Assembly: GCA_012845835.1 (NCBI GenBank)
Contig: JABAKD010000002.1
Coordinates: 11,258,120-11,322,119, forward strand
Length of the DNA stretch: 64,000 nucleotides
DNA from: Undaria pinnatifida
Taxonomy: Eukaryota; Sar; Phaeophyceae; Laminariales; Alariaceae
Direction: 5' to 3'
Position 1 is the stretch's first letter. The number at the start of each line of letters is the position of its first letter. The position numbers and the translations under genes were made by a program. Positions 1 to 64,000 of this stretch are shown here, one piece after another. The notes beneath the pieces are model-generated. The model was not told the origin of the DNA and made no database searches. It saw only the letters and a program-made list of their open reading frames with translations.

Positions 1-65
1 CCTGCCCTGTGACCTCGGACTTCATTACGCGAGTTAACGTGACAACAACAACGAATACAGCAGTA
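1..65 (+). mobile_element. 3' end fragment of the window's LINE family
   Basis: The first 50 bases match the terminal segment of the non-LTR element at 27.2-28.7 kb (the stretch from CCTGTCCTGTGACC through GCGAGTTAAYGTGA) and are followed, as in the other copies, by an ACA/AAC-rich tail. The copy runs off the left edge of the window, so its 5' extent is unknown. Confidence 0.75.
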
Positions 66-148
66 GTACGTGGTCACAACACAGGCTCAAAATATCACGA
101 CATTCAGGACAGAACACCTAGTCACTAATCACGAGCGACCGCGAGTTT

Positions 149-232
149 CTAACTTGCACGGCTCCAGGAATAGGGAGGGACCCACCCCATTCCAGTTGCT
201 TCAAGCGTCCGCGGACCACCAATCCACACAAG
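149..232 (-). CDS. Tentative last exon of minus-strand gene X
   Basis: On the minus strand a pyrimidine-rich stretch ending TTGTCAG is followed by 27 codons (beginning LVWIGG, rich in Trp, Gly and Pro) and a TAG stop. Exon b upstream ends in phase 0 and this segment opens in phase 0, so the join is legal. No homology is recognised, and the support is only phase, acceptor and an in-frame stop. Another terminal exon left of the window is equally possible. Confidence 0.3.
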   Translation of the reverse strand, partial: LVWIGGPRTLEATGMGWVPPYSWSRAS

Positions 233-616
233 CTGACAAAAAATCTACTCAAGATTAGCTCCGGCTTACCAGCGTCCAGTATCATGGTATTTATATGATA
301 CCTATATTTTATCCTCCGGCTGATGGGGAAAAAGAAAGCGTACACTCGCCACACGTCCACGTATTTTCATATACGTCGCGCGTCAATTTAACTCAATCGC
401 ATTCGCAATCCAGCGCTAGATGGCGTATCCTTCAGTTCCCGTGGTAGCGATAGCGATGCGATAGCGATTACCGGCGGTCACCGAGAGCTGCAAGTATCAT
501 TCTGTGCGAATTCTTGGCAACGGGCCCCTAGCGACAGCGATACTATCTTCAAGCCAACCAGCAAGAAATATAAATGAACACGTACAAACGAGTACCAGAA
601 TAAAAGGTATTCTCAC

Positions 617-710
617 CTTGTAGAAGGTGGAGCCGTCTGTCCACATGCCTAGCGTGAAAGTCACATCCATTTCCACTCCGTCGTCCAAGCTCAAAGTCGA
701 CGTCGACCCA
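617..710 (-). CDS. Internal exon b of unrecognised minus-strand gene X
   Basis: Read on the minus strand, the acceptor CTGACAG is followed by 94 nt encoding a Ser/Thr/Asp-rich stretch (GSTSTLSLDDG, then VEMDVTFTLGMW, ending FYK) and the donor AAG|GTGAGA. It begins in phase 2 and completes the codon left open by exon a, and it ends in phase 0. The segment is preserved while three copies of its 5' part in the upstream intron (836-890, 1097-1152, 1245-1273) have decayed, which supports selection on this copy. The family is not recognised; the composition resembles an extracellular or secreted beta-rich domain, but that is only an impression. Confidence 0.6.
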
Positions 711-835
711 CTGTCAGACAAGACAGGCAGACCAGGTTAAATAAATTAGACAGAGAGATTAACACAAGTTCAACCAACACACGACGTATCGACTCGTATC
801 ATCTATCGTCCACATTTGGGACAAAGGTATAGCTG

Positions 836-1273
836 AAGTTCACATCCATTTCCACTCCGTAGTCCAAACCCAGCATCAACGTCGACCCTTTGCCAGACAA
901 GACAGATAGATCAGACAGGTAGATCACGCAGATAGATCAGACAGATAGATCACACAGATAGATCACACAGATAGATCACACAGATAGATCAGACAGATAG
1001 ATCAGAGAAGAAAATCTCCCTAAGACCAACGCAAGATTGATTAGCACACCAATAATGACATCTATGATATAAAGTCAACATTCGGGATAAAGGAATGGCG
1101 CGAAAGTGACATTCCGTTCCGATCCGTCGTCAAACTCAGTGTCGACATCCCACTGCCCGCTAAGATAGCTAGATCATACACACAGATCCGACAGACAGAT
1201 CACCACAAGATCAACAAAAGACAGATCATCACAAGGTCAAAACAAGATGGACACTCTACAGGATCGACGCCCA
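836..1273 (-). repeat. Three decayed echoes of exon b and its acceptor
   Basis: Three segments in the intron between exons a and b resemble the 3' splice junction of exon b plus 30-60 nt of exon. They lie at about 836-890 (closest; shares ATCCATTTCCACTCCG with the exon), 1097-1152, and 1245-1273 (junction only). Each keeps an AG at the position of the real acceptor. Spacing is irregular (180, 262 and 121 bp) and microsatellite DNA separates the copies. They are non-coding relics of tandem duplication, lying on the intron side only. Confidence 0.75.
894..1005. repeat. CAGATAGATCA-type microsatellite/minisatellite
   Basis: About eight near-perfect units of CACACAGATAGAT/GACAGATAGATCA follow one another. 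A degenerate form continues at 1165-1230. It lies in an intron of the minus-strand gene. Confidence 0.85.
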
Positions 1274-1354
1274 CTACCAGACAAGACAGACACTTCACCA
1301 AACGAACAACACAAGATCGACAAACGCACGATGTGTCTAATCTATCATCTACTG

Positions 1355-1555
1355 ACGTTTCGGCATGCTTCATTGGTCAACTCATGCACACGCAGATTTG
1401 CACCTGCTCCCGCTCGACACCCTGATTCCACCCATACCTCCCCCTCCCCCCGACCTGAGCCCTCCAAATTGACACCGGGTACATGATTGGCCGCCGGCAG
1501 GGTCTATCAAGCATGCACCGACCAAAATCGAAGGTCGGCCATTGCCAGCAAACAA
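1355..1555. repeat. Interspersed repeat family R2, copy 1
   Basis: A segment containing CCTGAGCCCTCCAA, GCCGCCGGCAGGG and CGACCAAAATCGA is repeated with about 75-80% identity at 26510-26640 and 37790-38030, including the flanking phrase CGGCATGYTTCATTGGTCAA in copies 1 and 3. It has no coding capacity. The family is unrecognised. Confidence 0.75.
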
Positions 1556-1601
1556 CACGTCGAGTGCCTGGTAAACGGTTAACTGGCCTCGGGCACCGTA
1601 C

Positions 1602-1789
1602 CTGTAACAACTGGCCGTAGAAGGGGTATCGACGTCCGCGCAATCGCTCGACGTCATGGTCAGGACCTCAAGCGTTCTCGATGACAAGGTCACGCCGCTC
1701 AGCTCGTACACCGTGCTACCGACCGCTATTACCGACGAGTCGCAGCTCGTCTCCAAAATTCCCATGTACTCGCCGCCGACCTTCGCAAT
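1602..1789 (-). CDS. Internal exon a of unrecognised minus-strand gene X
   Basis: On the minus strand a strong pyrimidine tract (TTCTTCTCTTGCTTGCTTCC) leads to an acceptor TATCAG, then 188 nt of open frame starting IAKVGGEYMGIL and ending TASCY plus two bases before the donor AG|GTACGG. The product has paired cysteines (SCDSS, SSDC, ASCY) and alternating hydrophobic stretches, consistent with an extracellular beta-rich domain, but no family is recognised. Its end phase (2) matches the start phase of exon b. Exons further upstream are not identified beyond the GTGG array. Confidence 0.6.
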
Positions 1790-1867
1790 CTGATACACAA
1801 CGGGAAGCAAGCAAGAGAAGAATGGATGAGCACGTCTGACTAAAAGTCTATTGGCCGTTAAGTTGAT

Positions 1868-2145
1868 CGGGCCGGTGGGTGGGTGGGTGGGTGGGTGGGT
1901 GGGTGGGTGGGTGGGTGAGTGGGTGGGTGGGTGGATGGGTGGATGGGTGGATGGGTGGGTGGGTGGATGGGTGGGTGGGTGGGTAGGTGGGTGGGTAGGT
2001 GGGTGGGTGGGTGGGTGGGTGGGTGGGTACGTGGGTGGGTACGTGGGTGGGTGAGTGGGTGGGTGGGTGGGTGGGTGGGTGGGTGGCTGGGTGGGTGGGT
2101 GGGTGGGTGAGTGGGTGGTGGGTGGGTGGTGGGGGTGCACGTGGG
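1868..2145. repeat. (GTGG)n / (GGGT)n tetranucleotide array
   Basis: About 280 bp of GTGGGTGG with scattered A, C or T substitutions. The open frames here (Gly-Val-Trp on +, His-Pro-Pro-Thr on -) are artefacts of the repeat. It is strongly G-rich on the + strand, so G-quadruplexes are possible. It sits just upstream (minus sense) of exon a. Confidence 0.95.
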
Positions 2146-2159
2146 TGGGTAAAACGTGA

Positions 2160-2614
2160 GGTATAGTTCATGGGTGTGTTTTCGTGCCTGTGGGAGATGG
2201 CCCTGTCATTTTGTTTTTTTATACGTACCACACTATTAATAGTGATATAACACAAAACTCCCCACACTAAGTTCACTGCTGTACTGCTGTTTGGTTCGTG
2301 GGCGGATGGCTTAGTCCGTGGGAGGGTACAATGTGTGGTATAATTCATGGGTGTGTTTTCGTGCCCGTTGGAGATGGCCTTGTTATTTTGTTTTAATACA
2401 AACAACAGCAGCAGCAATTTGTTTTCTCCGCTATACCGGCCAGCACTGGCTTACTTCAGGAGTACCACTAGCTTTCCATCGTGGGTGTGTTTTCGTACCT
2501 GTTGGCGATGGCCCTTTTATTTTGTTTTTAATACAAACAACATCAGCAGCAATCTGTTTTTTCCCGCTATACCGGCCGGCACTGGCATACTTCAGGAGTA
2601 CCACTAGCTTTCCA
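2160..2614 (+). repeat. Tandem repeat of about 135 bp, 2-3 copies
   Basis: Two adjacent copies (about 2345-2478 and 2479-2614) share GGGTGTGTTTTCGT, TTTTGTTTTAATACAAACAACA, CGCTATACCGGCC and TTCAGGAGTACCACTAGC. A partial third lies at 2160-2225. A diverged relative occurs at 16375-16630, ending GGGAGTACCACTATTAATAG. Confidence 0.85.
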
Positions 2615-3230
2615 TCACGGAACCAGATATGGTCTGACTTCCGGCGTGGGTTTTGCATTTTTCGCATACTTGGTGTCAGGGACTTGGTCTGACTGCTCTA
2701 ATTGACATTTGTGTGTTTTTCCTGCAGTTGTGGCAAATTTTTCCACTTAATAAACTAACGGAATTCGTCTCCCATCCTTCAGCGCTCTCGGCCATGTCAT
2801 GCCGTCCGAATCCTTCTCCGGATTCAGCTAAGGTTTGACTATTACCTTTGCCGATTGACCTTTCCTTACATATATTACGTTTCACCCACGGTTTGCTTTT
2901 CAACCGCGGTTTTCTTTCCATTTTCTTCTCGTCTATTTCTCGCCTATCCACAACACCTACTATACACAACCTCCTTATTTGCGGTTGGTTTCGTCATTTC
3001 AATCCCTTTATGCAGTGCACCAACACCTACCTTCACATATACCTGTGCGCAAAACCACTCCCGACAGAATCCACAATTTTTAATGGCATATGCTTCAAAT
3101 ACATGTAGCACCTCAACCTCGTTGTACCTCGTCCATTACCTTCCCCTTCTCTTATTCACGTCCTTTTTGCGCAACTATTATGGAGGGCGGGGCCGCCGCC
3201 AGGAGTGTTGCAACATGTTTCGAGTGTGAC
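2615..3230. other. Unassigned stretch
   Basis: Nothing supportable was seen: short T-rich and C-rich runs and frames that lack codon structure, splice sites or recognisable peptides. Confidence 0.6.
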
Positions 3231-3269
3231 TAGGAACGCACGCGGCTTACTTCAAGTATAAGGCATTCA

Positions 3270-3480
3270 AACCGGGCGGATCGGGTCGGCACAGGGCACG
3301 TCGGGTCAAGAGGTAATAGCGTGGTAATGAGGCCGTGTGCGTTCCAAGCCATGCTCGCAACATGTCGCAGGGCTTCCGGACCCGATCCACCCTGCCCCGA
3401 CCCGACCCGCGAGATGTGGAATTCACACCTCATGGGTCGGGTTGGGACAGGGCGGGTCGGGTCGGGTCAACAAGTCCCGA
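3270..3480. repeat. GGGTC/GACCC degenerate pentamer tracts, first block
   Basis: Runs of CGGGTCGGGTC and the complement CCGACCCGACC alternate with the duplicated phrase containing CTCGMAACRYGCACACGGC (about 3218-3245 and 3507-3525). The same pentamers recur at 4005-4235. Confidence 0.8.
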
Positions 3481-3719
3481 AACATGCTACCTGGTACGAG
3501 TATAGCTCGAAACGCACACGGCCGACTGCAAGCGCGAGACAGCTTTGTCTCATCACGACTCTACTACCGAAGTAGAACAATGGAGATTCCCTCGCTAGTG
3601 CGGTGCCGTGCCAGAAGACAATACAGTGGAGGGGGGCTCTCAGTAGTGCCGGTATGTGCCGACCCAACATACGGGCACTGTTGACGGCACCGTCACTGTT
3701 GGGAATGGGGTTACCATTA

Positions 3720-3815
3720 GCTAGTTACTATAGAGTTCAAGTCGTGCCAAGCGATTTGACCAGCACTATAGAAAGCAGTGACATCATTCAACCAGCACTA
3801 TGCCCCCACTGTACC
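3720..3815 (+). repeat. Interspersed repeat family R6, copy 1
   Basis: The phrase GTGCCAAGCGATTTGACC, AGCACTATAGAAAGCAGTGA and AACCAGCACTAT recurs at 17705-17775 and, in the opposite orientation, at about 36475-36610 (GTGAAATCGCTTGGCAC). A short partial copy lies at 3880-3910. It looks like a small non-autonomous element; ends are not resolved. Confidence 0.65.
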
Positions 3816-4004
3816 TAGACTAAAGGCGGACCCCGTACTATCCGCGGATGGTGTGGTACCATGCTCTTTAGGATGACGTCGTGGCAAGCGATTTCCACCG
3901 CACTAAACTAGGGACCCGCCCCAGGGGATATCGCACTAACGCGGAATCACAACTGCTGCGTAAGTCATACTCGTACATGTCTTCACACCTCCTGACCCGA
4001 CCCG

Positions 4005-4235
4005 CCATGTCCCGACCCGATCCACGGGTTGGGCCAAATCCCGCGGGTCGGGTCGGGTCGAGTCAGGTCGGGTCCGGTCCGGTCGGGTCGGGTCGTCGGA
4101 GGACCCGACCCGCGAAAAAATGAACTGCCGACATCCGATCCGACCCGACCCGACTCTTGAGATTTTGAAAACCTCCTGACTCGAACCGACTCGACCCAAC
4201 CCGACCCGACCCGACCCGACCCGCGGGGGTTTTGA
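4005..4235. repeat. GGGTC/GACCC pentamer tract, inverted halves
   Basis: GACCCGACCC is followed by GGGTCGGGTC and then CCCGACCCGACCC again, so the block contains large G-rich and C-rich halves able to pair. All frames through it are repeat artefacts. Confidence 0.85.
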
Positions 4236-4424
4236 CTCAACCCGTACCAGGCAAGACGATACACTTCCTGTCGAGGGTGGATTTTGACACAGATTTCCAT
4301 GACAACTGGAAGAACGCAAACGCCACCGGGTGCTACTGTAGGTACAAGCTTCCCCTTCGGGATGTGGATAGATGCGTTAGGCTGAACATCCTGGGGGAGT
4401 CGCAAGTCGAAAGTTGAAAGGGGA

Positions 4425-5050
4425 ACCACTCTTAAAAACTGCAGAAAAAAAAAAAGTCATCGCGCAAGTAGCCCGGCAAGTACCACCGACCACCTCGAAC
4501 GAGTTGATAGCTTTGTCTAAATAGGATGATACTGGAAAGGATAACACACACCCGAGGACAAATGTCCGACGGGAATTTCTCCAATACATTGGGAGCCACA
4601 CATGACGCAAAAGGTGGGTTCGGATTTTTTTTTTCTTTGTGAGATTCGAGATGTTTCCATATGAAATGTTGCCGTAGGCGCGCGCATGCATCGCTGGGCT
4701 TTAGAAACATCTCGCTGAGGTTCGAGATGGTCCCGCGGATCTTTCCGTAAGACGCATCGACAGGCTTTGGCAAGATTTCTTCGACATTCGAGATACGTCC
4801 ACAGCCGCATCCCTAGGCTTTGGGAATATCTTGTCAAGATTTTAGATATTTCCATAGTCGCATTGCTTTCTTAATACCAGGTACAGACTAAACTGTAAAC
4901 TCGTTTGGGTTGTTAATAGTCGGTGTTACTTGCCGGGTTACAGGGCGGTGGCTATTACATTTTCTTCGTGTTTTTTGCTAGAGTCTTGTCCCTCTTTTCA
5001 ACTAAAGGACACCCCCGGGACTTCAAGCCAACCACATCCCGAAAAGGAAC
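4425..5050. mobile_element. Repeat family R5 with inverted sub-ends
   Basis: Near 4467-4495 CCCGGCAAGTACCACCGAC and near 4910-4945 the inverse of CCCGGCAAGTAACACCGAC face each other about 450 bp apart, each near ACGAG. The right part also holds CACCCCCGGGACTTC and AACATCCC/ACATCCCGAA-type sequence. Related copies occur at 47700-47840 (+) and 52540-52680 (-). The inverted arrangement suggests a non-autonomous DNA element, but true ends and target duplications were not found. Confidence 0.5.
4600..4860. repeat. Degenerate 65-68 bp tandem repeat, four copies
   Basis: Each copy carries a TTTCCRTA-like start, GCATCG/GCATCC, a GGCTTTGG/GGCTTTAG core and ATTCGAGAT or ATTTTAGAT. Identity between neighbours is about 65-75%. 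It lies inside the R5 element. Confidence 0.7.
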
Positions 5051-5064
5051 CTTGTTGTGCGTGT

Positions 5065-5184
5065 GTTATATTACGGTACATCGTTACACCGGATGTTATA
5101 TTACGGTACATCGTTACACCGGATGTTATATTACGGTACATCGTTACACCGGATGTTATATTACGGTACATCGTTACACCGGAG
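5065..5184 (+). repeat. Perfect 30-bp tandem repeat, four copies
   Basis: Four head-to-tail copies of a 30-bp unit beginning GTTATATTACGGTACATCG differ only in the final base of the last copy. The unit length is a multiple of three, so frames stay open artificially. The lack of divergence implies very recent expansion. Confidence 0.98.
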
Positions 5185-5960
5185 CTAAGCACGTGTAAAC
5201 CCGGGACTTCAAGAGCAGTCAAGAAAATATATGCCCAAACCATTAAACAAAAAGTGACAAGATGACGATGTGATGATTGCAGCAGCAACAATAAGAAACA
5301 GCTCCGGCCACAGGGGACGTACGCGAACTACAGCAGCAGTGCTGCAACCGGCTACTGGCTACAATGCACAAACTGCGGACGTCTCCGGCACGTATGTATC
5401 TACTTTACATGTACCCAGCATGAAACTACCCGGAAGTACCATATTCTATAGTCGCAATGCTGCGCGCCACCACTGATCACCTGGGTATCCCGATATAAGA
5501 GTAACTCACGACGAGCCGGAACAGGCGCTCTAAACTCCACATTTCTCTTATCTGTACAGGTAAACATATCGCTTTTTAGCATGGCGGGACATGTCGATTG
5601 GACCTCTTTCGTGACCCCTTTAGAGCCCCGAACCCCTTCCTGCACTCATTCTGAGTATTTCGTCCGCATAAACGGGGCTCCAGTTGTAAAGGCGTTGAGT
5701 CCCGAATGATCTTATCTAGGGTGCTCTTAAATCGGGGTACCCACGGCAGTGTTGTTAGTTGAATGTTCAGATAACCCGAAAAGCGAGAAAATCAGTCGTA
5801 CGCCGCTCGACAGGGGTCCACCTATCCTCGCAAACGTACCCAGGGGTGAAAGACAATTAACCGCTTCTCCAACACGATCGAACGACGTAACTTGATTTAT
5901 TGCAGACCTATGCGTAGCTATGCACCTATCTATGCTATACCTGGTACCATGTACTTCTAA
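5185..5960. other. Unassigned stretch
   Basis: No coding, RNA or clear repeat signal was seen. A TACCTGGTA motif lies at 5938-5946, just before the LINE copy. Confidence 0.5.
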
Positions 5961-5961
5961 G

Positions 5962-6690
5962 TCTGGGTCTGGCCATCATCGTCTTGAAATTTGTGGGCCT
6001 TCCAATGGCCGTCACAAGATAGTGTAAGACCGCCCTGACTTCTTCGCCATGTTGCGTTCTCTCCCCAGTGCCATTGATGATGCACTTGATACTCTATGAG
6101 CCCAATGCCGTCTTTCGTCAGTTCCTAGGGTCTGCTAGTATGACATTTTTTTGTCTTTTCCTTTCCTTGCTTCCTCTTGTCTCGTCTTTTCTTGCTTTTC
6201 TTCTTTCTTTTCTTTCCTTTCCTTTCCTTTCCTTTTTCGTTTTTTCGCTTTCTTGTATCTTCTTTCCTTTCCTTTATCTTATCTTCTTTTCTTCGTTTCT
6301 TTTTCCCAATTGACTTGCATCTGTCGTGCGTATGCGTAGTGATAGGTACTACGTGCAATATATACGTGGTAGTCTTTCTTGGGTGGCAAGCGGTATAGTC
6401 GGTTTTTCCAGGCGCGAGTAGTGAGACGTATGCACAAGTATGGACCTGGCACATCGTAGGCTGACTTCCGATTTCACTTTTATATGTTTCTGGTGGAGGC
6501 ATGAATTGCGTCAGCTGTGATAAATGCGTGTACCACCTTTGGTTTGTTTGTGTTTTTCCCTGGGGTATTCCTCAGCTCCAGAGTGACTGGAGCCTGTCCT
6601 GTGACCACGGACTTGATTATGCGAGTTAATGTGAGAACAACGAGAACAACGAGACCAACAACAATAACGACAACAACAACAACAACAACT
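5962..6690 (+). mobile_element. 5'-truncated LINE copy (3' untranslated region only)
   Basis: This matches 27970-28690 over its whole length: GTCTGGGTCTGGCCATCATCG at the left, a long C/T tract (6145-6305), the phrase TACTACGTGCAATATATACG, the hairpin CTCCAGAGTGACTGGAG, and the end GCGAGTTAATGTGAGA followed by an AAC-rich tail. At 27.2 kb the same region follows a reverse-transcriptase ORF, so this is read as a 3' end left by 5' truncation. The copies differ in their left ends and share the right end. Confidence 0.8.
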
Positions 6691-6829
6691 CAGAAAAATC
6701 CTACAAAACAAATCGGATTGATAAATACGCATGCCACCGCCGAAAACCCGTGATACGGGGAGCCTTGTTGTTGTCGTTGTTGTCGTTGTCACCTTATATT
6801 ATAAAATTAAAATACACTCCAGCTGTGAG

Positions 6830-6880
6830 ATCGAAGATTTTGTCGAAACTCATCTTTGCAAGCTGTGTGTGATACTCCAA
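6830..6880 (+). repeat. Outlying copy of the 13.4-14.1 kb repeat
   Basis: CTCATCTTTGCAAGCTG preceded by a TCGA-AGATTTTGTCGA phrase matches the core of the repeat at 13385-14125. No other context is shared. Confidence 0.55.
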
Positions 6881-6941
6881 TCGAGCGTATTACGGGTTGT
6901 GTGTCCTCATCAAGGGTATGGGTAGGCGACTCCCCTTGCAA

Positions 6942-7439
6942 CTACAGTGTAGCTATCAGGGTCAACAGGGTGATGTTAGTATGTGCGCGGAAACTATAAA
7001 ACCCGCTTTTGAGGGGGACAAAATCTGACAGCTGTGGAAGGAAATGCATCAGTTTATCAAGTGAATCCTGTAAGTCGACTAACTGGTGAGGGGTGGGCGG
7101 AGTTTTTAAGGACTTGGGGGGGGGGCGAAAAAACCATGTCGCATAGATGTAGGGGTTTGCTATACGCGTGGTGCTAGGGCTAGGCGATGGTGCGGGTGGT
7201 GGAGAAGGAGGGGGCGTTGGGGGGGGGGGGGGGGGGGTTGGGGGGGGGGGTATCACCTTATATACATGTGATGCTTTCCTCTTGTGATGCTCAACATTCT
7301 GGGATGTGGTGATCGTTGCATCATATCCTACCGCGTTCGAGTCGTGTTGGCGGAAACGCTTTACGCGAAGCTGTTGGAAACGGAACAAAAATACGAAATA
7401 AACCAACTTCCAACTTTCATCTCGGCGAGGCGGTTTCAT
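6942..7439 (-). other. Open frame over a poly-G/poly-C tract, doubtful coding
   Basis: A 165-codon minus frame spans homopolymer G runs at about 7110-7125 and 7217-7250, which give a Pro-rich middle. The part before the Pro tract and the part after it (contains VDLQDSLDKLMHFLPQLSDF) are not low complexity, so a Pro-rich exon cannot be excluded. No family is recognised and the homopolymers may be mis-sized, which would break the frame. Confidence 0.2.
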
Positions 7440-7559
7440 GATTCGAGACCTGGTCAGTGGGTAGATGCTTTTTCTTCTTTTTCTTTTTGCCCCATCCCAT
7501 CTATATTATCTTTGCACTTCGTACTTTGTCCATGTCCAGCTCCCTCATAACTCAGAACC

Positions 7560-8365
7560 CGAGTCATTAGCAGACCCCCCCCTCCTCCGCCCCCGCCCGC
7601 GACGGTGGGCGCGCTCGTCTCTTATCGCGACAGCAGTTACGCATTTTCTTCCCTCGTTAACTCGCGTCAAATAGTGTATACACGCAGCAGGTACGGTATG
7701 CGGGAGTTAGACGACGTATACACAAAAAATCTGAAGCGCACGACCAGTTTCCTTCAAGTTACGGGTCTGAAACAAACCCCATAAAAACACGCTATCATAC
7801 GATGGCGGCAAATAGAGAAGAACCCGAAAAATACGCAATTTGCACTGAGACAATTCCAATCAGCTCAACAAACCACCACCACAAAAATGAAGATAAAATG
7901 ACAGCTCGGCTTTTGACGGTATATTTTACTACTATCAAAACAATTATTCCAATTCCATGTTTTTGTTCGTAACAAAAAAAGTCGATTATCTGGTCTTACT
8001 TATCTTCCGAAAAATTTTAAAACAGAGTTTTAAACAGGGGATACCACGGCGGTAAATGTTGATGGATGCCTGTGGTGTTGGTGTTGCTGTTGTTGGTGTT
8101 AGTGTTAGTGTTAGTGTTAGTGTTGGTGTTGATCTCACATTAGCTCATCGTCATAGCTACCGGCACGGTATCTGGTTTGCAAGTACCGGTACGTGTTGTC
8201 ATCAAAATTAAGTTCGGCGTAGATAGGTAGGCATTTCCTGTTCACAGGTCAACACTGCTTGCATTGCTTTGTGTTGAGCGATATTCTGGGAGTGGCATAC
8301 ATACCCAGGTGTGGAGGTATGGACGAACCACAACGCCACCCGCACCATCATCGCATATATCGAGT
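7560..8365. other. Unassigned AT-rich stretch with GTTAGT microsatellite
   Basis: No gene signal. A short array of GTTGTT/GTTAGT hexamers lies at about 8080-8130. Confidence 0.6.
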
Positions 8366-8605
8366 ATTGAGACGTATGCACCAGTATGGACCTGGCACAT
8401 CATAGGCTGACTCCCGATTTCACTTTCATATGTTTCTGGTGGAGGCATGAATTGCGTCATTGACTCAGCTGTGATATATGCGTGTACCACCTTTGGTTTG
8501 TTTGTGTTTTTCCCTGGGGTATTCCTCAGCTCCAGAGTGACTGGAGCCTGTCCTGTGACCACGAACTTGATTATGCGAGTTAATGTGAGAATAACAACAA
8601 TATGA
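8365..8605 (+). mobile_element. 5'-truncated LINE copy
   Basis: It starts near GAGACGTATGCACCAGTATGG and runs through CATATGTTTCTGGTGGAGGC and the CTCCAGAGTGACTGGAG hairpin to GTTAATGTGAGAATAACAAC. It has the same 3' end as the other copies but begins about 480 bp further in than the copies at 5962 and 27970. Confidence 0.8.
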
Positions 8606-8826
8606 CATAAGCAGCAGAGAAGCAGCTAGTGAGTCAACGCCGCTCTCAACGCACTGCAACGCGACGCAAGACGATAAGCAACAGGCGCTTGTGTGCGACA
8701 ATGGTGTCGTCATTACCTCACAAAAAAAACGTATATGATCCGTGGTATAATACTGCTGTTTTGGGTTCTTTTTACTTCGACTTCCACCTTTCGCTAGGCT
8801 GAGCCTCGTCCGGCTTTCGCCGAAAA

Positions 8827-9336
8827 AGCCGAAAAAGGCCGATTTTCTTACTTTTTTATTCAAAAAACAGGGGGAAGCGTAGAGAGCCGATATCATTTCG
8901 ATTTAAAGACGATTTCTAGGGTACGGAGCTCGTTTTCACCGCCGGAAGCCGGGTTTGAATACTAACAAAAACAAATCTTGCTCGCCCATTCTATAATAAC
9001 GCCCATAGATTACATGGAAACCCTGTTTCAGAGCCCTACACCACATTAACTCAGCACAACAGCAGTATGTACGCAAAAGCCGAAAAAGGCCGATTTGCTT
9101 ACTTTTTTAATCAAAAAACAGGGGGAAGCGTAGAGAGCCGATATCATTTCGATTCAAAGACGATTTCTAGGGTACGGAGCTTGTTTTCACCGCCGGAAGC
9201 CGGGTTTGAATACTAATGAAAACAAATCTTGCTCGCCCATTCTGTAATAACGCCCATAGATTACATGGAAACCCTGTTTTAGAGCCCTACAGCACATTAA
9301 CTCAGCACAACAGCAGTATGTAGTATGTACGCACAT
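8827..9336 (+). repeat. 251-bp tandem duplication
   Basis: Copies 8827-9077 and 9078-9336 are nearly identical (a few substitutions; the second has an 8-bp extension, GTATGTAG, near its end). Both contain AACAGGGGGAAGCGTAGAG, CGCCGGAAGCCGGGTTTG and ACTCAGCACAACAGCAG. High identity means a recent event. Confidence 0.95.
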
Positions 9337-9439
9337 TGTAGCTCCTGCAGCATCATCAGCTGTACAGCAGTGCCCACACACGCACACCAACCGGCAACAA
9401 TACCGGAAACGCTTTTTCGTGAGTCGACCGTTTTGTTTC

Positions 9440-9660
9440 GTTTTGTTTTCCGAGCCGAGGTTGCCGCGCGCCGAGCCGAAACGAGCCGAAAACCGTCGTA
9501 TCTGCGTTTTTTCTGAGCCGAAATTGTCACCGGCCGAGCCGAAAAGAACCGATATCCGTATTTTAGGTATTTTTCAATTTCGGCAGAAATTCGGCCGAGC
9601 CGAATTTTACTTTTTAAAGCCGAAATAACTGGAAAAAGGGAGCCGGACAAGGCTCAGCCT
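9440..9660 (+). repeat. Degenerate GAGCCGAAA repeat
   Basis: Many irregularly spaced GAGCCGA(A/G)A words, also seen at 8800-8850 (AGCCGAAAAAGGCC). It connects to the 251-bp duplication and probably belongs to the same larger element. Confidence 0.6.
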
Positions 9661-9799
9661 ACATTTCGCCCGGGCAGAAAAAAGCGCGACTCTTGGTTTG
9701 CTGCCTCTGCCGTTCATCTTACAAAAATGCACCAGGAAATACAATAGGTGGCCCTTTTTAAGGTACCCCGCGATAAATATCGGTACTACAGCTGTATAT

Positions 9800-10470
9800 T
9801 ATAGGGGACCTCAAATTTCTCCGCACCGTTTTCCCCACTTTAAGGGACCTCGCTCCTTATAGTGGACCCAACACTCATTAAGGGACCCTAGTGTTATGCT
9901 ATCTCCTCTACCCCGTCGGGGCGTTATGATTTAGCCGTCCCCTTTATACGAGCTGGCAGGCGTTATAGCCGGCAGGAGTTATAGCTGGCAGGTGTTGTAG
10001 GCGTTTTATTGCCTGCCTGAACGAACGGCTCCGGCCCCCCTTCTGTCAGAAGGGATCCGGTGGACAGCAAGCAATAATTACCATAGATTTAACATTCAAA
10101 CAGCCCTCGTGTGAGTGACCATTTCCGAGCCAGAGGCACCCCTGCACGGCAGTAGTCGGTCCCTAGATCCATGTTGCCCCGATACTACTACACTGGCGTC
10201 GTCGGCAGGATTGTAAGGGACCTCAAATTTCTCCGCGCCGTGTTTCCCCACTTTATTGGACCTCGTCCTCTATAGTGGACCCAACACCCACAAAGGGACC
10301 CCACGTCCCAAGTCACGTTCCAAGTCCCTTGCAAGCTTGTAAGGAGCCAACACACAGTTTAACGCTTGACACACGCCGGATAGAGTGCTAAACTTTCAAA
10401 CAGGCGAAATTTGTCAAGGGACCTCGGTACATGAGGAACCCTGCCCCCCCGACGCAGTGTGGTCCCATAA
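9800..10470 (+). repeat. Family R7, two tandem copies
   Basis: GGGACCTCAAATTTCTCCGC, TATAGTGGACCCAACACYCA and AGGGACCC occur at 9806-9890 and again at 10212-10300. A third, more diverged copy is at 26163-26252. GGGACCT/AGGGACC words recur through the block, including CAAGGGACCTCGGTAC near 10420. Confidence 0.8.
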
Positions 10471-11150
10471 AGGGGGCCACCTACTTAAAGTATACCAGGT
10501 ATGCTCACGTTGGCGTCACAGCAACGGCATGTGGTGAGATAGCGTTTTACACTAAAGTAGACGCTACTATTCAAAGTTCAGTTCCATAAGATGTACCCGA
10601 GGTAGTGTGGAGAAAGGTTTCCCTGGGAAGAACAGGGTATTTGATTTGGGCACTTGTAACATCTACAAGAGCAAAAGTTCCGTTTATAGTCTCCCTATCG
10701 GTTGTTCTTCTAGGCGGAATTTAACCCAGGAATAAATCGCACATTTACCGGATGGAAGAGTACGAGAAGCGAGGTTTAAACTGATAGGGTCGAATGAGAC
10801 GTAGCACACTAAACCTCAGTGATTCGGTGGCGTTGTCGAATAATACGTGAGAAAATGGGATAAGACAAATGAGAACACAAATCAAGTGTCCGTTTGGGTC
10901 GAAAGTAGCAGAGCTAGACTGCAAGTGTCACCGGACTGTAAGCAGCTGTTATCTGAGGAAAGCAGCTTCTGTGGGCACCGTTGCAGTAGGGTTGAACTTG
11001 TCAGAATAAGGAAGAGCTATCAAGCGGCTTGGAGCAAGAACGATCACGGAAAACGGGGTGCATCTAATCAGTCTGGTCATCTCCTTCTCTCAAACACTTG
11101 GTGCAGAGACATTAGTCAGGAAAATAAACATCCTTGACCACGAGCCAATG
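10470..11150. other. Unassigned stretch
   Basis: A 96-codon frame at 10847-11137 has no recognisable domain. Otherwise nothing supportable was seen. Confidence 0.4.
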
Positions 11151-11155
11151 AACTG

Positions 11156-12560
11156 ATGCCACGAACATCAGCATCAGCGTCCAGCAGCATCCGACGAGGA
11201 GCACAGATACTCCGTTCCCCCATACCGGGGTCTTCAACAATTCCGTATACTTCTAGATCCATGGAGACAAGTCATCCAGCAAGGGTGAGCAGGTTTCGGG
11301 GGACGAGAGAGCGTAGAGTGAACAAGCAAGATAGCATGCTTGACTCCGAGACCCATCGTCTTGAGTCGATAGTACACGTTGAGTCACCCAGTGATATCCC
11401 GACTCCTTTACCCTCTATCGTGCTGTCAGATTCGGAGTTGTCGAGTGTGTGTCTGTCTTCGCCTTGCCACCACCCTCACCATCGTGATAGAAAGCGTTAC
11501 TGTGGGTCACATGCGTATGGGGGGACGATAGGTAGTGTGTCGGACGCTGAGACTAGTAGCCCATCTTTACACATCCGCGCCGTCTCCCATCAGAACGTGT
11601 CGTCCCGATCCCCCTCCCGCATGATTTCAGCGATCATGACGACTAAGCCCCGCCCCACCTAGAACCATCGCGATCATAGGACATCCACGGTTCATGACGG
11701 TCGTCACACGCCTGTACATGTGCCGTCAGCTCGTGCTATCCCCATACCCCCGCCGATGAAATTGCCGAAAAACGCCCGTTGAATTTTCCAACCGCTCCTC
11801 CTCCCATGCCTTACCAGGATATTGCCATAGCCAAAGCACCCGCGTCCCCTTCCACTTCTCCACCCAAGCAGGAAGGCAAGGGAAAATGGTCGGCCCCGCG
11901 CCCGCCTGCGGTCATCCTCTCGCCGGAGGGGAAGGAAGGGCCCGCCACCCAGCTCGGCAGCCGCTACGGTGTGCCAAACTAGGTTGGTCGTGCGCAGCAA
12001 TAGGCGGCGGCAGGTCTTGGCCCTTCGGGTAGAGGTATGACCACGGCCGCTGGCCCAGGTGGGATCAACGTGCCCGTTGGGGTCCGTGCTGGCCGGACGG
12101 CTCCGCCTAGAGAGTAGCGCGGCGGAGGCAGGGGAGTTACCGTTTCGCCCCACAACGTGTACCCGCCGTCAAGCTCATCTGGCGAACTACTAGCGCGCGC
12201 CCTCGAGGCCCAGCTAGACGCCACGGTTGTTGTATCGTAACGAGCAGGTAGCAGCCGATGAGATTTACGTGCGCTCTTAGGGTGGCCCTGGGTCACCCGC
12301 ACCGAGTTTCGCGCTGAATGTTTATTTCCACACTTCGATTCTGCACCACCGAGCCCATCGAGTGATGCACGCCCCGTTCGTTCTAGCCTCGCAGAACATA
12401 TTATCTTTGTTGGATTCGCCTGGTCGTCCTTCTGCTCCCGCGCGGCAGCCCATCCCGGCAGAGCAACAGGAGGCTTCCAGGACGCGGGCGGTCGTCCACC
12501 ACGCCGCCGCCAACTTCAAGAAGGTCTGGCGAGAGGACGATCGCAGGCGATAGATTGGAA
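11156..12560 (+). pseudogene. GC-rich block of broken + strand frames, possibly a decayed gene
   Basis: Base composition rises sharply here. A Ser/Arg-rich 168-codon frame (11156-11662) is followed by Pro/Ala-rich pieces in shifting + frames: about 11707-11783, 11779-11982 (ends TQLGSRYGVPN), a Gly/Arg-rich piece near 12010-12115, and 12362-12553 (PIPAEQQEASRTRAVVHHAA). The pieces have low-complexity but non-repetitive composition and are separated by stops and shifts. This could be a degraded gene or retroelement gag-like region, or exons of an unrecognised gene. No family is identified. Confidence 0.25.
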
Positions 12561-12724
12561 CCACCCTGGACTGAATGCAAGACCCATTGCGGCAGTTAAC
12601 CTTGGTCGGAGCATGTAGGCGTTTTTTACCGGCATGCTCACACTGCACTAGAAGTGATACCCTCTGATAGCGTCATATTTATTGGAGGTGTTCAGAGTTT
12701 AACTTGCATACCAGGTATGCGGTT

Positions 12725-13070
12725 AGAAATTTAGACGCCACAGGGTTTCAGCCTTGCTCGGAGCAGGCGTTTCTTGCTGGCTGGCCCATATTGTTGACTG
12801 GGTTTCAGCCTCGTTTGGAGCAGGCGTTTCTTGCTGGCGACCCCACACTAAATGGAGCAATACCTTGGTAGTGTCATACCTACGTGAAGGTGTGCAAAGT
12901 CTTACATGCATACCCGATTTGCAAGTAGGTGCCATACCTACGTCGTGGAGATATGCAAAGTCTTACATGCGTATCCTGTTTGCAACTAGGTGTCGCCGTC
13001 GCCACAAAGGTTACGGTTTCCGCCTTGCTCGGAGCAGGCGCTTCTTGCTGGCTGGCCCACATGAAGCAAT
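12725..13070 (+). repeat. Two interleaved short tandem repeats
   Basis: GCTCGGAGCAGGCGTTTCTT with TGCTGGCTGGCC occurs at about 12753-12786, 12805-12845 (variant) and 13022-13060. Between them a unit with TGCAAAGTCTTACATGC and TTTGCAAGTAGGTG / TTTGCAACTAGGTG is duplicated at 12890-12990. All are imperfect. Confidence 0.75.
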
Positions 13071-13384
13071 ATGTTCTGGTAGTGTTAGAGTGTCATCCCT
13101 AGACGTGTGGAGAAGCGAGGACGAACCATAACACCACCTCCACCACCATCGCGCAATCATCGAATGCAATAGCCGCAGAGAGGCGGAGGTGCGAGCCTAG
13201 AGGCTGCAACATCAGTTTATTTCTTACTGTCGTACTTATGCTCAGTCCATAACGTGCAAGTCAGCAAGCCAGCGCCACTCTCGACGCTCTGCAACTCCAT
13301 TAAGAGCAGCGGAAGACGAGAAGCTAAGAGCGGTGTTGTGCGAGAAAGGTAGTCATTACGCAGAAAAAGAGTCATGTGTTTCTT

Positions 13385-14130
13385 ACCAGGTATTTCATAA
13401 AAATGTTTTCAAGGACGTCAGCCGTGAGTTCGATGAATTTCGGGTCAATACTCATCTTTGCAAGCTGCGTTGTTGGTACTACTATGTGGGTGAGTTTTTT
13501 CATAGTGGGAGGGGTCATGTTGTTCTGTTAAAAAACAAACACATATATAGTCTATACGAGTATATACATAATTTATAAAAAATATTTCAGGGACGTCAGC
13601 CGTGTTCGACTGCTACTTTTCGCCAGCAGAGAGAAGCCCGAATCTTAATCTTGCTGCTACAACTGCAGTTGCCGTGGGTATCATACAGACATAAAGCACA
13701 TAACGAGTGGTGAAACAAGTGGTATCTTGATAACTGGTGCCTGGTCCAGTACCATACAACAGTAGTTATGCAGTGGGTGGAAGAGATATTTTATAAAATT
13801 ACTCCAAGGACGTCAGCTGTGAGTTCGACGAATTTAGAGTCGATACTCATCTTTGCAAGCTGCGTTGTTGGTACTTGTAGTATACTATGTGGGTGAGTTT
13901 TTGTCACTTAATGGGAGGGGTCCTAATATTAATATTATGTTTTTTTTTTTAATTTTTTGTAAATGCAGTGTTTAATATATTTTGTTTTTAGATATTATAT
14001 AAAAAATAAGTCAAGGACGACAGCTGTGAGCTCGATCAATTTCAGGTCAATACTCATCTTTGCAAGCTGCGTTGTCGGTACTTGTAATATACAAAATGGG
14101 TGAGTTTTTATTAGGAGGGGTCCTATTTTT
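13385..14130 (+). repeat. Repeat with CATCTTTGCAAGCTGCGTTG core, three to four copies
   Basis: Copies at about 13390-13520, 13790-13930 and 13990-14125 each carry CAAGGACG(T/A)CAG, GTGAGYTCGA, ACTCATCTTTGCAAGCTGCG and GGGTGAGTTTTT before GGGAGGGGTC. A truncated one lies at 13575-13615. A related start is seen at 23860-23895. The last phrase in each unit is a good GT donor context preceded by AAGCTGCG, so a retained or decayed exon junction is possible, but no protein is evident. Confidence 0.8.
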
Positions 14131-14259
14131 TGTTCACTATAATGGTAAGTGTTGGTATTTTTACGTACTTGAGGTGGGGAATTTTGAGCTAGATCTAACA
14201 TCACATCATTGGTACAGCAGTACATGCTACGAACAATACGAAGCTCGAACTTAATAAGT

Positions 14260-15900
14260 CGCAGCTATGCAGCAAGCATCCTTATTATATACTTCGAAGT
14301 ATATGTTTATATTATATATACTAAGTAATACGCTAAGGTGGTCGTGACGTTTTTTCGGCTCTTTGAAAATATTCTTGGTTATAAGAACCCCCCAAAAAAG
14401 CGGCGACTCCCGAGCTCCGCTCGACCTCCGGCGGCCTCACGGTGTCGCCACGTCCCATCCGCACAGCAGCACTGCGACGTGCCGGCGAAAAAACGGGCGT
14501 CGGTGCCCCACCTCAGCGAGGGGGAAGCGTGGAAATCGCCCTCCCGGGGACGGCTCGCTTGGCCCCCGGCGTGGCGAGGAAGAGTGAACAATTGCAAATC
14601 CCGCCCAGCCCGAGAGCATTGTAACCAACGAATCGGCTCCTGCTCGCCTGTAAGGCGTATTGCTCCACGTACTGCTGCATTGCTGTACTGCAGCACTGGT
14701 AGGGCCTTACCCAATAAGCTAGCATATATTTTAGCTTATTACATTGGCTTTTTGAGCTTATGGAAAAGCTTATGCCCGACCGAGCATAGCCACCATGCCA
14801 AAAAGCTTATGTGGGAGCATAAGAAGGGAAATCGAGCATAAAAGGTGGTTATGCCCGCCTCCATTTCAGGTGTATATGTTCGAATGGTTGTCTGGCAGCA
14901 CGGTGGAGACGCCAAATGGGTGGCCGCACGGTAATAATGAAATTCACGAGGCTCAACTACACCCGTTGTCGGCTCTGTTTATCGCGACATTGGACGGTTC
15001 TACATAAGAACACTTAAACACGCACACACACGCGCGCGCGCCCACGCGCCCACGCGAGCACAAAAAAGGGGAGAGCGCAAGGGACGCAGCCGATCTTCCG
15101 ATCTTCCTATCTTGGAGCGATGGCAACCGCTCTTCTCAAGTACAACAGGGGGCGGGGAAAGTGGCATTGCGTCGTGCGGGGTGCGGGGGTACTGGGTAGT
15201 CGGCTGTGTTTGGCTTGCTCGCTAGCTCTGTTTTTGCTGTCGAGTTTCGAGTAGAGAGTTCAAGCAAGTTTTCCAATTGACATGGTGGGCAGTTCATGGT
15301 GGGCGGTGGTGTGGAAAAGGCAGCAAGGCACTGCTCTGCGCACTGTGCTGTATATGGACACAACACAAAAACACACGACAACATCAATCAGCAGTAGTAT
15401 GATATGATATACGTAAACATACGAGTATACACTTTCGAAGTATATAGGAGCATAGACTATATAGACTATACGAATCGTTTAGTCTATACTGTATTTTACT
15501 TTTTCAGCACTGACACACCTGCACCTGCCATGTGGCTTGTAGAAAAAAAAACAAATAGCCTAAGAACCCACGTTTCACGAGCATATCGACGACAAGCAGG
15601 GATGCCCAACCAGTGTTAGACGAGCAAACACGCTTTTATCGAACAAAAACCAAGCTAGAGATGCAACAAAGAGCGAGCATAAGTCGAGCTTATCCTTGCA
15701 AAACTGGCATAAATCGCGAGCTTATTTCCAGTTTCAAAGCCTATGCTCGCTAAAAAAAAGCTTATATATAGAAAAAAAAAAGCTTATTGGGAAAGGCCCT
15801 TAGCACTGGGTAGGTCCGTGGGTGGGTGGTGGATGGCGGCTCGCTCGCTCCCCGAGATGGCCGAGTATCGCCAAAAAATGAAACCCCGTTTGTTTCCTGT
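14260..15900. other. Mixed unassigned stretch
   Basis: A GC-rich island (14390-14640) has long frames on both strands with no recognisable product. A (CA/CG)n run lies at 15015-15060. A minus frame at 15136-15387 is interrupted upstream. Repeated AGCTTAT/TAAGCTT phrases occur at 14725-14830 and again, inverted, at 15660-15790, suggesting the flanks of an element of about 1 kb. None of this is resolved. Confidence 0.35.
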
Positions 15901-16105
15901 TTCATACCTGGTACCTGGTACAAGGTCCTCAAGAACCAACCAACTAACTGCTCTCCGCGTACTAGGTGTACTGCTGTACGTACTGCTGCACTTTTTGTTT
16001 CCTGATTCATACAAGGTCCTCAAGAACCAACCAACTAACTGCTCCCCGCGTACCAGGTGTGCCGCTGTACGTACTGCTGCACTGCTGTGCTGCTGTATGT
16101 AGTAA
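15895..16105 (+). repeat. Tandem duplication of about 110 bp
   Basis: AAGGTCCTCAAGAACCAACC, AACTAACTGCTC, CCGCGTAC and TGCTGTACGTACTGCTGCAC occur twice (about 15920-15990 and 16013-16082). The first copy is headed by two overlapping TACCTGGTA motifs (15905, 15912). Confidence 0.9.
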
Positions 16106-16355
16106 AGGTTTGGTCGATGGGTGGGTGGAGGATGCACTGCGTCTTCCGTGGTGGATGGGTGGCCTGTTATTATTTTGTTTTCTTAGTACTTTCATAGAGA
16201 GCTCTGAAGATGATACAGCACCAAGTTGGGTTTTTTTGGGTGCAGGTGCACTGCTGTATGTACGAACTGCTGCACTGCTGTTCTGCTGTATGTAGTAAAG
16301 GTTTGGTCGGTGAGTGGGTGGAGGGTGCACTGCGTCGTCCGTGGTGGGTGGGTGG
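16090..16355 (+). repeat. Direct repeat at 191-bp spacing
   Basis: TGCTGTATGTAGTAAAGG followed by TTTGGTCG and GGATGCACTGCGT/GGGTGCACTGCGT is present at about 16091-16162 and 16282-16353, each followed by a GTGGTGG-type run. Confidence 0.9.
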
Positions 16356-16639
16356 GCCGTTCCGTTCGTGGGAGTCTTTTTCGTCCTGTGGGACATGAAC
16401 CTTTTTTTTGTTTGTAAAGTATCGGCCTCCCACTCACTGGTGCTTGAGAGTACCACCGTCCCCACTGCTGCACACCTCTGTCCTTTACTACCGCGTACGT
16501 ACGCTGCACTGCCGTACTGCTGCCCTGTTATTGTTTTGTTTTTATAGTATTGTGAAGGACACAGCACCATTTTGTTTTTTTCCGCCGTACCGGCCGGCAA
16601 CTAGCAAACTTCGGGAGTACCACTATTAATAGTAATTTA

Positions 16640-17700
16640 TAAATATCGTACTCGTAACTGGTTCATAACTTGTGTCTGCTCTGCTTCTGCGCTGATTTGA
16701 TATGATACGACGGTACTGCCGCTGCTGCTGCTGCACGAGCTCATAGGCGACAAATCAACGAATCCCGGCCATTGTCAAAGCTCAATTCGTACCTGGCAGT
16801 TGTTATTGGAGTCTGCGGACAGCCCAACCATGCCAGAAAAAGCCGTTTATCTCGTCATCAAAACAGAGGCTTTTCCGATTGTCATTTGCCTAGAGCATAC
16901 GCGGCGCGTGTTACGTCGTATTATATGTGAACGTGAAAACAAATAGTTGATGACGCGAAGGACGCAACCGCCTGTTTCAAGTCTAGTCTCCACAAGCCGA
17001 GCTGTACTGCTGATGCTGGTGGTGGGCGTGCTGGTGCTGCCGCTGCTGCTGCTCTGCTGCGATTGCTGCTATTTAGCAGGCTGGGGTCATATGCAGGCCC
17101 TTGGGGACAAAGAGCCAACAATGCAGCTGCTGTAGGGATTCCCCAGTAAGGCGGTGGTGTGTGCCAGAGCGATGTGACCACCTTATTGGGGGAAGCCGCC
17201 TTATTCATTCCAGGTTATGAGTGCAATTCCTCGCTAACGTCAAGCGCTTTTGACCGCCATATATCGGGATACCGCCTTATCCAGACCGCTTTGTCGGAGG
17301 ACCCCTGCTTCGTACTGTCGTGGCGCCGAAGACAGGACTGTCAAATCAGGCGATCCGAAAAATATACCTACTGCTGTACTTGGGCAAATAATACTTCTAT
17401 GGAGCAACTGACTGGTCAAATTGTGGTATCTCTGCCTGTGCTCGGGGTGCACGGCCGAAGCAAACGGATTGGGAGTTGAGAGTGGACGAGCCACCGCGCC
17501 AAACAAGGGACGAAATGACGATCTCCACGAGTTGATAATGCACCTCAATTTATTCCTTCATCGGAAAGCTTGTGAGATGACATAAAAACATTGGCCGGCT
17601 CCGTATGCATGGTGCCGGTATGTGTGAGCCAACAACAATGGCATTATAACGGATACCTGCACTACTGCTGTGGGTATAGTAAGGAAGCTGGTGGTAATAT
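16640..17700. other. Unassigned stretch with CTG-rich runs
   Basis: CTGCTG tracts at 16715-16735 and 17000-17070 generate Ala- or Leu-rich frames in several phases. A frame on + (17159-17479) shows no recognisable domain. No gene is supported. Confidence 0.5.
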
Positions 17701-17775
17701 CGCGGCTTCAAGTCGTGCCAAGCGATTTCACCGGCACTATATAGAAAGTAGGCACTATTTAACCAGCATTATATG
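17700..17775 (+). repeat. Family R6, copy 2
   Basis: AAGTCGTGCCAAGCGATTTC, CACTATATAGAAAG and AACCAGCATTATAT match copy 1 at 3720-3815. Confidence 0.7.
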
Positions 17776-18248
17776 AAGACCCTCACCGTATACGAGATGC
17801 GACGCGGGCAATATAAAAATCGCAGAAATCGTCCGTAAAGTTCATTCATTTCTGCCGACAGCCGCCTACTGCTGCTACGCACTACAGATTTCTCACTCAC
17901 CCGCTCGCCGCTGGAGGGGTTGTCAAACACCTCGATCGTACCATCATCCGAAGAGCCGTCGCAAGAGCAGACTCCGCAGTCCATGATAATAGCGCCGCCG
18001 TCAATGAATTGCGCATTAGCTCCGCCTGTACCGCAACCTGCTAAGCCGGCCAAAATCACTGCAATAATAAACGAGCCGAAATTTACCCCTCCTACTCGCT
18101 TGCCACATATCCTGCGTCCTTCCACGCGTATTCGCAAACCTCCGCGCTGCTGCCGCTGCTGCTTCTCCAGGCTCGGTTGCTTTGCAACGCGTGCGTGCCC
18201 CTCAGCTCGGGTGCTTTCGTATCTTCTTCGCCTCCTATTAGGCATCAT
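17769..18248 (-). CDS. Hypothetical single-exon membrane or secreted protein
   Basis: A 159-codon minus frame starts MMPNRRRRR and is strongly basic for about 55 residues. It then has one hydrophobic span of about 17 residues (FIIAVILAGLAGCGTGG) followed by an acidic, Cys-containing region (DCGVCSCDGSSDD). This is the layout of a type II anchor or a long-leader secreted protein. The opposite strand also has an open 162-codon frame, which weakens the case, and the last codons approach repeat R6. It is divergent to the two-exon gene at 18597, with about 350 bp between starts. No family is recognised. Confidence 0.3.
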   Translation of the reverse strand: MMPNRRRRRYESTRAEGHARVAKQPSLEKQQRQQRGGLRIRVEGRRICGKRVGGVNFGSFIIAVILAGLAGCGTGGANAQFIDGGAIIMDCGVCSCDGSSDDGTIEVFDNPSSGERVSEKSVVRSSSRRLSAEMNELYGRFLRFLYCPRRISYTVRVFI

Positions 18249-18596
18249 CGGCCTGTATGCTGTCTATGATGAGATTTTTTTGTCTCCAACGAAAGTAGAG
18301 CAGAATAAAAAAACCCTGGGTGTGTGTGTAAGTAACTGGGTGATGATTTTATCGTGTGATGATCAACTCATAAAGATTCGAGTGCAAACCTTAACATGCA
18401 TGTTTTAAAGGGGATACGGGGATTAATTTCCATGCGGGGGCAAGCCGAAATAAGGCAGTGTGCTGGAAATTTTGCACCGCACGCACACATATAGGAGTCG
18501 TTGCTGGTTGCTACAACAGTTAGTAGGTAGAGGGGGGACACGCGGCAGCGCTTGTTCAGTTGTTATTTTCGTATTTGAAGGAAAGTGAAAGAGGTC

Positions 18597-18753
18597 ATGA
18601 ATCGGCTTGTGAGATTCGGAGCTGAGGCCCTGAAGCCGCAAAAGGTGGGACCGTACAAGTGGCGCACACCGATGGTGTCCCGACGAAAGGCGAATGTACT
18701 GCGCAAGAAGGCCATGAGGGATGGCTCCTTCGGCTCGGTCGTTATCGACCCAG
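18597..18753 (+). CDS. Exon 1 of a small basic protein, mL59-like
   Basis: Starting at the first ATG (MNRLVRFGAEALKPQKVG), 52 codons plus one base lead to the donor CCAG|GTCAGT. The motif GPYKWRTPMVSRRKANVLRK followed by KAMRDGSFG resembles the N-terminal core of mitochondrial large-subunit ribosomal protein mL59 (MRPL25-type), which is a short Arg/Lys-rich protein. This comparison is from memory and not a search. The ATG was chosen because it is the first in frame; upstream in-frame codons are non-ATG. The donor region has a short echo 34 bp downstream (GCAGTGCTTGCCTTGAG). Confidence 0.6.
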
Positions 18754-19497
18754 GTCAGTGCTTGGCTTGAGATATATGTACGCGGTGCAGTGCTTGCCTT
18801 GAGAGGTGTCATACAGCAGTACAGCAGTACTGCAGTACGCCTGATAAGAGGCAGGGTAGTAGAGAGGCAGGCTGATATTCACAGGAACCTACTTGTAAGA
18901 AACCCGGGAACCTTTGTACTGAAGTTAGTTCAGACCGCACCCTCGCATAAGAAACCCAACCTGGATCAGAATTTATGTTTCTTATTGCGATAGGTGTCCA
19001 CTGCTGTTGCTGTTCACTACTGCTGTGCGGCTGTGCGGCGTGAGCAACCCGTAGACAAAGCACGGCGGTGTGCTGAGTTTTGTGATGTTATAAGCACCGA
19101 GAAAGTATGTCTGCAGTCTTTGCCCCTGGTCATATGACATGGGTGAACGTGGCTGTTGCAGTCCTGTGCAGCACATGCTCCCGTACCCGTATACTCGAAC
19201 AAGAGATCGCTCGCAGTGGGTGCGCCGACGAAAGAGCACCCCGTGACAAGTCGAAACAGGCCTTCTTAACATACGTTGCCCTTATCTGTAGTGGGAACTA
19301 TGTGACTTTTAGTATGGCGAGACATGCCGATTTGGCCGCTCTGCTCTTATATTGGGCGCGTACCGCACAGCAGTATTCCATTATAGACGTAATTGTAAGG
19401 ATTGTTTTGGTATCATTATTAATATGCCAACGGTTCTTAAAATTCCGTCCAGAATTATATGTGCTCGCACCGCGCCGCTGTTGCTGCTTCTGTGCAG
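18754..19497 (+). other. Intron of the mL59-like gene
   Basis: A phase-1 intron with GTCAGT donor and a pyrimidine-rich acceptor (CTGTTGCTGCTTCTGTGCAG). It contains no recognised repeat apart from the short donor echo near 18786-18804 and CAGCAGTACTG runs. Confidence 0.5.
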
Positions 19498-19616
19498 CAA
19501 ATAGTGTGTCCTACAAGGGCTCTGGTCCACGGGCGGCTGAAGCCGCACGCTACGCTCGGGCAAGGAAGAATACAACTACAGTGAACGTGAAGGGGGCAGA
19601 AAGAAGAGGCCCATGA
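19498..19616 (+). CDS. Exon 2 (last) of the mL59-like gene
   Basis: Two bases complete the codon opened in exon 1, then 38 codons (ANSVSYKGSGPRAAEAARYA and a Lys/Arg-rich tail ending ERRGP) reach TGA. The joined product is 91 residues, strongly basic, as expected for a mitochondrial ribosomal protein, though shorter than most mL59 proteins. The phase match and a textbook acceptor support the join. A longer isoform using another acceptor cannot be excluded. Confidence 0.5.
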
Positions 19617-19849
19617 TTTGATGCAACTAGCGATTTGGCCAAGACTACTTGTGCAGAGCTGTTTGCCCTGTGCTGTTCTGTGTGCTTGTTGGCGGTGTAA
19701 CGTCCTGATCGGCAGTACGGGTGTAATTTGCGAAAAACAAATGAAAAACACCTAGAGAGAGGACAAGCATGACGAAAGCAAAAAGACGAGTACAAACGTA
19801 CATGCCTACCAGGTACCTGTTACCTGGTACTAGCCCATGACATTATCGA

Positions 19850-20530
19850 TTTTTCCGGCCCGGCCCGGCCCATGAAATTCGCAGCGAGGCTCATGAGCCA
19901 CGGGCTGTATATGGGCCGGCCTACCATCTGCGAGGCCCATGAGATACGGGCTGTATATGGGCCGGCCCGCCATCTCGGTGGGCCGGACCTTGGAAAAAAA
20001 AAGGTCCGGCCCATGTGTTACCGCATACTTGAAGATGCACGCTGACACTTTTAGTGTTTTATTGATTATTTCTGCTGATTACTCTGTATTCTATATTTCA
20101 TACCTCTTCGTAGCCATTTTTATATTTTTATGTTACAGTCCACCACATATCATGGGCCGCGGCTCGAGCCTGCCCGCGAAAATGTGTGGGCCGTCGCATG
20201 CGCCGGGTGGATGTCGTCATCGCAGTAACAGCACAGTACACCACATGCCATGGGCCGCGGCCCGGGCTGACCCGCGCAAACACGTGGGCTGCCTCATGGG
20301 CTGGGCGAAGCGGCCCATATGAAGCCCACATCTCATGGGCCTCGGCCCAGCCCGGCCCATCAAACGTTCGAAATTCCCGGCCCGGTCTGACCCTGCTCAT
20401 TACATTTGCAAAATGCTCAGCCCGGCCCAGCCCAGCCCATCACATTGGCAAAATTGTCGGCCCGGCCCATGACAATTTTCAGATTGACCCGGCCCGGCCC
20501 TGCTCGTACCATCGGCCCATGATAAGCTGG
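19850..20530. repeat. GGCCCAT/ATGGGCC-rich palindromic repeat region
   Basis: GGCCCGGCCC, CATGGGCC and their complements recur every 10-40 bp in two blocks (19855-20015, 20150-20530). In the first, CGGGCTGTATATGGGCCGGC is duplicated at 43-bp spacing. The region can fold extensively. It is flanked by TACCAGGTA motifs (19807, 19821, 20562). All frames are composition artefacts. Confidence 0.85.
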
Positions 20531-21086
20531 CAATCGATATTCATGTCGTTGATCGCACACGTACCAGGTAACCAGTTTTATTGTTTATCAGGTACGTGGT
20601 ATCCGGTACGCGTTAACTTGTCCACAAAGCGGTCATCATGAGCCACTACTGCTGCTCTGTACCCAGAGGTCGCCAGCGTAGAGGCCGTTGCTCTATGTTT
20701 TATATTTTTCGGCGGCAAGAGGAGTGGTGGTTACTGCGGTGTTGCAGTACTACTATGTTCTGTATTTCTGCCTCGCTTATCGGTTATCGAATCGAGTTTG
20801 GATTGCTTTGCGATCCTATCCGATATAATCTGATAAGTATCGAACTTGTTATCGGTGATCGGTTTTTTTTTGCCGTATCGGATTGGCATCTATTCTCGTT
20901 CCAATATGCAACACTGGCGGCTAATCGTAGCGACATTGCCGGTCTCTACTTTCCGATCGCTTTTTTTACGCTTGGACTCCTATATACAAACTGCTCACAA
21001 GTATTATGGACAACGATTGGCGTATACATGGAAGTGTTCCCACGGCAATATCACATGCGTTGCATACACGAGTCGTGAATACTACT

Positions 21087-21250
21087 CATGAATTGCGTCA
21101 GCTGTGATATATGCGTGTACCACCTTGGGTTGCGTGTTTTTTCCCTGGGGTAATCCTCAGCTCCAGAGTGACTGGAGCCTGTCCTGTGACAACGGACTTG
21201 ATTATGCGAGTTAATGTGAGAAAAACAACAAACAACAACAACAACAACTA
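21087..21250 (+). mobile_element. 5'-truncated LINE copy
   Basis: Only the last 160 bp of the family is present, from CATGAATTGCGTCAGCTGTG through the CTCCAGAGTGACTGGAG hairpin to GTTAATGTGAGA and an AAC-rich tail (ACAACAAACAACAACAACAA). It is the shortest well-preserved copy. Confidence 0.85.
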
Positions 21251-23180
21251 CTTGGCGCTTTGACCAGGAAGTGATAGTCACGACTACTTGGGCACACACA
21301 GGACACGTCGTAAGAAACAGAGTAATAAGAAAGTCCGGCTGAGATTTACAGGAAGTTAGTGTAGAACGCACCCTCTCAAGTAACAAACCCAGTCTGGGTC
21401 AGCATTCCTGTCACTCAGTACGTGTCCTGTACTACGCAAGGGTGTTTAGCACTGGCAAGTGTTGTTAGAAGCCATCGGTTTCAGGCCTTTCGTTTCGCAT
21501 GCTGTATTCCCGCCGCGTCCATCCTCCCCGGCACGCTATAGTAGACAGATCCCGCAGACCGGCATGCAACTACAGCGAAGCCCTCTAGCCGTCTCACGTG
21601 GTGCACATAAACCCCAACATTAAGTTTATATCACACCATAGACCAGTTGATTCCCGTTGCTTCAGCTCTCTTAGCCTTGGAGACCGGCATCTACCCCTAT
21701 CCTTAACCCTGATCCCAACCAACCCGAAACGCAAGTCCTGAAATCCGGGGATGGCTCATAAATGTCCCCGTAGTACCATTAGTGATTTTCATGTCGCCTG
21801 TTATACGTAGTCGTGACTCGTTACTATCTGTTTCCCAACCTACATATCAGAGTAGTGCGTACAGGGCAACTTGTCGTACCATAAGACCCCATGGAGAAAC
21901 ATGAAAGCTGGTCCGCAATGACAGTAAATCAGGGATGCGTATTGCCGCAGATTTGGGTTCAAACCTTTAGGTAGTACCACAAATTGAGCAATAGTCAGAA
22001 CCGCAATCAAGAACCCCCACATCCAACAGTTGCGATTTGGGATGGATCTGGTACCATCCCCTTGTGATAATACGTTAAATAATGGAGTTCCCAACACATG
22101 TAAGCAGGCGTTTCTATTGAGAGGCTGTTGCCAAACCTTCAAGAACCGCTTTTTTTCCGATAACGTCGTATGGGTTAGCCAACCGTTCGCCTATCGGAAC
22201 CGGTAACATTCATCCCTGCAGTAAATGGTGGTGAACCATTTAAGTGAGCGAATGATCGAATGCTGCTTGCACCCAAACCTTTGGACAGATAAGAGTTGTA
22301 CGCTGTGAGCAGCACGCACATTACACGAGTATCTTATCGCATACCTGGTACCTGGTAGCATAAATCGATGCCTTTGTGTTGTCCTTGCATCTTCTCGTAT
22401 CGGGTACTCTTCTGCGACTGAGATGTGTCAACCTGCTACAGAGCTTGTATCTCTCATGGTGAAGAGTCGGCACGGACGCTGGGTGTGCTCGGTGTCGATG
22501 GGTAGAAATAACGGTTCAATGGGAAGAACTTACACACACACTAGATCCTTTTAGAAAGTTGACTTAGACAGTTGTCGACGGAGACGTGTGGCGCTGAATT
22601 GCTGGTCTTGCCATCTTGCCCCCTCTAACAGACACGCGAATGTTGTGCGCCGTCTTGATGTCATACTCCGTACGCTGCAGACACGGGGAAGGCGACAGCT
22701 GGCTGGGACCCAGCTTGGGACATATTCAAACCGCCTACCCCACGACCGCTAATGCCACAGAAACTCCACAAGAACCAGCGAGATAGAGCGAAACGAGCGG
22801 AGAAGGTGAGAAACATGCTGGCATTTCGCATCTGGTACTGTAGACAACCTACATTCGTTGCCGAAAAACGAAAAATCCTGCCAGTACGTGCTCAGGGGTG
22901 TGCCTCGCTGCGAAACTGAAGGGGGGAGTCCGAGCTTGCGGAGTTCGGAGTGGGGATGACAGTTATAGCTGTGGCCGGTAACGTCCAGGTATCACTTGCC
23001 AGGGGTAGGTATCACAAGAATAACGGGTCAATTTTCCACTATCCCCGGGTGTATAACGTCTAATATATACGGGAAACCCTTCATTTTTTATTTTTTCGGG
23101 GTAAACGCAGACGTTAGTCCGGCTCAAGGAATAAGAAGTAGAAAGCAGTGGTTTAGTATCCAGTGTGGCTGAAAAACGAG
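21250..23180. other. Unassigned stretch
   Basis: About 1.9 kb without a supportable gene. The longest frame (minus, 21840-22142) has no recognisable motif. A doubled TACCTGGTA lies at 22342-22357. Confidence 0.5.
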
Positions 23181-23187
23181 GCAAAAC

Positions 23188-23285
23188 GACGGTAGTCGGC
23201 GGTATGAATATAGTGATCGAACTGGCAGCAGCGGACTTATACCACTCTCGGTATGCCGCGGAACAACGGAAACCGCCGACTACTC
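23188..23285. repeat. Inverted repeat around GTAGTCGGCGGT
   Basis: GGTAGTCGGCGGTAT and its partner AACCGCCGACTACTC lie about 75 bp apart and can form a 12-bp stem. The flanks (GCGGGCCTGCCAAT, CGGGCCCGCCAATA) repeat just outside, suggesting a small foldback element. Confidence 0.6.
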
Positions 23286-23984
23286 TATGTATGTATGGTG
23301 CGGGCCTGCCAATATTGAAACACCTAGTCACCTAATCTGACGTACGGGCCCGCCAATAAGCTGTGACAAGCTAACCTTTTTTTAGGCGCCCTACATGACT
23401 TGACTCGGCTTGCTGAACAGAGTGTGGGTGTTCTTCACATTGAAAGTTTTTTTCTGCCCATCGACATCCAGCACATTCAGTGTCTGTGCCGATTATTCAT
23501 CCCAGAGATTCAAACTCTGTGGGCACAAACTACTAATCAGCGATATGCATCCCAAGTACACTAACGATAGCTGGCCTTGCAATACCAAACGTGCTGAACA
23601 CGAACGCGGAACGTGCACAAGCCAGAAAACCAGACAACGTGAACGCCAAAAACTGTCGTTGGTACCAGGTTGGGTGAACATTGTCAGATTCAGTACGCAT
23701 TGGCGCGGAACCCTACGTGCTGCAGTTCCTGCTTTTTTCTCGTTTACTCCTATCTATCTATCTATCTACCTACCGGTATGGGAAGTACGTAAGGTACATG
23801 AGCGCGAACCCTCTGTAGTACGAAAGATGCCGCCCGCGCCCTGTTTTGTAAAAACTGTTTTAAAATACGTCAGCTGTGAGTTCGATAAATTTAAGGGTCT
23901 GTTTTGGCCGTATGCACGTATTTTCCCTTTTGCGGCCCAGGAATAGGAACCAAAACTATGTCAGGGCTAAGCCTACGGTATTTC

Positions 23985-24185
23985 AGTCAAAGTGACCACC
24001 ATAGCAATCAGGATGATCAAAGATATTATTATTAAAAACAGGGGAATACATCGCAACCGAAAGCACATAGGCATTTACGCATAATTAGTTCTGAATCGCT
24101 GAAAGATGGGGCAGTAAAAGTGACTAACATAGCAATCAGGATGCTCAAAGATATTGTTATTAAAAACAGGGGAATACATGAGTTT
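23985..24185 (+). repeat. Direct repeat at 126-bp spacing
   Basis: CATAGCAATCAGGATG, TCAAAGATATT and TTATTAAAAACAGGGGAATA occur in both copies (about 23990-24050 and 24116-24178). Confidence 0.9.
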
Positions 24186-24794
24186 TTGTGTATACCGCGA
24201 GTCCTAATTGCTACCAGGTATGGCCCGCCGTAACGTAATAGTAGTAGTCACTAGTATCCCCTTTTTCATGCCGTAGCCTTGGTGATGGTGCGGTATGTTC
24301 AGCCGTCTGGTGGCCGCGTGCATCAGGTACGACTGGTATCGGGGATCTGCTTGCACTAGCGTGTTTGCGATGTACCTAAAACTTTGGTTGCTGCGCTATT
24401 CTTACGTTGTCGTGCATAATATTCCGCTTGGAATGTCCTTCTTCAAGAGCTCTTCCCAAACCTTACACGAGTAATATATAGTCCCTGGAAGATTATCATT
24501 GGTGTGTTCCGTTCGCATGAAATGGCTTACTGGCAATCTTTTGCTACTGCTCCGTACTTCGTACTGTTGTGAGCAGCACTATAACACTTGCAAATCGCAT
24601 ACTTAAACACCTCTACCTGAGCAGCTCGGGCTGTTTCGTGTGACCGACGTCATAATCGTCGTTTAATTTAATTTATTTTGGACATTTTAATCATTTTTTT
24701 TTAGCCCTAAAGAGGCTAACAAGGTCGTCACTTACTTACACGAAACATCCTGCGATGCTTGTTGCGTTTAAATGGCATCCAGATCACGGCAAAG

Positions 24795-24923
24795 ATGGGA
24801 GAGCAGGAGAATCGACTGAAAGACCTCAACCGAGTGAGGGCGGTCCCTAAGCCCAAGCCGGACGAGGGAACCCTGGCCCTCCTCAGGTGGTTCAAGACCA
24901 ACGGAGCCAACAAAAAGCGATAA
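24795..24923 (+). CDS. Possible small exon or ORF
   Basis: A 42-codon frame, MGEQENRLKDLNRVRAVPKP continuing to LLRWFKTNGANKKR and a stop, has well-mixed, non-repetitive amino acid composition and stays open 26 codons further upstream. It could be a last exon, since the TTTTTTTTAG at about 24693-24703 is an acceptor-like site, or chance. It is not recognised. Confidence 0.2.
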   Translation: MGEQENRLKDLNRVRAVPKPKPDEGTLALLRWFKTNGANKKR

Positions 24924-25264
24924 CGGAGGTAGTGCTAGAGGGCGGGCGAGCAATTGGAAATTGCCCGTGAGGGGAACGATGGCATTCCTTCGATAATTTG
25001 TTCGATGGGGTTGACGCTTTTGTGACTCAGCAATAGTGACCGAAAAAAAAAAACGATTGCGGTGTTATCAAGCCTCTATCAATAGGAAGAGCTTGCACAA
25101 TTACGAGCATCACCATGCTATTAATACGCGCCTGTCGCACAGCTTCTTGCGCAGAAGTGAGGACATATCCGCTGCCCTGGCGGCCCGGGCGGGTTCATGT
25201 GTAGCCGATGCTGTAATCGTAATTTTTTTTTTTCTCCAACGTGTTTCGCCCCTGAAATGTTCTA

Positions 25265-25516
25265 GTGGTTAGTGGAGAGGGTGCTTCAGAGTATACGGTT
25301 CCTCCAGTCTTGCGCGGGTTTGAGGGCGAACACCTTGTATGCCCTGTAAAAAAGCTTCTTGGGCGTGAGGAGGACGTAAGGTTGTGTCTGAATTTGCTGC
25401 CCTTCCTGGAAAGGGGCGGTGGGGTGTCGCTTGGAGGCCGCTTAATTTCGGAGTTAGTCGGCGGTTTGCACGTAAATCTCTGCAGCTTCGGTATACGAAA
25501 AATATTTTTGGTTTGA
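25265..25516 (+). CDS. Possible exon of unknown function
   Basis: The frame carries a plausible globular stretch (REEDVRLCLNLLPFLERGGG followed by a Leu/Ile-rich segment). The opposite strand is also open, and there is no clear start or splice framework. The flank upstream (TAGCCGATGCTGTAATCGT then T-run) is repeated at 43828-43860 and, partly, at 24645 and 40192, so repeat-derived sequence is close. Low confidence. Confidence 0.15.
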   Translation: MVSGEGASEYTVPPVLRGFEGEHLVCPVKKLLGREEDVRLCLNLLPFLERGGGVSLGGRLISELVGGLHVNLCSFGIRKIFLV

Positions 25517-26162
25517 ATGAAGAAAAAGCGTTCGGGAAGAACGGCGGGCGCTGACATGCTTCGCGCACCCTTGCCATGCATTCGCAGAGCATTCGGCGAT
25601 AGAAGGTGAAGCTGGCTCAAGCGTATTGTTGACGGCACCCTGCGACATGGTCTACACGAAGTGGCTGAAACGTGATGCTACGCTACTCGTATTCCAACTA
25701 CATTCATTAGTTTGTCCCGTATAACGTGTAACGTGGGTGCGGTTCTGAAGGGAAAAAGGGACATGCATTTCACGTACTGCTGCAGGTTTTCTTCTTTGCC
25801 GGGGTAAACCCGTACTACTGCTGTAGATTTGCATTCCTTTTCCAGGATAAACATGCCAATGTTAGTGCTGATTTGGGCGTTACCGTTTGTGCTCACATTT
25901 GTGTTTGTGGAACTCAAACTGTTCGACGTTGTGCTGGGGATGGCTCTGGGTGGAAAAATCTACCAGATACATCGCAAATCACGCTTCGCGTGTTACCGCA
26001 GTAGCACCTTTTCTAATTGCGCAAGTACCACCACTACGAGGCCACACATGCGTACCGGCGGTGCTTTGGTTGTTCGGTACAGTCCAAGTCAATGTCCTAA
26101 ACGTTGCTCCAAGTGCAGTAGTACGTGGCCCCTTTGAAGGGGTCCGGCAATAAGGAAAATCG

Positions 26163-26455
26163 GTGTATGACGGGACCTCAAAATTCTCCGCACCGTTTTT
26201 CCCTCACTCCTGAATACCAGTTAGTGAAGACAACACTCAATTAGGGACCCAAGTCCCTTATGTGGTGTCACCACACCTTTTCCCGCTTCAAAAAGGCTAC
26301 ACATATTCATGTCACACTGCTAGAAACCTTACGAAAGGCCAAATGTACTAAGGGACGTCGGTATGCTTTTCCCGCTTCAAAAACGCGACACATATTCATG
26401 TCACACTGCTAGAAACCTTACGAAAGGCCAAATGTACTAATGGACGTCGGTATGT
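26163..26455 (+). repeat. Family R7 copy plus an 89-bp tandem duplication
   Basis: 26163-26252 matches the R7 copies at 9.8-10.3 kb. It is followed by 26278-26366 and 26367-26455, two almost identical 89-bp units with TTTTCCCGCTTCAAAAA, ATTCATGTCACACTGC and CCAAATGTACTAAKGGACG. Confidence 0.9.
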
Positions 26456-26509
26456 AAGTGACCCTGCCGGCCCAGCACACAATGGTCCCTCAAGGGATGA
26501 CCTACTGTA

Positions 26510-26640
26510 GTCGACTGACCCTACCCGGACCTGAGCCCTCCAACTTACCCCAGGTATTTTGTAGTCGCCGGTAGGGCCCACCAAGCACCCTGGTTCCACG
26601 CCGGCCAAAATCGAGGGTCGGCCGCAGTTAACAAACAATT
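26510..26640. repeat. Family R2, copy 2
   Basis: CGGACCTGAGCCCTCCAA, GTCGCCGGTAGGGC and GGCCAAAATCGAGGGTCGGC match the copies at 1355-1555 and 37790-38030. Confidence 0.75.
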
Positions 26641-27238
26641 TTGTGAAATGAATTAATTAGTAATTGTAGAAAAAGTGGCCAGGTTCGTTGTAGTGGTCGC
26701 GGTATGTAACATGATCGTATCCGTGTGTTCCTCATGCCTATCCCTTGATTCTTTATAGGGGTGACGCACATGTATTCCAAGTATTATTAAAAGTGCGCCA
26801 CATCAGGAGTACCCGTAGCCGCTGGCGTAATGCATTTCGCTGCTAAAGTGGTAACATGACACTGCCGCTTGTCGGATCCAATAATGTTGTTCCAGATACC
26901 GCTAGGGTCTCTGTCGTCCTCTCGTTACGTATGTCGGCACGTGAGGGTCGTTTAGGCTGTGCTGCGCTTCACCAATTGTAGTGCGTTCTACGTCAATACT
27001 TGTGGGTCACATTGTGCCTCCTCGACTCAGCGAATACAGCACACACCTTCACCGACACTCCTCAACTTGGCAGGAGCCCGGGACAGCATCGCTGCACATC
27101 CGGCTCGGTAGATGAACCAGAAGAGAGCACAAAACAGAGTTAGTGACACTGTATGTGCCACAGTAGTGGTGGCGCTCCCAGTACCAACATGTCCCCAGAC
27201 GCCACAAACCACGCACGAGAGAGTATAACAGAGATAAT
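26640..27238. other. Unassigned stretch before the LINE
   Basis: No gene seen. The LINE 5' boundary lies somewhere in or just before the right part: the reverse-transcriptase frame stays open upstream of 27239, but recognisable similarity starts only near 27260. Confidence 0.4.
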
Positions 27239-27844
27239 GTGCCTGCAAACCAAAGGCGGGGCAAGGTGTCCTTCACAATCAATGCACCCGGCCAGGTGCA
27301 CAAACAAACAATCGAGTTTGTGTGCTTGAGCGGGGCTATCACCGCAGACAGAGACCTTGGCATTGAAATAACGCGGCGTCTTCAGAGGGCCTGGGCGTGC
27401 TTCCAGCGGTACAAGATGGAAATCTATGATCGCCCGGGTGTGCGCTTGCGGTTGAAGGTGCGGTTGCTGAAAGCTGAGGTGGTCGAGACACTGCTTTACG
27501 GTTGCATGACGTGGAGCCCGAACAAGCCTGACTATGACAAGCTACAACGGATTCACCACTCCATGCTCCTCCGATGCCTCGGATGGCGGAAACGGAAGCG
27601 CGACGACCACACCCTATCGTACACCGACGCGCTTGCCAAGCATCTGCCACAGAGAGTGATGTTTGGGGAGCTTGTTGGGGGTAAGGTCTACTCAGGGGGG
27701 CAAAAGAAGGACTGGATGGCTCATCTGAAGGAGGATATGTCGGTCTTGGGAATGAGATTCGAAGGGTGGCGAAAGGCTGCTCAGAAGGCCGGCAGATGGT
27801 TTCGACGAGTAGAGGAGGGAGCCGAGTTGTTCATGCGGAATTAG
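27239..27844 (+). pseudogene. Non-LTR retrotransposon ORF2 C-terminal fragment
   Basis: The 201-residue frame has the typical end of a non-LTR (LINE) reverse transcriptase: a FVCLSGAIT strand, ITRRLQRAWACF, the LKAEVVETLLYGCMTWSP block, a YDKLQRIHHSMLLRCLGW helix and RKRKRDDHTLSYTDAL. The polymerase active site and endonuclease parts are missing, so the element is 5'-truncated. After the TAG stop the same frame continues open (HETERRKAAERRAKAA), which looks like the native C-terminus, so the stop is probably a point mutation in the LINE. The apparent start is simply where the reading begins, and no real initiator is claimed. It sits about 130 bp upstream of the family's 3' untranslated region. 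Confidence 0.85.
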
Positions 27845-28690
27845 CATGAAACGGAGAGACGCAAAGCTGCGGAGCGACGCGCAAAGGCTGCCGCAGCGCC
27901 ATCCACCGTCGGCATCTCTAAGCGGCCGAGGGGGAGGGAGAGGGGGGGGGAGGGGGGGCGTCATGCCCTAGAGACTCAAGTCTGGGTCTGGCCATCATCG
28001 TCTTGAAATTTGTGGGCCTTCCAATGGCCGTCACAAGATAGCGTAAGACCGTCCTGGCTTCTTTGCCACGTTGCGTTCTCTCCCCATTGCCATTGATGAT
28101 GCACGTGATACCCTTTATTTGCCCAATGCGTCCTTAGTTCAAAAGTTCCTCGGGTCTGCTATTATTAATAGTATGACATTTTTTTCTCCTCTTTTTCTTT
28201 TTCTTGCTTCCTGTTCCTGTCTTGTCTTTTCTTGCTTTTCTTTCTTTTTCTTTTCAAAAAAACTCTCCCTTCCTTTTTCGACTTTTCGTGTTCTTGTCTT
28301 TTCTTTCCTTTCCTGTATCTTCTTTCCTTTTCTTTGTTTCTTTTTTCCGTTTGACTTGCGCCTGTCGTGCGTATGCGTAGTGATAGGTACTACGTGCAAT
28401 ATATACGTGGTAGTCTTTCTTGGGTGGCAAGCGGTATAGTCGGTTTTTCCTGGCGCGAGTAGTGAGACGTATGCACCAGTATGGACCTGGCACATCGTAG
28501 GCTGACTCCCGATATCACTTTTATATGCTTGTGGTGGAGGCATGAATTGCGTCAGCTGTGATATATGCGGGTACCACCTTCGGTTTGTTTGTGTGTTCTT
28601 CCCTGGGGTATTCCTCAGCTCCAAAGTGGCTGGAGCCTGTCCTGCGACCACGGACTGGATAATGCAAGCTAATGTGAGAACAACCAGTAG
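27845..28690 (+). mobile_element. LINE 3' untranslated region with poly-pyrimidine tract and AAC tail
   Basis: It follows the reverse-transcriptase remnant. A G-rich segment (27925-27960) is followed by the family-specific 700 bp: GTCTGGGTCTGGCCATCATC, a T/C tract (28165-28345), CAATATATACGTGGTAGTC, the hairpin CTCCA(A/G)AGTG(G/A)CTGGAG and a diverged tail (AATGTGAGAACAACC). Copies of this region alone are found at 5962, 8365 and 21087 on + and at 58418, 58755 and 63308 on -. Confidence 0.85.
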
Positions 28691-28834
28691 CAGCGGTGTG
28701 CAAGACAGGGTTGGACTTGCTCGACGAGGGATCTGCGATCGAGGACCCCTCGACGGCGACATCTCTCCGCGACATTGCCGGCTCCGGCAATATATTAAGC
28801 CGGGCCCAAAAGTAGTACCTGGTATACTATTAAT

Positions 28835-28935
28835 AGTAAGAATAGTAGTGGTAGTAGTAGTAGTAGTAGTGGTGGTGGGTGTAGTGGTAGTTGCTGTTGT
28901 AAACATTGTTGTTGTTAACAGTTGTTGATGCTGTT
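28835..28935 (+). repeat. GTAGTAGTGG / GTTGTT microsatellite
   Basis: Trinucleotide GTA/GTG runs pass into GTTGTTGTT runs. They follow the palindrome ACTATTAATAGT (28826-28837) and TACCTGGTA (28816). Confidence 0.85.
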
Positions 28936-28939
28936 GCTC

Positions 28940-29900
28940 TTATTGTTGTAGTTGTTCAAATGCTGGCATCTTTCTCTGTGCCTACGTCCTTTGGTGTTGC
29001 AGTACCTCGTGCGCACGTGCATGCAGTATCGTTCTGCCCAGGCATTGCAGTCACGGCAAGATTGGGTACCTCCACGCGTAACACGCAAGATACAACGAGT
29101 ATGCAAACAAACGCCGATCGATGGGTCTGTTAAGAAAAATCTCGACGAGATCTTTCGAAGGCGACCGCTTTTGTCATGTGTGCTACATGGCGGCGATGTA
29201 GCCTTTAACCCAGGTACGGGTGATTATTGTGAGTATCCACATCCCACGCTTGCCTGCATGGCAGTGCATGCGCTGAAGGAAAAAATATCAAGTCTTTCAT
29301 CTTGAAAAATCCAAAATTACAAAATTATATAGGTTTCGTATTGAAAAGCAGGCGTTTATAAATTGGTTCTCGTTGGAACCAAGTTTTCACCGCCGCAAAC
29401 CGCAGCCATGCGATGCATGACGCTATGACGAGATGACCAGGGCGGTTGGCTGCGAGTGAACTCGTCCATTCGTTAGTGAGTAGCGTGATCCCTAGCACTG
29501 CGGCGCTGGGAAGCTTGTTGCAGTTGCGTATTTGTGCTACATCTAGCATCTATCTAGCAAGTAGCTGAACGCTGCTCTCTGCCGAATAGGCAACACCATT
29601 AGGAACAAGGAGAGGCTTGTCCTGAGGGGTCGTCCTGCCTTGCCTCGTCATGTTGAAGGGTCCTACCACGAACCTAGCCTTTCTCACGGGAGTGTTGGGC
29701 TCGGAGGGAGATGGAGAAAGAGATTTTACGGAGGAGGGGCGGCGACGAGCGGCGGAGAATGGCGTACGCAAGTACAGAGGTGAGAGTGAACGCACAGCAA
29801 ACAGCAAGGCTTGTGACGTTGTCTGTGCTGGGCATCAACTTATGTGCCCAGCGCCCATTGCCACAGTGGATTTGTCACAGCAGAGCAGTACGAACAGCGG
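28940..29900. other. Unassigned stretch
   Basis: Short frames only, none with recognisable domains. No repeat shared with the rest of the window was noticed. Confidence 0.5.
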
Positions 29901-32060
29901 CATTTACGCATGCACAGCAGTAGTACGGAGTCAAGCGACAGAGAGAGATGAATGAGTTGGGAAAGGTCCTCACAGCTGCCCTCACAGCTGCACAGCTACT
30001 ATGTTTGGCGTGTTTCGCACCGTCGGTGTTGCAAGGCCACAGACCAGAATGTCTCTGCCCTTGTGACGTGATGTTGAACTGTAATACTGGTATGCTCAAT
30101 TGCTGTGTACAGACCGAGGGTGTGTCTTGACTTATTTTTACCTTGTTGGAACGGTTGGAATGGAACGAGGCTGTTCACGTTCATTCGTTCCATTCCAACC
30201 TGTGTGTGTCCGATGTAACACTGGGCAAGCGACCAGAACTGATACCAGCTCAACTGACTTTTGAGGCGGAATCGTGCAGCTCGACTCTAGGGCAGGGGTA
30301 CCGTCACGTTGGCAGCGATTGCTCCTGACACAAGAGAACAACTTACACGCAAATAGATCCCAAGGCAAGCCTCGCAAACGACGGTGGTAGCCATCCAAGT
30401 GGCACCGTCGGGACAGTTCTAGAAGCTGTGATATTGCCCTCGTGGCTCGACGAAGGCTACTGAAACTTCTGCGAACATTGGTGCCACACTTTTGCCAGAA
30501 TATCTATCGCCAGAGCCTCGTTCGCAACCCAGTATCTTGCCTCATGGGCCTCATGGTTGGGCCATGGCGGTATCGCGTGACTCCTGCCGCGGGCGAGCCC
30601 TACGGCGTCCACATACGCTCCACCCCGTGAGTCCTGAGTCATCCCATGTGCCCCCATACCCTCGTGGGCTTCAAGCCTATGAAGAACCACTTCCAGCACC
30701 AATCAGTTGCTGTAAATCTTGTTCCAAGTGGGCCATTCGGTGATGCTGCACAAGAAAAACTACTTTGGGACTTGTTCTTCCTCTTCCAAAGTTTACGGTC
30801 AGGGTGGGAACGCTAGGAATCTATTCGATTTGGTAACCCATCAACAGCAACCAAAGTTACTTGTCGTTCCAGGTCCCAAACGTTCCAATGCCTTTTGAGG
30901 GGGGTTAAGACACCGCCTGGCTTGCGTCTGATGTTAAATACTGCTGCAAACTACCAGGTATTCGTTTGACTGGTGGCTGGCAGCAGCCTCCTCCGTCGCA
31001 GACAGCCATAACAGTCTACAGCACCCAACTTATGTCTATGCTGACCGCCGAAAGGTGTCTGTGCCGACAGAGCAGCACGAGTACGTACAGCATGTACATT
31101 GCGGAGTCTAGTAATAGTGGCAGAGAGAGATGGATAAGTTGAGGTATGCATAGGTTCCCACAGCTGCACAGCTACTGCTGTGTTCACCTGCTGTTGTTGT
31201 GTCAGTCTGGCTTGTCTTTGCGTCGTCAGTGAGGTAGATATGGCTGCGAAGAGGAGGTTTTGCTGCCCTCGTGATAGACTGGTGCGGCGAACAGGTGTAG
31301 ATACACGCTGCCGGCCCTCTCGTAAGACAGAGCACGACAAGAAACTTAGCCTAAGAATTACGAAGAAACAGGGCATTCGATAGCTGTTACGCTGAATGTA
31401 GTGTAGGACATGCCCTTTCTCCAATGCCAGTATCACAGGCGCAATTTGATACGAGTCGACGAGGGAAGGAAAGGCTGGAGTCTTATTGCGATCAAAACGA
31501 AGGCGCGTACTGTAGTGGGGAGGGAGGAGAAGAGCCTACTCAAATGACCCCGGATCTGAGTTACGGCTAGGGATGGAAAAGGTGAAACAAAAAGGGCGAA
31601 GACAACAGATGTGATGAGCAAAAAACAAAAAGCGAAGCATGAAATCTAGCCTAAAACCAAACAGGTATCTCGGTCTCTTACCGGAGGGCCGGTATTGTAT
31701 CAATAGTACAGGGTCAAGTGAGAGGGATGGGCGAGCTAGGGAAAGGCCTCACACAGCTGCACCACTTCTTTATGGCGCAAGTCGGCGTGTCTGTGCATGG
31801 TCGGCAAGGCAAGGCCGCTGGAGAGAATGTCTCTGCTTGTGCTGCTGTCTGTGCTGACCGCCCCAAGGAGTGTCTTTGCCCACAGAGCGTACGTACAGCG
31901 GCATATACAGCAGTATCAGAGTAGTATGGGGTCAAGCGACAGAGAGAAATGAATGCATGGGCTATGCCTAGGTTCTTCAGCTGCACAGCTACTCAACTGA
32001 TGTAGTGTGCAGTTTGGCGTTTCTTTGCGTGGTCGGTGAAGCAAGGCCACTTGGCCCTTT
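29900..32060 (+). repeat. Family with CACAGCTGCACAGCTACT core, four diverged copies
   Basis: Units near 29885-30060, 31075-31210, 31720-31890 and 31900-32050 share GGGTCAAGCGACAGAGAGA-like, GAGTTGGGAAAGG / GAGCTAGGGAAAGG, CAGCTGCACAGCTACT and AGAATGTCTCTGC-type phrases with CAGCAGTA runs. Spacing is irregular. No coding potential is consistent across copies. Confidence 0.7.
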
Positions 32061-32299
32061 AGGGGCTTGACTGTCTTGATTGTAGTTTGGGGAAAATGAC
32101 GACTGAAACTAATGATGGCAGTATCGTTCACACCAAGCAACCCGAGCTGCTGCTAGATTATTACTTCTAACCTACTAATAGAATAGCTGACGACGATTTC
32201 ACTGTCGGGCTCCAGTGCAAGTACCTGTATGACACGAGCATAGCCTGCGTTGCCGTGTGCTGCTCGCACCATGATAAGAACGTGTTTATACTTTGTTTC

Positions 32300-32360
32300 G
32301 TCGCTGTATGGTATGATATGGTATGATATAGTATGCTATAGTATGGTGGTATGCTATACG
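32300..32360. repeat. TATGATATAG-type array, left part
   Basis: ATGGTATGATATGGTATGAT and variants lie directly left of the transposon's inverted repeat. The same array resumes at 35619-35672, so the element appears to have inserted into it. Confidence 0.85.
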
Positions 32361-33091
32361 TACGAGCTGGGCCAGCCTAAAAACGGATAATCAATCTGAA
32401 GGTCGTATCTCGCGAACCACTGCAAATTTGAAAGAACTAAAGACACCGCTGTAATCGGCCAATCATCGTGCGTAGGCAGCGCCACGTGGGCACGTGCTTG
32501 GGCGTCATTCAACAAAATGGTCAGGGGGTCTGAAAATATACTTGTGTTTAGTGGGTAATAAACGGGTTTTGAAACCGTTTTATGCGGCTGAATAACGCGT
32601 ACGTTTTTTTTTCCAAGCTGTCAGCTGTAGCCTGCAGCACTCTGCTGCTGTTAGACACCCTGCGAGTCGCACCACTCGCGACGACATGGCGTCAAGCGCC
32701 AGTGGTGCTCCGGACTGGAAGAAGACCTCGGAGCCTTGGGTCGACTTCGATAAGAGGGTGGGGAAATGGAGGCTGAGGATGAATTACACGGCAAGCTAAA
32801 GAAAAACACTATCATCGTGAGATCATCGCATGTCAGCACTCGCGAGGAGGTGGAAACAATGGCAACTTGGTGCCGGCTGGGTTGGGAACAGGGGAACAAA
32901 GGCAAGAAGGTCAACCCACTCACACAGGTCAACCCACCCACACCTCCGGACCAACAGCAAAGCTCAGACTCCTCGCCTACAGCAGAAGTCATGGCTACTC
33001 GTACGACTTTTCCGCAAGGCGAGTTTCATTCCGTGCTGTGTGTTTTTTTGTTCCATTATGTGTTTAATTTTAATTGCGCCGCGTGCTGTTT

Positions 33092-33765
33092 GCGGCTGCT
33101 CGACGTCGTCCCTGTTGTCTCGCGAAGCTTGCACTGTCTGGCAAGATGCCTGCGTGCAGCTTTGCGTCCGTACGGTAGTGGAGATCCCCGCATACGTTTT
33201 ATGTTGCTGCTGCACTGCTGTTTTTGAACCTGTGCGAGAATGGTATCGGTCGTACCGCTGTTTGTCTGATACATCTGCGACAGTGCAAACACGGAACTTG
33301 GGCACTCTGGTACTCGTACCTCCTGCTCCAACGAGCACGTGGTGACCACACACCGATATGCCGGCTGTATCTTCGCCCGGACAAGCGTTGCGAGTATTCA
33401 TTGTGGCGCTACAATGTGCGTACGTATCTTAGGCGCACATCGGTGCTGTCGCTAGTGCCGTTTACTTCGCTGCTGTTCTCCTGTTTGACGTTGCCCTTGC
33501 TGTCTCACGGAGCTTGTACTGTCCGCCAAGATGTCTACGTTCATTTTTGTGCCGGTACAAAAGTGCTGACCGCAGATGTTTATCTTGTTCTTCCACTGCT
33601 GTTCTACGTACTTGTGCGAGAATGGTACCGATCCTACTGTTGTTTGTGTGATACGTCTACGCCCGTGCAAGCGTGGGAGACTCCACCCACTCTGCGATTG
33701 GCGGTACTTGTTTACGTGGAAACCACGCCTACGTACCAGCCGTGTTTTTGTCCGGACCAGTGCCA
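33092..33765 (+). repeat. 385-bp tandem duplication with matching open frames
   Basis: Copies of about 300 bp start at 33092 and 33477. Both can be read in frame: one with ACTVWQD, VREWYRSYRCLSDTS and VQT, the other with ACTVRQDVYV, VREWYRSYCCLCDTS and VQAW. Similarity is higher at the protein level in this frame than the DNA spacing alone would suggest, so former coding sequence is possible. Family not recognised. Confidence 0.6.
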
Positions 33766-33989
33766 GTGGTAACACGTGTCTCAGGTGCACACTGACGCTG
33801 CCGTTACTGCAGTATCTGCCTGCACGGCTGTGTGCACGACTGCCAGTACGAACATACGCCTGTACTGTTGATTGACTGTTCCCCGCGTTCTCCCCATTGC
33901 TTTCCAACGCGACAGGTAAATCTCGCCATAGCTTGCACCGGCTGAGCGGCGCGAAGGAGAACGAGTTCAAGAGACAACGCTGCGAAGGG

Positions 33990-34261
33990 GGTAGCGTGGC
34001 ACGTGGGGAATGGATGGCATCGACGGCCTCGCCAGCAGCGCGCTCGTCGTCGGCGTGGAGCAACTCGGTGATGTCCCTCAACAGACCTTTCCGAAGACGG
34101 AAGATGAGTACAGCGTCCGCCTGCACTCTGCCCTTCAGCTCGGTGATGCGATGCCCGAGATAAAACCTCCGTGCTGTGAACTTCTTCCCCAGCCTCTCGT
34201 CGCGCCCAAACCATGCACGCGAGATGATCCGCTTGTCTCGATCGCTCAGGACCGTGTGCAT
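33990..34261 (-). pseudogene. Left-arm coding fragment of the transposon, minus strand
   Basis: From ATG at 34261 the minus frame reads SDRDKRIISRAWFGRDERLG, then a basic helix-rich segment (LGHRITELKGRVQADAVLIF, RLRKGLLRDITELLHADDER). After about 90 residues the frame loses plausible composition. The segment is repeated as an inverted copy on the other side of a 37-bp spacer. The charge pattern suggests a helical nucleic-acid-associated protein; no family is recognised. Confidence 0.4.
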
Positions 34262-34447
34262 GGTTTAGGCGCGACGAGAGGCTGGGGAAGAAGTTCACAG
34301 CACGGAGGTTTTATCTCGGGCATCGCATCACCGAGCTGAAGGGCAGAGTGCAGGCGGACGCGGTACTCATCTTCCGTCTTCGGAAAGGTCTGTTGGGGGA
34401 CATCACCAAGTTGATCCACGCCGACGACGATTGCGCTGCTGGCGAGG
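34027..34447. repeat. Near-perfect palindrome: 192-bp arms, 37-bp spacer
   Basis: Arms 34027-34218 and 34256-34447 are inverted copies with roughly 95% identity (few substitutions, no large gaps). The junction reads CCCAAACCATGCAC, spacer, GTGCATGGTTTAGGCG. Transcription through this region would give a long hairpin RNA. Confidence 0.95.
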
Positions 34448-34735
34448 GAGGTGGCATGGACGCGGAGGCGGGTGGGCACCTCGCGGGCGCCGACGCACTC
34501 CCGCCGGGGGCCAGTGTCACAAAGCGCAATCGGTTGTTCAGGCAATCGGTTGTTCAGGCAATCGATGTCGGTCATGGAGGTGGGGCAACAACAACGCGAC
34601 CGGGATCTGCTCCAATCGGGCGAGCTCGAAGATGTCAAGCAAGTCGCCGACACCACGGAAGCCACCGCTTCGCTCGCCACCCAGAAAGCAGTAAAAGCAA
34701 AGGTGTTCAAGCACATGGACGAAGCCTCGCGCATT
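34256..34735 (+). pseudogene. Right-arm coding fragment with a 16-bp duplication frameshift
   Basis: The + frame starts within the palindrome (AWFRRDERLGKKF), continues past the arm through a Gly/Ala-rich linker and ASVTKRNRLFRQS, then meets a 16-bp tandem duplication (CAATCGGTTGTTCAGG twice, about 34529-34560). The next frame, offset by exactly that 16 bp, resumes plausible protein: MEVGQQQRDRDLLQSGELED then a Thr/Ala-rich helix ending KVFKHMDEASRIR. A single duplication therefore accounts for the shift. Unrecognised protein, probably the element's own. Confidence 0.45.
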
Positions 34736-35382
34736 CGGTTACGGTTTTCTCTTCTGGTGCAAGTGATAAGGGATGGTGTACTTATTCCACAGACTGTTAT
34801 AGTACGGTCCCCTTGCGTACTGATACTGCCTTGTGCGCCCTTATGATTTTGTACTTGTGTTCTTTCATCGAGACGCTTTTTTAACCTATATTGTTAAGTA
34901 CCATGGGGTAGATTTTAGATAAGTACGTGAGCTAATGTGATAACATCATCATCAGTAGCACTCGTGGGAGAAACCCTTGTATTGATAGCAAAGCACCGTT
35001 GATACCAAGGGGTAGAAATGGGAGGAATTGGTAGAAGTGTCGCGCTGGGCGCTTTTGTTCATTACGATCCGCGCCGATGTTTGATGCCCCAGTACCACTG
35101 GAGTACTACACGTGTATAATTATATCGCCATGAATGCAACTCATCATTTTGGGTCGCCTTTATCACGAGCAAATGAACCGCATCGCTCGTGAGCTTAATA
35201 TCAATCTACGAGGTACGGATGAGCACTCGCATCGTCGCAGTACTACGTGCTGCAGAGGTCGCCCGCCCGCCCCTCAGAATACGCCCGAAAAGACGGGCCC
35301 GATATACTGCGATGCCCCGCTCAATTTTGTGAAGTTCGATCTGAAATTTCAACGTCGTCTTTGAACCACATGTGCACACAAA

Positions 35383-35506
35383 CGACAAGCCTGCCGTTTT
35401 TTTCTTCCTTCGTCGAAAGTTATGCCCACTTTTGTATTTTTTCGGATCTTCATATTGGTCATATCTCTCGGACGAAAAAAAAAAAATCGGCAGGCTTCCT
35501 AATTGT
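35383..35506. repeat. Hairpin inside the transposon's right end
   Basis: AAGCCTGCCGTTTTTTTCTT at the left and, about 75 bp on, GACGAAAAAAAAAAAATCGG followed by CAGGCTT are inverted. The stem is about 25 bp with a few mismatches. Confidence 0.75.
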
Positions 35507-35618
35507 TGGTTGATGCATTATCAACATCGTGTAAAAACCTCACGTCAAGAATTCGTAATATTGAGCGGGGCATAGCCAATCCACTGCTCTGGCCGATTTT
35601 AGGCTGGCCCAGCTCGTA

Positions 35619-35675
35619 GTATGATATAGTATGATATAGTATGACATAGTATAATATAGTACGATATAGTACATG
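35619..35675. repeat. TATGATATAG-type array, right part
   Basis: GTATGATATAGTATGATATAGTATGACATAG continues the array interrupted by the transposon; it is written here only by its 10-bp unit TATGATATAG. Confidence 0.85.
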
Positions 35676-36740
35676 GGCCCCAAAATGGTCAAGATAATGT
35701 TTCTGCCCGCTTACGGCATGATGTGGCATGATGTCGAGCTGTCCTTCGCCGGTGGTATAGTATAAAGCATGTTGCTCACTTGGTGTGCTCTGACTGGTGC
35801 CTGCTTGAACTACTGCAGCAGCCTCCACCACCCGCCACAGACAGCCTGAACAGCCTAAACAGTGTTGTTGACAAAGCTCTGACACGTCGGACAGCCAGCC
35901 ACCTTGTGGCTTGTCAGGGTTTACGCGTCCATTGTTGTGCTAAGGTAATCAAAACCGTTCAGCACGGCAGCAGTACTAGTGCAGCCGCGATGCCAAGCAG
36001 CTGACAGTAGCCTTAGCGATGTTCTCAACCCAAAAATCATACCCGATAAAGCACCAAGTATATTGCGATTTTTGCGATGGTCCGCACATTTTTGTCAGTT
36101 TTTCCAGAACGCGCGGCGAAGCCGCGCTCGGGTCGGAGCCTCAGCCTGAGTCAGGGTTAGGGTTCGGATTGGGTTGGGTCGACGGCCTCTCGCGTTTTGA
36201 TGAGAACAAACCACAAAAACACGAAAACCAGCCTAAAAACCTCTATTAAAAGAAACATAATTGATACTTTATCTGGTACGATTTGTGGGCCAATGACCAG
36301 TAAAGGCGCCTCTTGTGAGATAATGAGGCGTAACAAGAACCGTTTTCTTTGGGCAAAACATCTAGGGCAGTCGCTGGCCTATTATGCGGTGTGGACTGCA
36401 CGAGCAATGTAGGAAACCCGCAACCGATGTACGGTAGAATTCCCTCTACAAACAGTACCGGTTGAGTAGTACCGGTTGCCCACTATAGTGCCTGTGAAAT
36501 CGCTTGGCACAGATGGGAAAAACTAGTAGTGACAGCATGCGGAGTAGTGCCCGTTGCCGATATAGTGCCGGTATTTCCCGACTGGCACAATCCGGCACTA
36601 TATAGAGGGACCACTACTGCACTGGTATCATGCAGGTTGCAGGGTTGAGTACTGTATCAACTTGCATCGGGAGAGCTCACGGCTAACGTCGTATCAACGT
36701 GACGAAACTCACATTTGCATACGTGCGCTGGTTGTGTTAG
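35676..36740. other. Region upstream of the first recognised RPC2 exon
   Basis: The first coding exon and promoter of RPC2 should lie here or inside the transposon-bearing DNA to the left, but no start-codon exon could be identified. It contains a GC hairpin (GAACGCGCGGCGAAGCCGCGCTC near 36109-36132, palindromic GCGGC) and an inverted copy of family R6 (36475-36610). Confidence 0.4.
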
Positions 36741-36743
36741 CAG

Positions 36744-36928
36744 ACGTGTTCGGAGATGGACAGACGAATGAGACTCGAGCGGAGGAGGACGAGGAGGGGG
36801 ACGGACATGACCAGGTCCCAGGGGTGAAGCAAAAGTGGAAACTCCTACCGCATTTCTTGAAGCTGAGAGGACTCATGCGACAACACATCGACTCCTACGA
36901 CTACTTCGTCAACGTTGACATCAGCAAG
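36744..36928 (+). CDS. RPC2: RPC2 exon A
   Basis: The certain part is from about 36821, encoding [16 protein letters not shown] and [15 protein letters not shown], followed by the donor AAG|GTGAAT in phase 0. Upstream the frame is an acidic stretch ([10 protein letters not shown]) with no ATG back to its stop, so the start codon lies in an earlier exon; the TTAGCAG at 36737-36743 is the proposed acceptor. This start is tentative. A frameshifted copy of the exon follows at 37055. Confidence 0.8.
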
Positions 36929-39900
36929 GTGAATCAAGGGTCAGGCATACAAAAAAATATCCATATGCTAGCATTTGTTTTGGCATAATTGGGCCTTTCT
37001 TAGAGCAATAAAGCAGCGTAATTGGGAGAAAACATGGTGCGTAGCATTTAGCATTTTCCGGGAATGAAGCAAAAGTGGAGACTGTTCCGCACTTCTTGAA
37101 GCTGAGGGGGTTGATGCGACAACACATCGAGCCCTACGGCTACCTTTTCAACGTTGATATCAGCAGGGTGGGCCAGTGATAGATGCGCAGCAGCGTCGTC
37201 GCACAGGCCTTTTTTTTCCTAGTAGGAAGGTCAAGATGATCTCTGTAGGCATTACTCCTATGCGCGAGGTATAGTTGCAAGATTGCGTCTTGTCTCATTT
37301 TATGTGCACTTCGCGATATGGCAGCAGGCAGCATGAACGTCTAACCTACCAAGTTTTTGTATGCAGTACGTTTGGCAGTACGTAGTCAATTTTACTTACG
37401 GTAGTTGCGATGTATATCTCTGCCTCGTAGGTTTTTACCAAAGAGCTTGTATCTGAATGTGATGGACGTTAATGAATAGAAATAGCAGTGTGTGATGTGA
37501 ACACAACACGCACTCCTTGACTTCTCCACGCGACAGCTTTCTTCCTCTCCCCTTGCTCATGCCTCACCGTCGTTGTGCAACTCCCGGGTACTTCTCCTGC
37601 TCCAGATCGTGCAAGCCAAGGGCAACCGCGAAGTTTTGAGCGACGTGGACCCGAAGTTCTTCCTGCAGTACACCGGTATCACCGTCGGCACGCCCTGCAT
37701 TGAGGAGGACGACTACACGGTCAAGACCAGTGAGACATGCTACGGTCGATAGGGTGACAGTAGAGCATACCACTTATTCGACAGACCCCATTCATTAGTC
37801 AAATACTCATGTTTCGGCATGTTTCATTGGTCAACACACGCGCACACTCATGGGTGTATCCTTGCTCCTGCTTGGTACCCTGATCGTACCCAGACCTGAT
37901 CCCGCCCGGACCCGAGCCCTCCAAATTTACCCCGGATATTGAGTGGTCGCCGGCAGGGCGCATCCAACACCATGACCCCACGCCGACCAAATGGAGGGCA
38001 GGCTACAGCCAGCAAATAATTTTGCGGCATAGTGTCGAACGATTGTTTCCCCGTTAGAAGGATTGTTTTTTCCGTCCAGAACGATTGCTTTTCCCTTTCG
38101 AACTATTTGCTTTTCACTTTTTGAACGATTGATTTCCCCTTTAGAACGATTGCAACCATCAAAACGGCGACGAGTTGCCATTCGTACGAACAAGCTTTCC
38201 CTGCGAGGGGTTCTTGTCGACAGATGTGTCCGAAAGCGCAGTTCGAACAGAAATAAGAGCTCAAAATACAATCACAGACACCAACACAAACACAAACACA
38301 AACACAAACGAGCTTGGGGGGTTCCTGAACGATTGCGTTGTTTTCCCCCCCCGTTTCCTCTTGCGCCTCCTTCCAGTTACGCCGTTTCAGTGCCGACTCC
38401 GCGACTGCACCTACTCTGCCCCCCTGTGGGTGAACGTGCGGTACACGCGAGGACGGCAGATCGTCAACAAGACCAACATCAACATCGGTCGCATTCCGGT
38501 CATGCTCCTCAGGTGCGCTGTTTGCGGCTCGCTGAAAAAAAAAACAGGAGCCGGTTGGGAAGTAACACGAAAAGTGCTCGTGCAAGCAAAGGGCATGTAA
38601 AAAAAAACGGTAGCAGGCAACCAATAATTTTTTTCGAGCGTGCTTCGAGATCCGATCCGCGCACCCGCCCTACTGCCACCAAGAGACATCGTAGCAAGTG
38701 ATGACGTGATGACCCATGGCAGCCATAAGTTATCTTGCGCGCAAGGCATGCGCGTCTCTGGGCAGCGGCAGATGTACGGAATGCGCAGTTTTTTTCCCCC
38801 GCGCATCAACCCTGAAACCGCCGTAAACCGGCACCCGCGTTGTTGGAGGACAATCTACTTGGAATTAGTGTCCCAATAAAACTGCAATTCTGAAGTGGTT
38901 AACGCGGCATGCAATTGTCAGAAAAGGACCAAATAACCTCTGCAGTTATAAAATGGCCGATGCGGCATGCAATTTTTTCGAAAGGAACAAAATCACCTCG
39001 GAAAAAGCTAAAACTCAATTGATTAATGTGTTGCTCTTCCGCCTTCTTTTTCCCACCGGTGGCGCAGCTGCAAGTGTGTTCTCACCGGTAAGAGCGAGTC
39101 GGAGCTAGCGGACATGAAGGAGTGCCCGTACGATCCGGGGGGCTATTTCGTGGTCAAGGGCGTCGAAAAGGTAGGGTGGGTAGGTGGGTTTCCACAGCGT
39201 GCCTACTCATGCCGCTTCTTTGCGAGTCTGTGGAGCAAGCATTTCTTGCCCTTGCTTGAAGGCTTGTCGTCTACATGTGCGGCGTAGCGAACGGTAGTTT
39301 CGTTGGCCCTTTGGGCCCCCCGGATATAACAACCGAAGACACGTTAATTAAGAGTCGTTATTTTAAAAAGACCATACAGACCTTGCAGATCATGTAGATC
39401 ATATAGATCATGTAGGAAATATAGATTGTGTATCTGTCTCCAAGGTATGTAAAGCTGGATCTGTTCAGTGCAGATCCAAGCGAAGAGATATGTGCTAGAT
39501 CATGCAGATCGTGCGACTCCCACCCCGCAACATGATCTGTAGGTCATACAAATCGTGCAGACGACACATGCTACGGTAGAGGTGCACACTTCCTTTTTTT
39601 TTTAATACTACTCCTCACTCCAGGAGGTCTGTATTAACGATACCTTCTTAACCCTTCTCAACCCAAAAACTGTTTTGAGAACAGAAAGTGAAACCCGATG
39701 AACAATCTCATGTCCTAGGTATAAAACGAAAAAAAATGAGGGAAAAAAAAATGACATTCCAGATATATTGGGTTAAGGAGTCCCGAATTTGAAATATGTT
39801 TTTTTTTCCAAAAAGTGCTATTTGTACCTCCATCGTAGCAAGCGTCAGACCAAGGATCTGTCTACTCGGAAGGACATAGATCATTTAGAATTAATACGGA

Positions 39901-42900
39901 TCTGACCTGTCCGTCGTGTGCGATTTTCTGCAAGTAGTGTGAGCGCCCAGCAAGGGTCGTAGGATCGTGCTGCGCCCCTGCCGTACTACTCCTTGCGTTG
40001 TTAATTTGTGGTTCCACCACCAAATTTATCGTTCGTTTGCCATTCATTTATCATTCATTTATTGTTTGTTTGACGTTCGATTATCATCCTTTTATCGTGC
40101 ATTTGTCACTCATTTATAATGCATTTATCGTCCATCCATCGTTCATTTACCGTCCTTTTAATAATTCCTTCATCATCCCCCCGCCAAGCAGTAGCCGATG
40201 CTGTGATTGTGCTTGTCTGCCCTCGCGTTTCCTCCCTGCAGTCTCGAAAGGGTTAGTCGTTAGTCGTGTGCGCCGTGTCGACCGTTCCCTTCAGCTTCAA
40301 AACGACGATAACCCTGTGCCCATTGTCGGTTGTCCCCTTCAACATTTGTCTATGGGCTTAGCACAGCGATCGTGCGAGCAAAAGGCCACACTGCGCACAC
40401 ACACGGGTTTTGCCGTTAGATCAATCGTTGTCTGCGGGCTCAGACCATACCAGCCGAGGGTCACACCGCCCTTGTGTGTTCGCCGCTAAACCAATGAACC
40501 GCTCGCCTTTGCCGCAAGTCGTTGGAAGTGCAGGTGATCCTGGTGATCCTGATGCAGTTGCAGCTGTCGGAAAACCGCGTCATCACCGAGTACGACGGAT
40601 TTCGTCATGACACCAATCACTCGCTCTCCTTTGCCCCACACATGTCTCGCCGCTAAACCGAGCATTCGCTCTTCTTTTGCCACGACCGATTTTTAATGCA
40701 GGTGATCCTGATGCAGGAGCAGCTGTCGAAGAACCGCGTCATCATCGAGTTCGACGGGAAGAAGAACATCTCCGCGGCTATCACGTCGTCCACGCACGAG
40801 AGAAAGTGAGTCACTCGCTCACAGCAGCAGCACTGGAAACGTTTTTAACCACGCGCGCGCAGGAGGTGCGGTGCTCCCGTATTTTGGATGTGACGCGCGA
40901 ATAAACCTTCCGAAAACATTATGGCCTACCATAACACATGCATGTCGATCGATGCTGCGCGCAAACGATTGGTCGGGGACATCGCAGGTCTCGGTGCAAC
41001 ATCCACATGAAGAACGGCAAGGTCTACATGAAACACAACAGCCTGGGGGACGACGTGCCAATCGTGGTCATTTTGAGAGCGATGGGGGCGACTAGCGACC
41101 AGGAAATCGTCCAGCTCGTGAGTAGACGTAGCCCGAACCCACCGTACCGTACCGTATACAAGTACAGTACATGCCCCGAGTATGACATAGTTTAATGAGA
41201 ACGTTATGCTCACTTATTTGGGGACGCCAAGAAATTCGGAGTCTGAAACCGTACTCAGCGGCAAGCGCTACGTGAATCCTACGCTCAAGGTTTCTCTATT
41301 TTGGTGTCACGGTAAAATTATGAAAGGTTCGCTCGGATGAGGCGTTTCTTGTTTCCAGGGTTGTACTAGTGTATTCATACCCCCAACGAATGTTTCGTCT
41401 TGTCTTGGGGTTTCGGAACGCACCGGACGTTAACTTTTTTCTTATGCGTTTCTGCTATTGAGTTGAGTTGCTTTCGTTTTTTTATAGATTGTATGCGGTT
41501 TTCTCTCGGTTTCTGTTGCAAGTTTCTGACATCGTATGTATGTGTGTAAGTAATATCGTCAACCAACTTCAGGTTCCCACGGTTGGCACAAAAGTTGGAA
41601 CCATATGTTTGCTACCAATTGCTAGGACTGTCTATGAAGCGAGCTCATTCGTGTTATAGTCCCCGAAATCCTCGACGAGATACCAGCGAGGAGCGGAAAA
41701 AGTTAAGACCATCCCACCCACCCTACACTGGGTATTCTTTTAACAGTTGTGTTCATTTCCCTTAGGAAATACTGCTGCGCTGAGGGCACTTCGACCGAAG
41801 GCACCCTCAGCGCGGGTGGTGTATCCATAGGTGAGGACCTTCTGCGGGAGCAGGAAGCCTCATCCAATCAATACTTGAATGAAATGATCGGTAACAGAGT
41901 TAAAGAATACCGCAGTATTATGTATGTATGTATGTATGTATGTGTCTGACACCATGTACGTACGCTGATCTCTTGGTTCACTTTTGAGTTGTTGTCCGAT
42001 GTATGTGTGTACGTGTACTTCTTTTAGGCTTGTGTTATTTTGTTGGGGCCTGTCCTGTGACCACGGTCTAGCGTATGGCGATGAGCTATAATACCGTGGG
42101 TAACAACAACAATGAAAACAACGATGTCATCGGAGGATGTTTGTCTTTTCTTGAGTTTCGGGACGCGATGGGCGTCAGCAGGTGGTATGGCATCGACATG
42201 ATGTACGGGCGGTGATGTCCAGTTGGCGCTGTTACCCTCGACCGCGGTGGTCAAGCGACTGACTCCCTCAAACCTAAAGCTCGCTTTTTAGTGGTGTTCT
42301 GCATATGCTCCCATGCTTATTTTTTGTTGGCCGACCTTTCGCTTGGCAGCAGTGGCGCTCTACAGCCGTTCCCAGGCGTGCTTGTCTTTCCCCAGGCCGA
42401 CCTCTTGTAGGAGCTTGGCTCGGCCGATTTTTGCCCTTACGACTGCCGCGCGATCAAACACACGCCACAGAGCCAGCCCCGCTGAAAACAGAAGGTTTAG
42501 AGCGTGCAACAGCACAAGTGTCGTCGTGCTGCGCGCATGTCGTGCATGTACTTCCGTTGCACTCCGGACGCATCCCTGCCTCTGCAACCAGGGCTGTTTC
42601 ATTTGGGCAATGCTGTAGTCAAGCAGCTTAATCAAGTAATTTTAGTCAAGAAATTTAATTATGTCGTGAAATCAAGTAATTTAGTCAAATAATTTAATCA
42701 AGTCACTCAATTAAGTCGTTTGAATCAAGTCGTTAAATTAAGTCGTTTGAATCAAGTCGTTAAATTAAGTCGTTTAACCAAGTAATTTACTCCCGTCGTT
42801 TAACCCCGTCATTTAATCCCGTCGTTTAACCCCGTCATTTAATCCCGTCATTTAATAAAGGCTTTTAATCAAGTCATTTGATCACATCGTTTAATAAGTT

Positions 42901-45900
42901 ATTTTAATCAAGTCGTTCAATCAGGTGATTTTGATCAAGTCATTTTAATCAAATCTTTTAATCACGTCATTTAATCAAATCATTCAATCAAGTATTTAAT
43001 CCAGTCATTTAGTCAAGTCATTTACTCAAGTATTTTAGGTCGTTTAGACATTTTTTCCCTCGGAAGTCCTAAAGGAGTTAAACCCTTTCACTTTTGCTGA
43101 TTGGTCCTGATCCTGATACCCGGCCGTTTTTTCTGAGCCTGTCGTGTTTCTGTTTCTGTGTTTCGGCCGCCGATCCAAAGGTGGGATCGGAACCTGAGAT
43201 CATGAACGCGTTCATGGCCAGTCTGGAGGAGGCGCAGGCCGTGGGGGTTTACACGCAGAAGCAGGCATTGCTGTACATCGGGACGAAGATGAGGGTACCG
43301 CCCAAAGCTGGCGCGAGAGCGATGCGCCAGCAAAATTCGTAAGTGGCCCAATCGTTTTCTCGATGCGTGAGCTCCCCAACAGCCGTGTGTTTCGCGCGTT
43401 AAATGAGATTGTCTCGATGTTTGGTTCGCCTTAGCCATCACACGGTCGGGGTTGCGGTATTTACGTCGAAACCTTTCTCACGGGCGAGGCTCCCTAACTC
43501 AGGAGTTCGCCAAAACCTTTTTAGACCCGATGTGCGTTTTACGATAGTATTCGCTAGGTACCTTGCCCATGAGATTGTGCATCGGGCTTAGCTTTTCAGT
43601 TTTTCACACGAGTCGGTGGTTGGGTGGGGCATAGAGCTTCGGAACCCTTTTGGGACTTGATCATGGAATACAGACCAAACCGCGACGAGCGCTATCTAAT
43701 CAAGCGTCTAGGAGAAGATTGGGGTAGTCCGAGTATCGTCGTGCCTCACGCTCACCTCACAGCTTCCTGCGTTGCAGTTCGAACACATGTGCTACACCAC
43801 CAGCTATTGATAGAATTGCTTCACGTGGCCGATGCCGTAATCGTTAGTTTTTTTTTTGTCAATTTTTCGCGTCTCAAGTCCCGAAGAGCTTCGCCAGGAG
43901 CCGCAGGAATGTTATAGTTGCTACCTCTACCGTAGCTCTCGCCGCCTGCACGACTCCAACGAGGGGTAGACAGGTAGACTCGCACGTCGCATGAACAGAA
44001 GTCGCGAGTGGTATTGTTCCCAATCTGGCCGAAACGGTGCAATCAGTCGGGACATCTTGCGTCCGATGAAACTATTCTCCATCCATTCGGCGAGGAACCG
44101 CCATTGCTACAGTTTTTTTACTCGTGGGCTGAACTGGTGTCGACTGGTCTCCGCCGTGTGTCCCTCAAAACGTGTTTGTTTTGTCGTTGTTGCAGGTTTC
44201 GCCGACCGCAAGCCCCCGAGGACGAGGCGAGAGACATCCTGTGCGGAGTCATCCTCAGCCACGTCCCCGTGGTAAGAAAACGCCTCCTCGGTTACGTCCA
44301 AAACCGTCGAGGTTTTCCATGTTTTTTCTGCAACGTGCGGCGGAATTTTCGTACAGGGAAAATGCCACGGACGGTGCGTTAGGTGGAACCGGGCTAGATT
44401 GCTAAATTCGAATGTAGTAATTACTGGGCAAAAAAATTGTGTGCGCTGTCCCCACTATGGCGGCATCGGCAGGACGCTGCCCTTCGCAGTTCCGCGTGTC
44501 CTGCTTCAACGTGCGGCGGATTTTCGAAGCAGGGTATCATAACGCCCCGGACTTTCCGTTCGACGCTGATAAAACCAAGCACACCGATGTACGATCTATG
44601 TATGTAGGATGTATGAATTTATGCGTTCTGGTTGTTTGCTGGCTCTACTGTATTGCTGGCACTCTAGCCGTGTTTTGTCGCTTATGCTTTAATTTTCGCC
44701 GGCATATCGCCGTGCCGCTTGCCGCTCCACATGAAAGGTGGGGTACGACTTCCGAGCGAAAATCGTGTACACCGCGCACATCGTGAGGAGGGTGCTCATG
44801 ACCGTCATCGACCCCACCACCGTCGACGACAAGGTGAAGAGATCAAACCCCGCATGGATTTGCCCGAATTGAACTAAATATCCGCCAACACCCCTTTCTG
44901 TGTGCTCAGAGGCCAGACCCCGGTTGCTTTCGTTCGTAGTGGAACAAGAATAAATAAACGTCGTACCATCCATGTGCTGTGTTTCTAGAGGCGAAACCCC
45001 GGGGGGCTTTGTTCGTACTGGAATGAGTGTTGAGTCTTCCATCCTCTACAGTTGCGTTCTTTGCATGCCGCCGACCTGATTGGCTCTTTTGTTTTCGCCG
45101 TGTGACGCTGCTCCCGCATTCGCTGTTGTCGCGCTTTCTTCTAATCGGGCCGTAGCTTTTGAGGGTCGCCTACACCGCTGGTTGTATTCCAGCGGAGGAT
45201 GTTCCGCGGGTAGTACGCGCAAGCCTACATGATGATGTGAAGTTTGGTGCATCCTCTTATGATAGCGTTGGTCCTTGGCTGCGATGTCGATGTTGTTGTT
45301 TTGCAGGCAGTACGCGCAAATCTACACGTTGCTGTAAGGTTCGGTGTGCGGTATCCTTTACGATAGCAATTGGTTCTTGACTGCAACTTCGTTGTTGCTA
45401 TTGTTGTTGTTGTGGTGGTGGTAATTGCGTAGTTTCGTTGTTGTGACAGTCGCGTGGTTTCGATGTCGTTGTCGTTGTTGTAACTATGGCGTGGTTTCGT
45501 TGTCGTTGCTATCGTTATGGTAATCGCGTGATGCGCAGGACTACTACGGAAACAAGCGCTTAGAGCTGGCGGGGCAGCTGATCTCTCTGCTGTTCGAAGA
45601 CCTCTTCAAGCGATTCAACAGCGAGCTCAAGAGGAACGCGGACATGGTGCTGTCGAAGCCTAACCGGGCTGCAGCCTTTGACATAGGTGATCTCATTCAC
45701 CATACATCAGCCGATGTTCCACCTAAGGGCGTTATTAACGACACCAATCAATAGCCATGTATTTCGTTTTTTGGCCACGTGAAAAGCACAATTGAAGAAG
45801 ATAGCAATTAAAACTAGCAAATGGCAAACAACTTTCTCCGTAAACTTTTCATCGAAGGATCAGGAAAATACCCACCAAGCTTGGCCAGATTCGAACCGTT

Positions 45901-48900
45901 GCACTTGCATAGGGGTGATTTTATGCGTTTCGCGAAACGTGCCGCATCCTAGTTTTCCACTCTTCCAAATATCTTGGAAGAGAAACAACGTTTTTTTTCT
46001 CTCGAGAATTCCATCCTTATCATCCACTGACTTGAAAAAAAATTAAGGCGCACCCCAATGAATAAGCCGACAGCCTAGGTATAAAATATAAGCCACAAGA
46101 CATCCAAGACATTCCAACGATAGTGGGGAGTGTATTATTCATTTTTTGAGGAGCCTCGTCAGTCAGAAATATTCACACCTCGGACAGATCACCGATTCCT
46201 ACCTGATTATCTAGATATCTCATGGCTGGTCTGTATGGTTTATAGATCGTGTTGCCGGGTGCGAGCCGTTCGATGTGTAGAATCTAGCCCATGTTTCCTG
46301 GGTTGGATCTGTACTGGATAGATACAGATCCACCATAACATATCATAACGCCAGATACGGGATGTACTGTAGTTGATCTATATGAGGTGTTTAGATCGTG
46401 ATCTGTCAGAGGCGTGGAAATAGTTTTTGGCAAAAACTGCTACCCCTATCGAGGCCGGTGTCTATCACTCAACCTTAGCATTCAACAACGAGTCCCGTTA
46501 GGCATGGCAGAAGGAGCTTCGAACGGTTGTTGGACGCCGAATGCTTATTTTTCGGAGTGTTGTATGGACGTCTTGGGCGTCGCCCTAGCGTTACCAGGCA
46601 AATGCTTGGAAGTTATGGTCGTCTTGGGCCGTCGTCCTGCATTACCAGGCATATTCTTGGCAGATTCCGCGATAATGAACGTTTTTTTCCCGTGTGTTTT
46701 ATGGTCGTCTTGAGCCGTCGTCCCGCCAAACCAAGCAAAATTCTTGGAAGATTTCCACGACAGTTACGAATGTTTTTTTGCCGTTTGTTTTATCGTCGTC
46801 TTGGGCCGTCGTCCTGCAAAAGCAGGCGAATTCTTGGGATTTCCACGGAAATAGCAAACGGTTTCTCGCCCACGGCGTTTCCGCCATCTACCGTCCGTGT
46901 GCCAGTATTTATCGAAAAATATTGCATCTCTGAAACAAACCAATTGCACTTGCTGTCGCAGATGCGGGGATGTTTTAGAACGTGTTTGGTGTTCTTTGAA
47001 ACCCATCGTTTGATTTAGATATAGGTGCGTTTTGGGGCTAAGTGTTCTTTGAAACCGAGTGTTTTTTGGCGTGTGTTTCATGATCGTCTTTAGTGTGTTG
47101 TGTCGTTTGAACCTGAGTTTTTTTTTTTACGTGGTTTCTGTGTGTTTTCTTTTCGTCGTCTTGCTGCAATCAGGCAAGTTCTTGGAGGGGTCGACGACGA
47201 TCACGAACGGTTTCACGCACGCCATCTCAACCGGTAACTGGGTGCTCAAGCGATTCAAGGTCGACAGACAGGGGGTTACGCAGGTGCACCTAAACTGTTG
47301 AGCCCATTTAGTACTTGCTGCGGTACTCACGTGCTAAACAAGTGTTGTTCTTTCTGAAGTGCACCCACGGTATTCGCGACAAAGTGACTTGGAATCAGTG
47401 TATATTTTTTTCCAGTTCTAAACGTGTTTATGATTTTGTTGCTTTTGGTGCTCTTCCCGCGACCACAATGAAAACAGCACCAAAGCTGTACATACTTTAT
47501 GGCAGGGGGAGCACTTTTAGCTTTTAGGGACTCACTTTTTCGGTTTCTTGGGTTTCGCGACATTCGCCAGCATGGAACTGTTTGCTACCCTGTCCCAACA
47601 AACCATTTTTTTTAAAAAGCTTTTTGAGTGAGGTGCCAGGCCACTTGCGCGAGTAGCCTTATCTAGGTAAGAGAAAAGGGCGGGTGTAATAGACTACCAG
47701 GTAGGCTATTGACTCGTCGGACTGGCCGGTATTACTTGCTTTTTTTTGTCTAGTTTTCAAGAGCTTCTCCCTCCGTTTTTAACTTGCGGCACCCCCGGGA
47801 TCTCACGCCAACAACATCCCGAAGGGGAACCTTGTACTATGTAATACTATATAATATAGTATTAATAGTTTCATGATACTCTAACACCGTAGCCTCGGTC
47901 ACAGTAAAGTAAGCAGTACCTGGTAAACCCGTACGTGCTTCGTAGTACCTGGCATTTTTGTGTGTTTGAGTTATTGTCCCTTCCTCTGCCGGCGCTTGCT
48001 GCTTAAGGGTCAACACCTTTTTTCGCTCTGGAGTCCCAATAGCCAGCCCCAGATTTTTTTTATCCATCGCGTTTGCCCTCCAGCTCAAGTCGTAAGAGGT
48101 TTTACCCTCGGCGACCTTCTGGACAAGGTCATGGTCACGGGGGTATTCCTTTCTATCTCCCAGTACTTGCCTTCGCTTTCTTTTTATGTCGCATATGGCT
48201 GCTCAGCATTCCCACTTTTCAGCTTTTTATTCTCGTCGATTTTCATTGAATTTCCAAAATAGACGCCTTTGGGTGGGGCGGTTATTTTGGTGCATTCCGA
48301 TATACAGAAGGCGCCTTCCAGTAGGAAACGTCAAGTTTTGAGTTGTGTCGAGGCTCGATTTCTTGTTTTGTAGACACCGTTGATTGAGCACAAGGCCCTG
48401 AGCGCCGTTTCTTCTGTCAAATTTCTTATTTATCGTGAGAAAACGAGCCTCAACTTCTTACCAACGATTTTCTTGACCGTTTTGGAACTACCCGCTTTTC
48501 TTCGGGGCAAACTACTTGGACTATGTGTGGGATTTGTTTCCAGTAGCATGGAGATTAAGCGCGGTCATACATATAGCACCAGTATAGCGAACTAAACGCG
48601 ACAAACTAACTCTGCCTAGCATTTGGTGCTACCCTACCGAAGTTGTTTCGAGGCTAAGCTTCCATTTTCGTCCTTGGAAATGCCGATTCTTGAGGTACAT
48701 ATTGCCTTTAGAGTGGCTTTTAGCGACGAGCTGATATTTGCTTGACACTTTGCACTTTCCAGGTTCTCTCGAAACTGAGCTTCATTTCGTCTGTGATGGG
48801 CATGACTGTTGCTACGATACGCATTGCCTTTTAGAGAAGGTTTTAGTGACGAGTTGAGCTCTACTTAGCGTTTTGTGCTAGCCTAGTCAGGTTATTTCGA

Positions 48901-51900
48901 GGCTGGGCTTCGTTTCGCCACCTTGTCTTTACATCAAGTTTGGTGACGAGCTGGGGCCTGCCTAATACTTACGTGCTACCTTGCCCAGGTTCTATCGAGG
49001 CTGAGCTTCATTTCGTCGCTGGGGATGATGACGAGAGTCGACTCGCAGTTCCAGAAAGAGCGGAAGGTGTCCGGGCCTCGAGCACTCCAGCCCAGCCAGT
49101 GGGGAATGCTCTGTCCCGCCGACACTCCGGAGGGAGAAAGCTGCGGTCTGGTTAAGAACCTCGGTGAGGGTCGAGAACGGAGTGTGTGCAAATCGTGCTT
49201 CGCGTGTGCGTGTGTTGTGTGAATCCAATTAGATCGTTCTTGTTACTCATGGATGTCCGGCACACCCCAGCATCCGTGCAGTCAGGTTGGAAACCTTGGT
49301 GAGATTCGAGAACGGAGCGTGCGCAAATCGTGCTTCGCGTGTGTGTTGTGTGTTGATCACATTCAACAGGGCTTTAGAGGGCGTAGCCCGAAAAAGGTGT
49401 ATCTCCTTCCCATCGGCTCGAAAGCAACGCCCCATCTCTTTCGTTAAACGACTTTCCTCGCTCCCCCTCTCCTCTCCGACCTAACCGTCGCGCCATTCCA
49501 GCGCTATTGCTCGACCGGCATTCCGAAAACGTCTTTGATTTTATCGTGCCTTGAATTCGCCTCGCCTTCGATCGTTCACACGTGCTACGATACGGGCAGT
49601 TTTTTTTGGCGAAAGACTTTCCTGAATGACTGGGTTACTTAACCCAGATTCGTCGAAACAAAAATACAACTTGTTTTGCAATATCAATCGTTGTTTATAT
49701 GGATTTTTTTCACCTTATAGGAGCACGCTTTCGTCATTTGATCACCGTCCGTTTTTTTCGGGCGTGGTATGGGTGTCCTCAAATAAACACAACCTCAGCA
49801 GTTTAGGGTGCACCTTCGTCGCGGCACGCATACGTCCAATCGTATGAATAAAAGCTATCCTGATCGCCTTTTCCGCCCTCCCTCCCCTTCTTGGCCCTTC
49901 CATGGACTATGATACAACAGCGCTGCTTGCGCACGTGACTTCTGACCAGGAGACAGGGCCGGTGCTGCGGCTGTGCTACGATCTGGGAGTAGAGGACGTG
50001 GCAAGATTGTCTGGGGGCGAGGTCAACGGTCGCCACTCGTCGCTGGTCTTTCTTAACGGTTCTATCGTCGGCGCGACCGGGTGCGTTGTTGTATGCCAGT
50101 GTATACAATCTTCCAAGGATATGTTCTGTATGGTTTGTGGATTCCGGGTAAGGGTATGGGAGTCTTACAGAACTTCCAGAAGTTTCGTGTGCGGGTATGA
50201 AAGTGTTACAGAACTTGCACAAGTTCCGGGCATTGTGGCACAGGAGTACGGAACTCGCAGAAGTTCCGGGCGGGTACAAAATTGCTGTACCCGTACCCCG
50301 GGTATTGCGGCACTGGGCGTACAAAACTCACAGAAGTTCCGGGTACTGGTGTGAATGTCCAACAGAAGTCACAAAAGTTCCGGGTACGGGTATGAAAGTC
50401 TTACAGAACTTCCAGAAGTTCCGGGCAGGTATGAAGATGCTGCACCCGTACACCCCGGGTATCTGTTGCACTGGCGTACAGAACTTACAGAAGTTCCGCG
50501 TACGGGTAATACCCAGGTAAATACACGGCCTCGGGGGAGGAGTTCGATTTGAAAGGGAGAATTCGATCGAACTTGCATGGCATGTTCTCACTGGACCATC
50601 GTCCCCGAGGCAATCCGTCGTAGCTTTGAGAGCTATCGACAATCACCACCGAGGCGATACATCGTGAACCTCAACGAGCGTCGACCAGGGCAACAGCCGC
50701 GCTCACGTCTACTGTTCTGTAACAGATCATACCATAGCGTGCCCCGACAGTGGTGCGTAAAAAAACATGATGCCGGTCGCAAGCCCTATTTTACCACCAG
50801 CTCGTTAAGCCAGGTAAGTGCCACGACAAAGAAGCGAAGCTACCCAAAACACAGAGGATACTTCAAGCCTTCGATGATAGCGAGATCTGCATTATTCCGA
50901 TCGGAAAAAAACATTGACCATACGCAATATGTGGTTTCCAAATAGGACGCAAATTCTTATGTTTCCACCAAATCGAATCGATTCAATACGATTCATAAAA
51001 AAAGAACATTTTTGATTCAAAAGTGTCCTTGGTTAATACGTGTCTTTAGAAACGAAAGAAACATGAACAGGTAGGTGCTATTATTATATGATACGTACCA
51101 GGGTTTAATTAGGTGGTGAAATGTTGCGCAGTTGCACCAATTTTCTGATACATCGGCTTAACGCACCACGAAAAGAAGTAGATGTGCGGCAAGCTGCACC
51201 TCCGTTTTCGCCCCTCGCACCTTTTTAGGCCGCTGGCCCAACAAAATGTGCGGGTCTATTTCGCCAAAGGCGAGGAACAAATTGGAGTCTCTTTTCGCCA
51301 CAGACGCAAAAATATTGGGGCCTTTTTTTGTCATATTTTCGACAATTTCATCCTGAATTTCTTTGTGCCTTTCCTTTTTGAGCGAGCCAAGTTCAAAATG
51401 ATGACGGTTTTCTCTGTTCGAGGATGAAACAAAGCTTCAAATGCTCGCTAACACAGAGGAATAATAGGTGGTTTTAATGATTCGAATGGTTTTCGGCCGT
51501 GCTATCGCAGTAGAATGTAGCAGTACCTCTACATCAATGGTTCGAATGTAGCAGACGATCGAGTGCGAGCGCGGGTTCTCGGCCCAAACAAGATCAAGAC
51601 TCCTGGCAACAGCAAGCTCTTGGTGGCACGCCTTGAGCTCTTGGTGCAGCTATCTTTGTCGTACAGGAAACAATGCGTTGATCTGACAAAAAGGCTTGAC
51701 ATCCTTCGTGAAGCGGCTGTTATATTTTCGACGATGCCCTTACAAGGCGCAAGTAACAAACACTGGAACGGACGAGAAAGATATTTCGTTTTGGGCTGCG
51801 ACGATAGCGTTGTATAGCAATTGTATAGCAGCTTTTGTATAGTTTGTGAGATAGCGAAGGCGAATTTCTGCAGGCTTCTACGAAAAATGCGGTGATAAGG

Positions 51901-54900
51901 GGGCGGATCAATTGATTTCAACATTTTGAAGATTCCTCAGGGTTGACCTGCGCGCTGACGTCCATGCAGTTCTGTGCAAAAGGTTCTCTCTGTGCTTGTT
52001 TCTGTGTTCTTTGCAAGACGAGTGAATGAGACGCGCATTTTGAGTAAATTTACGCACATACACCCGAAACTAATTAAAATCCTGACACGTACTGCTGTTC
52101 GGTGTTCGGTTTGTGTCTGACAAGAGATGACATCATAATGCATACACTATTGGGATTAAACCTGAATACATACAGGGCTTTCCGGGTATTGTAACAAAGG
52201 TATACCCGTACCCCGGGTATTGTGCCATAGTCTTACATGAGTTACAGAAGTTCCGGGTAAGGGTATGGGGACCTTACAGAACTTCCAGAAGCTCCGGGTA
52301 CGGGTACGGAAGTCTTGCAGAACTTCCAGATTTTCCGGTATTGTGGCACGGGCGTACAGAACTTACAGAAGTTCCGGGTACGGGTATGAATGTCGTACAT
52401 AACTTCCAGAAGCTTCGGGTACGGGTATGAATGTCCTACATAACCTATAGAAGTTCTTTGTTGGGTAATACCCGGGGTAAATACCCCGGGTATGGTTTTA
52501 CGTACCCTACAGAACACAACCTTGCGATCTTCTTCGGGATGGGGGGTTTTATGAAATCCCGGGGGTGTCCTGAGTTAAAATCGGGGACAACACTTCATTG
52601 AAAACTGAAGAAAAAACAACTAGCCGGCCCGCAAGTTACCCGGCATGTAGCACCGGCCAGCCCCAACGAGGTTATAGGTTGGTTTATGATGTCCTCCGAT
52701 GGATGGGTAAGAATGCATCTTAAGGTTACCATGCATTCCCGTGTTGTCGTATGCGTATTGTGTTATGTCACGTGTCAATTTGAATCGTCATGCTTCTCGT
52801 TTTTTTAGCGCTGTATTGCGTTGTGTTGTGTTGTGTTGTGCTGGGTTGGGTTGGGTTTTGTTTGGTTGTGTTGTGTTGTGTTGTGTTCTTTTTGTTTCGT
52901 TTGCTTTTGCTGTGTAGTCGCGGGTGTTGATATCTTGTGTATGAAGTGTTAATAGCTTCCTGCAATAGAACGAGTGCATTGTCGCTGGCGTGCAGCGGTT
53001 TTCTCTTGCTACCAAGAAACGTGCACGTGTCCTGCAGCAGGTCTTGTATGAGGTAGTGGTGGCGAGCAAGGTCAAAACATACTTCCTCTTTTGTTTGTCC
53101 TTTTTTAGTTCGTTTTTGATATCTTACGTTTCGGGATTTGTACATTATTAGATATTATACCATAGTGACCAGTAGTTTCTCAACGAACATATCGTGGGAG
53201 CGACTGGGTGCGCTGTCGCCCGCATGCAACGATTTTCTCTAGTACCAAGATTGAAGGTAAAAGTGTCATGCGGTACTCGTAGGGGTATAGGTGTGGCGAT
53301 CGACATGTTATAGCATTTTGAAGTCTTGCCGCGGCATCGTTGTCGGGTGCAGATCCCGAACGTGTGCGAGCGACGAATCTCAATCCGTTAGCATTGGTGT
53401 GACAATTTTGACGTGTTTTAGCGTGTTGAAGAAGCTTTGCCGCGGTGCACATGTTGTCGACTGCGGATGCCAAACGCGTTTGTACAACCCTCGTTCAAGG
53501 GACATCGCGGTGTGTTCGGTGTTTGTTGTGACAATTTTAACGTGTCATTGCGTTTGGAAGCGGTCTTGCCGCGGTGTATATCATCGTCGAGTGTGGATGC
53601 GGAAGGTGTGCGACTCACTCTCGCCCCGCGTTTCGATACAGGCACCCGCACCTGCTGGCGAACAAGATCCGCTTCCTACGGAGAAAAGGCATGGTGGGCG
53701 AGTTCGTTAGCGTGTACCTTCACTCGGTTCGAAGAGCTGTCTACATCGCCAGGTACGCTTTTCCGCCCGTCCGACGGCCAAGCTCGCATTTTCTTGTCTT
53801 GGTGTGTGTTAACAACAGCCTCTAGTGGTTGTACCGATAGAAGTGCATGCAGATTGCAGCGTGCTGCACCGGGGGGAGGAGATGCGCTGAACCCTGACGT
53901 GCGGGACTGTTAGGTGGCGGATTCTATGTCACCGACTAGTGTTGGTTATACTAATACTTCGAAGTAGTAACTATTATTAATATTACAAGGACTCCGCATG
54001 GGTGCCGGCATACGCCGGCACCCGTGCTTCGGGTAGGGCAGGGCAGCACTTCGAATTGTTCGATTCAATTCTTGGTAGAGTAAAAAAAGTCACCACACAC
54101 AATCGCAGTCTGCGCGTTCAGTATGTAAGGTAATGCCAAGAGTTCGGTATAGACTAACAATCATAACAATCTATTAATAGCTACCGTTTTTCAAGCGTCC
54201 GATCCCGAGCTTCATTCATCAGATTTCGATCGGATAATCCGAGCACACGCCGACTGACCCTTTAGTCTGGCGACGTAACGTGTCGATTGCGTTTCTTATG
54301 ATATTTTTACTCAATCAAGCATCCGGGGCCAGTAAGGTGACTGACCAAGTCCGCTACGTATGATTAGAGAAGTTGTACATGGGCCAATTGCATAATTCTG
54401 CAGTCAGTCCAGATCGAGTCCATCGGTGCAGCTTGCTTGGGTATCGTATTATTACAGCAGCAGTAATACACTTTGCTTCTTTTTTTTCCCCATCCCACTT
54501 ATTGTGATGCTGGCATTACTCTCGCCCTCCGAGTACTATAACTTAGATCCGGGGTCATATAGCGGGCTCCCCTCCCCCCTCCCCACTACGGTACCTGCCC
54601 TAATTTTTATCGCGAGAAGAATTCGGCATTTTCTTCCCTCGTCGATTGGCATCGATTTGTACCTACCCACGCTGCTAGGCTGTTTCAGCAGTTAGTTGAT
54701 CCTTTTTTTCCCAGTTATGTCTGCAGACAAATAAACAACAAAGCTCACAACGGTGGTTATCTAACTCAAGGTCCAACGCTAGTATTAATAGCAGTAGTAT
54801 TCGAGTGTAATCCCACTTAACCACCGGGGCGACCGGCTCTATATCACTCGCTGCCTCGGTGGCGTATCAGGTTATATTCTTGGGCCTGGTATTATAGGTC

Positions 54901-57900
54901 AGCTTCGTGAGTTTGAATGCCCCCGAGTGCGTACTCGTATGAATTTTCGTCTTGCGCACTCATTGACTTTTGCGGAAAGCGCGAGAGCGTGAGTTAGCAA
55001 CACTCGATGAAAAGTCGACGATCGGTGGGTGCTGAACCCTATGCGCCAAAAAAAATGAAGGCAATAACCGGGGGAGGGAAGGGAAGGACGACACCTGTGA
55101 CCATGGCTTGTATGTCCAGAAGCTGGAAAGTAGCAGTGTGCCAAAAAAAAAAAAACTAGAAGAGATGATCAATCAGCAATCAGCAGCAAGGAGCACGTCA
55201 AGTACGAAGCAACACAAACTTATTTATCAGTTACGTATCAACACGACCGCTTGCATTTGACCGGCAAACGACCACAGCAACGGAGTCAGGGACCGCAGCA
55301 AACAGCAAAGCACGCCATCCCCACACATTTCTCCAAAGAGTCTTCTCGGGGAAAAAAAACACCTAACAAAGCTCTACGGGGACGAATGCATGACACCACT
55401 GGTTTCTTCGGTAGATACTGTCTACTTACTACCACCTTCGCGTGGCGCAGCTTAACAACAGGAGGAGCTGGTATAATACAACCCTCGAGGCCCCGGGGAC
55501 GCAGCCACTCGCAATGCTGCTGTGTGGCTTTTCCTGGCGCAGTGATCGTAATCACTAATACCTCCTCGTTTAGTCATGCGTGCGCTTGCCACGTCTATAT
55601 CCATGTATGTATGTACGTGTACCTACCGAACTTCAGTAAACAAATGTACTACTACTATGATCCCTACCGCAGTACCATGGGGATTTTTTTACAGTAATAT
55701 TATTATTTGTTTTGGGACAAAATATGATGCCAATTTGGAAATAATGTCTCGCCAAGTTTTATTTTATCAACCTCTCCATACATCCAGATCCGAAGAATAA
55801 CTGGAGAGTACCGTTCAAAATACTAAATTTTGCGCGCTTCTCGCTTGGACGGCGGTCTTTGTACAAAGTGATTTAATCGGGAAATGCTACAGCACTGCCC
55901 ACTCAGCGATACTTCATCACTTGACTCAGTAGCTCAGTGGGTAGTGCTACTACATACATATATGTTAAACTACCTAAACAATCATACTCAATGTTGTAAG
56001 CGCGCACGCTTGAAAATGACAAACATGAAGTCGGTGAGAATCGAACTGACGACACATAGCACTACCCACTGTCACTTGACTCAGTAACACTCACAGTGAG
56101 TGGGTTATGCAAAAAACCAACCAAATATGTTTTCGAGTTCGTTAGTTAATTCTCACCGACTTCGTAAGAGGGATCTCCGGAGCTATCCCCTCTCCACGTA
56201 CTACAGTGAGTAGTACTCAGGAGAACACTAGCAACTATCATAACCATTCATAACGTCTCCAACGCGCACGCTCCTGAATACCAAATATGTGAGAATCGTA
56301 CTCACGACACATCCTTCGTTGGTTATATAGCACTATACCCACTGAGCCGAAAGTAAACGACACACAGCAGTAGTAGCTACGATAGGGCAAGCGCTTGGAG
56401 GCGGCCATGACAAAAGCATCGTCGGGAAGAAATGTAGATACCAATTTGGAAATTACGCCAATTTGGAAATGTTGTCCCTTACTTATTCGTTCAAGCTCTA
56501 CATATGCCAAGATCCAAGAATAGCTCGGGCGTCTACCGCCCAAAATACAAAAAAAACGCACTTTTCGCTTGTCTCGCTCAGCGTCTATCCGCGTTCACGT
56601 CGATGTGCCGAACGGACACGGCAGGGCGAGGGACGTTAGAGCCGCCCCCCGAAGACGGCGCTCGAACGAAGCTATTTGACCGAGATTCCAAGAATCGCAT
56701 ACTCCTCCTGCAGACGGTATTTGCGTAATAAGGTCGCGCAAAAGAACGGTTCTGAGCCTATCTATGTCAGGTTGACGTGTAGACCAAGCACGCTCAAAAT
56801 GAGAAACATAGCACCAAACGCGATCATATAAAAAGATGAAATAGAGCGATCTACTACTGGTAGAACACGCGTTCTTTTGGACGTATCATGTTCGTCTTGC
56901 AGCCTTTCTAATCTTCTTGCATGACATTCTTCACAACTACTCGCAATTTCCCGTGTTTTATTCGTTCAAGCCCTGCAGACGTCAAGCAAAACAACCGCAA
57001 TTGGGCTAGTTACTATTATTAGGTCGCGCAAAAAACCTTGGCCTATTGGGTCAAAGCCTACTAACTAAGCTCGCAATTATTTACGCGGTTGCAATTCGGC
57101 TGGTCATTTGCATCATATATGTTATCTAGGGATTTTTTTATTTGTTAATGAAGGGTGTCCGTCTAGAATTTTACTTCCTAAATAAAGTTGTATCCCCGCC
57201 TGAAGGCCCTTCGTTCCCGGCTGTAGGGGATCTTTCGCATATGCCGAAGTATATACGTGTACGAAAAGCACGTCATCGCTCACGCATCATTTATTTATTT
57301 ATTTCTGTAGGTTGCCCATCGTTGTTGTACGTTGTTGTTGGCGCGTACCCAATTAATATTTTATCAGATGTTATTTTTTCATGTGCGTATTCACCCGAAA
57401 TTATACACATTCTTCACAGCTCCTCCTGCAGACGTGAGTTGCGTAATAAGGTCGCGCAAAAATGCGATTTTGAGCCTATGTCAGGTTGACGTGCAGACCA
57501 AGCACGCTCGAAAGGAGAAACATCTCAACAGCACCAAACGCAATAATATAAAAAGACGAATTAGAGCGATCTACTACTGGTATTATAACACGCGCTCAAG
57601 CCCTGCAGACGTCAAGCAAAACAAACGCTCGAGACTATACCACCGCAAAATTCAAAACTTGAGCAACTACCAACCGTTTGGAAATGATGCCAATTTTGGA
57701 AATTATCCAGGCGCTGCAGGCGTTAAGATACAACCGAAGTCGCAACATTACCTCCTCAAAATACATTTTTTTTGCAACTTCTCCCTTGTCTCGCTCAGCA
57801 TCCATCCGCGTTCACGTTGAGGTGCCCAACGGATATGGAAGGGCGAGGGGCGTTGGAGCCGCCCCCCGAAGACTTTTACGTGTTTCATTCGTTCAAGCCC

Positions 57901-60900
57901 TGCAGACGTCAAGCAAAACAAACGCTCGAGAGTATGCCACCGCAAAATTCAAAACATTAGCAGCTACCGTTTGGAAATGATGCCAATGTTGTAAATAATC
58001 CAGGCGCTGCAGACGTCAACATACAACCAAAGTATCAAGAATTCCTTCTCGACATGCAATATTTTTGCAACTTCTCGCTTGTCTCGCTTCGCATCCGTCC
58101 GCGCTCACGTCGAGGTGCGGAACGGATACGGCAGGGCGAGGGGCGTTTGAGCCGCCCCCCGAAAACGGCGCTCGAACGAAAAGCTATTTGACCGAGAATT
58201 CCAGTTCCGCGAACTCGCATACCGAGGCCGAGACGAAAAAAACTCCTGACCGAATCCCCGAAAAAAAGAATGATCATATGTATATAAAGGTATGTCGCCG
58301 ACTAGTCAGGTACGAAGACACGGGACCCTGCAAGAACAAATTGCCGCACGCAATGGATTGCTGTACACTGTGATAACAACAACGATTAATTGGCTAGGTA
58401 CCATGGTACAGCGTTGTTGTTCTCGCATTTGCTCTCATAGTCAAGTCCGTAGTCACAGGACAGGCTCCAGCCACTCTCGAGTGAAAGAAGGAAAAACCAA
58501 ACCAATCAAACAATGTTACACGTGTATCTCATAGCGTATTACAGTCCGATGCGTGGGGTCATTTTCGTTTGCAGAATACTGTTTCTTCGTACCTGACTGA
58601 CGCGTTTGTGGCTCGATGTGTGGTGTTTATTACTAAATACCAGGTACTACTTATAAGTCAGTTGGCTGGTTTTAACTCCGCCACCTATGTAGTAACTAGC
58701 AAGGTAGCGGTGTAGTCTATATAACTAACTCAAATCCCTGGTGTACTGACAGGGCTTTGTTGTTGTTGATGTTCTCACATTAACTCGCATAATCAAGTCC
58801 GTGGTCACAGGACAGGCTCCAGTCATTCTGGAGCTGAGGAATACCCTAGGGAAAAACACAAACAACCCAAGGTGGTACACGCATATATCACAGCTGACGC
58901 AATTCATGCCTCCACCAGAAACATATAAAAGTGAAATCGGGAGTCAGTCTACGATGTGCCAGGTCTATACCTGGTGCATACGTCTCATTACTCGCGCCTG
59001 GATAAACCAACGATACCGCTTGCCACCCAAGAAAGACTACCACGTATATATCACACGTAGTATCTATCACTACGCATACGCACGACAGATGCAAGTCAAT
59101 TGGAAAAAAGTAAACCACTCCTGGGTACTCCCCAGGGTACGACATTTGTTGTAAAATCTGATGCATCACGCTATGTGTTGATCCTTCCCTTTCTGTTGCT
59201 TGCTCCTAGCCTGCTCGTCTTTCTTGTAACAATTTTTGAATTTACCTTACTATTTTGCTCCTTCCCATTTTATTGCTGCAATCTGAGTCGCTCGGCTTTT
59301 TTCCGTGTATTTCTTGAGGAAAAAAACACTTAGTTGTTGACTGTTCGCGTCCTTCGTTGCCTCCCCGCGCAGCTGACGTCTGCTGCTCGGTGACGGTCAA
59401 TGCATCTTTACCCCGACCAAATTTTCTTGTCTGATTGCCTTCCCCATCGACTGCTGCCATTTTCTTGTTGTCGTCTGTTTGCCCAGTGACGGAGGTCGAG
59501 TCTGCCGACCGTTACTGGTGGTAGAAAACGGCCGAACCCGTCTCACGAAGACGCATCTGGACCAGATGGCGCTGGGGGTCCTTTCCTTGCAAGGTGAGTA
59601 GCGGAAGGTTTCCACACTCGGCCTATGGCTGTACGAGTCAAGATCGATGCATACTCTATAGCAGTGGCGTGGTTTGCACAAGGAGAGGTAGTGTTAAGAA
59701 TGTCAGTCGCCCCCCAACTGCGTATCGCACCCCCGGCTAACTTAATCCCTTTAGAACCCTTCCTAGTACTAATTCCATGTAATTTGCCCCTCAAAACGGA
59801 TTTCCGGTTGCACAGGCGTCAAGACGCGTTCCTGCAAGACAAGTCGACGCGTGTTACGGTAAAGGGCAGCGCGTACAATTTGTGGGGTTCCTCAGTTGAA
59901 GAGCTTTATGTTCCTCTCACCCTAAAACTGGCCTTGAGAGAAAAAAATAATCCAAAAATGGAAAATTGTCACCCGATGAACAATACCACGTCCTAGGTAA
60001 ACAAAAGAATTGCGGTATATTTTAAAAAGACGAATGACACTCCGACCTTTTTCTGGCATTTCCTCAGTTGACGAGCGGCGCCAGTCAGAAGGCACGCGCT
60101 ACGATAGAGGTATATACCTTTTTCTGGCAAAACTACTTAGTCATCCCACGGTATGCATTACGAGTAGGGGTACGGCGGAAGTTTCGGAGCTCCTAACATG
60201 AGGAGCTCAATATCTCGCTCGAACCTTGAGGTGTATACCCTTTTTTGGCAAAACTACTTAGTCATCCCACGGTATGCATTAGGGGTGCGGCAGAAATTTC
60301 TGAGTTCCCAACATGAGGAGCTCAATATCTCGCCCGAACCTTTACTTCGAAGGCGTTCGCCCGCGCAATCCGACCAACACGTCTATGCGCCAGTCCCGGT
60401 TGGTTGAACACCTATACTGGTAACAGTATAAGAAAACCTTGTATTTGTTCCACTGACTTGAGGAGGTCAACCGCACTATAGAGGTCAGAAGGGTCAGAAG
60501 GTCAGAAACATTAGTTAACCCAAAACGTGTAACCCCTATTGACTACGCGAAAAAGCTGAAACTGCGATTTCTTGTAGGGGACCTGGACCTACCAGAAGAA
60601 AGATATATACCAGTAGTCGGGAGGAGGAGGACGTGGCAACAAATATGTGCCCGTGTGGCTCAACAATGGAGAGTAGGACTCATATAGCATGAAAACGTGA
60701 AATACACAAGGAGGATCGGGATGCGTTAAAGGAGGGGATGAGGAAATTAGACGTAGGTAACATGGTAGAGTTTGGTAGACTAGAGTAGCGAAAAAACGAT
60801 CGCTATGCTAGGAGATAGATAGTGGCCGCAGACGGCGAAACAGGAGGGGGATAAGATAAGCAAACAGTTTCTACGTAATATAGGGAACAAGCGTAATAAG

Positions 60901-63091
60901 CGCCCAAATGTTGTAGGTGTCTCAATTAACAGCAGGAACGATGGGCCGTCTCGAAAGGGATGCGTGGTCAATGGTTAAATGACTAAGGCAAGCAGCCAAT
61001 GAGTACCCCCCCCTCAACCTTCCCCCCACCGTGGGAGGACTGATCTCGCTACGATACGGGGATGGGGGTTGCATTTTTTGGCTAAAATGTGTTCTGAATG
61101 ACGGGACACTCCTTGACCCAAAACGGTCAGAATGTCACAATTTTTTTTGCAATATTTTTCGTTGTACACCTATTATCATAGGCCCTGGGATTGTTCATAG
61201 GCGGGTACAACCAGTTTTTTCTCGTGGTTTTGAGTTTGTGTGAGGCACAGATCTCGTCTAGCGAGGAGCGGACTCATCCTACGGTAGCGGTGCGCTGTTG
61301 TGTTTTCTGAGGCTCATAACCACTCGAGGGGCCTTTGTTTTTCCCTGCAGGGTTTTTCACTTGAGAAGCTCTGCACCTTACACAAAAACTGACTTATTAA
61401 TACAGTAAACTGCAAATGCAACTCAATGACCAAACCATTGGCCTCCGAAGTTGACACTCCAAACAACAATTTGAATTGAAAAAAAAAACAAAAAAATCCA
61501 ACGATTTTTGGGCTAAGAAACCCCGTCATTCAGAAAATAGTTGAGCTAAACAGTGCTACGTCTATTTTGTAGCACACGTGAGCCTTGGCATTTTTTTTAT
61601 GCACCTCTACGGTAGCATGAGTCTACCCGTCAAGTCTAGTTCGGCCAGTTCACAGCCCTCACAAACCCGCTCCACTCCCATTTTAGTTTTTTTGTCGTAT
61701 CCACTCGAAACGGACGTGGCAGAGTACGTGGACGGGGACGAGGAAAACAACCGACTCGTTTATTTGTCCACGACGCAGACCATACGGTGAACACGCACAC
61801 CACCAGGGAATCAACCCCCTAACGCTGGATGTCGATAGGTACAAAGAACGGTGTTAGAAATGCACGGCGATTACCAGCTCAGCGGTGATGCTGCATCTCT
61901 GACAAGCGGCGTATTTCATCTGAAGAACACGCACAAACACACAACAAATGCACACACACGCACACGCACACCCGCCCCCGCTTCCATTCCCGTTTTTATT
62001 TTGTCAGATCTGATCAAGCAGGGCGTGGTGGAGTACGTGGATGTGAACGAGGAAAACAACTGTCTCGTCTCTCTGTCCGACGCAGACCTCACCCTCAATC
62101 ACACCCACCTGGAAATCGACCCTCTAACGCTCCTGGGGGTGGTGGCCGGTCTCATCCCCTACCCGCACCACAACCAGAGTCCCCGCAACACATATCAGTG
62201 CGCCATGGGCAAGCAGGTATAACGGGTTAGATGTCGGGGAGGACGGGGGGGGGGTACTCATTTCGTTTTTTTTTTGGGGGGGGAGGGGGGGTTGACTACT
62301 ACGTGTACACTGTACGGGGGAATAATCGCATCCGCGATAAAAAAAAATAGGAAGCATGCATCGACTTTCTATCGTTCCTGGGGGTGGTAGCCGGTCTCAT
62401 CCCCTACCGCCACCACAGCCAGAGTCCTCGACATGCACCAGTGCGCCATGGGCAAGCAAGTGAGAATAGCTGGACTATTGGGCGGGGGGGGGTTAGGGGG
62501 GGTGCACTCATGTCACACACGACCGTTTCAGGACATAAACCCGCGCATCCCTCCGATGCCCGGACGGAGCACGTTGGGTTTTCGCCAACCAGGCACTTCT
62601 GGTACAAAGCGCGAGGGGGTAGGGGGGGGGGGGGGGGTGACTGCTGCTTTGTTGCGGGCGTACATCGTCAATGCCATGAGTCAAGAGAGGCCTCCAGGGG
62701 TACGCCATTTCGGCTCCGTTTTTTTTCCCCCTTCGACTGACCAGGGGCACACGAGGGGAAAAGTAAATAAAAAATCCTACCGCTATTTCAAAGGCGTAGA
62801 CAGCGGGGGTTGCGCGAAAACCAAGTTAAAAATATGGATTTTGTTTTGCAACATTTAGGAGCGTGGGGTCATTTTTTTTTCTCTCTTTGTCGCGAACCCT
62901 CGGTGTGGGAGAGACTATTCACACCTGAAAAAAACATTGACACCGATCGTTCGGTTTTGACGTGTCCTCAGGCCATGGGCACGACGGCGCTCAACATGCA
63001 CGAGCGCATGGATGGTCTGCTCTACGCCCTGGTGCACCCTCAAAAGCCTATGGTGACCACGAGAGTCTTGGACCTTGTGCACTTCGACCAG
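36744..63091 (+). CDS. RPC2: RNA polymerase III subunit RPC2 (partial, 17 exons)
   Basis: Encodes the second-largest catalytic-core subunit of RNA polymerase III, which with RPC1 forms the cleft that makes tRNA and 5S rRNA in the nucleus. Joined exons follow the RPC2 family from near its N-terminus ([20 protein letters not shown]) through protrusion, lobe, fork and external domains to the start of the hybrid-binding domain ([20 protein letters not shown]). The signature [20 protein letters not shown] identifies Pol III rather than Pol I or Pol II (Pol II has a different sequence before HWGM). All seventeen splice phases agree and no internal stop occurs. About 725 codons of a family near 1,130 residues are present; the C-terminus with the DIEDA region is beyond 64 kb, and the first exon is unresolved. 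Intron content is extreme and several introns contain echoes of exon edges. Confidence 0.95.
37055..37172 (+). pseudogene. Frameshifted duplicate of RPC2 exon A
   Basis: GAAGCAAAAGTGGAGACTGT to ATCAGCAGGGTG matches exon A at about 85% including the donor position. One base is missing after the seventh codon (CTGTTCCGC against CTCCTACCGC), so the frame breaks and a stop follows. The copy lies 134 bp downstream in the intron. With the intact exon A beside it, this copy is taken as dead. Confidence 0.9.
37606..37729 (+). CDS. RPC2: RPC2 exon B
   Basis: [20 protein letters not shown] and [20 protein letters not shown] fit the family segment after the first helix (NEKVTSDADP...). Acceptor CTCCAG, donor CCA|GTGAGA, phase 0 in, phase 1 out. 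Confidence 0.92.
37790..38030. repeat. Family R2, copy 3
   Basis: Matches copy 1 at 1355-1555 from CGGCATGTTTCATTGGTCAA through CCGAGCCCTCCAAATT and GTCGCCGGCAGGGC to CAGCCAGCAAATAA. In RPC2 intron B-C. Confidence 0.8.
38035..38160 (+). repeat. Minisatellite of about 23 bp, five to six copies
   Basis: Units of the form GAACGATTGYTTTTCCCTTT (with GAAGGATTG and GAACTATTTG variants) run through RPC2 intron B-C; they give spurious Phe/Ser-rich frames. Confidence 0.85.
38377..38512 (+). CDS. RPC2: RPC2 exon C
   Basis: Completes Thr-Ile-Thr-Pro, then [25 protein letters not shown] and [13 protein letters not shown]. It matches the CRLRD.TYSAP and IGR.P.ML signatures. Acceptor CTTCCAG, donor CAG|GTGCGC, phase 1 in, 2 out. 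Confidence 0.95.
39068..39170 (+). CDS. RPC2: RPC2 exon D
   Basis: [20 protein letters not shown] and [14 protein letters not shown], matching the conserved DPGGYF.VKG.EK of the protrusion. Acceptor GGCGCAG, donor AAG|GTAGGG, phase 2 in, 0 out. Confidence 0.95.
39640..39910. repeat. Interspersed repeat family R4, copy 1
   Basis: CCGATGAACAATCTCATG, TCCTAGGTATAAAA and GACATTCCAGATATATTGGG recur as relatives at 46040-46140 and 59950-60050. Flanks contain AACCCAAAA and repeated AGATCATGT words (39380-39420). In RPC2 intron D-E. Confidence 0.6.
40010..40170 (+). repeat. Degenerate 10-11 bp minisatellite TTCATTTATCG
   Basis: More than ten units of TCATTTATCGT-like sequence in RPC2 intron D-E. 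A similar-length but different unit forms the array at 42620-43050. Confidence 0.85.
40480..40648 (+). pseudogene. Decayed copy of RPC2 exon E and its acceptor
   Basis: A unit starting CGCCGCTAAACC is duplicated at 40480 and 40650. The first copy holds an acceptor-like AAGTGCAG, then GTGATCCTGGTGATCCTGAT (nine bases doubled), then the equivalent of [13 protein letters not shown], then diverges and lacks the distal half of the exon. The second copy leads to the real exon E. The copy is still open but has lost conserved residues (EQ to LQ, K to E). Confidence 0.9.
40702..40805 (+). CDS. RPC2: RPC2 exon E
   Basis: [20 protein letters not shown] then [14 protein letters not shown], matching the family's [12 protein letters not shown] and SSTHE signatures. 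Acceptor AATGCAG, donor AAA|GTGAGT, phase 0 in, 2 out. Confidence 0.96.
40988..41117 (+). CDS. RPC2: RPC2 exon F
   Basis: [20 protein letters not shown], then [20 protein letters not shown] and VQL. The IPI..I.KAMG.ESDQEIVQ signature is clear. Acceptor CATCGCAG, donor CTC|GTGAGT, phase 2 in, 0 out. Confidence 0.96.
41118..43180 (+). other. RPC2 intron F-G
   Basis: About 2 kb with a TATG microsatellite (41921-41945), a short degraded LINE end at 42046-42120 (CCTGTCCTGTGACCACGG, then AACAACAACAATG), and a 430-bp minisatellite (42620-43050). Confidence 0.6.
42620..43060 (+). repeat. TCAAGTCRTTTAA minisatellite, about 30-35 units
   Basis: Units of 10-17 bp built on AAGTCATTTAAT / AAGTCGTTTGAATC / CCCGTCATTTAAT, with higher-order repetition (AATTAAGTCGTTTGAATCAA twice in a row). 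In RPC2 intron F-G. Confidence 0.95.
43181..43338 (+). CDS. RPC2: RPC2 exon G
   Basis: [20 protein letters not shown], then [14 protein letters not shown] and a Lys/Arg/Pro linker. It aligns to the family's IGTEEHVMAAFGPSLEE and QALKYIGNK. Acceptor CCAAAG, donor TTC|GTAAGT, phase 0 in, 2 out. Confidence 0.93.
44196..44271 (+). CDS. RPC2: RPC2 exon H
   Basis: [20 protein letters not shown] then SHVPV, matching EEARELLASTILTHVPV. Acceptor TGTTGCAG, donor GTG|GTAAGA, phase 2 in, 0 out. The short exon was fixed by phase and homology. Confidence 0.93.
44320..44550 (+). repeat. Direct repeat around CAACGTGCGGCGGA
   Basis: CTGCAACGTGCGGCGGAATTTTCG (about 44328) and CTTCAACGTGCGGCGGATTTTCGA (about 44503) lie 175 bp apart in RPC2 intron H-I, followed by diverging GGGAAAATGCC/GGGTATCATAACGCC. 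Their relation to an exon is not evident. Confidence 0.6.
44738..44833 (+). CDS. RPC2: RPC2 exon I
   Basis: [20 protein letters not shown] then IDPTTVDDK, matching FNFRAKCIYTAVMVRRVIL and the VDDR segment before DYYGNK. Acceptor ATGAAAG, donor AAG|GTGAAG, phase 0 both sides. Confidence 0.93.
45205..45530 (+). repeat. 97-bp tandem duplication followed by GTTGTC-rich minisatellite
   Basis: GTAGTACGCGCAAGCCTACA and GCAGTACGCGCAAATCTACA head two units of about 97 bp (45210-45305, 45306-45405) with TATGATAGCGTTGGTCCTTG / TACGATAGCAATTGGTTCTTG. Then TTGTTGTTG and GCGTGGTTTCGTTGTCGTTG units continue to just before exon J. Confidence 0.88.
45539..45686 (+). CDS. RPC2: RPC2 exon J
   Basis: [20 protein letters not shown], then [11 protein letters not shown] and [10 protein letters not shown]. 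Nearly invariant [14 protein letters not shown] of the family. Acceptor ATGCGCAG, donor TAG|GTGATC, phase 0 in, 1 out. Confidence 0.97.
46010..46420. repeat. Family R4, copy 2
   Basis: CCTAGGTATAAAATATAAGC and GACATTCCAACGATA correspond to 39716-39770. It continues with GATAGATACAGATCC-like sequence. In RPC2 intron J-K. Confidence 0.55.
46566..46890 (+). repeat. Four tandem echoes of RPC2 exon K and its acceptor
   Basis: Positions equivalent to the exon K start fall at about 46598, 46649, 46735 and 46826. Each is preceded by GTCGTCTTGGGCCGTCGTCC (real site: CGTCGTCTTGCTGC) and followed by versions of GCAARTTCTTGGA; the last two continue into ACGA..GTTACGAATGTTT or GCAAACGGTTTCTCGCCCAC against the exon's ATCACGAACGGTTTCACGCA. 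Three of four keep an intact CAG|GC acceptor. Frames are broken. Confidence 0.9.
47174..47283 (+). CDS. RPC2: RPC2 exon K
   Basis: [37 protein letters not shown]. It matches ITNGM.[22 protein letters not shown]. Acceptor CAATCAG, donor CAG|GTGCAC, phase 1 in, 0 out. Four decayed echoes lie upstream. Confidence 0.97.
47700..47840 (+). repeat. Family R5, copy at 47.7 kb
   Basis: GGCCGGTATTACTTGC, TTTTCAAGAGCTTCTCCCTC, GCACCCCCGGGATCTC and AACATCCCGAAGGGGAACC match the right part of the element at 4425-5050. Confidence 0.7.
48611..48956 (+). repeat. Three tandem echoes of RPC2 exon L and its acceptor
   Basis: Units of about 120 bp place exon-start equivalents at about 48642, 48763 and 48891; the real start is 48989. 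All contain TTTCGAGGCT(A/G)(A/G)GCTTC or TCTCGAAACTGAGCTTCATT like the exon's CTATCGAGGCTGAGCTTCAT, and each is preceded by a GTGCTA-CCT/GCACTTTCCAG-type intron end. Copies 2 and 3 keep AG|GTT. Between them TTTTAG(C/T)GACGAG(C/T)TGA also repeats, so intron and exon edge were duplicated together. Confidence 0.92.
48989..49163 (+). CDS. RPC2: RPC2 exon L
   Basis: [20 protein letters not shown], then [20 protein letters not shown] and [13 protein letters not shown]. This is the fork region and the strongest family signature. Acceptor TTGCCCAG, donor TCG|GTGAGG, phase 0 in, 1 out. Echoes flank it on both sides. Confidence 0.99.
49275..49350 (+). repeat. Echo of the exon L donor junction
   Basis: GTTGGAAACCTTGGTGAGAT, then TCGAGAACGGAGCGTGCGCA and AATCGTGCTTCGCG match the exon L end and donor (GTTAAGAACCTCGGTGAGGG ...) at 134-bp offset, about 85-90% identical. 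The copied donor is intact as a GTGAGA site. Confidence 0.93.
49622..49800 (+). repeat. Single end of the CTGAATGAC MITE family
   Basis: CTGAATGACTGGGTTACTTA, ACCCAGATTCGTCG then TTTTGCAATATCAATCGTTG resemble the left end and interior of the MITE at 61094-61533. No partner end was seen nearby. Confidence 0.55.
49921..50080 (+). CDS. RPC2: RPC2 exon M
   Basis: [20 protein letters not shown], then [15 protein letters not shown] and [14 protein letters not shown], matching LASNLGVEDV and VFLNGNILGV. Acceptor TACAACAG, donor GG|GTGCGT, phase 1 in, 2 out. Confidence 0.95.
50095..50520 (+). repeat. Minisatellite of about 36-42 bp, first array
   Basis: Units built on CAGAACTT(C/A)CAGAAGTTCCG and GGGTACGGGTATGAAAGTC, with CCCCGGGTATTG insertions, about ten copies in RPC2 intron M-N. 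The same array type occurs at 52180-52520 in the same orientation and the same intron. Confidence 0.95.
50530..52170. other. Unassigned stretch in RPC2 intron M-N
   Basis: No gene or clear repeat seen. Several frames of 60-130 codons lack recognisable motifs. Confidence 0.5.
52180..52520 (+). repeat. Minisatellite of about 36-42 bp, second array
   Basis: Same unit as at 50095-50520 (CAGAACTTCCAGAAGCTCCG, GGGTACGGGTATGAATGTC), about eight copies. The two arrays are 1.7 kb apart. Confidence 0.95.
52540..52680 (-). repeat. Family R5, inverted copy
   Basis: ATCCCGGGGGTGTCCTGAG and CGGCCCGCAAGTTACCCGGC match R5 ends in reverse orientation relative to the copy at 47.7 kb. Confidence 0.65.
52798..52895. 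repeat. TTGTG pentanucleotide array
   Basis: GTTGTGTTGTGTTGTG with GGTTGGGTTGGG variants, about 18 units; frames over it are artefacts. Confidence 0.95.
53275..53641 (+). repeat. Tandem 120-bp units ending at the exon N acceptor
   Basis: Three units share GTGTGACAATTTTRACGTGT, TTGCCGCGGTGCACATG-type and GTCGACTGCGGATGC / GTCGAGTGTGGATGC phrases (starts near 53278, 53397 and 53526). The last unit runs directly into the real 3' splice site. A further pair (52960-53050 and 53205-53270) shares CCGATTTTCTC-like and TAGTACCAAGA / TGCTACCAAGA words. Whether the acceptor itself was copied is less clear than for exons K and L. Confidence 0.75.
53642..53752 (+). CDS. RPC2: RPC2 exon N
   Basis: [20 protein letters not shown], then [16 protein letters not shown], aligning to [22 protein letters not shown] and CVYI. 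Acceptor GATACAG, donor CAG|GTACGC, phase 2 in, 2 out. Confidence 0.94.
54000..54023. repeat. Perfect GC-rich hairpin, 10-bp stem
   Basis: GGGTGCCGGC, loop ATAC, GCCGGCACCC. It resembles a terminator or Helitron-type 3' hairpin, but neither a T-run nor a CTRR end follows, so its origin is open. Confidence 0.9.
55735..55870 (+). repeat. Partial copy of the GAGCCGCCCCCCGAAG repeat
   Basis: GCCAATTTGGAAATAATGTC, CCAAGATC/CCAGATCCGAAGAATAACT and CGCGCTTCTCGCTTGGACGG correspond to the front part of the unit at 56440-56760. The distal GC-rich half is absent. Confidence 0.6.
55918..56100. repeat. tRNA-like (SINE head) fragments, one per strand
   Basis: On + the phrase CAGTAGCTCAGTGGGTAGTG is a good Pol III A box. 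On - , about 100 bp further, CAGTGGGTAGTGCTATGTGT and CAGTTCGATTCTCACCGAC give an A-box tail and a B box. The strands face each other, so this looks like two broken or inverted SINE heads. No intact cloverleaf could be drawn. Confidence 0.6.
56280..56352 (-). repeat. tRNA-like SINE head
   Basis: On the minus strand TCGGCTCAGTGGGTATAGTG (A box) and, 35 bp on, GTGAGTACGATTCTCAC form a T-arm with a perfect 5-bp stem and a 7-base loop. The acceptor ends do not pair, so it is judged a tRNA-derived retroposon head and not a tRNA gene. Confidence 0.65.
56440..58205 (+). repeat. Nested tandem repeat with GAGCCGCCCCCCGAAG unit, three copies
   Basis: Units of 280-320 bp end in GTGCSRAACGGAYAYGGMAG and GGGCGTTKGAGCCGCCCCCC at about 56610-56660, 57815-57875 and 58105-58165. 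They begin with GGAAATGATGCCAAT-like and TTCGTTCAAGCCCTGCAGACGTC. Between the first and second copies a longer segment (TGCGTAATAAGGTCGCGC, CAGGTTGACGTG, GAGCGATCTACTACTGGT) is also duplicated (56700-56880 and 57425-57590). Frames over the GC part stay open in parallel but no family is recognised. Confidence 0.88.
58418..58495 (-). mobile_element. Short LINE 3' fragment, minus
   Basis: TCATAGTCAAGTCCGTAGTC, ACAGGACAGGCTCCAGCCAC and the preceding GTTGTTCTCG match the terminal 70 bp of the family in reverse. The hairpin is partly decayed (CTCGAG). Confidence 0.7.
58755..59112 (-). mobile_element. 5'-truncated LINE copy, minus
   Basis: Reverse complement of the 3' 350 bp: GTTGTTGTTGATG tail, TCTCACATTAACTCGCATAA, hairpin CTCCAGTCATTCTGGAG, GAAACATATAAAAGTGAAAT and ACGCATACGCACGACAGATG, ending at GCAAGTCAATTGGAAAAA. 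Truncation occurs within the pyrimidine tract of the full 3' region. In RPC2 intron N-O, antisense to the gene. Confidence 0.88.
59487..59593 (+). CDS. RPC2: RPC2 exon O
   Basis: [20 protein letters not shown], then a helix-rich stretch ending LGVLSLQ. The SDGGR.CRP signature is decisive. Acceptor TTGCCCAG, donor AAG|GTGAGT, phase 2 in, 1 out. The part after LVVE diverges from the family, as this loop usually does. Confidence 0.94.
59920..60060. repeat. Family R4, copy 3
   Basis: CACCCGATGAACAATACCAC, GTCCTAGGTAAAC and ATGACACTCC correspond to 39690-39760. In RPC2 intron O-P. Confidence 0.55.
60107..60345 (+). repeat. 120-bp tandem duplication
   Basis: GAGGTATATACCTTTTTCTG / GAGGTGTATACCCTTTTTTG head two units that share GGCAAAACTACTTAGTCATC, CCACGGTATGCATTA and ACATGAGGAGCTCAATATCT. 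Confidence 0.95.
60350..61090. other. Unassigned stretch in RPC2 intron O-P
   Basis: AGGTCAGAAGGGTCAGAAGG runs (60475-60510) only. No coding signal. Confidence 0.5.
61094..61533. mobile_element. 440-bp MITE-like element
   Basis: The left end CTGAATGACGGGACACTCCT and the right end in reverse complement, CTGAATGACGGGGTTTCTTA, then GCCCAAAA / ACCCAAAA, form terminal inverted repeats of about 28 bp with several mismatches. The interior is AT-rich and non-coding. No clear target-site duplication was seen. A related single end lies at 49622. Confidence 0.75.
61700..61835 (+). pseudogene. Decayed upstream copy of RPC2 exon P
   Basis: GACGTGGCAGAGTACGTGGA, then GACGAGGAAAACAACCGACT corresponds to exon P's GTGGTGGAGTACGTGGAT and GAGGAAAACAACTGTCT, and further on CCCCTAACGCTGGATGTCG to CCCTCTAACGCTCCTGGGG. 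The peptide is recognisable ([17 protein letters not shown]) but a stop follows after TIR, and the acceptor CAG has changed to a TCG-type sequence. About 75% identity over 125 bp. Confidence 0.92.
62008..62216 (+). CDS. RPC2: RPC2 exon P
   Basis: [20 protein letters not shown], then [20 protein letters not shown] and [18 protein letters not shown]. The VEY.DVNEEN and [12 protein letters not shown](C/S)AMGKQ signatures open the hybrid-binding domain. Acceptor TTTGTCAG, donor CAG|GTATAA, phase 1 in, 0 out. Decayed copies lie on both sides. Confidence 0.99.
62220..62300. repeat. Homopolymer G/T block
   Basis: Runs of G (62246-62253, 62275-62291) and T (62265-62274). Length may be uncertain in the assembly. 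A similar G run is at 62618-62637. Confidence 0.8.
62370..62462 (+). pseudogene. Decayed downstream copy of RPC2 exon P 3' end and donor
   Basis: CCTGGGGGTGGTAGCCGGTC, TCATCCCCTACCGCCACCAC, AGCCAGAGTCCTCG and CAGTGCGCCATGGGCAAGCA match the last 90 bp of exon P at about 90%. A short deletion near CGACATGCACC against CGCAACACATAT shifts the frame. The donor is still GT-like (AAGCAAGTGAGA), giving a strong decoy 5' splice site. Confidence 0.95.
62972..63091 (+). CDS. RPC2: RPC2 exon Q with GC-AG donor
   Basis: [20 protein letters not shown], then [20 protein letters not shown], aligning to [20 protein letters not shown] and YPQKPMVKTKTIELIEF. Acceptor CCTCAG. The best boundary is CCAG|GCGAGT, a GC donor in an otherwise perfect consensus; no GT nearby keeps the alignment. 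Phase 0 in and out. The following exon (LPAGQNA... in the family) is not in the window. Confidence 0.93.
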
Positions 63092-63307
63092 GCGAGTTTT
63101 GCTGAACATGCTATGATACCATGAATAACAGCAAATAATTATATTTTAATCGGAAGGTTTCATTTTTGCATTTGAATATTCATTTTTTTTTATGGAAATG
63201 AGATTCGTAGTGGAATTTTGTTGCAATTTTCTTTTAATATTATATGTATACACTACATTGAAGCACAAAAAATATGAATACACCCTTACAAATCCGCTTG
63301 GTTATTT

Positions 63308-63440
63308 GTTCTTGTTCTCACATCAACTCGCATAATCGAGTCCGTGGGCACAGGATAGGCTCCAGTCACTCTGGAGTGGAGGAATACCCCACAGAAAAAA
63401 CACAAACTAAACCAAAAGTGGTACACGCATATCTCATAAC
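63308..63440 (-). mobile_element. 5'-truncated LINE copy, minus
   Basis: TCTCACATCAACTCGCATAA, GGATAGGCTCCAGTCACTCT, GGAATACCCCACAGAAAAAA and GGTACACGCATATCTCATAA match the terminal 130 bp in reverse, with GTTCTTGTTC as the tail. Confidence 0.85.
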
Positions 63441-63604
63441 TTGGTATACGGTACCAGGTATGTTTTTTTTTATGGTTTTGTTGTGTCCCCGGACTAGATT
63501 TCGGGAAAAATCAGCGAGGGAAAGAACGTCATCGTCTTCATCGTAAACACCATTACTACTGTAGATGGCTGTAGCGGCTAACATTCGTACTTTCTGTACG
63601 GTGC

Positions 63605-63650
63605 TCTCGTATGATTTACTGTGGCGTTGTACTTCGATCAGGCGAGTAGA
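63605..63650 (+). repeat. Echo of the RPC2 exon Q donor junction
   Basis: GTACTTCGATCAGGCGAGTA resembles the exon end and donor GCACTTCGACCAGGCGAGTT 550 bp upstream. The rest is diverged. Two weaker ACACGCGAGYTCGGCRTG units follow at 63731 and 63840. Confidence 0.7.
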
Positions 63651-64000
63651 TGGTTGTGTAGGTTTACATGTACACTTGATACACGGTATTCTTGCTTGTT
63701 TTTCTGCAACGCTGCACAGTACGTACAACTCACACGCGAGCTCGGCATGCTCTCCTCGTGTATGACTGCCGCCTCCACGAGCGTTCACTTCGCGCACCAC
63801 CATAGAGCCTATCTACATACTTGGAGATGGCCATGCTGAACACGCGAGTTCGGCGTGTTTTTCCCTGTGTGTATGTCTGCCACTGAATAATTGACCTCAG
63901 CATATGGTTCCTCGCGTGTGTTTGCTGCTCAATTCTATTACTACTGCAAACCATACTATTTCCAAGAAGTGTGTCCCTAAAAACGTGGGCATACAGTTTT

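Follow-up and report, generated by a model that had tools for sequence, protein, structure and literature searches.

The window (the whole stretch of 64,000 nucleotides analysed here) contains the first seventeen located exons of a gene that, judged by homology, is that of the RNA polymerase III subunit RPC2 (POLR3B-like), with PDB 7a6h_B as a relative (E 3.5e-214) and proteins from Chrysoparadoxa (76%) and Tribonema (72%) as the nearest named ones; the source lineage is probably a brown alga. Spliced alignment to P0121 (1156 aa, 98.5% identical, 0 internal gaps, 0 stops) located 28 exons in a frame free of stops. The seventeen exons recognised in the original prediction match the number lying in the window, and the total found is larger, with exons 18–28 extending past the window up to window coordinate 77280 (~13 kb beyond). 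P0121 was taken as transcript-like because a 4,978-bp contig carries the open frame of a gene that spans 40 kb. The coding sequence of exon 1, continuous in P0121 too, extends back to 36743 or further, and no start codon was located. A plasmid search with one exon piece returned no matches. Partial copies of exon edges, hereafter echoes, lie in introns of this gene, along with duplications confined to introns:

36743..63091, + strand: RPC2 exons 1–17, from spliced alignment to P0121
37065..37170, + strand: 3′-edge echo of exon 1 (A), with the final 104 exon nt and 3 nt of intron; 84.1%, E 1.6e-29
40542..40598, + strand: 5′-edge echo of exon 5 (E; 40702–40805); 89.5%, E 2e-18
46538..46847, + strand: tandem array of 5′-edge echoes of exon 11 (K; 47174–47283), from TRF and self-comparison; period ~86–91 bp
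48612..48672, + strand: first upstream 5′-edge echo of exon 12 (L; 48989–49163); 75.8%, E 7.8e-7
48759..48805, + strand: second upstream 5′-edge echo of exon 12 (L); 83.0%, E 1.5e-9
48875..48917, + strand: third upstream 5′-edge echo of exon 12 (L); 79.1%, E 2.7e-6
49277..49352, + strand: donor-edge echo of exon 12 (L), matching 22 nt of exon and 58 nt of intron; 82.5%, E 1.1e-19
53176..53216, + strand: donor-edge echo of exon 13 (M; 49921–50080), 3.1 kb downstream; 78% over 41 nt, E 6.5e-5
57593..58166, + strand: intron-only local duplication between exons N and O, period 297; 85.8% over 281 bp; comparison case
60107..60342, + strand: intron-only tandem duplication between exons O and P, period 121; 86.8% over 121 bp; comparison case
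61666..61826, + strand: upstream 5′ echo of exon 16 (P; 62008–62216), taking in 31 nt of intron and 124 nt of exon; 74.1%, E 2.7e-21
62360..62461, + strand: downstream echo of exon 16 (P), last 102 nt plus GT; 84.6%, E 2.1e-29
63622..63647, + strand: short donor-edge echo of exon 17 (Q; 62972–63091); BLAST core 63628–63647, E 6e-4

All six exons for which edge copies in an adjacent intron had been predicted (A, E, K, L, P and Q) do have them. BLAST matched the single upstream copy of E (40701–40757 against 40542–40598, 89%, E 2e-18), the three upstream and one donor-side copies of L, whose donor-side echo has GTGAGA as its donor, and the upstream and downstream copies of P. The predicted tandem copies upstream of K are weak in BLAST (best E 0.011); the K edge (about −39 to +40) nevertheless scores 47.5 against 46538–46847, for a null maximum of 32 (n = 562), and the donor echo of Q, near 63628, scores 32.5 for a null maximum of 26 (n = 543 draws). 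The copy of A differs from its description as a whole exon: it corresponds to the source segment 36825–36931 (BLAST), the end of an exon that reaches back to 36743 or before. As regards introners or dispersed elements, a genome search with 36744–37744, made for A only, gave at least 16 matches, of which the 15 non-self ones fall at query positions 221–263 or 611–711, outside both the exon A part and its echo. The echo of M, absent from the predicted list, scores 46 for a null maximum of 32 (n = 324 draws). Past the window, exons 18, 21 and 23 have echoes too, and exon 28 has a weak one (34.6 bits).

To describe these echoes as a class, we used a sample of 88 exons from three gene groups, namely the 28 RPC2 exons and 60 CCT or aminoacyl-tRNA-synthetase loci (the best 30 of 57 CCT matches and 30 of 34 synthetase matches). 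Exon edges at the 60 loci were placed by a simple splice-site score and may err by some nt; at locus L033, two possible donors lie ~5 nt apart. Loci with an in-frame stop inside the match (11 of 60) were retained, and three of them, L025, L063 and L075, are among the 12 with echoes. Edge echoes were found at 8 of 28 RPC2 exons and at 12 of 60 exons of the other groups (20/88 together); the CCT loci contribute 6/30 by the oriented count and 5/30 by a cruder count restricted to core matches. Copies of 5′ edges lie upstream of their exon and copies of 3′ edges downstream. Among 40 exon-touching alignments, 39 extend to the called splice edge, one begins 13 nt inside, and none spans an entire exon. 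The clearest case is L033, a CCT gene, with seven donor-edge copies in a row whose ends are 80–87 bp apart; by eye only, the limits of its units share TGTG. Many echoes retain the splice dinucleotide, GT in 21 of 25 donors and AG in 9 of 12 acceptors, in line with the competing splice sites that had been predicted. The kept dinucleotides (30/37, for ~67% expected from overall identity) were not read as a sign of selection, as a single array supplies 7 of the 37 and matches are favoured at the ends of alignments.

Local duplication is not confined to exon edges. Over 268,762 merged bases, pairs within 1 kb comprise 292 direct and 19 inverted ones, direct local duplications covering 12.75% (~13%) of the sequence and inverted ones 1.06%. 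Shuffled sequence gave 0 pairs versus 289 in the real sequence (overlapping loci unmerged), and chance is therefore excluded for the class. Low-complexity pairs were dropped at a cut-off of 0.70 for edge counts, shifts and windows and of 0.75 for the completeness table and orientation count; alignments >700 bp were dropped except in the cruder CCT count, and the identity and completeness table leaves out alignments <40 bp and counts overlapping loci separately.

We examined whether exon edges are targeted in two ways, by circular shifts (RPC2) and by matched intron windows (all 88 exons). In RPC2, 11 edges are touched by duplications versus 9.6 expected, a fraction of 0.39 of the shifts being as high, and allowing periods as long as 1,100 bp gives 12 versus 10.9 (0.43). 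Over the 88 exons, 25 of 176 edges (14.2%) are touched, versus 16.4% of intron windows, a difference of −2.2 points (95% interval −7.9 to +3.7); RPC2 alone lies slightly above background (21.4% versus 17.2%) and the other 60 loci below it (10.8% versus 16.0%). A special hotspot at exon edges is thus rejected for this sample, despite a detection bias that favours edges (see below). Of the original prediction, short tandem duplication across splice junctions stands and a process aimed at exon edges does not: duplications without edge excess, the outcome it had itself named as speaking against it, were found here in a sample rather than genome-wide. Its view that one copy stays in use while the rest decay holds as well, the used copy apparently being the one joined to the remainder of the exon, because the protein alignment is free of gaps.

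The echoes probably result from small tandem duplication of an ordinary sort, with selection as the filter and constraint on the exon keeping the copies recognisable, and they belong to an already known kind of duplication. Small direct tandem duplications, of tens to a few hundred bp, would arise frequently across the introns of this genome, possibly by replication slippage or repair, and by chance some would cross an exon–intron junction. Provided that splice signals stay functional in the copy attached to the remainder of the exon, the spare copy would fall in the intron, where, being near-neutral, it may persist and decay; duplications fully within an exon would break the protein and be lost. 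As the exon copy is held constant and intron sequence drifts in both copies, only the exon part would later be recognisable, giving an apparent stop at the splice site.

Several units clearly include intron sequence (K, the L array, L018, L062 and L063). Those of K carry ~35–40 nt of intron along with the exon edge; the L upstream array scores 62 for a null maximum of 31 (n = 311), and the intron upstream of the E echo contains a local copy as well (36 for a null maximum of 26, n = 345), at an offset of 122, not 159. In eight flank tests for leftover intron similarity, E and L exceed every null draw, four have no signal, among them both flanks of the A echo, and the two for P are weak (0.014 and 0.023, the latter from the 31 nt already aligned). 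Near-complete units (alignment ≥0.8 of the period) amount to three pairs, L018, L062 and L063, with intron shares of 68–90%, and the 37 partial pairs have a median intron share of 0.21. In an uncalibrated simulation, in which one copy of each plain tandem duplication was kept fixed as exon, differential decay can, in some settings, suffice for the splice-site-bounded look: at 0.15 substitutions per site and an indel/substitution ratio of 0.25, it yields a median intron share of 0.20 and a median aligned fraction of the period of 0.49. Across settings at 0.15–0.20, these medians range from 0 to 0.52 and from 0.27 to 0.95, respectively, and the simulated median identities (75–81%) fall short of the 82.7% observed. 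With 0.20 substitutions per site and an unchanged indel ratio, detection still succeeds for 37 of 60 junction duplications versus 3 of 60 intron-only ones, hence the detection bias in favour of edges.

The simulation poorly reproduces fresh partial pairs, namely those of exon 5 upstream (57 of 159 bp at 89.5%) and exon 23 (a 51-bp copy at a distance of 865 bp, 90.2%; also 74 of 339 bp at 87.8%), and break repair may therefore have produced spaced copies in some events. Such repair-mediated local copying, by synthesis-dependent strand annealing or template switching, would patch a broken intron with a nearby stretch and leave spaced direct copies; it is a possible, if less likely, source of the echoes and may coexist with tandem duplication. 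It is favoured by the 37 of 54 chains at 84–92% identity that span under half their period, by a 265-bp pair at L041 that is 98.5% identical with a gap of ~105 bp, and by repair-mediated duplications including splice sites described in vertebrates (PMC2671141). Against it, copying might be expected in both orientations, whereas the direct one accounts for 292 of 311 local pairs, and differential decay by itself can yield partial pairs in the simulation. Moreover, the freshest chains (≥92%) are complete tandem units in 10 of 20 cases and span under half their period in 5 of 20. What speaks against plain tandem duplication is that most pairs are not head-to-tail: complete units make up 8/22 chains at 88–92%, 6/32 at 84–88%, 7/73 at 78–84% (where 54/73 span under half their period) and 36/103 at 70–78%, that is, without a steady fall of completeness with age.

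The echoes had also been proposed to underlie the extreme intron size. They account for 1,024 of the 24,096 bp of RPC2 introns 1–16 (4.2%), and intron size is therefore not explained by them; all local duplications together, both copies counted, make up 19% of these introns. A broader reading, which we consider doubtful, is that exon edges keep a fossil record of duplication and that serial small tandem duplication is a leading but mostly hidden cause of the long introns of this lineage. The exon-frozen copy would then reveal duplication layers too old to be spotted within introns, and with ~14% of junctions duplicated within the detectable span (up to ~0.25 substitutions per site in the simulation), introns would have grown by at least that fraction, with competing splice sites left behind.

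A splice-junction-specific process, or an RNA-templated variant, that copies GT/AG-bounded exon edges into the intron and drives its growth is improbable. It was raised by alignments that mostly end near splice sites, with the low intron share of the partial pairs, the four silent flank tests and the kept dinucleotides, a count that is not independent, pointing the same way. The intron-rich near-complete units and the simulation, in which differential decay yields the same boundary, counter it; edges show no excess, intron-only duplications are equally dense, and the echoes are a small part of introns 1–16. Even less likely is an origin by tandem exon duplication, with the echoes as present or past alternative (mutually exclusive) exons: the A echo, 84% identical over 104 exon nt between flanks without similarity, looks as if once constrained, but no alignment among the 40 spans a complete exon and P0121 aligns to the called exons without internal gaps. 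Tandem regions are prone to assembly errors in general, but an artefact is hardly credible here, as the copies are 69.9–92% identical, and therefore not assembly duplicates, the loci are spread over many contigs and the assembly has 68 contigs for 511 Mb.

The echoes stand close to several known systems. A tblastx-based exon-duplication tool reports exon copies that cross exon–intron limits or are wholly intronic ("degenerate (pseudo) exons"), such partial copies occurring in significantly more genes than duplications of full exons do; it works on annotated genes with coverage cut-offs, whereas here short edge copies accompany 20 of 88 sampled exons. Doublets (short local duplications) and repair-mediated duplications (PMC2671141; Thomas et al, as cited there) are likewise closely linked short duplications that include exons and splice sites, but nearly all local pairs here are direct, with some tandem arrays. 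Intron gain through the tandem genomic duplication of exon segments that contain AGGT (PMC3443670; PMC2891723) shares the duplicated exon sequence with splice-like motifs; here, however, each echo is part of a larger intron and leaves the coding sequence as it was. A new intron with both sites from one duplicated AGGT, the hallmark of that process, was not seen in RPC2, where P0121 aligns without internal gaps. Tandem exon duplications and mutually exclusive exons (PMC9741552) also have exon copies in adjoining introns, as whole exons used alternatively rather than edge fragments. In the brown-algal ROCO genes (PMC11378527), LRR exon shuffling involves intragenic tandem duplication of whole 72-bp coding exons under diversifying selection, in contrast to the decayed edges in housekeeping genes described here.

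Brown-algal introns are long, with an autosomal median of 524 bp and much intronic transposon sequence in Ectocarpus (PMC12477816). Small tandem duplication is measurable here as another source of intron length, and conserved exons offer a view of its older layers. Copies bounded by splice sites can arise from ordinary duplication and differential decay, and similar finds thus need such a control. Any echo whose GT or AG has survived is a candidate decoy splice site.

When translated, the exons found here are similar to RNA polymerase III subunit RPC2, with 7a6h_B as the best relative in the PDB (E 3.5e-214); the assembly comprises 511,146,479 bp in 68 contigs. The closest protein relatives are two sequences at 99% and 98%, followed by Chrysoparadoxa (76%) and Tribonema (72%), which makes a brown alga the probable source. 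Spliced alignment to P0121, a closely related RPC2 sequence, gives 28 exons, of which 17 lie inside the window (36743-63091) and 11 past it, the last ending at 77280 in window numbering; no start codon was found with this alignment. The reading frame covers 1156 aa without a stop and without internal gap relative to P0121, and the 27 introns have a median of 1,051 bp, the longest reaching 5,734 bp.

We searched the 17 exons inside the window, extended by 60 nt of flank, for similarity to the introns next to them (at most 4 kb), weak cases being assessed by targeted tests. Decayed copies of exon edges (hereafter echoes) are present at all six exons for which they had been noted (A, E, K, L, P and Q; exons 1, 5, 11, 12, 16 and 17), and a further one was found at exon M (exon 13). 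The copy downstream of exon A, originally read as the whole exon, does exist but comprises only the final 104 nt of an exon that is at least 186 nt long, plus 3 intron nt, exon A starting at 36743 or earlier. The arrays of K and L contain intron sequence. Past the window, echoes also occur at exons 18, 21 and 23, and weakly at exon 28.

The survey was then widened to 88 exons: the 28 of RPC2, the best 30 of 57 CCT chaperonin family matches and the best 30 of 34 tRNA-synt_1 family matches, each of these 60 loci with 1.5-kb flanks and automatically called exon edges. A search limited to E < 1e-3 and a distance of 1 kb finds one or more echoes at 20 of the 88 exons (CCT 6/30, tRNA-synt_1 6/30, RPC2 8/28; RPC2 K, M and Q fall beyond these limits and are absent from the 20). 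The called splice edge is reached by 39 of the 40 exon-touching alignments, the remaining one, at exon 23, beginning 13 nt inside; copies of the 5' edge lie upstream and copies of the 3' edge downstream, and none of the 40 is a whole-exon alignment. Among the arrays, the cleanest belongs to a CCT gene (L033, 1601-2376) and holds seven donor-edge copies with ends 80-87 bp apart, the first ~100 bp beyond the exon. They consist mainly of the exon end and 12-17 nt of intron, a range set by the choice between two donors. By eye, TGTG is common to the unit limits of this array.

Local duplication is frequent in the sampled sequence: over 268,762 merged bases, 292 direct pairs within 1 kb cover 12.75% and 19 inverted pairs cover 1.06%, with no local pairs in shuffled sequence. 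In RPC2, 11 edges are touched vs a mean of 9.6 under circular shifting of the exons (0.39 of all shifts being as high), and 12 vs 10.9 with a longer period limit (0.43 of shifts). Over the 88 exons, 25 of 176 edges are touched (14.2%; acceptor side 10/88, donor side 15/88) vs 16.4% of 40-nt intron windows, a difference of -2.2 points (95% bootstrap interval -7.9 to +3.7). Edges lie slightly above background in RPC2 alone (21.4% vs 17.2%) and below it in the 60 other loci (10.8% vs 16.0%). Duplication coverage is ~7-13% in the first 100 nt of intron, ~15-22% at 100-500 nt and ~10-14% at 500-1,400 nt. On this sample, the exon edge is not a special duplication site, and the lack of an edge excess counts against a duplication process targeted at splice junctions.

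An ordinary tandem duplication over a junction could make echoes seem to stop at splice sites: the exon copy would be frozen, the remainder would drift, and the exon part would stay recognisable. In a simulation, plain tandem duplications of 80-350 bp fell at random positions across a junction; the exon was held fixed while the rest drifted, on a grid of 18 divergence and indel-rate settings uncalibrated to this genome. At 0.15 substitutions per site, indel/substitution ratios of 0.10, 0.25 and 0.50 gave median intron shares of the alignment of 0.52, 0.20 and 0, and alignment lengths of 0.95, 0.49 and 0.27 of the period; at 0.05 substitutions per site, units remain complete. Therefore, differential decay can, in part of the simulated settings, produce the splice-bounded look. 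The 37 partial pairs observed have a median intron share of 0.21, and the intron part is large in the three pairs that span at least 0.8 of the period (68% in L018, 90% in L062 and 81% in L063). At a ratio of 0.25 and 0.20 substitutions, 37 of 60 simulated junction duplications were detected vs 3 of 60 without the frozen exon; thus, exons keep old duplications visible.

Some observations do not sit easily with plain tandem duplication, and for some of the events spaced copying while breaks are repaired is a serious competitor. Certain pairs are fairly fresh yet only partial: upstream of exon 5 (89.5% over 57 of 159 bp), at exon 23 with the copy 865 bp away (90.2% over 51 bp), and downstream of exon 23 (87.8% over 74 of 339 bp). 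Residual similarity in the intron portion of the presumed units was tested eight times: two tests exceed every null draw, two are weak, and four, including both echo A flanks, give no signal. The fraction of complete tandem units does not fall evenly as identity drops (10/20 chains at >=92%, 8/22 at 88-92%, 6/32 at 84-88%, 7/73 at 78-84% and 36/103 at 70-78%, overlapping loci counted separately); erosion with age is not steady.

Echo formation had also been suggested as a possible cause of the extreme intron size. They make up 1,024 of 24,096 bp, just 4.2%, of RPC2 introns 1-16, and are therefore not the main source of intron length; local duplications of all kinds amount to 19% of these introns, both copies counted. 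As for the many competing splice sites expected from them, 25 echoes have alignments that extend to the donor, and 21 of these retain GT; for the acceptor, 12 extend that far and 9 retain AG, which makes the retained ones candidate sites as judged from sequence; P0121 contains no echo-derived insert.

Other repeats were noted, in window coordinates except for the last:
34027-34447, foldback-like stretch, ~420 bp, 91.7% its own reverse complement
58759-59113, 6296-6650, 8361-8600, 21087-21238, 28337-28682 and 63296-63436, dispersed family, copies 83-94% identical, one inside the large N-O intron
50142-50508 and 52204-52484, two clusters of a 41-bp minisatellite, ~1.7 kb apart in the M-N intron
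5064-5183, a 30-bp unit present in four perfect copies
L041 (one of the sampled loci) 1912-2546, 265-bp intron duplication, 98.5% identity, spacer ~105 bp, a spaced copy of very recent origin

In the titles and abstract openings of the top-ranked literature, we found no description of exon-edge echoes in brown algae, which is not proof of absence. Earlier work describes short local duplications taking in splice sites in vertebrates (PMC2671141), introns arising from tandem duplication of exon segments, an established route (PMC3443670, PMC2891723), and LRR exons multiplying inside genes in brown algae (PMC11378527). We file the echoes with known duplication types. Since exons keep old duplications visible, yet the visible density is equal at edges and in introns, edge events may, if anything, be rarer than intron events or purged relative to them.
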